The translations under genes and the position numbers were made by a program. Below the pieces are notes generated by a model. It had not been told where the DNA came from. It ran no database searches and was given only the letters and a program-made list of their open reading frames with translations. From the NCBI RefSeq assembly GCF_039555335.1, contig NW_027305508.1, forward strand, positions 806,001 through 870,000: DNA of 64,000 bases, in the 5' to 3' direction. Each line of letters opens with the position of its first letter. Within the stretch, counting starts at the first letter, position 1. This DNA comes from Amphiura filiformis. Taxonomy: Eukaryota > Echinodermata > Ophiuroidea > Amphilepidida > Amphiuridae. Shown here piece after piece: positions 1 through 64,000 of this stretch.

Positions 1-184
1 GTCATTTCAGACAGTTCTGTTCACTGATATCCTATATACATGCATTGTTCCGAGGCCGTGAACTATTATTAGAATTCTGAAGAATTGTCTGAATTATTAA
101 ATTGTTATTGACTGCTACAAACCCTATAGTACTATATCACTGTAAATATATATTATATATTTTTAATAGAGTTATCTTGTACAT

Positions 185-500
185 GTAACACTTTTTAAAT
201 ACGGATAAGTATATTTACCACAGCTTAAACACTAAATTAAACACATAAACACTTCTAAACACTTAATGATAAAGTTATATTAAACACTACGTTTATGAAA
301 TAAATTTCTATTCAAACAATATACATATAGTTCATGAACAGGGTGTTAAGTTCTTGAAGCAAATAGACATGTTTACTACCTATACTTTGATGTGTTTATC
401 GTTTAGTGTTATGTAATTTAGTGTTTAAATTTGTTAATTTAAAATCTATCTCCTATGTAGGCCTAGTGGTAAACACTAAGCTGCATTTAAAAAGTGTTAC
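185..500. repeat. AT-rich foldback element
   Basis: Terminal GTAACACTTTTTAAAT at 185 reappears inverted as ATTTAAAAAGTGTTAC ending at 500. The interior mirrors TTAAACACTAAATTA on both arms. Probably a non-autonomous DNA transposon. Confidence 0.6.
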
Positions 501-603
501 AAAGTAAATGTATTTAAATAAGTGTTAACCTAAACAGTTTTATTCACAGTGTATGCACATGCATTGGCCACCAAAACATTACATGCATGCATATGATGTA
601 TAA

Positions 604-641
604 GTGAAATTACCAAGTTACCATCATGATGGTAATTTCAC
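604..641. repeat. Short palindrome
   Basis: GTGAAATTACCA at 604-615 is inverted as TGGTAATTTCAC at 630-641. Near-perfect hairpin with a 14-bp loop; function unknown. Confidence 0.5.
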
Positions 642-1278
642 ATAATTATAAACCAAACAATAAGCAGTCGCACTCAGCTGTTCTGAACTGTTGGAGTCTG
701 TGCACTGGTAACTTCTCGATTATTAAGGCCATTATAGAGATGTGCAAATTTACACATCCAAAACCCTCTTGAGATTGGGAAGCAATATTTATGATATCAA
801 AACTGTGTCACTTACCTTCAATCTGCTGCGTTAATGCAACCCAAGAGAGAGATAACGAAATAGTTAGAATAGACATCATGTTTTCAATCTGTCTGTCAAG
901 TTACATTACCAGGTACTAAATATAGAGACTTAAATCCTCAATGTGATGATGACAATATATGCGCATAATGGCTCTCTTATCGTACCGTTTTGCAGGTTAT
1001 GCTGTATATAAGCTGATATACATGTAGACATATGTAAACTCCAGTCCATAAATTCAGTCAAGCAAATAATATTTAGTCATGCCATTTATTTGTCATGCAT
1101 GCATGAAAAACATGCACATGCAGTTCTCTGATATTTACTCATGAACATTAAACAAGGCATGCTGTTCAGTGAAAAGATTTTTGAGGTCTTTAATTCAATT
1201 CACTTCTTGCTAGGTGACCTAATTTTGCATTATGTAAAGCCCGCTGCATACTTTTTATTCGACGTTGACTATTCGACA

Positions 1279-1344
1279 CATGGAAGTAAGACCATTCTAT
1301 CTAAAGTATAGGCTGTAAGTATATTAAACATGCTTACTTCCATG
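1279..1344. repeat. Short inverted repeat
   Basis: CATGGAAGTAAG at 1279 and CTTACTTCCATG at 1333-1344 form 12-bp arms around a 42-bp AT-rich loop. Could be a MITE remnant. Confidence 0.45.
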
Positions 1345-1767
1345 GTATAAAGAACACTTTCCGCAGAAATATATGGTGCACCGATTTAATGACAAACCTT
1401 GGATAAATGGTTCAATTCGTAGACTCATATTGGAACGAAATAATGCCTTCCAATCAGGTAACAAGATGTAATATAAACCTCAACTAGAAACAAAGTTATT
1501 TATGATATCAAACAAGCAAAAAAGATCTATACTCAAAAATGTTGAAGTTTTGAAAAAGATGCAGCCTGGGAAATGGTATAAAAATATCAGATATATTACT
1601 GGTCACAACAACATATCTGGTGATTTTCACTTCCGTCATTTTTGGGTAACACATCTTAATAAATCGCAATATTATACCATAATCATAATCCTTTGATAAA
1701 AACGGCAATCTTAAAGCATAGCTGATCTGTCTGAATGATCCCAAATCGGGTTACAATAACAATAGTC

Positions 1768-2150
1768 TTTCCATAGGCGTACTCCCGGGGGGATGGGGGA
1801 TTCCAAATATTTTGCCAGGGGGGATGGTCCACACAATCATCCCCCAATGTTGAGGCCTGATAATGGGTTTCTGACCAAATTATCCACATATTTGCCCATT
1901 TTAGCCCCAAAAGTGCACATTTTCGCGCGTATTTATTATACTTTTGCACAATATTTCATCAGTAGCTTCAAAATAGCAAAAATTTTCGCGCACTTCGCGC
2001 GCAATTGTAGCATAAACTTATTCTGTCGCCAAAAGGTGCTGGATTGACTATACTTCAAGGTTTTTTTTCCAACTCCACCCCCCCCCCCCCATGTCAAAAA
2101 GAAATCTACGCCACTGATCTTTGTTTGGAACACGGAAGATCTGGTGGGCA
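1768..2150. repeat. Dispersed repeat copy A
   Basis: Shares ordered motifs with 48448-48720: ATATTTTGCCAGGGGG, then GGATGGTC, CCCAATGTTGA-like and CAAAATTTTCGCGCGC-like blocks, all in the same orientation. Contains a poly-C tract around 2078-2090. Family not named. Confidence 0.6.
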
Positions 2151-3529
2151 TTTCTGATGTAAGGAGTAGGCCTACGGATTTGTAAACATCATTCTATTTT
2201 CATGGGGAAATAGGCCCTATGTGATCTAAATAAAATAACTTTGGACTCAGTGAATTTTGTTTGGCTAAATTTTTATCAAATTTTATAACGAACTAGCAAT
2301 GAACTTCTCGGTTAGTATTTCCCCCAGACATCGGGTTTTTTCGCCAACAAACATTCGTAGAAGTTTTCAGAAGATAAAACATTGATTAAAACAGATTTTG
2401 GAACAGGAATATATTAATGAATACGCGTCGAACGAATATTTTACGTCGAATAGCCTTTTTGGAGTAGATATGGACCTTTATTTTGTGAACGAGTTTAATG
2501 TGTTACGTTCGTCTCTCTTACAAGAGCAAATTGAGTCACGATTGGTTTTATTTCTAGAGGATGGTATATTTAGGTCTACGCCACGCTGAGAGAAGTGTGG
2601 CATATTGGTTTCAAACGGGTAACACGCGCAGCGTATGTTGAGCAGAAATAACTCGGCTAGCTTGAAGTATGTTTAAACTCGTGTTTCATTCAGGGTGTCA
2701 AAAAAACCCTGCAACCTTTGGCGAAGTTCTATGTCCTGGAATGGAAAACCTGCATATTGTTAGCGCAAATTAACTTTTGCGCACTATGGTAACCGGCAAA
2801 ATTAGCCTAACATAAACTAGACTATGCCATAGTCGATTTTTGATAAATAAAAATATGTTATTAATCACGATGAACGCATTCAGTTGAACTCGAAATTATA
2901 CTGATATTTATTACATCAAAATGCTAGTAAATGGTTATGAAAAAGTTTATATAATTATATTAGTGAGAGCAACAGTAAAGGCTTATTATAATATTATTGA
3001 ATGCAATATAATTATTATAATGACACTTCAATACTGAACAATCCTGATTTTAGAATCAACTAGTTTATTAATCGCGAAAGTCCGAGTTAAAAATCGGGAA
3101 GCCAACAAACAGAGGGAGTACGGTGATTAAAAAGATCAGATCAGACGTGAAAATCTATCAATTGTGCTCACATTAATTAAAACAGAGTTTTAAGAGTATG
3201 CACAATGGGCAAGTGGACTACGGAGAAGTCTAAACGTATAAATATGATAAAAGGAAAATTAACGCAAACGTTGAAACGTATATATATTAATACGGTGCTT
3301 ATAAACGCGTTTAGTGAAAATTCACATTTTTGCCATTGTGAACCCCAAATGACGGCTTTTGCCGTGAGTATTACGTGGCATGTGTTGGGCTTGTGTTTAA
3401 TACCGGCAACATATGAACGTGTTGTTGATAACACTTATTTAACACTTCAATGCGTTTTAGTGTTTATCAATATCTTAATCCCATTATTGTTTTGCTAAAG
3501 CAGCTCTGTCGTATTTTGTCCGATTTTAA

Positions 3530-4726
3530 GGGGGTACTACACCCATTGATTTTTTTTTGCATTTTTTTGCATTTTGTGAAGAAATTACAAAAAAAATTGG
3601 ACAAAGTGGTATGTAAAATGAAGGGGCAAATCTTCTCGTTTTATTGGTGGCATCGGTATCAACGTAGCTTACATGCTTTTAAAAGTATAAGCCAAAAGGT
3701 GGTACATCACTGATGATTTAAATTCACTTCATTTTGGAAAGCTTACTATCAATGGATTTCGTTAAAATTTTGGATATGTGTTGCTAACACGTTAGGGAAA
3801 TAAAGTTGATATGTAAAATGGGAATAAGTGGTTCCTGATTTCTTTTATGACTTCATGAACTTGGTGCTCCACAACTATCAAAAAAGGAACTGGTTAAAAT
3901 GCTTCTATTTTCAATGTTGAGCTATATTTTGTATTTTTAACTTGCGACATTATTTCACTGAAACTTAATTAAGCCACAGGTAACAGGTTACCACAACCAT
4001 ACTACAGCAATGTTGAAAAAAATTGTATTTCTTGTCACCTATACCACCATATTGGGTAGTTTTCCGTAAACTTAACGTTTCTGATTTTGGTAACTATTTT
4101 ATATTTATTTGTGAAATCCATCTCAACTAGGCATTCTATATTGTACTCACCATTTACATCCCAAGGTATATTAGTATATCCACCTTGCACTTCTCGATAT
4201 ATATCCAGTTAAAGACAGAATATCAAAATTATTCCTCATTATGATATCACAAACTCTCACATGTGTATTCAAAATTGATGCTTAAATTTGACCTGAACCA
4301 ATTGACCTATAACCTGACATACGGTGACCTAATAGCCTTTTCTTCTCCTGACAACACATTATAATATTATTGACTAATGACTATACATCCATTGTGTAAG
4401 TGTTTATATATTTTGCATGCACCAGTAGATTTTCTATAGAGAGTATAACAAAGGATTTTAATGTATTCTATTCATGTACCCTACTTGAACATGCTGAATA
4501 GAATAAATCATGGTTTGTTATGAAACACGCATCTGAGTAACTAGGATACAGTAAACAAAATATATATAGGGCTAAAATGACTTACTACAATTGTTTAAAA
4601 GCACCTTTTTTCTTCTTTTTTTTATATTTTTTTTTATTTCACATGCTCCGTGCATCTTTCGCCTAGCTATAAATGAAAAAATATTTATTTAGACCAATCA
4701 AACCAATATATGGGTGTAGTACGCCC
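3530..4726. mobile_element. 1.2-kb TTAA-flanked non-autonomous DNA transposon
   Basis: TTAA at 3526-3529 and 4727-4730 flanks inverted ends, GGGGGTACTACACCCAT and ATGGGTGTAGTACGCCC. TTAA duplications are typical of piggyBac-like elements. No transposase frame is present. Confidence 0.75.
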
Positions 4727-6198
4727 TTAACTGAATCTTGCCACAATAGCCATCAATCAAGCCCAATCATGCCACGTAATAATGATCGGGTCAAAGGTCA
4801 TTTAGGGGTCACAAGGGTAAAAATGTGATTTTTAATATATTATATAGGCCTATCCGTATATAAACGCCTTTTAAGTGTTTAAAAAGGGTTAACGTTTGTT
4901 CATCGTGACGGATTGGATGATTTTCTTGGAACCCTTAAATTATTTAATCGCCGCAACTGCGGCACTGAGGAATGAATTGCACAATTAACAAAGACAACAA
5001 GAATGATTATTTCACAATAAGAATAAATCAACATGTGATTTTCTTCTTATTTTAAATATTTTAATACATACATGTACTTACAAAAGCGTCTTTTAAAACT
5101 TACACATAACACTGTAGACTATACGAATCAATTCTTGTGATTGTGGTGACAAGTGTTATGATTTTAATTGGGGAACTAGTCATGGGAAAGAAGAGCGAGG
5201 TACCAGATTTGGGATGAGGGAATGGACGGAACGGGATCCGGAATGACTAACACAAAATGAACCAGATGAAACAGAACTTAGGTATATATTAATTTATTAA
5301 GAATTTACATCCTCAGATAACTGAGCAAAATACAAAATGTGTGTGTTTTAATAATGAGTCTTACCAGAGTTACATCGCATCATAAGTATAATTGAATATG
5401 ATTCACGTGCAAGACATGATGACATTATAATCGTCATCATGTTACCAATCTAAATAATCATCCTGAGCACGTCTGAGCTATACGTCTGCTTGGGTCGCAG
5501 GGCTAACGAAAGTAACGAGGAGTGAAGACTTTATTAACGCAGAAACAAATCCTTGCTTCACTCAGTGCAATTGATGCACGTATTACGTATATAAAACGTT
5601 CACTTGATGAATGGTTTTCATGGCTTTCTGCACTATGATCTATAATCAATTATTGACTGAATTATCGTCACAACACAAGGAACGGCCAATAGAACGAGGA
5701 AGACCACTAAAGAACGACCCGACATGCAATAGAATGAGGACGACCAAATCACGTTATGAAATTGCAGAAAGAACGGACGGCAAGGGTGCTAAAAAGCTGT
5801 AATACCTAATACCCTGTTTAATTCTTTTTCCTCCACTCGTCTTTGTCTGTTCTTATCCTTTGCTATATCATGTGCAAGGTATGTCTTTCCATTTGGGGGG
5901 GGGGGTGTTATTCCTTGACGAATTTCAGCCTCAAGCTCCGTAGAAAGACTAATGGCTGAACTACTATCAGTAATGTAAAACAACATATGACATAAAGCCA
6001 TTTCTTTTCATGACAAACATTTTAGAAACATGACGCTTCGCATAATATGCTAGCGGTCAGGCTCGTGAATGAGCACCCTATATAATAAAGTACAAGTCCA
6101 ATTCTTACTCAGTTCAGTTGGCATAAAAACGAATGTACAATAGTAAAAAAAAGCGAATGAATACACAATAAAGTCTAAAACGTGACGGGTGACGATTA

Positions 6199-6477
6199 AT
6201 GTTATTTAATTGTTCATGCAGAGTTCAATCAGCTACACCCAGCAACTACACCACCAGATTCCTGTTGCGGCCGCCTGCACAGCCTGGTATTGTGCAGCAC
6301 AAGTGTACCAGTGCAGTACCACTGCTGGTAGATCCTGTGCACTATGCAGTAGCTGCATTGATACTGGTACTCTGTGAGAACCAGCCAGGTACCTTGGTGA
6401 TGGTGTACCTGTGCAACCGGCCTAATGGGCGTGTGTGTTCAACACCAGAAATGACAATGCAAATACTGGGAAAGTAG
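6199..6477. other. GC-richer patch, unrecognised
   Basis: A 280-bp island of balanced composition in AT-rich flank, open for 92 codons on the plus strand. The translation is rich in Pro and Cys and resembles no family I know; the minus strand also gives no family. Could be a transposon fragment or an exon of an unknown gene. Confidence 0.25.
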
Positions 6478-7119
6478 GGTTAAGGTTAAAGACGCTTCAT
6501 TTGAAAACAAAACGTGATTATAATTAGAAATTGATTTTGTCATGACAACAAGTTTGATGAATTGAGTTTAAATGTGTACCAGTAGCCGTAAGCCTATTTT
6601 GTTGTATTTATATAAAAAGCTATAAAATTAATTAACTTGTGTAACTAAAATGAATCGCATGCGACGCACGATTATCATAGACCTACCAGTATTTAAAAAA
6701 ATGGGAATTGCTACTACCAAAGCGATTCAAATATGAACATATAATTCATTACTTTTGTTTCGTTTTGTTTAAATCAATGCCTTTGTGATATTTTACTTAT
6801 ACCACCAAGGGCGTACATCGGGCGGGCCCACCCTTTTACAGCATGCAAATTCTAATGTATAAAATTTAAACTATAAACAAACGTTATAATATTTCAGAAT
6901 TAACATAAATACTATGTACAATAAAATCTACAGTATATATATCCAAGTTGGAATGTAAAGTCATATCTCAGTATTGCCTCAGTGAGTCAAATTGTCATTC
7001 GCAGTTACTTTCCTAATAAGGAGACGTATATCACGTGACTGAGCGTACACACAAGGTAAGTTCAGATTAAATCAGTTCGTTTTCAACTCCTCACGTTTCA
7101 CTGTTCTGACTAAAAACAC

Positions 7120-7593
7120 TTATTCTTGTATTTCGGTACTATTACAGCTAAGCTGAGATGCATATGTATTGGCGGTGCTATTACTGCTAAACTGAGATGT
7201 ATACGCATATCTGATATCAGCTCCATTACTTGTTGGTCTGTCGGTGTACATATAATACTCAAGTCCCTGTCCATCTTCAGGGCCAAGAGCCATTGGTCCA
7301 TGCCACGCATGCGCATCAGATCCACGCAAATGATAACCATAAGAACTCTCCTTGACTTTGTAGCTTTGTCCATGGATGTTGCACTCAAAGGGAAAGTAAG
7401 TTTTCCAGGCTTTCCTGACGTCTTGTGACCGAAGGCAGAAGAGAATGAAGACAAGGAGTCCTTGGATAGAATTGAAGATGCAGAAGAGTAGTTGGAATAA
7501 GAAGGTTGCTTCATCAATGGCGAGAAAACCAAAGACCCAGGTTAATCCAAGAAGTACTGACATTACTAACGCATTCTGAAGGCGACTAATAAT
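7120..7593 (-). CDS. Receptor exon 18: TM6, TM7, cytoplasmic tail, stop
   Basis: 157 codons plus TAA at 7122-7120. TM6 is MSVLLGLTWVFGFLAI, TM7 is FLFQLLFCIFNSIQGLLVF, followed by RSQDVRKAWKTYF (juxtamembrane helix). The tail is rich in Ser, Thr and Tyr. Its last 27 residues contain a 39-nt tandem duplication (SQFSSNST / SQLSCNST). No AATAAA was found close downstream, so the mRNA end is not placed. Confidence 0.93.
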   Translation of the reverse strand: MISRLQNALVMSVLLGLTWVFGFLAIDEATFLFQLLFCIFNSIQGLLVFILFCLRSQDVRKAWKTYFPFECNIHGQSYKVKESSYGYHLRGSDAHAWHGPMALGPEDGQGLEYYMYTDRPTSNGADIRYAYTSQFSSNSTANTYASQLSCNSTEIQE

Positions 7594-10500
7594 CTGTAGG
7601 TTGCGAGAGAAAGAAATGTATTGGAAAATTTATTATTCATAGCATTGGTGGGGAAAGCATATGTGACCCAATCTGATCCACTCAGACTAAAGTCGGAAAT
7701 TTAGAAAATTGCTCCATATACTTACTGATGTTGAACACCCAGGGGTCCACTAAACTTTTAACCCTTCGTAACTCAAGTAACCGTTCGTAAAGTTACGAAT
7801 ACCCAACACTAGACGTAACTTTACGAAAGGATGTAGTAAATCCCTATGACTTACGGTACCCGTTCGTAAGTGAGTTTAGTGAAATGGAACTTACGACTCG
7901 TCGTAAGTTACAAATGATTTCGAGACTTAACGAAGCTTCTTAAAGTTTTGTGAAATGGACCCCAGGTCTTTTGAATACTTGGTTGCAAAGTTATGAACCT
8001 GCGATGACATTACACATGTTACATTATCGTATTTCTCAGCGTATAAGCCGCACTGTGGATGGACCTAAGCTTCGTGTCTCTATTGTGATCAATAGAGTCA
8101 TCTTTAAAGGTTTATTTTATTTATAATTAACACTTGGCTTGGTAAGCATATTCTTTTACCAACACATTTGGTTATATTATTGCTTTTAATAGTCAACTAC
8201 TCTATTACCAGATTTAGGAAAAACACACCAAAACAATGAATACGCCATTGCATTACCTGTTCCGATCTTCCTTTCTTTTCCATCGTACTAGCGCACTTGC
8301 TTCCCATATTGGATGGTAGTAAACTCTTGACAACCAATCCAAATGTGATGAAATTATGGATGAGAATTAACCCTATAGGTAACATCAAACCGTAATACAA
8401 TGGGTAGCCAGGACGAAGGAAGCAACTGTGAAAAAAAAAGAAGATATCATTAGCATGGTAGTGGTAAAATAAGTACAACGGAGTTTAACTTCTCTTCAAA
8501 TGGAGAAATGTAGCTTTCTTGTACTGATGAACCTAATATGAACCGTTTCTTTGTACTCGCAGAAGAGGGCGACATATGGAAAGTGTTGAGTGTAAAGACG
8601 GTTTGCCGTCGTCAATACTATATTTGATTTGTTTTGACGAAAGATTGTTGATGGTTAAGGAATAAATATTTCTCAGCAAAGGTAAGGTAAGTCAAGTTGT
8701 CCATAGTTTTAGGAAGAATTAATTAATCATTTTAACTTACCGGTGATATTCACACATTTAAAGGTTATTATGTACTGATATCCGTGAAGTCTATTTGAAA
8801 CTCTTTATAACTATTAAATTCTAAGATACCGTACGAAGTCTTAAAAAAAAATCAAAATCAAATGCAATAAACAGAGATTTTCCCTACGAATTATCACTTA
8901 CTGAGATTCGCTTTTGTATTCATCTATCGTTAAGGCGACGCAGATTATGACAATGATTGTTGGCAATCCTATTAAAGTAGAGGAAAGGATACATTAGGTA
9001 TTATGTTAGGATGAATAAATACAAATCTGTATTGTCAGATAAAGCTCATTCATTACCCTATATAGACTACTTAAAGAAATCGAACCTATTTTACGTAAAC
9101 ACATTCAATAAAACCATGACACTTGTTACCAGCTGTCATTGACAACCAATTGCCTAAAGCGAAGGTCACTTTCTGGAAAGCTGGACTGAACACGATCATC
9201 TAATGTAACTGATTGCCTATCATGACACCTGTTACAAACTGTCAACATTTGACAACCAATTGCCTCAGGTGAAGGTCACTTTCTGGAAAGCTGGACTGAA
9301 CATGATCATCTGATGTAACTGGTTGCCTGTCATGACATCTGTAACCAACTGTCAACATTTGACAACCAATTGCATCAGATGAAGGTCACTTTCTGGAAAG
9401 CTGGACTGAACACGATCATCTCATGTAAGTGATTGCCTGTCATGACACCTGTAACCAACTGTCAACATTTGACAACCAATTGCATCAGGCGAAGGTCACT
9501 TTCTGGAAAGCTGGACTGAACACGATCATCTCATGTAAGTGATTGCCTATCATGACACCTGTTACCAACTGTCAACATTTGACAACCAATTGCATCAGGT
9601 GAAGGTCACTTTCTGGAAAGCTGGACTGAACACGATCATCTAATGTAACTGATTGCCTATCATGAAACCTGTAACCAACTGTCAACATTTGACAACCAAT
9701 TGCATCATCTGAAGGTAACTTTCTGGAAAGCTGGACTGAACACGATCATCTGATGTAACTGATTGCCTATCATGACACCTGTAACCAACTGTCAACATTC
9801 GACAACCAATTGCGTCAGGTGAAGGTCACTTCCTGGGAAGCTGGACTGAACAAGACCATCATGTAACTGATTCCTTCCTGGGTACAGCCCTTTACTGTAC
9901 AACAAACTAAACTAGTCACATAAGAGACAGGGAAAGGATTCCTTTGGGAACTAAGCTGCCAAGAAGAATTCCTTCAAACTTAACGTACTTATAGTTGTTA
10001 TGATATAGCTTGCAACATAGTAGTGCATACAAGATCTACCAACAGCGACGAAATTTCACTTCTGTGAGAAGCGCCAATCAAGTATAACCAAAATGAAAGT
10101 TAGGTAGCATTTAACAAGGCCTTATATTAGTTGCCGGATAAAAATTGTGTCAGAAGCGCACGTCATCTAACCCAAATAAGTCATCTTACGTTAATATTTA
10201 TGTTTTCTTACCCCAAGCGAATAAGCACGCCTTCAGCATGAACTTTGATTCCGTTCCTTTAAAGACACGCACCAGAAGTAGATACATATTCCTGGCCTCT
10301 ACCGCCATCCACGCTAGTGTAGTCAGTGTAAAGTAATGCAGCAAGGCAGCTATTATGAGGCACACGGTGCCGTTACCTGTGGCTTCTATGCCACCAAGGA
10401 ACACCACGTAAAGAAACAAGAGAGAGAAACACAACTGGATGAGAATCTGACGGGAACGGCTTGATCGAAGACTCCTACAAGACAAGAATATACAAGACAT

Positions 10501-13500
10501 ACATGTAAGTATTAAGGTATTTGAAGTACATTAAGGAAGTCTTTTAAGACTTACATTAAAACACTTACATTAGGATATTTGGTTAGTCTGATTTGACACA
10601 AAGTCCATTTGTGCGAAGCTGACTACTGAATAGGCTTCTTCATCATCAGAAGTTGTAAAAGTTTGAAGCTAAAAGAAGCACTAGCCTTTGTCATGCGTTT
10701 TCTTTTCAACATTAGGGTTAAATGTTAACATTCTCATACCTGAGTGCAAGTAGCGTAGCCAGGGACAGAACCAACCCAGCAATAGACAAGACACATCCTA
10801 GTTTAGTGATAAAATCCAACACGAATCCTTGTACGCCTTCACTTCCATTGCCAGTCATATCCTAATTGAATAGAAATCAGAGCTAAAATTATACGAGAAA
10901 GGCACCACGTTTTAGTCATTATGGGCATGTTTCGAGATGCAACTTTGGTTGGCATTTGCAATACTGGAATAGCTGGTGAATTCAATGAATAGCATAACAT
11001 GAACATACAGAATAGTTAATTCAAACATTGATGACATGACATAGTAAGTTTCTATAGTAGCAAATATTTAAAGAGGAAGTCCCGCCAGAGCAGTTCTTCT
11101 GAGGTGAACCAAACCTGCCTGGTTATCAAATTAATCAGTGGCAAGGTTATCTCTGAATTTGACAGGTGCTAAATGATGTTTTAATGTTATTTTATCAATT
11201 AGCACCTGTGAAATTCAGAGATAACCTTGTCACTGATTAATTTGATAACCAGGCAGGTTTGGTTCACCCCAGAAGAACTGCTCTGGTGGGGCTTCCTCTT
11301 TAATCTACAATCCTGGTCAAAAGTAGTTGGAACACTTGCGTTTTGTTTTCTATTCTAGTATCAACATTGACTTTTTTAAACGTTTTACGAAATTGTTCGC
11401 TATAGTTCTATTCAGTGATATCTATCATTCAGTTCAAACGTTGATAATTATTATTGTGCTCTTGTGGATTTGTGCTTTATCACTGTTTATATCATCGTAA
11501 CTTGCTTTTGGTGTAATTGTGTTTGTTATATTACATTGTGATTTGAGTTGGGAACATTTGTTGAACATTGTTGCTCAAAATATTTCAGAATATAACCAAA
11601 ACGAGGTGCCAATCACAGGTTGCATAACTTGTAAGTGTATTATTGTCCTGGACAATGCACTTATTGCACCTGGACAACTTTCCATACAGAGCTCCTATCA
11701 TGTGGACGGAAGTATTGCCCGAAAGTATATTGTATTTTGGTATTGGGACCTCGACAACAATCCATCCATAGCAGCTCATACACCATGTACATGCAGGTGG
11801 TTGTACATAATTATTGTAATTGGTATTTAGATAATACCAGGAAGGAATGCAATACTTTCACGTGTTGCACCTGGTCAACATTCCATCCATAGCAGTTCAG
11901 CTGGTATTTAGATCGATTTGACGCTATTAAAGGTACATACCATGCAGTACTTTCACGTGTGACACCTTGACAACATTCCATCCATAAACAGGTGGATGTA
12001 TATTGTAAATCTGGTATTTTGACAGACTTATGACGCTAGTACTTACCAGGAATGCAATACTTGCACCTGGACAACATTCTATTGTATTGAAATTCTAGCA
12101 TACGGAGCATTTTGGCAACATGGCAACTTTAAATACTCTTGATTTCTAGTATCACCCCTATATCTATTAGAAGGAAGGTATGAGTTCGTTAGTGTTACAT
12201 TGCAATAATCACAATGCTGCTTGTGATAAATAATATTTCTACCCCAATTATTTTGCAGAATGATTTGTAACATTAATAGTTTTTATTAATATTCCCTTTA
12301 CATTTTAATTTATGCCCCAAATCTAAAAGGGGGAAGTAAGTTGAACACTAAAGATCTTTGATGTAACATATGTAATGTTGGTGATAAGTGCAGGAATTAC
12401 CGATTGTTGTTGCAAAATGTGACATTATGGAAACTAAAACAAGGAAAAGAACTACACACATCAAAAGTCGTATACATTGATTAAAACACTGATTTAATTT
12501 GCAGGGGCAATTAATATTTAACATACTAGTATACTAGTATGTGTGTGTGTGTGTTTTATTTTACGCAGAACAATTACAGCATTCATGATCAGCCAAACTA
12601 TATATCGTAGCATATTTGACTATTCATGTATTTTCTACAGCATTCTTTATTTAAAAATTACGTTTTATACTGGAATATTAGTGAATCTAACGACAGTAAA
12701 CACTATGAATATAATTATGTAGAGCTTGTTTCCAAACCATGTTAAGTCCACGACCACATGTTTCTCATTTACTTGTGTGATACAATCACAATTACTTTGA
12801 CAAGTTTGACATTAGCAACAATGAGTTGTACCATCAACAAATTACAAGCCACAAGAATGCTGCTTAACAATATGCAGACTATTGTTCTCATTTGGGAACC
12901 AAAGGCCTCACACAGTATTGTTACTGTGCATAAATCCACTTTCTGCTTTGTAATGGTGCATCCAATTGAAATTACTATACCTAAAGTTAATTTTTTATTA
13001 CTTCCGTGGTCCGGGTACGCGCTGGTGAATTGCGATCGCGTAGTAAGTGACAAGGTCGCCTACTACGCGCCGCGCCGAAGACCAATGGGTCAACCGGCTT
13101 GTTGTCAAGTGCGTTAAGCTGCCAATCAGCGTGATTGTTTATTTCTTCTGTGGGTACGCTCGTCTACGCTTGGCGCACAGCTCGGACCACAGAAGTAATA
13201 AAAAATTAACTTTAAAGCATCACAACTCATTGCAATATCGCACGCGTAAATCAGAATTAAACATGTGTTTGTGGACTTAACATGGTTTGGAACCAAACTC
13301 TTCATATCTGTAACCTACCATTAACACAGCAAAGCTAGTCAAATGGTAACAATGACAGACCACTCTATCATCAATCGTACCAGTATAATAGCAACCCTTA
13401 TCCGACCAATCCCCGACGCCGTCTTCTAGAGTAAAATCCCAATATACACACTCAGCCTTTCCAGTAGATTCGTTCCAGGCCTGGTGGATGAATTTAAAAA

Positions 13501-16500
13501 CATGAGCAATATCATTAAGAATACCACAAAGTTTAAGATTTTTAAACATGAGCAGTAATAGGAATACCATACTATAATGAGAAGAATGAAGTAACTGTAG
13601 AACACAAGTGAAGTTATTTTTTAAAGGAGTTTTTTTTAAAAGGAGTTTCTTTAAAAAGGATTGAGAGACAAGCTATACCTTGTTATTGTTGTTTATTTAC
13701 CATGTCACTTAATAAACTATTAATATCTATGATGGGTACTGAACTAGAAACTATGAAGGGCTTCCAAAGTTCCCACAAAACACAAAAGAGTGGATTGGGA
13801 CACCCACCCTGCTCTTTTCGAAACTGACTATACCATTCACTCATACGAGTATGATATATTGTACATGATGGCAAATAATTCCCTCCGAAGGACGGAGTAC
13901 AAAGCCAATAACCCAGCAGGTGGTACCGCTGGGTATTTAAACACTGTACATCATGCACCAGAGGTGAGTGCCCTAAGCGCCACACCAAAAGCCGTCTGAA
14001 AAATCTGAACTTGCACTTATTGTAGACCCCTTTGCCTCCAGTTGATTCATATTAGATCATGAACTAGAATCATAAACTCTATATAAAGTTCAAACTGTTA
14101 AAACGTGCTCAAAACAAGTTGTCAGACATGTAAATATATCCCGTCATATAATATTTTATGTATTTTGGGTATTTTGACTACATAGTGAGTAACGTGACTT
14201 GGGGCTTAGTGCGGAGACAGCAATTTGTCTAGACCAGGTTAAAACTGAGCTAAGTACCACTTGGAGAACGAGAAATTCTCATATGGTTTATCTGGACCAG
14301 TTTTGCATGGGGAACAAGAATTTCTTGGGTAAAAAGCCCGTAACCTGAGAACTTTTCCGTGAGGGCGCTTTTTTCAAAATGGCCGCCAAATCCATATATA
14401 TGATTAAATTAGTCACATTAGGGGCATATTTAACCAGATTTTGGATTTTTATTGATAGCAATAATGTACTACTAAGTCAGGTTATTAATATGAAGGTAAC
14501 AGGAGGTCACAGCTGAGAGGCACTTTTTCAAAATGGCCGCCAAACTCAATGAAAAACATATATATGGCTAAATTAGTCACTTTAGGGGCATATTTAACCA
14601 GATTTTGAATTTTTATTGATAGCAATAATGTACTACCAAGTCAGGTTATTAATACGAAGGTAACAGGAGGTCACAGCTGAGGGCACTTTTTTTTCAAAAT
14701 GGCCGCCAAACTCAATGAAAAACATATATATGGTTAAATAAGTCACTTTAGGGCGTATTTAACCAGATTTTGGATATTTATTGTTAGCAATAATATACTA
14801 CTAGGTCATGTTATTAATATGAAGGTAACATGAGGTCACAGCTAAGGGCCCTTTTTTCAAAATGGCCGCCAAAATCAATAAAAAGCATATATATTGTTAA
14901 ATTAGTCACTTTTGGATGTTGTTACTGATAGCGGTAAAGCATTACTAGGTCAGATTATTAATACGCAGGTAATAGGATGTCACAGGCGAGGAGGCGTTTG
15001 TCAAAATGGCCGACAAAATTGAAGGAAAGTATGATATCAACGAAAAAGCGCCAGGAAATGTTACTTAAGTTGAAAAAAATAATAGTTGTCTTTAACTATT
15101 TGAACTTCAGGGTGGCAAAGGTAGGTTCTGATTTAAAATGGCGGCAATGATGACTACCAGAATTGCCTTTATGTATTAAAGAAGACCCCTAAAGCAACTT
15201 GTAAACTAGAATGCCGCAAAAGTGTTGCTTACAGTGTTATAGATTTTTCGTTTTTGCATAGTTTCACTGATGCATTTCTCTTTGTTTTAATCCTCAGGAT
15301 CACTCAAATCGCTATTTTCTGAAAAATCGTCATAGTCATTCTCTACCAATGGCACTTGGACGTGACGTCCTCAGGCATTACCGTTTTAACACCTTTAGGT
15401 TCCATATTTCCATTCCACCCATTGTCAACAATGTTTCCACCATCGTATACAGTGATATCTGCTGCTCTCCACTGCAATGAAATTTGCGCGAAGGATATGA
15501 AGCGCCAGCGCCGGGCATGCTTACATGGTGGTAGTAAGGATATATCTGCAATCTTTTTATCTTTCGATCAAAGATATCATATCTTGCTTCGTCGACATCT
15601 TTGCCCTTCACTCCGTATAGAAGTGAAACGTACTCCTCTAGCTATTTGCATAAACTTTCTAACGGAAAATACGCCCTCCAATGTTGCAGAATGTGTCCAC
15701 AAACTTTGGCTTTGACGAGTTGTAATCTTTGCCAGTGAATGCGTGAAATCCAATGAGTGTTAAGTCAATATATAGCTGCTGTTAAGTCAATATCGCTCAA
15801 TTTAAAGGCCTTTGTGTCACAAAACAAGATGCTTTTTTGATTCCCGATCTTAGCAGTATTCAGGAAGAAGCTGACACAAAGGTCACAAAAAGACACAAAG
15901 CATGCAGTGAGGAATAACATCGAAGGTATAGCAATCATCCGTTCACATTTGGTAGACATAGACATTGCACTCATTGCTTTATTCCATTTCAATCATTCTG
16001 GACACTAACACTGACAAATACAGGAAGGCATTTGCAGCTCAGAAGTCATTATATTTCACACGTTCACTGGCAATGATTACAACAAAGTTTGTGGACACAT
16101 TCTGCAACATTTGAGGGAGTATTAGATTATTCCGTCAGAAAGTTTATGCAAAGAGCTAGATGAATATGTTTCACTTCTATACAGAGTGAAGGGCAAAGAT
16201 GTCAACGAAGCAAGATACGATATCTTTGATCGAAAGATAAAAAGATAGCAGATATATTCTTACTATCACCATGTTAGCAGGCACTTCATATCCTTCGCGC
16301 AAATTCCATTGCAAGAGAGTGGAGAGCAGCAGATATCACTGTATACGATTTTGGAAACATTGTTGGCAATCAACAAAAACATGGATCCTAAATGGGTTGA
16401 AACGGTAATGCCTGAGGACGTCAAAGAACTATTGGAAGAGAATGACTATGAAATGTTTTCAGAAAATAGCGATTTGAGTGATCCTAAGGATTAAAACAAA

Positions 16501-19500
16501 GATGAAACCATGCAACAAACGGACAATTTATGACACTGTAAGCAACGCTTTTGCGGCATTCTAGTTAACGAGTTATTTTAGAGGTCTTCTTTAATACATA
16601 AAGGCAATTCTGGTAGTCATCATTGCCCGGGCATCATTGCCGCCATTTTAAATCAGAATATACCTTTGCCATTATAAGTTCAAAATGTTAATGACAAACT
16701 ATTACTTTTTTTTCAACTTAAGTAACATTTCCTGAATTTTTGTTGTTGATATCATACTTTCCTTAAATTTTGAAAACAAAGCATCCTCGCCTGTGACATC
16801 CTATTACCTGCGTATTAATAATCTGACCTAGTAATGCTTTACCGCTATCAATACCAACATCCAAAAGTGACTAATTTAACAATATATTATATGCTTTTCA
16901 TTGATTTTGGCGGCCATTTTGAAAAAAAGGGCCCTCAGCTGTGACATCATATTACCTTCATATTAATACCCTGGCCTAGTAGTATATTATTGCTAACAAT
17001 AATCCAAAATCTGGTTAAATGTGTCCCTAAAGTGACTAATTTAACCATATATATGTTTTTCATTGAGTTTGGCGGCCATTTTGAAAAAGGCGCCCTCAGC
17101 TTTGACCTCCTGTTACCTTCATATTAACAACCTGACTTAGTAGTACATTATTGCTATCAATAAAAATTCAAAATCTGGTTAAATATGCCCCTAAAGTGAC
17201 TAATTTAGCCATATATATGTTTTTCATTGAGTTTGGCGGCCATTTTGAAAAAAAGCGCCCTCAGCCGTGACCTCCTGTTACCTTCGTATTAATAACCTGA
17301 CTTAGTAGTACATTATTGCTATCAATAAAAATCCGAAATCTGGTTAAATATGCCCCTAATGTGACTAATTTAACCATATATATGGATTTTGGCGGCCATT
17401 TTGAAAAAAGCGCCCTCACGGAAAAGTTCTCAGGTTACGGGCTTTTTACCCAAGAAATTCTTGTTCCCGATGCAAAACTGGTCCAGATAAACCATATGAG
17501 AATTTCTCGTTCTCCAAGTGGTACTTAGCTCAGTTTTAACCTGGTCTCTATGCATTTATCAGCATGATCATGCAGTTCATATCACTGCAACAAGAGAAAA
17601 TCTCCTAGTATTTCAAACCAGAAGAGATGTAAGGAAAAGAGGGAAAAGCACTTCTGATTGCTTGCATGAAAAAACAAAATAAAGAAAAAACACCAAACAA
17701 TATATATAAGACTCTTTGATGAATGTTCCTTCTAAGAATAAATTGGTTCGTGCTTCATGCGTGCAACAAACAAACAAACAAACAAACAAATGTTACCACA
17801 GAAAACATGTTTTGTCTAATCCAAGGGCGAAAAGTGTGTTCCACCAATGAAGCAGATGAAACAATGCTTATTTCACAGTTCACGAATCAGCCCAAGGTCT
17901 TGACAGCATATATGAAACTTATTTTAAAAAGTCCCGTTGAAAAACCCCTAATTCTAAATCACAAAGACAAGAATGTGTTATGCACCATGTGTCCAATGCG
18001 CACCCCGGTCGTCAACTCTCTTAATCTTAAACAAAAGTGTGAAGAGATGATCTGAGGGACCAATTGCCAAAAGAGTATAAATTGCATATCTTTAAAATAA
18101 AGTACTAGCAAAATAAACTTCAATTTCCTGTTAATAATGTCATTTTAACAGGAGATTTTGAAAGTAATATCGATTGTCTAAATTTCTGTAAAGTCTGAAA
18201 TTTTCTCAGGAAATTTATACTCTTTTCGGCATGGTCGCTCAAATTACATAAGAGAATAGTTTGGCTACCTACTTGATGAGGAGAGAATTCAATGACAACC
18301 GGCTGGGTTAGGTTAGCTACGGTGGGCCCCTCCACAGCGGCTGATATAACTCGCCCTGATGTACTGACGTTACGGTTCGACTCCCTCATGGCTTGTAACC
18401 GCTTGGATTTGAACAGGCGATCACTTTGGAAAAGAATGAAACTAAAATGGACATTGGAGTCGGGACGGTTTGAAAGACCTGTAAGAAAGAACAAAATTAT
18501 GCATTCAGGTCAATAATGATTACCGGTATATGCCTACTGCATTATTCTTTGCAAAAAAGGGTTCAACTTAGAACCTCAGGAAATAGGGCTCTAGTGTTCA
18601 AGAACCCAAAGGTTCCTAATAGATACCAAAAAGGGTCTAAAGACCCTTTGGAGAACCTCTAATAGGGTTCCTTAAAGAACCTTTAAAGGTTCTTCCTGGA
18701 CGACAGCCGAAGAACCCAACCCTTTCTTCTAAGAGTGTATCATCACATTGACGACGGACTTACAGTGATCCAACTAATTTAACTCTCTTCACGCGGGTGT
18801 CGACTGCAGACGACATGTTTCAAAATGTTTTAAAAATTTAAGAATTTCAGAAATGTAAATTTTCATGACCATATTTGGAATCAGCATGAGCAATGCATTA
18901 AAATGAGTACAAACAAGCCTAGTATTGGTTAAGTAATTCTTAAGATAGCTCTTGATATTTTGAGAAAATATTTCAAAACTTGAACTTTTTCCGTTGAAGC
19001 GCATGGCTAGCATCCAACTTGAACGTATCGGTGGTTATTGTCTTTTTGAGCTTCAGGGCTGTCTATATTGTGTTAATGTCAGAAGAATCAATTATAATTA
19101 TGCCTTCTAGAAATTGATATGTTGATAATTGCCTAGTTTGAGGGCAACTCATCAAGGATATTGAATAATGTTATAATTTTATCAACGACTTCCGGAGACT
19201 GAACTATTAACATCTGTGACAGGTTTGTTTTTCACAGGGTGTTATTCAAAGTTTATATGTTGGCTGAAAATTACTAAAAGTACATTGCGAGTCATCTATG
19301 TTCCATCACACACTACTGAAACAGTATGATGATGATTATTATTGATACTTATTTTATGCTGTTCGTGTATAAGAACATGAATCCTATACCATCATCAAAT
19401 AACTAGAACTTAATAAGTATTGTACAGATAATAGTGATTGTAAAAAGAAATTAGCAATATTTGCCATTAATTTTGCATAACTCATGGACTCATTAATGGT

Positions 19501-22500
19501 GAAATAAAAGTCAGCTTCGAAGCTTGGAACAAAAGCAGGTGAAGCGCTTATGATTGTTATAAGACTAGCATTAACAAGGTATTGTCAAATAAATTAAATT
19601 TATATAAACTCCTAGCTCTTCAACAAAAGTTTTGAAAGCTTTTTCAAGCATCTATAAATCTCAGATTATTTGTCACATGTTCATATCGTGTTGCATATCA
19701 ATGGATAGCTACTTTATTCCCCTTTACAATGACACCACATTTGAAGCAATCATCCGTTTCACGTCTGAGTACACGTCTTCCCAGCAAACACAAAACGTTT
19801 TCGACATCATTCGCAAAAAGTTATAAAAGGTTGTCAGAAAACGTTTAAATGTCGGGTTATATAAAGGGTATAAAACGTTTTCATAATCTTAAAAAACATT
19901 TTTTGATAATCTACTGCTCAGCAAACAAAAATGTTTTACAGAAAACGTTTAAATGTCGGGTTATATAAAGGGTATAAAAACGTTTTAATAACATTCTAAA
20001 AACATTCTTGAAAACTTGATACAAAACATTCTAAACAGAATGTTATTTTGGGGTTGAAAAAATATTTTGCGAAAAATTTTTGCCCAAAATATTTTCAATA
20101 ACGTTTTAAAAACGTTTTCATGACCTTTATATAACCCGACATTTTAAATGTTATTAAAAGGTTTTGAAAAAAACAAACAGTTTAAGAACATTTCTGTGTT
20201 TGCTGGGTTCAAATATTTTAACATAATGTTAATTAAGTATTGACACAATATTTGGCAAAAATGTTTGCAAAAATAGTTTACAATAACAGTTTTTGAAAAC
20301 ATTTAAAAATATTGTTGTAGTGTGTTTTCATACAAAACGTTTTAAAACGTTATCATGACCTTTATATAACCCGACATTTTAATGTTATTAAAACGTTTTT
20401 ACCTAAACCAAAAGCCAAAATCTAACTTATTTAAAATGTTTTTAAAACGTTTTTGTGTTTACTGGGTTGTGAGTGTGGTGGGGTCTCAAACAGAATGTGC
20501 TAAATTGACCGTTATTATGTGCATCAAGCTGCAATCCCATATCTTCTCAATCTGGGACCTAATGCAATTCACCAAGATGACAAAGCTCACCCCATACCCC
20601 ACGGAGACAGGGTAGTCAACGACTACCTACAGAATATGGGATTAGAGAGAATGGAATCCCGGGAATGGGATGGCCTGCCATCAACCCAGACCTCAACTCG
20701 ATTGAACAGGCACTTATGGGACCAGTTTGGTGTTGCAGTGCGTACCAGAGTAGCCACTGACCTGCGACTGAATCCTGGCCGGGAATCCTGGTTGAAGAAT
20801 GGAATGCCATCCCACAGCAATGTTTGATCAGGCTGGTGAGCAGCGTGAGGAGAAGGTGTCTGGCTGTTGTGTGTCTGTGTTTGGCTTTTCAACCCGCTAT
20901 TGAGGTTAGTGACTGGCATATTCTGTTTGAGCCTTACTACATTCACAAGACGTGTACTCAGCCGTGGAAATGGTGATTGTGTCAAATGTGGTGTCATTGT
21001 AAAGGGGAATAAAGTAGCTATCCATTGATATGCAACACGATATGAATATGTCGCAAATAATCTGAGATACAGATGCTTGAAAAAACTTTCCAAACTTTTG
21101 TTGAGGAGTTTATAAATAAATCTTAAAATTACTCTACATTACGTGGATAATGTGAAGCAATATAGCGAATTTTCATGTTTGTGTGTTTGATCTTCTAGTT
21201 AGACATTTGATCCCAGTACCTTCACATCTTAGCCAATGATGCAAAATATCCATCTTCTCGTTGGTTTATTTTTAAAATTTAATCTTACCGTTTGCTCTTT
21301 CCTTGACCTCCTTGGGCAACCTAATAGATGTATCAACATTTCTCAAGTCGTTGTCATCAATAACAGTCTCGATCTGATTCACTTGAAGAAAACCATTGGC
21401 ATCAGCAACAACCTCATCCCGGAATGAAACGAATGTAATATCTCGAGATATCTCATTTGATTCTATTGCCACTGTTCTGACCGCAACTCGGGGCTCTGTG
21501 GCTTCGAAGTTTCCCTGTGATGATTGGGTAGTAGTGACTTGTTTTTCAAGAGATTTGATGATCTTAGAGGCTGCTAGAGCGTCATCGTCGTCCAGCTCCT
21601 CTTCTTCTGCGCCGTTCAGGACATTGTCTATTGTTTTCACAACAGCTTGAGTTACCTATTGGGTAACAGGAGAAATTGATTGGGTTAACTTTGTACACTT
21701 GACCATGTTGTAATCGGGTATACGGGTATAAATGCTTCTTGAAACTTTGAGGTCAAGTTAACCCTTTTGCTAGGCTACGTTACATTAATAAAAAAAAAAG
21801 TCTGGAAAGTGTATGATAAGTCCAGAAATACTTAGAAAAGTATATTTATAAGTATTTATACGCTTTACAAAGGTACCTCCGTTGGTTTATACAACGGGAT
21901 CAACAGGATACTTTTCTCTGTTTTCAATATATCGTAGTGATAATTATTGTGGTGCTAAAGAGATGGACGAAAAACATAAAAGATAGTATAAATGTCATCA
22001 GTTATGAGTATTAATTATTATGTCAATGTGTTAAAACAAATAACATTACCTCTGCCGAGTTAGATTGTACATCAGCAATGTTTTCCAAAGTTGTTGCAAC
22101 AGACTCGATAGCATCATTCTCCAACTGCGTTGTATTGAAGGTAACATCTGCTGTAGCTTCAGCAACCTCTTCCACATTGGATTCCACGACTGTAATCTGT
22201 GAAGTTTAAAAATAACAATTATGGCGGGATTTTAACTACACCTTACACGTGTCAAATTTTGAAGACATCAGGTGTCAAATTTTGGCGACATCAATAAACT
22301 AACTGAGAATTTGTGATAAAAGATGCGAAATAACGCTTCTTGTAAATCCATTATTGAGATTTTAAATGATTTGTATGAACATGGTTAATTAAATAAGATG
22401 ATTAGTATTTGTCAATCATTTTGCATGTGTGCTTTTGATTCTTTTGTTTGGCGGCTACGGTCATTATACCGACACAAAAATTTCAATATTCTCGGAGTTA

Positions 22501-25500
22501 TTTGGAATATAATAACAAGAGTAAATGTCCATGCTTGTCATCAGCATTATTTCTTCATCACCGTCTGCCTTTTCACCCTATTCATATTAAGACCATGGAG
22601 CTAGTATATCGAGGAGGAGCAATATGCCAGCGCTCTAATCGGATACAATAGAACAATAAACCCTGCAGGGTGTTGGTAAAGACCAATGCATTATAGCCCA
22701 CAAAAATGTGTGCTTGAAAGGTTCACATACCAGCATAAGATCCAAGATGTCCACGGTATCTCTGCCCTCCCCGCAAGACACAATCTCTGGTTCTAACCAT
22801 CGTGCACCCTGTATAGATTCATCCAGCTCACATTCACGGTTGGCAATAGGTAGACCAGCTGTAAAAAGAAAACGCAGAACTCTTTAAGGTTATTAATTAT
22901 TTTAAACTGTTGTGATTTGGTAGTTCACAGCATCTTACGAATGGTAGTGAGCTCTGGCAAAAACTGCATTGCTCAATTCATAGCGAGCGTATAGAAGAAT
23001 TGAAATATCACAGATATACTTTTATAGGTGCTGCGGTTCTTGAGTTACGTTGTAAAGAGGACTGAAACAACAACACTTTTGTAAAACGTACATAACTAGT
23101 TAACAACAATAAATTAAGCAAGTTTGCAAAGTATACGATTTGTAGAATGAACTTTTACAAAACATCAAGGTGTTAATTTTCAATAATATATTGATCTAGA
23201 TAATGAAAATCGATTTTTAGGTTGCTTCGACCAACAATACCTCGTCTACCCTTAAGATAGATCTATACGACATTGTCGAAATATGTACTAAGTATACATC
23301 AAGAATGTGCGTTTGCGACACTCTCCATCTGTTTTGGGATGGAAATTCTGCCAAGTAATCCCAGAAACCTTTCATTGTAAATATTCGATGGCATATACCT
23401 TGAAGGGACAATACACTCGTGTGACTCCTTGAGGGCTATGAATTTTCGGCGGGCCAGGGGCAACATTTGTTGATTGACTCTTTCTAGAGCCACCAGTTCT
23501 TTATTTGGCAAGGGGCAATCTACTTCAAACAGCTCTATCCAGGCCCACCAGTTTTTTATTGAGCAAGGGGCACCCTACGGCTCTTTTCAGAGCAACCATT
23601 TTCATTAAGGGAGGTCAATGGCAGCCCACTTTGAAATTCGGGCAAGGAGCAGTCTCCTGGTAGAAGTCAGCGCTAATCCTAATCAAACTTGACGTTGAAG
23701 TTGGCAACGTAACGTACAGATAGAAAAGCCTAATTGAAGTAATGAACTCTTCGTTTGCTTACCATTAGTGGTATAAACTGAGCATCTCTCCAGGGACGGA
23801 GCTATTCGATGTATTGGAGTGTTCTCCCATGACAAAGTCCACCCACTGATGTTGGTTTGTATCGATGGACAAATGGCTGCAACAGAAGGACAACAAGATA
23901 GGCGATAGTTAAATCTTGGAATATTAGAAGGTCGCGATTTCCAAACATACGTATCGTACGCCCGTGCATCTATTCAAAATCACTCTCCTGTGACGAGATT
24001 TTGAATAGATCTACGTGCGTACGATCCCGCGTACGATACGTACGTTTGGAAATCGCAACCTCTCTCATCTCAAAAGGGACACTGCGTAACACTATAACAA
24101 TACAAAATCGTGAGCTAGAAATATTATATTAGACTGAAAAAGATGCAATTGATGAGTTTATGATAGAGAATTAGTAGTATCATTGGAATGCTATAGGCCT
24201 ATAATTGAATTGAATTGAATTCCAAGCGTCTATTACTTTGTGAAATTTAAGATAACAGAGTAGAGGTATAAATGTGTAGAATTACGTTTGCAGCCAAATG
24301 AACAGAAATGCTATAAAAGAGTTGGAATCCACAAACACAATGAAAGGAACATTGCGACAGTCGAATGAGATATCGGTTCATACAAATAGTTCTGAGACGT
24401 GGACATACCCGGGGACATGGTTGAAATTTAATCTTGGACAGGATGCATGAACCATTAGACAAGACTCAATTTCAAGGAAAACGTGACAAGCTTATTAGTC
24501 TGTAAATTAAAAAAATACATTCCACCAGTCAGTTAAGTTCAAAAGTTCATAATCTCACCTATTGCAACTGTAATATTAAACTCGCAGATGCCTTTATTGC
24601 CCGCGCTATCTTGTACCACATTTTGAATATGATGCACCCCTTCCTGGAAGTAGTCCCCTGGTAGATGAGATCTTTGTACCGGTTCTACTATCCCAATATT
24701 GTCCGTAGCGGTTGGTTCATCCCAGTACACGACTGCGCCGTACCGGGCTGTGTATTTGGTGGTGTCATTAGGACAGTTTATGAACCATGGGGCGACATCG
24801 TCTGTGGGCGGAGAAGATGCAAATTGATAACGGATTAGTGATACCTTAGAAGTGAACTAATCATTCTAATTATTAATCTGCTAATTATCATTACAGGTGA
24901 GTGCGATATTACAGAGAACACCCCACTAATGAGTCGATACAATTCGTCATAATTTACTCTACATGGGCGTTTGGTACACTTAACTATTTGTAATTTCATC
25001 AGTAAAATAATCTGATAGCAAGAAAATATTAAATAATGAAATCTATTTATATTCTGAAATATGTGATAAAATAACAATCTGTATTGTTTATGTGTTTATT
25101 GTTTTTGTTACTGTATATAATTATGATAATGATGGTGAAATAAACTTGAACTTGATGTGTATCTTACCATTGATAGTAATAAAGAAGTCGCAATATTCTT
25201 CATTATCTGAGCTATCCTTTGCCTCGTAGCTCACAAGAGTCACGCCAAAACCGAATGATTCACCGGGAACAGAAGAACTGTTAATCCCAAAATCACCAGA
25301 GTTGTCGGTAATATTGGGTTCTATCCACGTCACGATGACGTCATGAAGGGTTGGATCCGTCACGTTGATGGTGATATTACTAGGACAGTTTGTAATTACT
25401 GGAGGTTCATTATCTGAAATAATTTATAATCAAAATTAAATTTGATTAGTCATGAAATGGAGATCCCATGGAACGAAGATATTGGCTGGCTATTACTGTG

Positions 25501-28500
25501 GAATTGCAAATGAGTATACTTGTCTTTTTTTGTGTGTTTTGCATTCCAACAATGTCATAATGTCAAACTGTGTTATAGCCAAGAATTGATATTAAAGTTA
25601 AAAGTAATAATCATCTTCTATTTCTGAACTTTTAAAACTTAGTTTTCATGTAATTATATGGAGTTTTATTACTGCGGATTGGAGCACCAAATAGATGTGT
25701 CTCATTTACATAAGCTTATTATTATCAGTATATTATAATGTGATATCGAAAAGGTATGTAAGGGTATAACTCATAATACCTTTATGAATCTTTTGACAAA
25801 ATGATGAAATTGCGAAATACACCAAATTCCCGGAAAATGCATTGAATCATTTAATTCATTTCGACACTTACCTCTAATTAAAATGGTAAAATTGCAATAA
25901 GCCAAATTTCCTGAGCAATCACTGACTTCATAGACCATATCATGTCTGCCGATATGGAATGTACCTTCCGTTGATCCAGTATCAGGTTTGAATGAGACCA
26001 CGTCACAGTTGTCCCACGCATCTGGCGCTGTCCAGGAAACATCGGCAGAACTTTGGCCAGGTGGCACAGATTGGGTGATGTCTTCTGGACAATAGATGAT
26101 GTGAGGCTTCTCTTCATCTGAAATGAAAAAAAAAATACACAAATATAATAGGAGCTACAGGGTGATATTTATATCTGGCCAAGTCTACCAATACATGACA
26201 AGAGGGCACAACTGACATTTTACCGAAATTGAGTATCCAACAGATGGTTTCAAGCACCTGGTACATACTAGAAATTATTTCCAACTCCGATGTCCCTGAT
26301 CCTAAATCCTAAATCCATGTGTGTTATCAGTTGCACCATTTTGTCTTGGTATAACATAACTGATATACACAGTTAAAACAGGTGGGTAAATTTTTTCATC
26401 CAACTTGGGTAAAGTTTTACCCAACCGTTGGGTGCTATATAATCAACACCTTTTATGTTACCCAAACCCGGTTAGGTAACGGTTACACAGAATTATAGTA
26501 AAGCCTTATCAATATATATTTTACCAAATGGTATTGGGCAATTATTTTCACATTATTGGGTACTTTTTGTCCATCATCTCTACAGGTACTGCTGCTTGGA
26601 CGAAATTGTATGCTCAGGTGTTTCGAGGTAGAAACTGTGAATAGATTCGTTTGTAAGAGAATCTTTTTGTAGCCAAACCTTTCCATCTGTTGTTAGGTAT
26701 TATAATTGTCTTTACCCGATGATATTGTGGATATTATGTGATTTCCTAATGGTATGGGCAATTATTTTACCACATTATTGGCTAGCTTTTGACCATTTGT
26801 TGGTATTGATAAATACAACGAGATACTAAATTTAAAAAAATAGGTATATCTATCATTTATAAGCTTCTACAGTTGTTTAACTTTACGATGATTCGATGTC
26901 AACTTAGATCATTTGCAAAATTACATAAGGACACAAGCGGGGGGTGATCTTCGAAAAAAAATTACGGGGATGTGCCACGCAGACTTTCGGATGCTGACTT
27001 TCTCTATACCTACTTTTTGCTGTTTTTGCCACCCATCAGTATATCAATTTTTCACAAAAGCACCCAAATTTGCCCTAATTGGGTGCTTTTAGGGGCACTT
27101 TTGCCCAAATGCGCCCAATTGGGCGCATTGGTCTCCACTGAAAAACCACCCATTGATATACCAAAATTGCTGAAAAGGTACCCCAAAACCGTGGCACATC
27201 CCCGTATACCTTTAACCAGGGAGAACCCCCTCCGGGGACACAAGTTGGGACTGCCTACATACACCGGCCGGGGGCCAACTGTACGATTATGATAATTTGA
27301 ATTTATCCCAAAAATAACCTGACGGAGAAACTTGTATGAATTAGAATTGAATAGGGCAAATTTATTATCAGTGTTTCAGCCTCAGATATCGGCACTTGGC
27401 CAGTTGAGGAAGACAGTATTTCTCAAGGACGGCGGCAACGGAAATATAATGTCGGTTTTACGCACAACAACACAGACTGTAAACATCTCTTCAAAAACTG
27501 TTTCCCTAACCGAAATATTAAGTTTAGATTATCAAAAGTCAAAATAACCTATGTTGCCGCAAGCTTCAAGTACGCAATGTTATCTGTGGACAAGTTCCTG
27601 TCTTTCACCGATAGAGTCCACTAGACTTCCCACAGAGGAAGCGGTATATTTTGGCCTAGATATAGCTCCCACAACGCATAAGTTTAATTACCTAGGTGGG
27701 TTTACACCCACCTAGGTATTGGATCCAGTCTTTTCTTCCGCTGGCAACAGAGACTCATCTATCAGGGCACAGTTCTTGAACCCCAATATATTTGTATATT
27801 CATTGAATAACCTTTGACAAATCAGAGTCTATGGACAAATTTGGGTACAAAAAAACTCATACTGTAACAAATTCAAAATGCTATGTCACTTGCACATATA
27901 ATCATGGAAGTATACTATATAGTGAGCATGGTCAGAACAGAGATCAAAAGTAGAATCAGACTTGCAGCTGGAAGTTGGATTCCCAATTGGGTAATAAAAC
28001 CACAGCTTGCTGCAACTCTAATTTCACTGACCTCCAAGCAGGTGATGTCAGCCACTTACTCCGATTTCACCATTCAGAAGTTCACTGTTGTTGTGGATAT
28101 TATAATGTGCAGATGATGAGCATTGATCATGTTGAGCTAGGTACTGTTTTGCTATCCAATCTTTCTTCTTTCTTCTTCTTCTTTCTGACAATAACTTCAA
28201 ATTGCTTCTCCTCCTACATGTTACACCCTACAATTATGTCACTTGCACCACACAGACCCTAGAAAGTTCTATGTAGTGCTTGCACATATGTATCGGCTAT
28301 ATCCAGTGGCCATAGGGTCTAAACAGAATTGAGGTCAAAGGTCATTAAGAGGGCATTTCCGGTATTTAACCAAATACCTTCAAAATGCTTCTTGTCACAT
28401 ATTATATATAGTACAATGATGTAATTTGCATATATGCATCGGCTATACCACACGCCTATAACTTGCATACAGAATTGGGGTCAAAGGTCATTAAGGGGGT

Positions 28501-31500
28501 AAAATCTTACAATTGTATTATCTGGATATCTGTAAGGGGTGTGGGGCTCAAACTCGGTAACGACAAATCTCATGACCAGGGGAACGTTTTGCAGGGGTCA
28601 GGTCAAAGGTCATGCAGAGGTGAAATTTTAGAAATGCATTTCCTGTACATCTGTAAGGAGTACGGGGCTCAAACTTAGTGACAACAAACTTAATGATCAG
28701 GGGAACATTTTGGAACACTTTGCAGGGGTCGGTCAAAGGTTATCTGGGGTTAAATCTTAGAATTCACTTTCTGGATACCTGTAAGGGTATGGGACTCAAA
28801 TTCAGTGACAACTAATGTCATGCCGAGGGGGACGTTATGCAGGGGTCAGGTCAAAGGTCATATAGAGGTCAAATCTTAAAATGTCTTTTCTGGACATCTG
28901 TAAGGGGTCCGGGACTCTAACTCAGTGACAACAAACTTGATGACCACAGAAACATTTTGAACATTTTGCAGGTCAAAGGTCATCTGGGGTCAAATTTTAA
29001 AATTGCATTTTCTGGACATCCGTAAGGAGAAAGGGACTCAAACTCGGTGACAACAAACGTCATGACCAGGGGAACATTTTTGGAACATTTTGCAGGGGTC
29101 AGATACCTCCACAACACCAACACGCCCCACCTAGGTTTGTGGTCTATGACCATCATTTGCCACTAGTATCACTTTATAATATACTTTGACATTCATATAT
29201 TGCACAATAATCCTAACAACACTTTTAATATCAACTTGTAGGTGTCATTTTCAACTGATTAGACAAAGAAAGTATTTATTATGTTCAACTTGTTGCCTGT
29301 TTAAAAAATAAAAAACAAATCGCCTTTCTCCATTTTGACTTGAAACTTGAAAAGTCCTCGCCCGTCACCCTTAAAGTATATCCCGACCATGAGTTGCTGA
29401 GGTACCATTGTTATTGCAAAATCTATGTTCACGTCCGGCCGTTAACCCAAACAGGCCTGAGTGCTACAAGTACTACATGATATATGCATTGCGCCTTCGT
29501 GTATCTTACGTAATGTGATGACGCAATCACCCTAAGTGATATATTACGCTTTCGTTGGCCCAGTCAGCGAAAGCCCCGTGACCGAGTGTCGCCGACCTAT
29601 GGCATGCGAGGGGTCTCGGGTTCGAATCCCACCCAGAGCAAACAACTTGTTTCGTAAAATTTATTTCAAAAACGGAGCGGTCAATTGTCAAAATTCAAAA
29701 AATGTGATCGCTGATATCCCTCAACCACATCACTTATTTAGTTACGTTTGGGTTATGCGTTGTAAAATACCAAAAAAAATTAAAATTCCGACGATACAGT
29801 TCTTTCAGGGAAACCCTGTATACGGTTGACATCCCTTACACGCCAATATACTTGTCTCAGATTTATTTCAATGGCCTTTTCCCAGCCAAGTCCTTCGATA
29901 AATGACTGCAAATTTCACAGAATTGTCTGAAGACCGTTGCTGATGAATATCCGACATGTCCGATGGCAACTTATCCATGGGTTCATTGACCGGCAAAATA
30001 AAACATTATGTCTTTAATAATATTATGATTATCATCATTTCCGTTAATTTTAAACACCATAGGTTAACTTTATAATCTCCCCAAATCAGATCTGCTCACG
30101 TGGTAATCCCTTTTTAATACTGTTTGTAAAATAAATTTCATCTGTTTGGCATTGCCATAGAAACGGGACATTTTCCTTCCAGTCTTATTATAACGAAATC
30201 ACCTACAACAATTGTTCTTTGATGAAGCAGCTTTATTTTCTATTTTAAGATCTGGCCTATTTAGGTTATTTTTATGTTTCACGTTTCCATGATAACTGTT
30301 TTGAAAAGGTAAATGGCTGAAATGTATTCGGAAGCTGGTATCCGGATATATTGGAGTTCGAGATCCAGTTTGCAAAGTTGAATATAAAAAATTAAACTTA
30401 TCTGATGAGTGATGACATAGTCGGATCTACGAAACTTGTTTGATTATAACAATTTGATTTATACAACTTTTTTTCTAGTTTCTGTTTCTTGTGTGGATAT
30501 TTTTTTTTCTATCACGCCATTATTTTTCTTGCTTGTTTAGCACTTTGATACGTTATATAACCAAAAATGTTAATCAGGAAAGTTTTAAAATTTGAAATAT
30601 ATTTATATTATTATATATAATTAATAGTCTCAAAATATAGCGAGATTAAAAATAATAATTATGGCATTATTCTCCAGAATTACAGTGTATCCCGACCATG
30701 AGCTGCTGAGGTATGTTATGGGTGTTTATAAACCGAGGATTGAAAACCACAGCCTCGTTTTCCGATCCTCGTTTTTCGATCCTCGGTTTTCAATCCTCGG
30801 TTTATAAGCACCCCATTTGTTATTGCAAAATCTATGTTCACGCCCGGCCGTTAACCCTAACAGACCTGAGTGCTACAAGTACTACATGATATATGCATTG
30901 CGCCTTCGTGTATCTTACGTAATGTGATGACGCAATCACTCTAAGTGACATATTACGCTTTCGTTGGCCCAGTCAGCGAAAGACCCGTGACCGAGTGTCG
31001 CCGACATATGCATGCGAGGGGTCTCGGGTTCGAATCCCACCCAGAGCAAACAACTTTGTTTTCTCTCTTTATTCCTTCCTTCTTTCCCTTCCCTTTGGGC
31101 GTTAGAGTTAGAGAATAATGCCTCATCACCCGCCCTTAAAATGTACCGGGTCCTCATAATATTTATTGTTACTCCATTTAGAATGACTTGCCAGGTTTAG
31201 ATTTTCAACCTAAGATGAACGTAAGTAAGGTTCCTATACTACTTACAAACGGTTTACGGAGTTTACGTACAGGGTGTCCCAAAGAACCATATCGTCCGTA
31301 ACTAATTGTTTGGGTGTTTTAACGCCACAACTAAACATAACTAAATAACTGGTGTGGTTAATAAATAAATCGACTATTACATACTTTTTGCATTTTGACA
31401 ATTGAACACACCGTTCGTGAAATATTAGAATTTTACGAAATCCCCTCATTTTCAAACCTTTCCATGGATTCAAATATCAATCGATGATCAGTATTCGCAG

Positions 31501-34500
31501 TGCTCACTTGTTATTAACAGATATTTGACTCCGTGGAACGGGCTGAAAATGAGGTAGTTTTGTAAAATTCTTTTATTTCAAAAACGGAGCGGTCAATTGT
31601 CAAAAACTTGTCAAAAAGTATGTATCTGATATTCCTCAACCACATCACTTATATAGTTATGTTTGGTTTATGCGTTAAAATACCCCAAAGGGACACCCTG
31701 TATATACGGTTGGCACCCCTTACACGCCACTGGTATACTAGTCTCAAATTTAATTCAATGGCCTTTTCCCAGTCAAGTCCTTTGATAATTGACTGCAAAT
31801 CTCACAGAATTGCGTGAAGACCGTTGCTGATGAACCTCCGACATGTCCGATGGCAACTTATCCATGGGTTCATTGACCGGCAAAATAAAACATTATGTCT
31901 TTAATAATATTATGATTATCATCATTTCCGTTAATTTTAAACACCATAGGTTAACTTTATAATCTTCCCAAATCAGATCTGCTCACGTGGTAATCCCTTT
32001 TTAATACTGTTTGCAAAATAAATTTCATCTGTTTGGCATTGCCATAGAAACGGGACATTTTCCTTCCAGTCTTATTATAACGAAATCACCTACAACAATT
32101 GGTCTTTGATGAAGCAGCTTTATTTTCTATTTTAAAATCTGGCCTATTTAGGTTATTTTTAAGCTTCACGTTTCCATGATAACTGTTTTGAAAAGATAGA
32201 TGACTGAAAAATATTCGGAAGCTGGTATCTGGATAATTTGGAGTTCGAGATCTTGTTTGCAAAGTTGAATAGCAAATTAAACATATCTGATGACATAGTC
32301 GGATCTATGAAACTTGTTTTGTTTGTGCAACAATTTGATCTATACAACCTTTTTTAGATTAGATTTTTCCTGCTTGTTACACTTAAATTCTAATAGAAAG
32401 AATCGTAAGAATATCGTACATAGGCAGGCCCGTACGCAGAATTTTTTTTGGGGGGGTGCTGATTTTGAAAAAGTGGACTTTTTTCCCAGGAGGGGGTGCG
32501 ATTTTGTGAAAAGTGGACTTTCTTCTCCAAATTTGGACTTTTTTTGACCAAAAAAGCGTAAAAAACCTGATTTTTTTGCTCGCTACGCTCGCAAATTCTG
32601 CAATTGTGGGACTTTTTGTATACTTTTGCAAATTTGGGGAGGTGCGGTCGCACCCCCCGCACCCCCCCTGCGTACGGGCCTGTACATAGGTTGTCTCGGA
32701 TGCAACAACTGTCTTTTAAAAATAAATCAATATCCAAGCAGTTCATTTTAAGTTTACGCAGCACTTCTATTAATGAGTTGCATACAGTAAAAGACAAAAA
32801 TATTCTCCAGATTTAACAGTTAAGCTCTTTTTAAATAACTAAACACTCTTAAAAGAGCACTCCGACCAGACGCCTCCGAGCGCTAGTGTTCGCTAACTTC
32901 TGAAATGAATCCGTCTACATGTAGGAAGACACACATGCAACTGATATGCATAACATGATTGAAACAAGTTGTCTCGGATGTATAACAACTGTGCGTTAAA
33001 AATATATCAACAAGTTCATTTCTAGTTTATGTAACACGTATAACAAGAACACGAAGAAGCAGTTGCAATAGTTAAAAGATAAAAATAGAGCTGGCATATT
33101 ATTTCTATTTTATGCAACACGTTTAACTAGAACATGAAGAAGCAGTTGTATAAATAGGTAAAACATAAAAATAGAGCTGGCATATTATTTCGCTGCAAAC
33201 TATTTGGTTTCAAATAGACAAAAACAATTACCACTCGAAATTATTTTATAGGTCACATTGGAGAGTTTGCTTTATCTGCAAATAAAATGAAATTGGGCTA
33301 TTCCATTTAAAATCCACACTATCCCTGTGGAAGATTTAGTTAAAGTCTTCCACAGAGGGAGCGGGAGAGGTAGTATAGGTTTTGAATAGAATAGACAACT
33401 AGAGCTAATTGCGCATACACATATACGCAACCTTAGCAATAGCTAATTAACTAGGCCTATAGCTAATTAGCCCAGCTAAATAACATGCATGCATGTAAGC
33501 AGTAGTATATTATGCTGATTTTACTGAGAGGTGTTTTTTTAAATGCACTATAGTACTTTGGAATTTGACTAAAGACCAAGGTTAATTCGTTAGCTCACCT
33601 ATAGCATATGCGAGTTCAAAAGGTCCAGTATATTGGTATAATTCAAGGATTCATTGGAATATACATGTATAAACAGATATTTGTAGTATTATTATAATCA
33701 TTAATTATAATTAATTTCTATATTATTACAGTATGTGAAATCATTTTGATATAAACCAAAAATTATTCAATATTCATGTTCATGTAAATAGTTCTGTGCA
33801 ACTTTGATCATGCGCTATTATAGTGCGACTTCCTAAGGTATTTTGCTACATACCGGAAGTAATACCTACATGACCTTTAACCCCAATGACCTTTGACCCC
33901 AATGACCTTTGACCCCAATGGATGTATGCAAGTAATGTCATGCTATATTATAATTTGTGGAATGACTTCGCATTTTTAGTAACAGAACAGAAAATCATAT
34001 CAGCCATAATGACCTTCGTATGACCTTTAACCTCAAGGCTAATGCATGTGTCAAGTGACGTCATCTTGCTGTGTAATTTGTGTAAGGAGTAGCAGTTTTA
34101 GTAAAAATAACAGGAAATATCATTTTTGGCCATATTGACCTTTCCATGACCTTTGACCTTGAGTTGGTCATGTGACATTTGTGCCACCAGCTATTGGACC
34201 TGTTGACCAAGTAACATTGTTGTACTATATACATGTATAATAGCAGCAGCATTTTAGGGTATTTGGTCATATACCGGAAGTATCCCCTTAATGACCTTTG
34301 ACCCCAATTCTGGACAATAACTTTTAGACACTGGGTATAGCTGATGCATGTACCCAAGTGCCATCATCGTGCTTTGTAATTTGTAGAAGAAGTAGCATTT
34401 TTAGTGAAATCACGTTTTGACCATTGACTGGAAGTGGATGACCTTTGACCTGAAGTTGGTCATGTTTCATTTGTCCCCCCACCCAATGGTCCTAATGACC

Positions 34501-37500
34501 AAATATGGTCAACATGGCTCAAAGCATATGGCTACGGTGGCTCATTATAAGATTGACAGAAAGAAAGAAAGAAAGAAAGAAACAAACAAAGAACTTGACA
34601 GAAACAGACCTTAGCAATTTTGCAAATTGCTAAGGAATGCAAATTGCTAAGGAATTGGGCAACTTCCATTTGAAATACTCAAGTTGTGAAAGGTAAAGCC
34701 ATAATACAACGTAATACAGGGGGAGTATGGGTTTCAAAATGATTATCTCTGACCAATTATAGCCTGCATTTGAAAAACATAATCCCTCTGTGGAAGATTT
34801 TTTCAAAATATTCCACAGGGGGTGTGGATTTCAAGTCGAATAGTCCAATTATGGTATTTATTCTCCGGATTTAAATTTATTTGTTAACAAGTGTTTATTT
34901 ACTATAGGTAAATCAAGTTCACTCGCGGTTTAATAGTTCAGCTCTTTAAGAACACTTCAAATGCAATGTCGTTTTAATAGTGTTCTAGGTGTCCAAATAA
35001 CTCAAGTTGAAGTGTACATGAAGTCACAATTAAACACCTCGTGCACGTCAAAAGCGTTCAGGGGAATCTGATGTTCTAAAATTCAAAGTTCAAAGTAACT
35101 CTACAAACACGTTATGCTGATGCACTCTAAAATAGCGAGAACCAATCAGAGCAAAGAGCATGCGAAGTGTGTAATTGCATATTGTATAATAGCACAGGCG
35201 CGCACTCTACAATCAAGCACTACTACACGCAGTGCTTTCGGACGAGTTCATTTTGCTTGCGGGTCATGCAATTATATTGACTAACATTTTCCAACATGCA
35301 TATTTAGTGACAATTTTGTTATAAAAACAGCAAATATCATGGTATTTTTTTCTCGTGTATGAAATATATGTTAACGAACGCGTATCTCTTGTTTCTCGAG
35401 AAATTGTACAAAATAATACTTGTAGGCCTACTGAGATGTTGATACGTCTACTCCACCTGCGTGTATTAGACACATCCCTTGTTGCTTGAGAGATTGGACC
35501 TGTTGATTGCACACAGTATTTATGCACTTGCTCTGAATGCGTCCCAATACACCCCCCCCCCCTCCGGGTTCGGGTATTGGACACATCAACGTTTCTCTCT
35601 TAATGATATTTATCAATTATAGGTCAATAAATGCGTATCACTTGTTGAGAGTATTTAAACAAAGTATTCTAGTACAAAATAATGTACGTGTATTGAGATG
35701 TTGATGCGTCTAATGCATAAGCCCCGAAGGCGGAGTGCACTAGACACATCAACATTTCAGTACAAGTGCATCATTTTGTCCCCGCATTTTGTACAATTTC
35801 TCTCTCAATAAGTGACACGCATTTATTAACCTATTTCATACACGAACAAAAAATTCCATGATTTATGCTATTTTTATAACAAAATTGTCACTAAAATGTG
35901 CGCCCGTGCATACACAATCAACGTATTATTTGCATTTTTCTAACGCTTGCTCTGATTGGTTCTCGCTAAAGACTGTATGGTTCGCATTTTTTCTAACGTT
36001 TGCTTTGATTGGTTCTCGCTATCTAAGAGTGTATGAACGTATAATAACTAATAAATGCCTACGCGCGCTGAGACGTTGCCGTGTCCAACGCACGAACCCG
36101 GAGGGAGTGTATTGGATGCATGACTTTCAGCCGTTTCTCGAGCAACAAGGGATCTGCATTTGTTAATACTATAGCAGTCACCCGTCTTTCGCAGTTCGTA
36201 AATGTCATTTCTGCATGTTACTCTGAAATTTGCACTTTTTTGGCTATAGGGGCCTACAGCTTGATATTTTCAGTCGGTTTAAAGCACTTCTTTCAGATGC
36301 CACGGAATAAAATAGTCCCTCACCTGCCCGCCTCTAATTAGGCTATAGTGGTAATAATCAATAGCCACAAATTAGTTGCCAGGATACCGACCCGTTGAAT
36401 GAAGAGATGCAGATTCAAAACTTGCACAGTTTCCATTAATATTACTACATCAATGTTAAAGGTGAATTTACTTTTATTTAACATATTTAATAGGTTAGCA
36501 TATACTTTTGTCACGTTTATGTTGTCGTGGGTAATTTCCATGATTACGTCAAAGTTTGTTTATAAATGAAACAAACTCAAGGTTTTCGACCTTCATGTTG
36601 GAATCAGTATATTTGTCATAGACCATGTTTAGCAGGATGTATGCCTAAAGTAGCTACCGGTTTTTGTTGTTCTGGAAGTTATTCATTTTCAGGTTCAGGG
36701 CAAATTTAACGGGATTGGCGGGCCTGCTGAAAGGCTGAAAGTGAAAGCTGGTGCAAAGTTAGATGACTGATTTTTGTGATCTTTTTAAAGACAAAAATGC
36801 TCCAAAAATAGGCCAATTTCTCGGAGGGGATGTTAGCCTTGGGTTTTATACGGGGGAGACACATGCTTTTTGATGTTTACGAGGCTTTCAAAATTGCGAA
36901 ATATCATGCGTTATTGCATCTTCTATCCAGAAATGATGATCAAAACGAACTTTTAGCCGTGTGATTGGCAAATAAAATGCATGTTCAGACTAATTGGAGC
37001 ATATTGTATCATAATATTCCCTACCAACCTTTACAAGCCTACCCATACTTTCCTATGATCTTAACCGGGATCTTAACCCATCCAATGCGAATTAAGCGTA
37101 GTATAAGCACAGTATCAATAGTCGGATCTTGAGGTGAAAAAGTTCAATTTGGTGACCACTCTCTGGCTAGTAAGGTTTGACGATTGATTCGACTTCTATG
37201 GACCATTTAGAAAAAAAATAGCCACCATGTCCCTCGCGAAAATCCCGGCATTTTTCGCTAGAGGCCAAAATCCAAAATGGCCGCCGCCACCATTTTGAAA
37301 ACTTAAGTTTTGAACCAGAGCACCTATAAAGTCATGCACAAAGACACTTTTTCGGATATGTCGAGTACAAGGATTCCGATTCTGACATTAGTTTGACATT
37401 ACGGCATCATTTTCACCCAGAAATCCAAGATGGTGGCCGGCACCATCTTGAAAAATTTAGTTTTGAACAACAGGACATAAAATCGTGTACAAAGACACTT

Positions 37501-40500
37501 TTTTGGATAAGTCGACCACAAGGATATCAAATTTGACATTACTTTGACATTACGAACTCATATTTACCCAGAAATCCAAGATGGTGGCCGCCGGCGCCAT
37601 CTTGAAAAAAATAAGTTTTGAACCAGATTAACTAAAATCGTGTACAAAGACACTTTTTCCGGTAAGTCGACCCCAAGAAATCCGAATCTGACATTAATTT
37701 GACGTTATAACATAATTTTTGCCCAGAAATCCAAGATGGCCCCTATTTGGTAGAGCGTAAATGTGATTTTTGAATGAGAGCAGAAGTATAAGTGTGTCAT
37801 TTCCGCCTTATCTGGGGTTCATGTCACTTATATGGGGTTTAAACTGCCTTATCTTGGGTTTACATCCCTTATCTAGGGATAAGGCGCCTTACCTGTGGTT
37901 TAGACGGCCTTATCCTGGGTTTACGTTCCTTACCTGTGGCTAAGATGCCTTAACCATAGCATATCGCAGTCTAAACCCAGATAAGGCATCTAAACCCCAG
38001 ATAATGCGCCGTAACCCCAGATAAGGGACGTAGACCGCCGATAAAACAGTCCAAACCCCAAATAAGGCGCTTTTACCCTAAATGAGGAACATAAACCTAA
38101 GATAAGGCATCTAAACCCCACATAAGGTGCCTTAACTCTAGATAAGGGTCGTTAACCCCATATAAGGGTCGTAAACCTCAGATAAGACATCTAAACCCAA
38201 GATAAGGCGCCTTAACCCCAGATAAGAGACGTAAACTCAGATATGGCAGTCTAAACCACCGATAAGGCGCCGTAACCCCAGATAAGGGACGTACACCTCA
38301 GGTAAACCAGTCCCAACCCCAAATAAGGCACCTTAACCCTAAATAAAGAACATAAACCTAAGATAAGAGAAGTAAACCCCAGACGGTGCCTTATCTGGGG
38401 TTTAGACTGTCATATCTGAGTTCACGTCTCTTATCTGGGGTTAAGGCGCCCTATCTTGGGTTTAGATGCCTTGTCCATAGAAGTCGAATCAATCGTCAAA
38501 CCTTACTAGCCAGAGAGTGGTCACCAAATGGAACTTTTTCACCTAACTAACGGTAAGATTTGAACATCCAGATTAGGTTCGAAATTACTCTTCTCGTAGT
38601 TTCAACATGTTCAAACAGATTGCATTATGTTATATTTGATCTTTGCTCGTCGCATCAGGGGTTTGCACGTCCCTGGTGGCATCATTTATCATAACATAAC
38701 ATCAACAGTAGCAAGCAACATCCAATGCATCTTGTTTTTCTACAAAATTTGCGCATAGCAATTACCAGACTTCAGCTTTAAAAAAAAAGGTACACTCAGC
38801 ATTAACATAGGAAGTTATGAAATATTATGCCGGGGAAATATGTGCAATGTGTTTTATAATGAACAAATTTGTTCCAGATGAGCCATAACCTCAAAGTGCA
38901 AACGCCAAAAACATGTTTTCGGACTGTGATGCAGCACAGTTATTAGCTGATATTGGTTCCAATATCTGTGCTGCAGTGCAATGTGCAGCTAGCTTGAATG
39001 ATGTTTTAATTAGCGTACCTTGAAATCACCTTCAGTCACAATAAAACACTGAGTAAGTAATAACAAACGATTATGACCTATATCAAAACAAAAACTGTAA
39101 CACTCTTATTAGCGACAATTTGTAAAGTTATTTTGTTAATGAAGGTAGCCACAGTTCAGTGATGCAACAACCTGGAGGTGAGGGGTAGGTGGGATGAGGA
39201 TTGCAGAGCATGCAGTCAGCAGTCCTCATCCAGTGTTGACAAAGACAACAGCTTGTTATCAAAACGCTAACATGGCTAAGTGCAATTTATTGGATGGAAC
39301 CTTTTGATTGGCTACCGATCACGGTGAATTTATTCAACCAAGTGTTGTGTCCTCTTTTGTTTTCAAGGGTGCCTTGACAACCATACTCGCGTCAGCCATA
39401 ATGAAATAAACAATAAGGATCTGACCAAAATAAAAATAAATAAAAATACCTTTAACACCCACACATGGCGAGTATTAGAAGGTTATGAATATGTGCATTT
39501 TGTAATGGATGCACCCACACTTGACGTAACAACTTTTGGTAGGCATGGCATAACCTTAACCTTAAAATGCGCAACACCAAAAGCAGTGTAGCGTCCTGAC
39601 AACCATGCAGGTATAACTATAAGCCATAATGGATTGTAATAACAAATAATTACGATCCAGACTAAAAAACAAAACAAGCAAACAAACAAACAGATAAACT
39701 GTTATGCGGCCCATACACGTTCAATTTTATTGAGCAATATCAAAGCTCCTAGATACAAAATCTACCAATGTGCACTATTAATGATCACAATTACAGTGCA
39801 CAATGGTAGATTTTGTATTATAGGGTCTTTGATATTGTCCAACTAAATTGAACGTGTATAGGCTGCATTACGTATTGCGAGCATTATACATTAATTTTAT
39901 GATAATACCCGTCAAATTCTGTTAGTTTTTACCATCATTGTCTATTGTGTGTCTTTCCATTTCTGAAATAACCAAAGTACATTGTCACGGAAGAAGCGAT
40001 GTTCCGCGTTCAGTGCCCGGTTCAGTGTCTGATATATCTTGCCAAAATTTATGATACAATAAAATATACAACTCTGAAAAATATTGCGTTGGATAGTTTA
40101 TTATAGTGATCTCAAGTTGGAGATTTTTCGCACAAACCGACAGTTTCTTGCAATAGGCAGTTTCAAATCTCTGTTGAAACGCCCGGGTTGAAACGGTGAT
40201 TAATTTCACTTAATAATTGACATGGCTGACACATCTAATGCGGCCCATACACGTTCAATTTTATTGGGCAATATATGAGACTCTAGATACAAGATCTGCC
40301 ATCACTAGTGGAAAATTCAAAATGAGAATTCTTTCAAAACGATGAGAATTGGACAAAAGTATGAGAATTTCAAATTTTCTCATTCATATAAAATTTTCTC
40401 ATCCAAATGAATGAGAAATATTAATTACCGTGTCAACAACCTGTCACAAGTGGTTAATTTTCTCATTTAAAACAATGTGACATGTGGTTGACACGTTAAT

Positions 40501-43500
40501 TGGTATTTCTCATTCATTTGAATGAGAAATATTTACATGAATGAGAAAATTATAAATTCTCATACTTTTGTCCAATTCTCATCGTTTTGAAAGAATTCTC
40601 ATTTTGAATTTTCCACTAGTGCATTGTGCACTATTATTGATCGTATGTACAGTGCACAATGGTAGATTTTGTATCTAGGGTCTTTGATATTGCACAATAA
40701 AATTGAACGTGTATGGGCCGCATTACAATATAGTCGTGTCATTCATGAAGACATGACTTTGTGTCTTAAAATAGGAGATGTCTTGCGTAAAGACGTGACC
40801 TTGAGAAGTATCTTAAAACCTACTCCATTGACTTGACGTGTCTTTTATGTATATATATTGTGTTTTTGATCAAGGTTAGCTTCAGCAAGGAGGTTAATTG
40901 CTATATGGGCGCACACCTGTCGGCAGTCTCTACAAGATGCTAGTTTCATGCTCTTTTTGTTTTTACATAAATTCTATACTTTTATGTTGTTGAAGGCTAT
41001 GAAGACGCAAGACACTTATAAGACACGATTGTAACAGAGTGTTTAATGCATTTTAGTGCATTTTATATATTATTGTCAACAGATATATGGAACAAAGTTC
41101 ACTACTATACCTTCCATTCCCAATAGACTTTGTCTGAGGGATTTCCGGAAGAAGCTGATTGTCTTTCAGTTTTATTGTTACAAATTTAGGTTAACCCTAA
41201 ACGATTAATTTCCTCAATTTCTGTAGTCTGTGAAGTTTGGCTGTATAAAATACATCATCATGATCATGTTCATTAAACCATGTTATTTATATTGGAGCAT
41301 GTAGCCTTAGTAAACAGAGTCGGGTTAGTTAAAGGAAGTTTTACTTTCGCAAGTTTTATGCCCGGGTTTTATGTGTCTGTTCGGAGATTCGACCTCTAGA
41401 CATACTTTCAAATTTCACCGGGAAATTTCTCTAATAGGAGAAGTGATATGCAAGTTGCCATTTTCTAACATATACCGCAGGCTCAATAATGTTGGAATTA
41501 TTTATTTCATAACACATACATACTATACACTAGAAACAAAATACCGGTTGCTTACCCAGCAAACACAAAAACGTTTTAAAAACGTTTTAAATAAGTTATA
41601 TTTTGGTTTAGGTAAAAACGTTTTGATAACATTAAAATGTCGGGTTATATAAAGGTCATGATAACGTTTTAAAACGTTTTGTATGAAAATACACTACAAC
41701 AACATTTTTAAATGTTTTCACAAAATGTTATTTTAAACTATTTTTACAAACATTTTTGCCAAATATTGGTTCAATACTTAAATAACATTATGTTAAAATG
41801 TTTGAACCCATCAAACACAGAAATGTTCTTTAAATGTTTTTCAAAACCTTTTAATAACATTTAAATGTCGGGTTATAAAAGGTCATGAAACGTTTTTAAA
41901 CGTTATTGAAAATATTTTGGGCAAACATTTTTCGCAAAATATTTTTTCAACTCCCCAAATAACATTCTGTTTAGAATGTTTTGTATCAAGTTTTCAAGAA
42001 TGTTTTCGGAAGGTTATTTAAACGTTTTTATACCCTTTATATAACACGACATTTAAACGTTTTCTGTAAAACATTTTTGTTTGCTGAGCAGTAGATTATC
42101 AAAAAATGTTTTTTAAGGTTATGAAAACATTTTATACTCTTAATATACCCTTTAAATAACCCGACATTTAAACGTTTTCTGACAACCTTTTATAACCTTT
42201 TGCGAATGATGTCGAAAACGTTTTGTGTTTGCTGGGTAACCATTTATAAGGACTGTTTTCCTGGTAAATTTATGAAAAGATTTGCATTTTGTTCAGTGAT
42301 TTTGTGCACGTTCTGTTTGCACATTTATATTTGAACGGACCATGATAGCAACAGCGACGAGACCCTCGTCTCCAAATAACTGCATAAGGACATCCAGATT
42401 TCAGATACCCCCAATATTGAATCATTTTACACTTACACTTACACTTACGGTTTAATGGGAGGTGGATAGGCTAAGGAAGAGGCTAATGTGCCTTTATAAC
42501 CCCATATCTCTTCCAATGGCTAGCTAGTGCAGTTTTGAAGGAGTTCACATTTTTTGCACTGATGACTTGTTGTGGGAGGTTGTTCCAACCATCCACAGTT
42601 CTCTGGGAGAAAACGTCTTGAGCGATTCGGTTAGTCTCGGCTTGAAGATTTTCATGTTATGCCCTCTTTGGTTGCTCTCATCTGCTACGTGAGGATTTTG
42701 AAGGTCTCGATTAGATCTCCACGGATTCTTAATTCTTTTGTTCCAAACTGTCGAATTCTTCTTTTGTTCCTTCAGTCTCTCAGTGTAGATCAGGTCTCTT
42801 AGTTATAGTTTTAGTTTTGGTACTAGTTTTGTGGCACGTCTTTGCACTTTCTACAGAGTGATTTTAAGTTGTGAATACTCTCTACAGAGTGATGATGTCT
42901 TTCTTCAGCGTTGGGCTCCAAGCTTGTGTTTAATGTTCTAAGTGGGGTCTAATATGTTTTGTATAGAGTGTGGTGAAGCCATCTTTATCAATATGTTTGA
43001 ATGTTTTCTTGATAACCCTTAGACTGTTCATTGCCTTTTGTGAGGCTTCATTTACAGTCATCATGTGATATAGACTCCCATATCTTTTTCTTGATCCATA
43101 TCTTCCAAGCTTTGATTTCCCATAGTGTAGTCATTCTATGTTCCTTCGCATGCTTTGCATTTGCTGGCATTGAATTTAAGCAGCCAGTTTCTGACCACTT
43201 CTGTAACTTATCTACACCTGTCTGCATCGTCTGGCGAGCTGCCAGAGGTGACCATCTTTGCATTAGGATACTCATGCACGAACCGCAAAATATATAGGAT
43301 GGGCTTTTCTAGAATCTAAACCACCCCTGAAAACCAGGCTTCCCACATTTCGCAAATTAGGTGCATGTCTATATTCTTCCAAAATGAAATGAATCTGGAG
43401 TCTTTCGTTGGTCATTCAAAATATAAACCATCACTTACCTAGAACTGTAACTTTGAATTCACACGCCAAGATATGATCAGATGATGAATCTCTCGCCAGA

Positions 43501-46500
43501 TAGTAATGCACTTGAACAGATCCGATTTCAAATTCATCCCCTGGATTATGATCACTTATCTGCGTGTATCCGTCTGGTACCGTAGGTATTGTCCAATACA
43601 CATGAGCAAAATTTTCTTCTGGTTCGGTGCTCACGGTTATGTTGTTGGGACAATCGCCAGCAAATTCGGAAGATGATTCTATACAAAATTAATGAAAAGG
43701 CAATTCAAGACACAGATTAATGATGTTGATTTAAAAGAAAGAGATGGAATATTGTCATTGTATTCTAGTATGTCCAAAGACTCTTTACTAACTATTGTGA
43801 GAAGTCAGTTTTGGAGGGAATGTCTGGGGGAAATGTTAGTCTCTTTTTTCTTCATGTGTCAAGCTATCAAAATTTCTTTCGATCATTGGTGGCTCTGAAA
43901 AGAGCCGTTTGTTTGAAGTATTGCAGGATGTAGCAACGTGTAACGATGTACCTGAGGATCGATTTTACCACTGAAGGAATTAGGAGTCGTGGACACAAGA
44001 GATCCTGTGGACACATGCCCAACGTGACCTTGGGAGGAGCATAAAAAGAGAGTTTTAAGTGATTCTTACGTTGGAAATGAATGACAACTTGGTGGTCCTG
44101 TTTTACACCCTTCTGCACCGATCTACATCCAAATGTTCCCGAATCTGACAGCAATGGAGGACGCAGATCTATTCCTTTAGCATTAGGTCTTCCCATTGTA
44201 GCATGATCCACTCTTCTGGAGAAGTTCTCAACCCGGTCACCATCAATATCAATGTGTGATGAAGATAGTTTAGGTGTACCTTCTGCTACGAGGCAAAGTA
44301 CCTCTACATAGGAGGTTGTTCTTGATAGAGTGATGGATATGGAAGAATCGGAGAGGATCTGTCTGTGGCTGTAATCACCATTTAGTACTATTTGTTCTGC
44401 AACAGGCTCTGTGATAAAAAATTGAAAGTTGTAACATTTTAGTAAGATGAAATGAAGGTATATGTGATGGTGTGAGGAGCTGGTCAGTAGGTATTTGGGG
44501 AATAATTCTGGTTTACCCTGCCACAAGTATAACCCTAATCCTAACCCACCCTAATTATAATCATAACCCTATTTTTATATGCAGCCCGGGGATGCAGCCC
44601 CCTCTTTTATTCCCATTGGGTTAGAAGTATACGAAAACATACCACAAAGAGGTTCAGGTCCACTCCATTGTCTGAAGATTTGGCAAGCTCTCACTGTACT
44701 GAACATAGTAAGTCTTTGCTGTCCTGGATCGGCGCAAACTGGTGTCAATGTGGTACCTACATCAAAGAACTGCTCACGTGTTTCGTTTAATTCTAATTCT
44801 GAACCATCGACAAATTGAAGTACGCCTGGGCTTGATGGCGGACGGGCGCAACCTGTAGTTTGGGTTGTAACATCTGCAAGGTAAAAGAAAAAAAAATAAT
44901 AGGCCTACTATTATCAAATAGTTTTGATGTTTTCCTATATATTCGATTTTAATCCGGGAAGGGGGGAGGCAAACAATGTAGGCCTATTGAAATAAAATGT
45001 CTGTAGATAAATGTCGGGAAAATGCGGAATTTTGAATATTTGTAAATACTAGAAACTTTCACTCTTGGACCTTCCCCATGTCCATGAATGTTGTTTATGA
45101 TAGCGGTTCCAAAAGATCATAATGATTCAACATTGATTACAGTGGTATGGGCAGAAATCTAGATACACCGGGCCATACAAATTGAAATCCATACTCCCCT
45201 ATACTGAAGACATATTCCTAAGTAAATGGGTGACTCCATTTGAAATCTACACCCCTGTGTGGCAAATTAAGGTCATGTCTTCCTTAGGGGGTGTATCTAA
45301 TTCAACTGGAATAACCCATGATGAAAATTGAAACTAAAACAACTTTGACCTAGAGTAGAATATTGCAACTCATTAGCAAATAAGCCGGGGAAATGGCTGT
45401 TGTGACCAAATGAATTTCCAATTTGATCATTTGTGGTATAAGTGGCCTATTTTCTTTTAATGGCACATATCTATTTTATACCGTAAAGGTATCTATTCCA
45501 ACCCAGTAACTTTAAATAAATTCAACCCTAATATCTCCATGATTCTGTTTCAAATTTAATTCTTCAAACACCGCTGATAATAATACCATATAACATAATA
45601 TCCGGGATTATAGTAAAACATTTTGAACATGCTGAAGGTGAAACATTTTTAGAAAGTTAAATAAGTCCGTAAAGCCTACTACTAAGCATAAAGGTTATAA
45701 AGATGTAGGTCTAAATATACATACGTAGTAGAGGTATAGGAAGCACTTTGAGCTAGCCCAATTTCTTATCTAATGACACAGATCTGACAAATGTGAGACG
45801 ATGAAAAATGTAATTCGGTGGTTTTAACTTTTTGTTTGGCTTGTCAATCTAATTGCTTATTCACAGATATGACAGCACAATATGTTTCTTATTGCTGATG
45901 GTCCGAAAGGGCAGATAAATGATATTGTACTAATCACCATGTACCACAATGGCCTCATCCCAATGGCATAGTTTAATAACCTCAATTAAAAAGTAATAAT
46001 GAAAAATTTAACCTTAAGTTAAAAGAGTATGAGTTTTTGTACCCAAATTTTCAAAGATCATTAAAAGAATGTAGAAATGTATTGGGGTCAAAGAACTGTG
46101 CCCTGATAGATGGGCATGTTGAGGACCCTAGTGAATGAGACTCGTGGTTCAACGCTTCTGGTATATATTGATAAGTTAACGATAACCATGGTAACGCAGT
46201 AACAACAAAGCCGTTATCATCAATATTCAAAATTAGTTATAATCTTAGCCTAATTATAATTCTTATATTCTAAAGAAGATGATCAAAAAGATAAAGAAAT
46301 GCCAACCCAGTTTACCTTAAGGTTATACAATCCATACTCATCATTTACGGGGAAGTCAGAGATTCTACGAGCATTTGCTTGATTAAGGATGGGAAGTCAG
46401 TGAGTATTAAGTACCACCTTCTGTCGACCCATATGTGGCAAATTTAAATAGAAACAGTCCTGATTTTATGATATCAAGGTATAAATTTCACCTGAAAAAT

Positions 46501-49500
46501 TGAGGGAAGATAAAAGATAGGGATGACATTCTCTTCATAGTTTCTTATGATTATATATCGTATATAGCGAATGAAGATGTCTTTCTGTTACCTCTATCGC
46601 CCAGTTTAGCCCTACTTAACACTTCTCCCATCCCTCCCTGCCTGTCTCCATTTCTTTTCTCTCCTCTAGCGCTCTTTCTTAGCTTTGCTTTCTCTTCTGC
46701 GTGAACGTTCGCCAGTTTTTCTTTTGATTGCCATACTTTCACCGACTTTTCTTTTCTTTCTTTTTTTTTCTTTCATTTTTTGATAGGCCTACTATATTGT
46801 TCATTTGGCAAAGTCATCTAACTTTTTTCATTGCTTTTTATTTGATTGAAATTTGATGTTCCGTTCAAAAGTTCTCGTTTATCAAACCTCGGCTCTTGAC
46901 GACAAAATTTGACGATTATATTGTTCTCCTATAGAAATTCATACATTAATTTTCTGACGTATATTTTATTGTTTTCAAGAAGAGATTTATAGGTTACGGT
47001 GGTCTTAACCCTGGAACTATGGAAACCTCTGGGTTTCATAACTGCTAAATTGTTGGTCTTTTTGGATTTTTTTTGTTTCGTTGTCTGGGCCAAAAAAAAC
47101 GTGTTTTCGCCAGCCCATAGGGCTGGTACCTAATTCTGAGATGGGGTTTGTGTACACTAAAGATTAGCTAAGATTATAGCCTTCTTCTATTGGTATGAAT
47201 TAATTTTTTTACTTCTCGTGGTGGAAATGTTTTTGATGTCTGCTAATTCGATTTGCAAGGAAAAGAAAGTACGTTTTGCCGTTTCAACGAACGAAAACGA
47301 TTGAGTATTGCCAAAGTTATGTTTGAATTAATTATGACTTAAAAAGTTATCATAGATTAGGCCTACACATATAAACATAAACCTGTTCAGCAATCAGCAT
47401 ATCAAAAAAATGACATGGTCAAAGCATAGTCAAAGCGGGGGGAATGATCACGAGGTCATATCACATTACTCGTTGACTGCCGATAAAACGCCCAATAAAG
47501 ACTTAGTCACCGGACCGCGCCGGCCAGTTAAAGTACATGCCCTATCACACCACTCCACACCATACATAAATTCTCCCAGTCACATTTCCCAAATATGAAA
47601 TTAAAAAAATTCAAATTTTAATTTACTTCTTTTAAAGTTTGGCAGAGGCGGGGTTCGAACTCACGGCGCAACGCTTAGTACTCTATGAGCCTAGCGCCTT
47701 AGACCACTCGGCCATTTGTCTTCTTGTTATTCATCTGAAACTTATTTAAAAATATTATCGCAACTTCAACATAGGCCTACCACGTGACAAGCAAAGGCAG
47801 AAAACGTATTATATTTTGGAATTTTATCTGCTTAAAACATTAATGTGTATTATAATAGAGCTACCATTATTTATATTGTTGAATTCTCAAGCGCATAGAG
47901 ACAATTAATACGAGCGTCCTATGATACATACACAATACATAAAATCGATTTTTGATCTTCGGCATTACTCGGTGACCTCCGATAAAACGCCCAATAACGC
48001 CGGTCAGTTAAAAAAAATGCTTAAGTACATGCCCTATTGAGATAAGCAATCCTTTTGTGATATGTCCATTCATCCATATAATAATAGCAATCAGATTTTT
48101 AGATGGATGTTTTACACAGTGATTGGAGAAGAAGCTATGTAAATAATCAAAAGTACATGTCTACAAATTGACAAGGACAACTCCTTTTGTCAAAATTGTT
48201 TTCACCTATTGCTCAGTATGTTAATTAATCCGATTAATTACGTAATTTCGCCAGCGTATGATATATCAGTACTAATATGTAGGCCCAAGGAGGTTAGATA
48301 TAGAAAGAAGAGGAAATAGATTACGTATCGCATATTGGTCCTTTGTGCCTATTAGAGTTTCCGCGCCAAGGGGAGGAAGAAAAAAAGGAAGGAGGGGGGA
48401 GGAGAGAGAGGGAGAGGGAGACCGATGGAGTCACAGGGCTCTAAATTACATAGGCGTAGATCGGGGGGGTAAATGCCACAATATTTTGCCAGGGGGATGG
48501 TCAATATAATCACCCCCCCAATATTGACGCCTGTGTATTGGTTTGTGTCGAAATTAACCTCATATTTGGCCATTTTATAGCCACAAAATGCCATTTTTAG
48601 CGCTTTGCGCGAATTTATTCCACTTTTGTCCCATATTTCACCAGTTTAGTTTCAATAGGCCTATGCTAAAATTTTCGCGCGCATTTGTACCATAAGATTC
48701 ACTGTAATGGGTACTTTTAAAAAATCCTAACCTAACCTAAACATAACTTTAACCCTTAGATTGGAGCTCTACTAGAAGTAAAAATATAGATAGTGAACGA
48801 ATTTAGTATTTCTATATCTATGTGAGAATGATACAATAGAGGCCCTGCATGAAATTATTGATTGGCTCCAAACAAAGGTTTTCAACCGGTGTCCTTCACC
48901 GTAGTTATGGCGGAGTGCAGTCCATTCAATCAAATGTTGTCATCAACCTATTTGATCGTAGTGCAGGATTATGTGTGTGAGACGAACTGTCACGGTAGAT
49001 TGCAATCATGCTTTTGTTGAATGCATTTGAGTAGTCCGCCATATTTACGGGATGATACGTCGCATGCAAGGCCTCTATATGACATGATGAACATAGTCAT
49101 TGATGCATCAGTTTTAAAATAGACTAGGCGGTTACCCATATTTGGCGGTTCTCGGCTGGGCGCGATTACCAGGCTGATGGTGACATGCCCATCTGACAAT
49201 TTTTACTAATTTGACCTCAGATGACCCCAGGGTGACATTGGATGACCCCAAAATGACCTAAACTTATAACTCTAAATGTTGACTGTACCTACCAAGTTTC
49301 ATGCCCATATATGAGCTTTTACTAATTTGACCTCAGATGACCCGTGGTGACCTTGGATGACCCCAAAATGACCTTCAAAAAATGCTGCTTTAAATGTTGA
49401 CTGTACCTACCAAGTTTCATGCCCATACGACACTTTTTAGTAATTTGACCTTAGATGACCCCTGGGAGGGGACCCCGTGGTCAGATGACTTAACGAACAT

Positions 49501-52500
49501 AAACATCTTCTTGCCAGCACAGAACTATACCCACCCACCGAGTTTGAGCCCCGTAGGACCTAGTTTCATGCCCATATGACAGTTTTTAGTCATTTGACCT
49601 CAAATGACCCATGGGAGGGAGCCCCGCGGGGTCGGACGACTTAACGAACATAAACATCTTCTTGCCAGGTCAGAACACCACCCACCCACCGAGTTTGAGT
49701 CCTGTACGACCTAGTTTCATGCCCATATGACAGTTTTAGTCATTTGACCTCAAATGACCCCTGGGAGGGGCCCTGGGTCGGATGACTTAACGAACATAAA
49801 CATCTTCTTGCCAGGACAGAACGTCACCCACCCACCGAGTTTGAGTCCCGTACGACCTAGTTTCATGCCCATATGACAGTTTTTAGTCATTTGACCTCAA
49901 ATGACCCCTGGGAGGGGGCCCTGGGGTCGGATGACTTAACGAACATAAACTTCTTCTTGCCAGGACAGAACTACACCCACCCACCGAGTTTGAGCCTCGT
50001 ACGACCTAGTTTCATGCCCATATGACAGTCTTTAGTCATTTGACCTCAAATGACCCCTGGGAGGGGGGGGGCCGGGGTCGGATGACTTAACGAACATAAA
50101 CTTCTTCTTGCCAGGACAGAGCTACACCCACCCACCGAGTTTGAGCCCCGTACGACCTACGACGGCCTCACATTAGCAGTCACAGACAAAACCTAAATCT
50201 ACAGAATATATCCATTACTCGTTGTTACTCGAAAGAGCTCAAAATAAATAACTTAGAAAATTTTCTTGATGTCCTTTAACATGTTTTCATAGTTAACCAT
50301 CGTTAGCCATGGAAATCTATCATGAGAACTGACCGGTGACTAAGTCCGATTTATTGGGACGTTTATCGGCAGTCAACGAGTAATGAGTGGACTACTGAGC
50401 ATAGCATGATGTTTGGTTGCCTGTGAGTGCATAATTGATATGTTGATAACATATCTAATAATGTTGTAGAATCAAAATCTTCATTATATGGACCACATTG
50501 AAGTCAAAGTAATTATCTATCCTATGCTGTATCGTTTTATGGATAAAATTGACTCAAAATGTTATTGATGATATTATTGCTATCTTTAACATCAGTTTTG
50601 TCTTTTCAACGGGAAAATCCGATTGAAAATAAAGTTTTTAGGGCTAGCTATAATATTGAACAATATATCCCATATTTTGACATGCACTTATAGAAAATAA
50701 ATAAATTATTGTCTTACTTTATAAATTATAAATACTGTAAAATGACACATAACTAAAGTGAGGCCAATTTCTATCTTTTTTATTTGATTCATAAAATTAC
50801 ATTCAACAAAATGATTGAAGACTGAGAAAACACACAATGCAGACTATTACAGAATGGAGCAGGTAAGATGCCATGTCCATAGCTTTGCAGGAGTTTCGGA
50901 CTAACAATCAACACATTCAAAAAATACAGTTTAAATGTGAAGATTGTAGTGAATGATCAGTCCTTTATCATGTGCTTGCCACTATCTACTTTATAGTAAA
51001 CTATACATTGCGAAATAATATAAAATCATTTTAAAATAAAATGTGCATGTAAGTTGAGTTTACATAGCGAATTAACTAACAACTGCAGTGTATTTCTTGA
51101 TTTTAATAACAAGCATGGGTAAAAAGCAGTAAAGACAAAAATGCAGAACAATTTGGAGTAATGAGTTGACAGGAGTTATAGGAGTTAATGTTTTTTGCTG
51201 TTTCAGTGTGCATGTTCTCGCCATTGATGGTTTGGTGAACTGTCATGTAACATGGATGTAAGCGTGATCCTAAAAAATGCCTTTCACGGTGACCCAAACT
51301 ATTGACAAGACCTCTTCTGCATTGAGGCTGGCCTTCCCTTTTAAAGGGAATTTTTATTTCACCAAAAACGGAGCATTGTTGCCCAAATTTAACCTCACAA
51401 TTCTAAATAGGGACGTGTATATACCTTTATATACTTTAGACCATCAACAATGATCAATTTAGCAGCTGTGAGGCCATTCCATGGATAAGACCAACCTTCT
51501 GGACAAAATACGCATTGTGTATAAAACAGCGATGTTGAAAGTAAAATTTGATAGTAATCTTTTTGTACAATTTCTACTATTTTCATGAAAATTCGGATTA
51601 AAAAAACCCCCTATACCCCTGCAGACCTTATAGAATTGGCAGAATTATTCTTTAAAATGTACTCAGTCTTGGTCTTCAAACAAGCAACCTATTTCATACA
51701 GAATTTTTGACCTGAACATTTTTCCGAATTTCATCACTTAGCCTACTAGTAATACTTACCAAAATCTGAATAATTCTCAAATTCTCAATCATCAAAATTC
51801 AGATTTGGTCATTGTCATAGATATGTTAACATAGCCTGCTAATGGTTCAGCCGAAAGCCATCTCAATTTATATAATGACAGTATATAAATTAGCTATATG
51901 TATTTGAATGGGGCTTTATTTCGTCAATACTACCGTTTTCTTCGGTTTTTTTGCCAAATTTTTCATTTCAAATATAACAAATGATAATTTGAACGACTTA
52001 TCATTTAACTTTTAAAGCAAGTAACAATATTAATTTCTTTACACTTCGCTGGGATCACTGAATGGGTCTTTAATACATATAATAATAAAGGCCTACATTT
52101 TGGAATTTCTTTCCGTGCCAAATAAAATGAAAGATCTAAAGAATATTTAACCTTTTTACAGAGTACGCGAACTTGGTATATATACAAATGACGGTATTAT
52201 TAGGAAAGTTACAATCACAGGAAAGAATTTTGTTTGGATTCGCTTCCGTGAGGTCATCATGGTTGAAATAATGCCTCAGTGTTCAGAGTTTGATGATGGA
52301 TGAAATATAGCAAATTTGTAACTAAAAATGACATTTCACACAGTTATCATTTTGTTCAACCATTAAATTAGTCTGTATAACTCATCATGATAATTACTGA
52401 CGCAACCATGATTGTATATATTATCAGTGATTATTGTTAAGTATGAGTCTGGGTAACCTTTTTTTTTAAATTAGTTTAAATGAAGTATCATTTTCGTTTA

Positions 52501-53623
52501 ATAATTATTGCTAAAGTCAGGTTTCGATTGCGTTTTTCATAATCACATTTTATTGACTTAATACAATAGAATTTCATTTTCAGCAAGCAAGCCCATATTG
52601 AAATAGTGCTTCGTGTATTTTGATTAATTTCTTTCAACAAGAGTCATTATGTGTGATTGTAATTTGTATGCATTGTCCGAAACATTCAAATACATTATGT
52701 GGAGAAGAATGGCTCATACAGAATTGGTTATTTAAAAGGGCATTTCGTGATCCACAGCATTATTTACCACCCCCCCCCCTCCCCACTTATCTCAAAGCTG
52801 AGACTTTTACTAGAAACATGGCTACATATGTACACAAATTTTCTTGCATATTCGTTAGCAAAAATAAATTGAATTACGTTCTGGTGTAGGTACCAGAAGG
52901 AAATTAATACACATTGTCTATCATAACATGATCATGCATAACTCACAAAGGCAAAATCGTAAGCTTTTTTCGTGTAAATCTACTACAAAATGTCATAAAA
53001 AAAGAGGATAGGCCTACTAGGATCATAAAATACTTCTTTTGAGAGAAAAATCACAGCGGAGAACCGGGAAATCACGGCGGAGCAATGAACAGAACACGCC
53101 AGAGTGGTTCTTTACAATATAGTTCTTTGAAAGAGTGAAAAATGTCAAACTCTTGCAATTAGGCCTACTTTTTAGAGTTATGGAGTTTGGAATGCATAAA
53201 TACTCACTCTTTTGGTTCGTTCTCTTACATTTCAGAGTAACGGAAGAATAACTCAGCTTGAATATTGACTAAATGGTCAATGCAATAATTTAAGACTAAT
53301 ATATTGTAAATAATGCAAATTGGTGTTAATTCGGTTTTGCCAAAGATAACCATCGTGCAAATTGGATAGCTCAGGTTAAAATTATATTTTACGCATTGTA
53401 TATCCATGTCCAAAATTACAAGCAGCATCAGCAAAACAATAAAACAGTAACCGTATTTCTGTTCCCAACAGATTCTATCTATCTTATCAGTGCTATCGAT
53501 ACAAATCACCATTGCACAGACGTCCAGCGCCTGTAGGCACTTACCTGTGATCTCGCTATAAAATAATATCACTATAAAGAAAACGGAATTCCAATAAACT
53601 CGATAAGTTGATATACCATCCAT
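7120..53623 (-). CDS. Adhesion GPCR: CCP, Ig, 4 HYR, HormR, GAIN/GPS, 7TM (18 exons)
   Basis: Predicted cell-surface adhesion receptor. Eighteen exons with GT-AG borders join in phase to 3843 nt: 1280 residues plus stop. Order: signal peptide (1-26), CCP (27-103), Ig-like (104-216), four HYR (217-541), HormR (542-622), GAIN (about 623-909), GPS cysteines C873, C892, C904, C906 with cleavage expected at L909/T910, 7TM (about 932-1177), tail 1178-1280. C995 at the top of TM3 and C1068 in the second extracellular loop can form the conserved disulfide. TM6 has the adhesion-family LGLTWVFGFLAI pattern and TM7 has NSIQGLLVF. Known for the family: autoproteolysis in GAIN leaves a tethered agonist starting TSFAVLM, which activates G proteins; the extracellular domains bind ligand. 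The ligand here is unknown. An in-frame TAA lies six bases before the start ATG, which has A at -3 and G at +4. Missed alternative cassette exons in the long introns cannot be excluded. Confidence 0.9.
7742..7963. repeat. Palindromic MITE in the last receptor intron
   Basis: Ends GGGGTCCACTAAACTTT and AAAGTTTTGTGAAATGGACCCC-type match inverted; the interior repeats CGTAA/TTACG words. Lies between exons 17 and 18. Confidence 0.6.
8257..8425 (-). CDS. Receptor exon 17: second extracellular loop and TM5
   Basis: 169 nt (phase 2-0). Begins with HCFLRPG, which carries C1068, the partner of C995. YYGLMLPIGLILIHNFITFG is TM5. Ends in a basic third intracellular loop, EKKGRSEQ. Acceptor TTCACAG|TTG, donor GAACAG|GTAATG. 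Confidence 0.9.
8902..8968 (-). CDS. Receptor exon 16: TM4
   Basis: 67 nt (phase 1-2), GLPTIIVIICVALTIDEY. This micro-exon is too short to show as an open frame by itself. It is required because exon 15 leaves in phase 1 and exon 17 enters in phase 2. Acceptor AATAG|GA, donor TCTCA|GTAAGTG. Confidence 0.9.
9115..9873. repeat. 110-bp tandem repeat, about 7 copies
   Basis: The anchor GACAACCAATTGC recurs at 9141, 9251, 9361, 9471, 9581, 9691 and 9801, exactly 110 bp apart. Copies are well over 90% alike by eye and share CTTTCTGGAAAGCTGGACTG. Lies in the intron between TM3 and TM4 exons; not coding. Confidence 0.95.
10212..10474 (-). CDS. Receptor exon 15: TM2 and TM3
   Basis: 263 nt (phase 2-1). 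TM2 is ILIQLCFSLLFLYVVFLGG. TM3 starts at C995 (TVCLIIAALLHYFTLTTLAW) and is followed by MAVEARNMYLLL, typical of adhesion GPCRs. The exon ends at the start of TM4. Acceptor TTGTAG|GAG, donor TGGG|GTAAG. Confidence 0.9.
10740..10861 (-). CDS. Receptor exon 14: end of tethered agonist and TM1
   Basis: 122 nt (phase 0-2). DMTGNGS continues the post-GPS segment, and LGCVLSIAGLVLSLATLLAL is TM1. Acceptor AATTAG|GAT, donor CTCAG|GTATG. Confidence 0.9.
11072..11299. mobile_element. Near-perfect foldback MITE with TTAA duplication
   Basis: Arms of about 100 bp are almost identical inverted copies around a 25-bp loop. Ends AGAGGAAG and CTTCCTCT are flanked by TTAA at 11068-11071 and 11300-11303. High arm identity suggests recent insertion. 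Confidence 0.9.
11635..12085. repeat. Degenerate tandem repeats
   Basis: Words such as CACCTGGACAAC, AACATTCCATCCATA and CAGGAATGCAATACTT recur several times at irregular spacing of about 100-150 bp. Intronic, no coding signal. Confidence 0.5.
12728..13293. mobile_element. Inverted-repeat element beside the GPS exon
   Basis: Outer ends TTTCCAAACCATGTTAAG and CTTAACATGGTTTGGAA are inverted. Inner arms AAAGTTAATTTTTTATTAC (about 12984) and its inverse near 13196-13214 enclose a GC-rich core. Non-autonomous DNA transposon; it ends about 26 bp from the GPS exon. Confidence 0.7.
13319..13480 (-). CDS. Receptor exon 13: GPS cleavage motif
   Basis: 54 codons, phase 0-0, residues 863-916. Contains AECVYWDF, then DWSDKGC and VCHCYHLTSFAVLM: four GPS cysteines, two Trp and the HL/T site. 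Family knowledge predicts autoproteolysis between L909 and T910. Acceptor CACCAG|GCC, donor TTAATG|GTAGG. The terminal inverted repeat of a transposon-like element ends about 26 bp past the donor. Confidence 0.95.
15287..15745 (-). pseudogene. Coding relic in left arm of the foldback element
   Basis: Frames on the minus strand read VKGKDVDEARYDIFDRK, then after a frame change RWRFISFAQISLQWRAADI and TVMPEDV, then SENSDLSDPED and a stop at 15289-15287. The ordering (YxxLLY, VNEARY, LPP, W-rich, PED) recalls multicopy hypothetical proteins common in aquatic invertebrate genomes. Frame changes make it a relic. Function unknown. Confidence 0.5.
16050..16494 (+). pseudogene. Coding relic in right arm of the foldback element
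   Basis: Inverted copy of the left-arm relic. Reads HTFTGNDYN at about 16057 (compare the HAFTGCD motif of a multicopy hypothetical family), an in-frame stop, then ELDEYVSLLYRVKGKDVNEA, and ends ELLEENDYEMFSENSDLSDP with stop at 16492-16494. Stops and frame shifts interrupt it. Confidence 0.5.
18273..18478 (-). CDS. Receptor exon 12: GAIN subdomain B
   Basis: 206 nt (phase 1-0), residues 794-862. Contains VHFSFILFQSDRLF, RVISAAVEG and NLTQPVVIEFSPH, the last matching the strand that precedes the GPS in GAIN domains. Acceptor TTACAG|GT, donor CATCAA|GTAGGT. Confidence 0.8.
18552..18741. repeat. Short inverted-repeat element
   Basis: Many forward and inverted copies of AAGAACC/GGTTCTT and AAGGGTT/AACCCTT. 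Ends AAGGGTTCAAC and AACCCAACCCTTTCTTC are roughly inverted. MITE-like; just upstream of exon 12. Confidence 0.5.
19780..20466. mobile_element. CCCAGCAAACAC MITE, copy 1
   Basis: Ends CCCAGCAAACACAAAACG and ACGTTTTTGTGTTTACTGGG are inverted. The interior repeats GTCGGGTTATATAAAGG and AAAACGTTTT. Inserted in the left arm of the Tc1 relic. A second copy in reverse orientation is at 41555-42236. Confidence 0.85.
20467..20910 (+). pseudogene. Tc1-like transposase, C-terminal remnant
   Basis: Reads IHQDDKAHP (from the DDN-RPH motif), RVVNDYLQNMGLERM, then INPDLNSIEQ in another frame (from PDLNPIEH), HLWDQFGVAVRTRV and WLKNGMPSHS. This order is that of the DDE catalytic half of Tc1 transposases. 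Frameshifts and a missing N-terminus show it is dead. Confidence 0.85.
21289..21655 (-). CDS. Receptor exon 11: GAIN domain
   Basis: 122 codons plus one base (phase 0-1), residues 672-793. The helical start VVKTIDNVLNG is followed by an acidic stretch EEEELDDDD, then a coil (KIIKSLEKQV) and beta-rich ITFVSFRDE with SIRLPKEV, as at the GAIN A/B boundary. Acceptor CAATAG|GTA, donor AACG|GTAAG. Confidence 0.75.
22050..22196 (-). CDS. Receptor exon 10: GAIN subdomain A
   Basis: 49 codons, phase 0-0, residues 623-671. The pattern ESVATTLENIADVQ is a helical segment typical of GAIN-A. Acceptor CACAG|ATT, donor GCAGAG|GTAATG. Confidence 0.75.
22731..22858 (-). CDS. Receptor exon 9: HormR, second half
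   Basis: 128 nt, enters in phase 1 and leaves in phase 0, residues 580-622. Contains ANRECELD, the WLEP tryptophan-proline step and the closing VSC of a HormR domain. It then runs into DTVDILDLML, the start of the helical GAIN-A subdomain. Confidence 0.75.
23443..23625. repeat. About 60-bp tandem repeat, 3 copies
   Basis: The block CCACCAGTTCTTTATTTGGC plus AAGGGGCA-type ending recurs three times with decreasing similarity. Intronic, between exons 8 and 9. Confidence 0.45.
23763..23876 (-). CDS. Receptor exon 8: HormR, first half
   Basis: 38 codons, phase 1-1, residues 542-579: AICPSIQ, then GWTLSWENTP and ERCSVYTTN. This fits the first part of a hormone-receptor domain (Cys, Trp, Pro, Cys spacing); the second half lies in exon 9. 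Acceptor TTGCAG|CC, donor AATG|GTAAGC. Confidence 0.75.
23930..24060. repeat. Palindromic MITE
   Basis: GGTCGCGATTTCCAAACATA at 23930 is inverted at 24040-24060, with CGTATCGTACG and TCTATTCAAAATC repeated inverted inside. Arms of about 60 bp meet almost without a loop. About 50 bp upstream of exon 8. Confidence 0.8.
24559..24801 (-). CDS. Receptor exon 7: HYR domain 4
   Basis: 81 codons, phase 1-1, residues 461-541. Contains APWFINCPNDTT, VYWDEPTATDNIG and VVQDSAGNKGICEFNITV, a textbook HYR domain. Acceptor CCACAG|AC, donor ATAG|GTGAG. Confidence 0.9.
25168..25413 (-). CDS. Receptor exon 6: HYR domain 3
   Basis: 82 codons, phase 1-1, residues 379-460. Contains PPVITNCPSNITINV, VTWIEPNITDNSG and YEAKDSSDNEEYCDFFITI, matching the HYR consensus throughout. 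Several NxT/NxS sites suggest N-glycosylation of the extracellular face. Confidence 0.9.
25872..26117 (-). CDS. Receptor exon 5: HYR domain 2
   Basis: 82 codons, phase 1-1, residues 297-378. Contains YCPEDITQSVPPGQ, VSWTAPDAWDNCD, MVYEVSDCSGNLAYCNFTIL. Besides the two framework cysteines it has an extra pair (DNC and SDC) that could form a second disulfide. Acceptor TTTCAG|AT, donor AGAG|GTAAGTG. Confidence 0.9.
26965..27204. mobile_element. TA-flanked MITE
   Basis: CGGGGATGTGCCACG at 26965 and CGTGGCACATCCCCG ending at 27204 are inverted and flanked by TA on both sides. The interior has inverted GCACCCAAATT/AATTGGGTGC words. Tc1/mariner-type duplication. Confidence 0.75.
28300..29105. repeat. 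Tandem repeat of about 120 bp carrying AGGTCAAAGGTCA
   Basis: About six units with the shared words GGGGCTCAAACTC, GACAACAAAC, CATGACCAGGGGAACATTTT and GTCAAAGGTCAT. GGTCAAAGGTCA or a close variant lies near 28333, 28489, 28600, 28731, 28848 and 28970. Intronic. Confidence 0.85.
29377..30469. repeat. Duplicated block, copy 1
   Basis: Same order and orientation as 30688-32356: ATCCCGACCATGAG, the SINE-like head, TTTCAAAAACGGAGCGGTCA, GACATGTCCGATGGCAACTT and GAAACGGGACATTTTCC. Lacks two insertions seen in copy 2. Confidence 0.85.
29551..29650 (+). mobile_element. tRNA-derived SINE-like head, copy 1
   Basis: An A-box-like TGGCCCAGTCAG near 29556 and a B-box GGTTCGAATCC at 29629 are spaced as in Pol III promoters. 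T-stem and acceptor do not pair properly, so it is not a working tRNA. Confidence 0.55.
30720..30813. mobile_element. 94-bp hairpin MITE
   Basis: GGGTGTTTATAAACCGAGGA and its inverse TCCTCGGTTTATAAGCACCC flank a short core. Absent from the sister block (29377-30469), so it inserted after the duplication or was lost there. Confidence 0.8.
30960..31050 (+). mobile_element. tRNA-derived SINE-like head, copy 2
   Basis: Nearly identical to copy 1, with TGGCCCAGTCAG near 30965 and GGTTCGAATCC near 31027. After the shared CACCCAGAGCAAACAA end it diverges from copy 1. Confidence 0.55.
31270..31700. mobile_element. TA-flanked foldback element with CAGGGTGTCCC ends
   Basis: CAGGGTGTCCCAAAG at 31270 and GGGACACCCTG ending at 31700 are inverted, each next to TA. 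Inner arms are also inverted (CATAACTAAATAACTGGTG-type against CACTTATATAGTTATG). In the sister block only the right half remains. Confidence 0.7.
32425..32682. mobile_element. hAT-like MITE with 8-bp target duplication
   Basis: Ends CAGGCCCGTACGCA and TGCGTACGGGCCTG are flanked by TACATAGG at 32417-32424 and 32683-32690. Eight-base duplications and CA...TG ends are features of hAT elements. No transposase. Confidence 0.88.
32690..33200. repeat. Imperfect tandem duplication
   Basis: TTGTCTCGGATG...CAACTG recurs at about 32690 and 32968. AGAACACGAAGAAGCAGTTG plus AATAGAGCTGGCATATTATT recur at about 33050 and 33130. Intronic. Confidence 0.6.
33294..33400. repeat. Small dispersed palindromic MITE, copy 1
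   Basis: GGGCTATTCCATTTAAAATC at left and a diverged inverse at right enclose CTGTGGAAGATT and its inverse AGTCTTCCACAG. Related copies lie at 34716-34850 and about 45180-45312. Confidence 0.6.
33860..34615. repeat. Repeat with TGACCTTTGACC words and (GAAA)n end
   Basis: ATGACCTTTGACCCCAATG and variants recur at least seven times at irregular spacing. The element ends in a GAAA microsatellite near 34560, a common 3' end for retroposons. Confidence 0.65.
34716..34850. repeat. Small dispersed palindromic MITE, copy 2
   Basis: CTCTGTGGAAGATTTT and its inverse ATATTCCACAGGGGG, ending GTGGATTTCAAGTCGAATAG, related to copies at 33294 and 45180. Confidence 0.6.
35110..36170. mobile_element. Foldback element with internal repeats
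   Basis: Left words (AGCGAGAACCAATCAGAGCA, TAGTGACAATTTTGTTATAA, AATTGTACAAAAT) recur inverted in reverse order on the right, centred near 35725. Several copies of GAGATGTTGA-CGTCTA and GTATTGGACACATCA lie inside. No transposase seen. Confidence 0.65.
37132..38544. mobile_element. 1.4-kb TIR element with orientation-switching motif array
   Basis: 72-bp ends (AGGTGAAAAAGTTCAATTTG and its inverse) mark 37132-37203 and 38473-38544. Inside are three units of about 150 bp with ATCCAAGATGGTGGCC, then about 20 short copies of CCTTATCTGGGGTTTA or its inverse. No coding frame. Confidence 0.85.
39715..39867. mobile_element. Harbinger-like palindromic MITE, copy 1 (intact)
   Basis: TGCGGCCCATACACGTTCAA at left and its near-inverse at right, flanked by TTA at 39712-39714 and 39868-39870. 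A 3-bp TWA duplication is typical of PIF/Harbinger elements. Confidence 0.85.
40239..40722. mobile_element. Harbinger-like palindromic MITE, copy 2 (interrupted)
   Basis: Same ends as copy 1 (TGCGGCCCATACACG and inverse), flanked by TAA and TTA. Split by another element at 40303-40621; without it the length would be about that of copy 1. Confidence 0.85.
40303..40621. mobile_element. CACTAGTG palindromic MITE nested in another MITE
   Basis: CACTAGTGGAAAATTCAAAA at left is inverted at right; arms hold ATGAGAATT and CTCATT words in mirror order. Flanked by CAT on both sides; the neighbouring copy 1 shows the empty site. Confidence 0.9.
41555..42236. mobile_element. CCCAGCAAACAC MITE, copy 2
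   Basis: Same family as 19780-20466 in opposite orientation. Flanked by TA at 41553-41554 and 42237-42238. The interior carries GTCGGGTTATATAAAGG and many AACGTTTT words. Confidence 0.88.
42428..43285 (-). mobile_element. LINE reverse-transcriptase C-terminal fragment
   Basis: Minus-strand frames read DKLQKWSETGCLNSMPANAK, YTMGNQSLEDMDQEKDMGVY, KVQRRATKLVPKLK and RGHNMKIFKPRLTE, in the order seen downstream of the RT palm in CR1-like LINEs. Frameshifts and stops break it. It is truncated at its 5' end and stops at a TAAGTG-type short repeat near 42430-42450. Confidence 0.85.
43439..43678 (-). CDS. Receptor exon 4: HYR domain 1
   Basis: 80 codons, phase 1-1, residues 217-296. HYR hallmarks: DCPNNITV at the start, a central VYWTIP, late VHYYLARDSSSDH and the closing CEFKVTVL. 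It lacks the usual DN pair after the tryptophan strand, so it is the most divergent of the four. A 17.3-kb intron separates it from HYR2. A LINE fragment begins about 150 bp downstream of its donor. Confidence 0.85.
44070..44408 (-). CDS. Receptor exon 3: Ig-like domain
   Basis: 113 codons, phase 1-1, residues 104-216. The Ig signature is the strand-B cysteine in VEVLCLVAEG and the strand-F motif LSDSGTFGCRS. This is the usual D-x-G-x-[YF]-x-C form with Phe in place of Tyr. Donor is CAAC|GTAAG. The open frame runs past the donor into the intron, but that part has no domain match and is not counted. Confidence 0.75.
44643..44873 (-). CDS. Receptor exon 2: CCP/sushi domain
   Basis: 77 codons, phase 1-1, acceptor CTTGCAG|AT and donor TGTG|GTATG. 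Residues 27-103 hold the four-cysteine CCP pattern: GC near the start, VCADPG, RAC, then a Trp in QWSGPEPLC. CCP modules usually bind proteins in complement and adhesion receptors. It directly precedes the Ig exon, 234 bp away. Confidence 0.8.
45180..45312. repeat. Small dispersed palindromic MITE, copy 3
   Basis: TGAAATCTACACCCCTGTGT and GGGGGTGTATCTAATTCAAC-type ends around GTCTTCC; related to copies at 33294 and 34716 but more diverged. Confidence 0.45.
47455..47545. repeat. Inverted flank motif, left copy
   Basis: CATTACTCGTTGACTGCCGA then CCCAATAAA and TTAGTCACCGG; recurs inverted at 50330-50400 and, degenerate, at 47962-48038 in the same orientation. Confidence 0.6.
47641..47720 (-). 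pseudogene. Class II tRNA-like (Leu/Ser type) remnant
   Basis: On the minus strand TGGCCGAGTGGTCTAAGGC is a perfect Leu/Ser-type D arm, GCGTTGCGC can form a variable arm, and GAGTTCGAACCCC is the T loop. Acceptor halves (AGACAAA and CTCTGCC) do not pair and the anticodon stem is poor, so it is a pseudogene or SINE head. Confidence 0.65.
48367..48421 (+). repeat. Homopurine tract
   Basis: About 55 bases of almost only A and G. Such tracts can form triplex structures; no function is shown here. Confidence 0.6.
48448..48720. repeat. Dispersed repeat copy B
   Basis: Same ordered motifs as 1768-2150 (ATATTTTGCCAGGGGG, GATGGTCAATATAATCA, TTTCGCGCGCATTTGTACCA), same orientation. Confidence 0.6.
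49195..50170. repeat. Tandem repeats carrying TGACCTCAAATGACCC
   Basis: Two units of about 130 bp, then about five units of 146-151 bp; the anchor TAACGAACATAAAC is at 49491, 49642, 49788, 49937 and 50088. Each unit has a TGACCT-4 bp-TGACCC direct repeat and ACCCACCCACCGAGTTTGAG. Confidence 0.9.
50330..50400. repeat. Inverted flank motif, right copy
   Basis: CCGGTGACTAAGTCCGATTT and TCGGCAGTCAACGAGTAATG, the inverse of 47455-47545. The pair could be ends of a 2.9-kb composite element. Confidence 0.6.
52736..53038. mobile_element. TTAA MITE family B, copy 1
   Basis: AAGGGCATTTCGTGATCCAC at left, inverse AGGATCATAAAATACTTCTT at right; TTAA on the left and TTGA on the right. Same family as 54440-54775 and 62213-62566. 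Confidence 0.75.
53545..53623 (-). CDS. Receptor exon 1: start codon and signal peptide
   Basis: Codes residues 1-26, with a hydrophobic core VFFIVILFYS preceded by polar residues, as in a signal peptide. The donor is CACAG|GTAAGTG and the exon ends in phase 1. An in-frame TAA just upstream fixes the start. An 8.7-kb intron follows. Confidence 0.8.
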
Positions 53624-53870
53624 GATTTAAGTTCCAAATTAAATTCCAGTGGTTAATTAATTTCACTAATAAAGATCCATCCAGGTTGCTGGTTTGCTCT
53701 CTTAGTTTGAACTGATACAGTGTTGTGATTTCTCCTGTGTTTTTATGTTGAGTTTTGGTTGGTGCGGGTTTGGTTCTGTGACGTTTGTGGCTTCGTATTT
53801 CCGCATGCGCCTAGACTCTGAATCAACCTGTACCTTGCTTGTGGGTTTGCAACTTCCATACAAGGTTGCT
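53624..53870 (-). promoter_or_regulatory. 5' flank of the receptor gene
   Basis: Sequence just upstream of the receptor start codon. It is more GC-balanced than its surroundings and contains CCGCATGCGC at 53801-53810, which resembles an NRF-1 site. I see no clear TATA box. The transcription start is not determinable by eye, and a further 5' non-coding exon is possible. Confidence 0.3.
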
Positions 53871-54439
53871 ATAATATATTCCAGAAAAATATGGTTACCA
53901 ATAATAGTTTTGTTTTAAAGCCATTATTGTAACATTTCCATACAAAATAGATTTAGGATTTCTTTCCTAAAATGTTAGCTTTTATTATCAGATATGCCCC
54001 TTTCAATTCTGAGCCGAACAAGTGAGTTAAAGCAAATAAAATTGGGACTTCTACCGGGGATTTCTACCAACGCCGATGTGGCCAATGCGTGTTACTCCGT
54101 CGGTCGTGCTACGGTACGATCTTTTGATGTGTGTATGACCGTCCCGAACGCATGCATGTACGTACTGTTTTATGAACATCGCGTAAGCGTTCTACTAATA
54201 TTTATATCGTAATAATTAAACGACGGTTCCTGCGTTTTATTCAAAATCTCCGTCGAAAAACTACACCTGATTTTTGCAGGGTAGGCCTATGTTAGATTAA
54301 TAAAGTAAAATAAATATAATCGTCTAAAAAACAGAATTTTGAAAAATATTGAGCAAATGTTACAATATGAAAAATGCAGAAATAGATAATGGACAATTCT
54401 TGCGAACTGTACTCAGAAATGAGGGTTCTAGGGTCTTAA

Positions 54440-54775
54440 AGGAGTATTTCGTGATCCTAGCATCTTCTTTTTCAGTAGATATCCACGAAAAAAAGCTTAT
54501 TTCCAAAATTTCAGTTGATTCCGATTTTGCGTTTGCGAGTAATATGCATGATTATTTGTATTACACTGCTCCATAGACAATGTGTTGTAATTTCGTTCTG
54601 GTATACCAGAACGAAATTCAAATTCCACGATATCTTTGCTAAACGAATTAATCTGCAAGAAATATTTTGTACATAAACATTATGTAGCCAGAGGTTTCCA
54701 ATGATATAAAAATCTCAACTTTTTTGGAGAAAAGTGACTAGTGGGGGATGATGCTGTGGATCACGAAATGCCCTT
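54440..54775. mobile_element. TTAA MITE family B, copy 2
   Basis: AGGAGTATTTCGTGATCC and GGATCACGAAATGCCCTT ends, flanked by TTAA at 54436-54439 and 54776-54779. Also contains an internal palindrome TTCGTTCTGGTATACCAGAA. Confidence 0.85.
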
Positions 54776-56092
54776 TTAAGGAACCATTGTTTGTCTATTA
54801 TATGGAACCCGTAAGACGAAAAGGTTGTTTAAATTGAAAGAACCCCTTTATGTTCTTAAAAAGTGTTATTTAACCCACATTAGAACCATTTTTGGTTGAG
54901 GTCCGAAGTTGAGGGTTTCATAATTGTAAAGGACACGTTTTATAACCTTCGTTTTTAGATTTGACGTATTTCGATTTTGAATGAAAAGTTCCACATTTTT
55001 CTGAAAGCCAGTATAAAATTTATAGCTATATGCACTAACGGCCTATCTGTCATACAGAACTCGTTTACTCCACTTCGCCCGCCGCTAGATTTAAGTATGA
55101 AGTGCATTTCCACCGGAAAAGTTGTGTTTAAGGACATCCGGAGTGTCTACTGGCTATTTATGTTTACGTGTTATTTATCTGTTGGTGTTGATGGTACAGA
55201 GAGTATAAATAATAATTATTACACGCAATGTGAAATGTCAAACGGACACAGACAAATAAAGGATAGCTTGTGAGCATGTGACCCGTTTTCACAAAACATA
55301 GTACAGTTTTGTCCACGACAAATTCACCATGACCTTTTCAGCCATAAACCCGCTTAGTGAAGATTAAACCGAGATATGCAGTACTAAACCATTATAGTAA
55401 TCTATTGCCCATTACCACGTGATAATATTAATTCAACGAGCGATCGAATTGTCCCCTACGGTCGACTAATCCGATCGATAATGTCGCTATTGATATGTAC
55501 GGACGGAGCTCCACTGACCGAGTTTTTTTTCACTGGTTTGCTGTCATTTACTCATCAAGGCGGTCCCCCGTTATTATAAGGACTATGCTAATGATTTAAA
55601 GATTGACATGTAGAGAATAAACCATACTTGATTCACAGAGTGAGTACTAAATTTGTACCTATTACGATTTCGTGACACCAATTTTCCAAATACGACCAAG
55701 CCAGGGTTGCCCAGTGAAGCAAAATGTGCATTGGAATAAAACGGGAATTTGGACAGATGGTAGGATTTCTTTCTCATACAAATGTATGGTTCCCCCGTTA
55801 TTAAAGCTTGTACCGGGTTGAAAATACAGATATTTTGAAAAGAATAAGTAATTGAAACGAAGAGCGCTACTAGTAGGGGTCAATTGCCTATTGTGAGTGC
55901 CCCTGTGTTGTGTGCATACATGTAGTTAACAATAACTGCATGATGTATAATGTCGGCAGACTTTGAGATAAATGCCTTTAACAGTGGTCTTAACCCTGGA
56001 ATCAGTGAAACTTTTGGTCCTCATAACTTCGAACTTTGTTGGTCTAAAGTATACTTAGGCCTATGGCAGTTTTAAAAGTTATAATTTTAAAG

Positions 56093-56601
56093 CCCGGTGG
56101 GTTCAGTCTTCACTGACAATGTGTACGCATGATGGTTCCAAATAGGGGTACTTTTCAAGAGATGTCCGCGGAATTTTCGAGGACAAAATTGTTCGCGATT
56201 GTCCAAATTAGGGGTGTTTTGGAGCAACATTGTCCTTGAAATGAAAAAATAGGGTGTATTTCTGGACTTTCGTCCGCGTTTTACCGCTATAGTTTTCGTT
56301 ATTGGCCTCATTTCCCCGTGAAATAGGGGGAAAATTCAAAAGCGTCCTTGAAATGGTAAAAATAGGGGTATTTATTTCTGAAAAATGTCCTTGATTCCTC
56401 GAGATAAGGGGGTGAAATGAAAATGCATCCTCAAAATGATAAAAATAGGGGAGGTATTTGGGGGCAAATTTTCCTTGATTTCGCGCAAAATAGGGGGTAA
56501 AATTGCTGCAAATGTCCTCGATTCCCCGTGAAATAGGGGTCATTTTCAAATCCTGGAACGGTCATACGTCCTACCTTTAAATACAAACTGAACCCACCGG
56601 G
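56093..56601. mobile_element. Non-autonomous element with 8-bp duplication TTTTAAAG
   Basis: Ends CCCGGTGGGTTCAG and CTGAACCCACCGGG are flanked by TTTTAAAG at 56085-56092 and 56602-56609. The interior has about six degenerate units with AAATAGGGG and GTCCTTGA. Confidence 0.88.
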
Positions 56602-56969
56602 TTTTAAAGCTCAGTATCTATTTTTGTCAATATTTCAAATTATTTCAAGCCTGATAGCTACAAGTTCCGCGGTTAATGGAACTGGGTCACAGATGATATA
56701 AGTATACCAACTGCCGCTAAGCTTTGGACGAGACACGCCTATAGGGTAGACCTACCTGATCATAGTGAATCATGCATAGGGCCTATGTGATACAATATGA
56801 GTCAAACAAAATCAGGCTTGGAAGAAGACGCACAAAAATCGTTCTAAATGGCCACAGAGTTAAAAGTTGTTGGCTATTATGAATAATAATGATAATAATA
56901 ATCAAAAGTTTGGTTTATTTATTCCATATCCACCCAACTTTTCTCTGAGTTCGTAAATAATCTGCGCGG

Positions 56970-57243
56970 ACAATCAATCAATTAATCAATCATCCAGGAT
57001 CAATCAATCAATCAATCAACAATCAATCAATCAATCAATAAATCAATAAATCAATCAATCATCAATCAACATCAATCAACCAAATGAATCAATCAACATT
57101 CAAACATATCAATCAATTCCGCAATCAATCAATCAACATATCAATCAATCAATCAATCAATCAATCCACCCATCAATCAATCAATCCGCCAATCAATCAT
57201 TCAATCAACCAACTTGTCACTCACTCACTCAATCAATAAAAGA
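56970..57243 (+). repeat. (TCAA)n microsatellite
   Basis: About 270 bp of TCAA tetranucleotide repeats with interruptions. Shorter tracts of the same kind recur within the neighbouring 600-bp units. Confidence 0.95.
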
Positions 57244-60190
57244 CCTTATGAAGAATCGCTTGCTCCTTCCCCCTCAGCTCCCCCCTTTTTTTTCTTGCCC
57301 CTCCCCCAATTTTACCCTCCCCAGGACTCATAATTACTGCACAACTCATCGATCGATCAATCAATCAATCAATCAATCAACTAGTCACTCACTCACTCAA
57401 TCAATCAATAAGGGCTGTGCAATAATTATCAGCCCCGGGGCGTAAAATTTCTGAACGGCTCGCCAAAATCGCTTGCCCCCCCTCTCGGCCCGCCAAAATT
57501 CATTGCCCCCCTTGAACATGCCACATTTTTTTTGAGCTTTTTGGGATCCCAAATTCCAAACTTTAAATGGTCTAGATGTAGGCCTATGTTGCGAGCGCAG
57601 CGAGCAGGAAAATTTGCATATTTAAGCGTTTCCGTACCGTTTTCCTAAGCCTTTTTAAAGCATTTTATTAAAAAGGCGCCCCGTGAATGCGTGCCAAAAT
57701 CGCTTCCCCCCCCTCTCGGCTTGCCAAAATTGCTTGCCCCCCTTTCGTCTCGCCAAAATTTCTGGCCCCCACCCCCAATTTTACCCTCCCCAGGGCTCAT
57801 AATTATTGCACAGCCCTAAAAGACCTTGATGAAGAATCGCTTGCTCCTTCCCTCTCAGCTTCCCCCCCTTTTTTTTTTTTTTTCTTGCCCCTATCCCCCA
57901 ATTTTACCCTCCCCAGGACTCATAATTACTGCACAACTCATCGATCGATCAATCAATCAATCAATCAATCAACTAGTCACTCACTCACTCAATCAATCAA
58001 TAAGGCTGTGCAATAATTATCAGCCCCCCGGGGGGGTAAAATTTCTGAACGGCTCGCCAAAATCGCTTGCCCCCCCTCTCGGCCCGCCAAAAACGGCTTG
58101 CCCCCCCCCTCTCGGCCCGCCAAAAATTCTTTGCCCCCCTTGAACATGCCAAATTTTTGGGATCCCAAATTCCAAACTTTAAATGGTCTAGATGTATGTT
58201 GCGAGCGCAGCGAGCAGGAAAATTTGCATATTTAAGCGTTTCCGTACCGTTTTCCTAAGCCTTTTAAAGCATTTTATTAAAAGGCGCCCCGTGAATGCGT
58301 GCCAAAAATCGCTTCCCCCTCTCGGCTTGCCAAAATTGCTTGCCCCCCCCTTTCGTCTCGCCAAAATTTCTTGCCCCCACCCCCAATTTTACCCTCCCCA
58401 GGGCTCATAATTATTGCACAGCCCCTAAAAGACCTTGATGAAGAATCGCTTGCTCCTTCCCTCTCAGCTTCCCCCTTTTTTTTTTTCTTGCCCCTATCCC
58501 CAATTTTACCCTCCCCAGGACTCATAATTACTGCACAACTCATCGATCGATCAATCAATCAATCAATCAATCAACTAGTCACTCACTCACTCAATCAATC
58601 AATAAGGCTGTGCAATAATTATCAGCTTCGGGGTAAAATTTCTGAACGGCTCGCCAAAATCGCTTGCCCCCCTCTCGGCCCGCCAAAATCGCTTGCCCCC
58701 CCTCTCGGCCCGCCAAAATTCTTTTTGCCCCCCCTTGAACATGCCAAATTTTTGGGATCCCAAATTCCAAACTTTAAATGGTCTAGATGTAGGGTAAATT
58801 GGGGTAAATGGAACGCTTAAGCAATAAATCACTTTCTGTGGTCAGGAGGGTATCCATATATGATTTTTGTTTGTTTCAATAAGTAGATAATATGTTTTTA
58901 CAACTTGTTTTAACAGATAAACTCCCATTTTATGGCTTTGTTTCTTGTATCGGTCCAAATACATGCATGGTCATAGTGTTCCAGTTACCCCAACAAATTG
59001 GGGTAAATGGAACAGTGGGATGGGTAATTGGAACAAGGGGCATTACTTGCAAGGAGCCTATATTCATAGCTATATTTACATTGAAAAGACATCCGAATAT
59101 TTTATTTAACATATATTTTGTGACTAAACAAAAGATTAACAAAAATAATTTTGTTTTCATGTTTTTTTTATAAACATGGTAAAATACCACGTAAAAATAC
59201 ACTTTCTCTCGGTACATAACAGAAAAAATGGTTTTTAGATTTTTAAAAAATGAATAGGAGGCCTAATCTACCATGAATTAGTTATTTGTATTATATAATT
59301 TCATAATAATTAAACCAATAAGTAAAAAAAATATTAACATGTTATTATATATTTGAAGTCAGTCAACCGTGTTCCATTTACCCCAAGTGGATCTGTTGTG
59401 GGGTAAATGGAACACCAAACTAATTAATTAGCTAATTTGCATATTAATTTGCATAATTTCATCATTAAAATCTGCTATTTTATTGTTTAAAACATTTATG
59501 TTATTGTAGATAACAAACATATTGCCAATATTGTAAGACAACTCTCAGCACAACATTCAAATATTTAGGAATCAATACCCTTAAATTAGTAATGTTCACT
59601 GAACCGTAGCACCAGTTCATGGTCAGTGACAACATTTGAGATTTTCTTCCACTCAAATACCGAGTAAACCCACGCTTGGGGTATGAAACGAAAGCAGAAC
59701 GTATGGCGTTGGGGTAAATGGAACACTCGGTATGATGTTGCCCAATTTTTTTCTTGATTGAGGGAATTGTATTCTCAGCGTTCCATTTACCCCACCGTTC
59801 CATTTACCCCAATTTACCCTATGTTGCGAGCGCAGCGAGCAGGAAAATTTGCATATTTAAGCGTTTCCGTACCGTTTTCCTAAGCCTTTTTAAAGCATTT
59901 TATTAAAAAGGCGCCCCGTGAATGCGTGCCAAAAATCGCTTGCCCCCCCTCTCGGCTTGCCAAAAATTGCTTGCCCCCCCCCCTTTCGTCTCGCCAAAAA
60001 TTTCTTGCCCCCCCAATTTTACCCTCCCCAGGGCTCATAATTATTGCACAGCCCCAAAAGACCTTGATGAAGAATCGCTTGCTCCTTCCCTCTCAGCTTC
60101 CCCCTTTTTTTTCTTGCCCCTATCCCCCAATTTTACCCTCCCCAGGACTCATAATTAGGTCCTACTGCACAACTCACGGGACAACCCCCC
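57244..60190. repeat. Amplified 600-bp units built on a palindromic element
   Basis: GAAGAATCGCTTGCTCC recurs at about 57250, 57831, 58440 and 60067. Each unit holds GGGCTGTGCAATAATTAT and its inverse, polypyrimidine CGCTTGCCCCCC runs, TGCGAGCGCAGCGAGCAGG and a TCAA tract. A separate 1-kb element splits the last unit. Confidence 0.85.
58792..59819. mobile_element. TA-flanked 1.0-kb element with GGGTAAATTGGGG ends
   Basis: GGGTAAATTGGGGTAAATGG at left is inverted at right, with TA at 58790-58791 and 59820-59821. The sister repeat at 58186-58210 shows the uninterrupted site GATGTATGTTGCG. GGGGTAAATGGAAC recurs inside at least four more times. No transposase frame. Confidence 0.92.
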
Positions 60191-60229
60191 CACCAAAAAA
60201 AAAAAAGTAAAATATACCGGACAGAGCAT

Positions 60230-60486
60230 GTATTTTTAAAGGAAATTTTGACTAATTGATTGACTTTAAACCTCATTCCTATATGCGTTGAATGTCTCTG
60301 CTAAACGACCTGTGCGTGTGCACATTGAAACGCTGTCCGTGAATGTTTACGTTGTAGCCAGTCCAAACTAGAAATGAAACTATCAGTGCAGAATTTGGAA
60401 ACCTCGGCTGACCTGTCACACACTAAGTCGCTTTATCTGTACGTGTTGACATTGTGTATTTGTTCAACATTGTTTACCTTTTCACC
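60230..60486 (+). promoter_or_regulatory. Probable 5' UTR/promoter of the small GTPase
   Basis: Unique-looking sequence between the amplified repeats ending near 60210 and the GTPase start. It has no recognised repeat and sits directly before a good Kozak context. Initiation is inferred from position only; no TATA box is obvious. Confidence 0.3.
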
Positions 60487-60763
60487 ATGGTTGAACTGAA
60501 TAGCGTCAAAGTCGATTCTAAAAATAGTTTCTTTGACAGCATGGCTGCCATTAAAGGTGGCCAAAAATTGTCTTATTACATTCGTTTCATCATGATTGGT
60601 GATTCTGGGACGGGCAAAACAACTCTGCTACTTCGCTACATACACGAAGATACGGAAGGCGAGTTTCGACTGAGTGATAAACCTGTCCATACGGTAGATT
60701 CTAAATCTAAAATGATATTTAGACAGGGCAAGAATATTAGAGTGGAAATCCAAGATACAGCAG
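60487..60763 (+). CDS. Ras/Rab-type small GTPase, first coding exon (partial)
   Basis: Residues 1-92 plus one base of a small GTPase. P-loop GDSGTGKT is at 38-45. The switch I Thr is probably T69 (HTVDSKSKM). Switch II begins with DTAG at 90-93, its last codon split by the donor GCAG|GTATGT. The Rab-like spacing and lengths fit. There is a 32-residue N-terminal extension before the first strand (YIRFIMIGDS), and switch I is short, lacking the usual TIGVDF form. A Kozak-like CACCATGG supports this start; ATG codons at 60454 and 60541 are alternatives. No exon with NKxD, SAK or a prenylation tail appears before 64000, so the gene continues beyond the window or is broken. Exact subfamily not assigned. 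Confidence 0.85.
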
Positions 60764-60792
60764 GTATGTAGGCTACATACACGTACCGTAAA

Positions 60793-61041
60793 CAGGGGCG
60801 GATTTAGAGGGGGCGCAGCCGGCGCGCCCCCTCTATTTTTTGCCTAGCAAAGGCGCCGCCCAACTTAAAATACAAAAATGAAAGAAATTAAAAAAATGAA
60901 CAAATTCGGCCATGAGCAGCAAACAATGGGCCAAAACCGTTGAGTTTTCGAGGGGGTAACCCCCTTAACACCCCATTTTTTCATCGTTGACCAAAAGGCG
61001 CCCCCTCTATCAAAAATTCCTGGATCCCGGATCCGCCCCTG
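60793..61041. mobile_element. hAT-like MITE in the GTPase first intron
   Basis: CAGGGGCGGAT at 60793 and ATCCGCCCCTG ending 61041 are inverted, with GAGGGGGCGC and GCGCCCCCTC inside. I see no exact 8-bp duplication, so the hAT assignment rests on the CA...TG ends. Confidence 0.65.
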
Positions 61042-62212
61042 GTATACGTCCATGCAATCATAGTTCATCATTCATAGTACTGTCAACTCGCATGCTCATC
61101 TCATGGTCTCAACATCATTAAAATTCCAGTATGTGTGATGCAAGCGGGGGAGGCACATACCCTTTTCCCTGGGTGCTACCCTTCTAAGGGTCGTCGAATT
61201 GATCAATTCAGCGTTGCGTCGATTCTGCGCACCTCCAAGGTAGGGAGTTCGGCGAAATACGGTATGGGGGAATTCCTATCTGAACGCATGGGGAAATACC
61301 CTTTCAAAAAATCGTTGTTTAGCATGGAAATTTTCATTGAAAATGCATCTAAAAAATTACAAGTAGTTTTGAATATATTTCCTTTCATTTACCATCGCCT
61401 TTTTTACATTTAATTGTAATTTACCTTACAAAAAAAATTGTAAAATCAGCTGACTGTGGCGTAAATTCGGTTCCGTGATTTCACTAAGCGCCGCCATTTT
61501 GAAATTTAACCGATGTGTTTGTTGTCATTAAAATCCATTTGTTTTCTCTTGTTTGACCCGGAAATACTTCATGTTTGGTATAATTTTGAAGCTTAGAAAA
61601 TAGGGAACAATAATATTGGGTCAAATTCATGCGCAGTATCTCAGGGTTGACGTCATATCAACAGATTCAGGGATAGACGAAAAAGTTCGAAATTTTTTCG
61701 TAATTTTTGCGTGGAAACTCATCAAATTTTGTATCACAGACTTGCAGTCACCACGAGTCACCCATATAAAGATAAAATTAAACCATTTCTACTTCATAAT
61801 ATCATGTTACCTTTCCAATATGAGCTGCCGCAAAATGCAAGATCAGGGTTTTCCACAGTATGTGGAATCAAGAATGTTGAAAAAAGCTTAACATTTAGTC
61901 TCTTTACCAGTCGTTTTTTGTGTAAATAATTATTTTGGTACTCATGATCTGCCGCATGACTGAAGCATGATGGGATAAGAAGTGTTTACGGTGTAACGTA
62001 ATTTATCAGTTGTGTGTAGTACCATCACTCATGCACTCTTCCCATAATGCATTGCGGTGCATTATGTGAACTCAAAGTAAGCATGCAAGGGATTTTTCAA
62101 AATGTTTTTAAAAATGCATAGGGCAGAAAATATAATAGTCATAAGAAAAATAAATATAATTTGTGCTTTATTGATTTTTATTTATTGAGATTTCTTTTTC
62201 ATTATCTATTAA

Positions 62213-62566
62213 AGGGCATTTGTGATGGATGGCCTCATCCTCCACTTTTCTCCAAAAAAGTTGAGATTTTTATACCATAGGAAAGCTCTGGACTACATAA
62301 TGTTATGTCCAAAATATATCTTGCAGATTCATTAGAAAAGAAAAAATATCATCAAATGTGTATTACGTTGTGAAATGAAATTAAAACACAGTAAAAAAAT
62401 GGAGCAGTCTAATGCACACATACATGTATAATCATGCATATGATATTGCATAACTCGAAAACGCAAAATCTGTATTACCTGAAATTTTGGGAGTCGGTTT
62501 TTTTCGTGGATATCTACTGAGAATTGTCATAACAAGTGGATGCTAGAATCACAAAATACCCATTTT
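62213..62566. mobile_element. TTAA MITE family B, copy 3
   Basis: Same family, oriented like copy 1: AGGGCATTTGTGATGGAT at left, preceded by TTAA; AGAATCACAAAATACCCATT at right. More diverged; the right TTAA is lost. Confidence 0.75.
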
Positions 62567-63695
62567 TCACTCTCTTGGCCATATAATTTTCTTTATTTTT
62601 CCATCACAACAAAATCAGAGATGCCGCTCTTATATATTTTCACCCCGTTTTGAGACTTTTTATTCTAAATTTACGCACTATTTCAGGTTTTCAGACTTTC
62701 CAAGTGGTACTTAGTGGCATCTCTGCATAATATTCTTTTAAAAAATATAAAAAAAATGCAATATGGGATGCTGAAACAAACTTTTCTTGGCCTTAAATTA
62801 AATGAGACACTGAACACAAAGTCGTAAGTTAAATGAGACACTTTGAAACAAAGCTTTTTATTAAACTTGTATTGTCTAAATTTCTTTATTTTTGCATGGT
62901 TGGTCAACAGCTCATTTTCCGCATGCACACTGGTGTACTGCCATTGCACTTGCAGTTGGTGCTTTGCACTGAACTGCAGTTTGTCTGTGATCCAGCTTGA
63001 ATCTTGATCTGCATTCAGAAATAAAGCAAAATGATTAGTTTGATATAAAGTTAGCATAATAATGTTCATTTATGTTCACAATTCTCAACACATTTTTGAA
63101 CAAACGTTAATCCATAATGGTTCAACCTATTAAATCACTTTAAACAATAATGGTAAGAGCATTTGATGCTCTTTGAAATACCTAATACCATGGTGTTTTG
63201 GTTTTAGAATACAGCTTGTTACCAATATTATTAAGGAAATGCAAACCCAAGTTTGCTGCCGCACTCAAATGTACAGACACTTTATGTGTACCAAAGCAAC
63301 TTCTAATGGCCATAACTCCACCATACTTAAAGCTATTGAGCTCATTTTTCACCATTCTCTTAGTTTTTCAACACTCTTTCCAGTGATACCAAACTTGTTA
63401 ATGTTCTATGAAAAAATCCAATTTCCACCGAACTCCCTATCCAAGGGCCAAGCGATGAAAGTCAAAATTTTTGCAATACACTCACAAAGTCAAAGAAGGC
63501 TGACCAATACTCCCTAAAAGTAAATAATATCATGAGCCCATAAAATTTGATAGTTGAAGTTACTTATTATTTGAATCCATCAGTATTTTCAAAATTACCA
63601 AGATATAAAACAAGAAGACGACTTGAACTTAGACTTGAGCACTAGGTCCATTGCGGATTGAATACCATTGCATAAATAATACTTCTTGTAGTAAG

Positions 63696-63761
63696 GATCC
63701 GGCCGAGTACACATCCCTCGACGCCTTCAAGCTAGCGCTGAGGGGTCATCTCCTGGTGTAG
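63696..63761 (+). pseudogene. Possible LINE ORF2 C-terminal tail
   Basis: Reads DPAEYTSLDAFKLALRGHLL then a stop, like the final residues of many non-LTR reverse-transcriptase proteins (the SLxAFKxxL pattern). Very short, so tentative. Confidence 0.35.
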
Positions 63762-63869
63762 CTTGACATCCGCTTTTTAATCAGCACTGTACATTTTGTA
63801 TATATATTGTCACAAACCGCTCACGGAACTGATGGAAGTATCACTGTGCCTTCTTGAGCTCAAGCCACT

Positions 63870-63940
63870 TTCGGTCCTGCCGGGACTCGAACCAATGACC
63901 CTGGTGAGCGTGCTAGTGTATAGACCAAAAGGCGACTCAG
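63870..63940 (-). pseudogene. tRNA-like/SINE remnant
   Basis: On the minus strand GGTTCGAGTCCCGGCAGG is a Pol III B-box with context; upstream GGTCTATACACTAGCACGC is only weakly D-arm-like. Not a working tRNA by eye. Confidence 0.35.
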
Positions 63941-64000
63941 ACTTCATAAAACGCGTCCTCTCGCCTTACTTCCTGGATTCACTGCCAGCCAGCCATTATA

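Follow-up and report, generated by a model that had tools for sequence, protein, structure and literature searches.

The window analyzed here, a 64,000-nucleotide stretch of the Amphiura filiformis genome, most likely codes for a predicted self-cleaving adhesion GPCR with four HYR domains in its outer part. We found 18 exons on the minus strand that, once joined and translated, stay in phase from the ATG at 53623 to the end of the TAA at 7120 (Table 1). GT-AG borders are present in 17/17 introns, the coding length is 3,843 bases with the stop codon, and the span is 46.5 kb; the coordinates, the strand and the 18 in-phase exons given in the preliminary description were exact. Candidate minus-strand exons were tabulated with splice-site scores, and the translation was inspected by eye. 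Since the exon finder demanded AG and GT, the independent support for the model comes from phase agreement and homology only. We consider it probable that these exons form one gene, whose predicted product is a 1,280-amino-acid adhesion GPCR with an HYR stalk followed by HormR, GAIN, GPS and 7TM. The introns contain many repeats, as might be expected of a pseudogene or an assembly artefact resembling a receptor gene, but such an origin is highly improbable for 1,280 codons that run through 18 exons with no stop or frame break, with intact GPS and 7TM motifs and in a window with no N.

Table 1. Exons of the predicted receptor gene and its longest intron, in order of translation.
Feature	Positions	Strand	Evidence and remarks
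Exon 1: ATG and signal-peptide-like start	53545..53623	-	26 codons + 1 base; best donor score (7.1)
Exon 2: CCP/sushi-like module, phase 1-1	44643..44873	-	4 Cys, sushi spacing
Exon 3: Ig-like module by motif only, phase 1-1	44070..44408	-	2 Cys, EGTP and DSGTFGC
Exon 4: HYR1, phase 1-1	43439..43678	-	Pfam HYR 4.4e-11 (exon alone)
Intron 4, 17.3 kb, weakest link of the gene model	26118..43438	-	Repeat-rich
Exon 5: HYR2, phase 1-1	25872..26117	-	Pfam HYR 2.8e-15 (exon alone)
Exon 6: HYR3, phase 1-1	25168..25413	-	Pfam HYR 2.1e-15 (exon alone)
Exon 7: HYR4, phase 1-1	24559..24801	-	Pfam HYR 8.1e-18 (exon alone)
Exon 8: HormR first part, phase 1-1	23763..23876	-	With exon 9: Pfam GPR128_N 9e-7; 4 Cys
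Exon 9: HormR second part, phase 1-0	22731..22858	-	With exon 8: Pfam GPR128_N
Exon 10: GAIN subdomain A	22050..22196	-	Aligned with ADGRG6 6v55
Exon 11: GAIN subdomains A/B	21289..21655	-	Aligned with ADGRG6 6v55
Exon 12: GAIN subdomain B	18273..18478	-	Aligned with ADGRG6, ADGRG1, ADGRG3
Exon 13: GPS, HL/T (909/910), predicted tethered agonist start TSFAVLM	13319..13480	-	Pfam GPS 1.2e-16 (enclosing frame)
Exon 14: remaining agonist and TM1	10740..10861	-	Exon listing, splice phase, PDB sequence matches
Exon 15: TM2-TM3	10212..10474	-	Pfam 7tm_2 6.6e-16 (enclosing frame)
Exon 16: TM4	8902..8968	-	Translation, phase, Pfam on joined protein
Exon 17: TM5	8257..8425	-	Exon listing, phase, Pfam on joined protein
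Exon 18: TM6-TM7, cytoplasmic tail, stop	7120..7593	-	Pfam 7tm_2 3.5e-6 (enclosing frame)

Judged by its sequence, the receptor is an adhesion GPCR with a class B2 7TM. In the joined protein, Pfam recognized four HYR stretches (3.9e-55; each of the four exons alone reached 4.4e-11 or better), the GPS (1.8e-15) and 7tm_2 (3e-42, covering profile positions 4-250 of 250). Cysteines are even in number in all eight extracellular modules (four in CCP, two in Ig, 2/4/2/2 in HYR1-4, four in HormR and four in GAIN). The protein matched 97 PDB sequences, and the best 60 of the 97 are led by ADGRG2, ADGRL3, ADGRG6 and ADGRD1; over the GPS-7TM part the E-values were 2.1e-54 for ADGRG2, 4.1e-52 for ADGRL3 and 1.5e-48 for ADGRG6. 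The part predicted to comprise three HYR domains, HormR, GAIN and 7TM is firm and lies within 19 kb. The preliminary description had proposed the architecture CCP-Ig-HYRx4-HormR-GAIN-7TM, from which the four HYR domains, GAIN/GPS, 7TM and HormR (the latter as GPR128_N) were retained, CCP is kept as weakly supported, and Ig was not upheld, with a motif and no profile behind it. Of the Pfam profiles suggested at that stage as a check, HYR, GPS and 7tm_2 were recovered and HormR turned up under GPR128_N, while CCP, Ig and the GAIN model PF16489 had no match in the receptor.

The least certain modules are the two that precede the HYR domains. Exon 2, with its four cysteines at sushi spacing, ranked first of 1,243 sequences (9.1 bits) against a small ad hoc CCP profile built from seven sequences; the runner-up was a longer open frame in which this exon lies, and 1,000 shuffles reached at most 5.4. 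Against PDB sequences it gave weak rows (E 0.17-3.9), 10/11 of them complement proteins and the top one an unrelated isomerase, and a structure predicted from the single sequence was set aside (mean pLDDT 37.6). We list exon 2 as a weakly supported candidate CCP module. Exon 3 has EGTP and DSGTFGC motifs and two cysteines 56 apart, which would fit an Ig fold, but it had no PDB match, did not appear in the top 14 rows for an ad hoc Ig profile and ranked 86 of the 1,055 listed for a second one. Since no profile matched it, exon 3 is not filed with confidence as an Ig module, an assignment made by motif only. It is quite possible that exon 3 is some other two-cysteine module, in which case the receptor would be an HYR-rich adhesion GPCR with one unassigned module; the missing matches and low ranks point that way, whereas the motifs and the cysteine distance speak for Ig, albeit through a pattern defined post hoc. 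Pattern counts in this window against those in 60 simulated windows were 1 vs 3 for CCP, 1 vs 0 for Ig and 4 vs 0 for HYR, with patterns composed after seeing the sequence and leaning towards the exons found.

Exons 5-18 are joined by domain order as well as phase. Exons 2-4 form a tight trio 17.3 kb upstream, bridged to exon 5, and across 8.7 kb to exon 1, by phase alone; as phase 1-1 modules can join anything, the phases cannot exclude two genes. The gap is long and every module around it is of phase 1-1, so an alternative is a pair of same-strand neighbors, namely an upstream CCP-Ig-HYR protein and a downstream HYRx3-HormR-GAIN-7TM receptor with its first exon in the gap, where three ATG candidates with a hydrophobic start and a donor of phase 1 do occur. 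However, the best donor among these scores 4.9, against 7.1 for the exon starting at 53623, the top scorer among four ATG candidates with a hydrophobic start in 44874-64000, of which the remaining three are nested in one another at a single site. The gap, in which tandem and inverted repeats occur, contained no further domain either, with no Pfam match on either strand except one to AMIN under the cut-off. Moreover, exons 1 to 4 depend on the downstream part for a stop codon; an unsystematic look recognized no terminal exon for them. We regard the two neighboring genes as unlikely; the content of the gap and the donor scores favor a single gene, without proving it, and the CCP, Ig and HYR1 exons probably belong with the 7TM exons.

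Codon bias, trained by contrasting exons backed by homology with open stretches of the window outside exons, placed exon 2 above 123/123 controls, HYR1 above 109/109 and exon 3 above 14/15; it does not separate exons 1, 8, 12, 17 and 18 from non-exon stretches. Pfam matched nothing in the 8.7-kb first intron (minus strand), and the region downstream of the gene was likewise without a match on the minus strand (1-7119) and on the plus strand (1-4000).

Several other features were found in and around the gene. Within the coding end of exon 18, a 39-base tandem duplication (2.0 copies, 7127-7203) repeats part of the cytoplasmic tail. The motif TGACCTTTGACC occurs 14 times with at most one mismatch, 11 of these copies being exact, where 0.28 would be expected, at 4789-4800 and 28333-34450, mostly within the 17.3-kb intron in dispersed tandem repeats; we take its form to be a direct repeat with a one-base spacer, like nuclear-receptor sites. 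Frames at 42930-43130 (minus strand) and about 20500-21140 resemble, by eye, remnants of LINE reverse transcriptases and Tc1-like transposases, with no Pfam match save the sub-cut-off AMIN in the larger stretch searched. On the plus strand, an exon-like open frame at 60427-60771 matches the Ras family (Pfam, 4.5e-10) and forms the start of a neighboring small-GTPase gene, with no further Pfam match in 60901-64000 of that strand. A tRNA scan of the window found none, the AATAAA count (162 vs 138.7 expected) was uninformative, and so was a bacterial promoter scan with regard to the receptor gene.

Intron 3, between the Ig-like and HYR1 exons, contains on the minus strand, outside the coding gene, a perfect histone 3' UTR stem-loop, GGCTCTTTTCAGAGCC (43866-43911, stem at 43891-43906), which precedes ACCA and a run rich in purines and matches Rfam RF00032 with 38.0 bits (gathering 34, E 1.5e-7 in the window). 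At histone-type 3' ends the cut falls just after the stem. A short receptor form ending there is unlikely, because the first stop on reading through from exon 3 (43867-43869) lies past the stem and such a cut would leave no stop. Two weaker sites resembling this stem-loop lie on the plus strand of the intron between the HormR exons (23476-23619): GACTCTTTCTAGAGCC at 23476, with three mismatches, and GGCTCTTTTCAGAGCA at 23579, with one mismatch and 21.9 bits, below the Rfam gathering value of 34. By eye, both stand in repeats of about 50 bases. A histone-coding remnant was looked for beside the stem-loop and not found: when five stretches were compared with four histones (200 shuffles each), 4/5 fell below the 95% mark, and plus 23300-23475 scored 36, just above it (35.0; largest 43).

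The GPS carries the canonical cleavage site His908-Leu909-Thr910 (HL/T, 909/910), followed by SFAVLMDM. Tyr875, 33 residues before His908, is aligned with a Phe of ADGRG6, and the Gly891-Cys892 motif is retained. According to PMC13062082, an aromatic residue and a Gly-Cys motif favor GPS cleavage; in ADGRL1 the aromatic residue is Phe803, at the corresponding place before His836, and the Phe803Tyr form is still cleaved in cells but slowly as a purified ectodomain. The same paper describes a canonical HLS that is insufficient for cleavage in ADGRB2, and hence cleavage at HL/T in our receptor is something we infer; with these helpers present, autoproteolysis there is predicted and likely.

By analogy with other receptors of the family, signaling might proceed as follows. 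The GAIN domain would cut its own chain at the HL/T site and the two pieces would remain together. The stalk would then bind a partner on a neighboring cell or in the matrix, whereupon force or dissociation could free the tethered agonist starting TSFAVLMDM, which would enter the receptor's own 7TM and switch on a G protein. The domain names HYR and CCP allow a guess at matrix or complement-like/cell-surface ligands, HYR modules being used in matrix and recognition proteins. Four HYR domains on a self-cleaving GPCR would give such matrix or recognition contacts a direct G-protein read-out. The stalk itself may have been assembled by exon shuffling, which is an established principle for phase 1-1 modules and which the module exons found here would fit.

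The predicted HormR and GAIN lean toward the Pfam models of GPR128/ADGRG7, mostly below cut-off. HormR exons 8 and 9 alone reached 29.4 bits against GPR128_N (cut-off 27.2) and, within longer sequences, 26.0 and 24.4 bits, under the same cut-off; the two Pfam GPR128 GAIN models (A and B) matched the joined protein weakly, far under their cut-offs. Both subdomains (A and B) of the GAIN region align with ADGRG6 (6v55), and subdomain B also aligns with ADGRG1 and ADGRG3. As a control, a latrophilin-1 stretch matched the HRM and GAIN models but had no GPR128_N match, which argues, from this single control, that the GPR128 lean is not common to every HormR-GAIN. ADGRG7 is not found among the best 60 of the 97 PDB matches, and we know of no HYR/CCP stalk in human GPR128. 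An undescribed, GPR128/ADGRG7-related subfamily of invertebrate adhesion GPCRs, with CCP, an Ig-like module and four HYR domains as a sensing stalk, is a tentative and rather doubtful reading. Were it true, signaling through the tethered agonist would be coupled to recognition of the matrix or of surfaces, self or foreign, and a GPR128-type HormR-GAIN would exist outside vertebrates. Such an invertebrate HormR-GAIN would bear on how the ADGRG7 family arose, which PMC8584163 calls the youngest and did not find in lamprey, lancelet and Ciona.

We did not find the CCP-Ig-HYRx4-HormR-GAIN-7TM stack in the open-access literature searched (for background on GAIN, see PMC11697300). The only paper found there with both "adhesion GPCR" and "HYR domain" deals with choanoflagellate GPCRs (PMC12716839); its text index counts "HYR domain" once and the available main text has none, and the paper may therefore already note HYR in adhesion GPCRs of choanoflagellates. 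The words HYR, hyalin and sushi are absent from the first 300,000 of the 412,533 characters of PMC13197933. In PMC7042368, 38/39 adhesion GPCRs of a sea cucumber genome were left unclassified, and therefore receptors of the present sort may be common but unnamed. Searches with the GPS-7TM part gave 5 pattern-matched stretches in viral contigs and 48 in prokaryote genome contigs, with 0 confirmed in either set and no bearing on animals.

Among known receptors, ADGRG2, ADGRG4 and ADGRG6 (GPR64, GPR112 and GPR126) share with the predicted protein the GAIN domain, an HLT GPS, the tethered agonist and the 7TM. The ectodomains of ADGRG2 and ADGRG4 have other modules and are not known to carry HYR or CCP. 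That of ADGRG6 likewise differs in carrying CUB and PTX. ADGRL3 (latrophilin 3) resembles the receptor over GPS-7TM, whereas, judging from the latrophilin-1 control, its HormR and GAIN fall under different Pfam models. Hyalin and SVEP1-type matrix proteins have the same kind of HYR modules but are not GPCRs. The multi-domain adhesion GPCRs of amphioxus also place shuffled extracellular modules ahead of the GPS and 7TM (Kringle, somatomedin B, C-type lectin, SRCR, LDLa, I-set, CUB and TNFR among them), and neither HYR nor sushi occurs in the text of PMC2246102. The gene had been put forward in the preliminary description as a candidate for an undescribed receptor system, a view not borne out by the comparison, since Ig is reported in mammalian GPR125 and multi-module receptors in amphioxus (PMC2246102), and the receptor would thus represent an established kind in an unusual form. 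Adhesion GPCRs are known for their shuffled ectodomains, and an HYR-rich stalk adds a further architecture to the family, unusual as a combination but not revolutionary.
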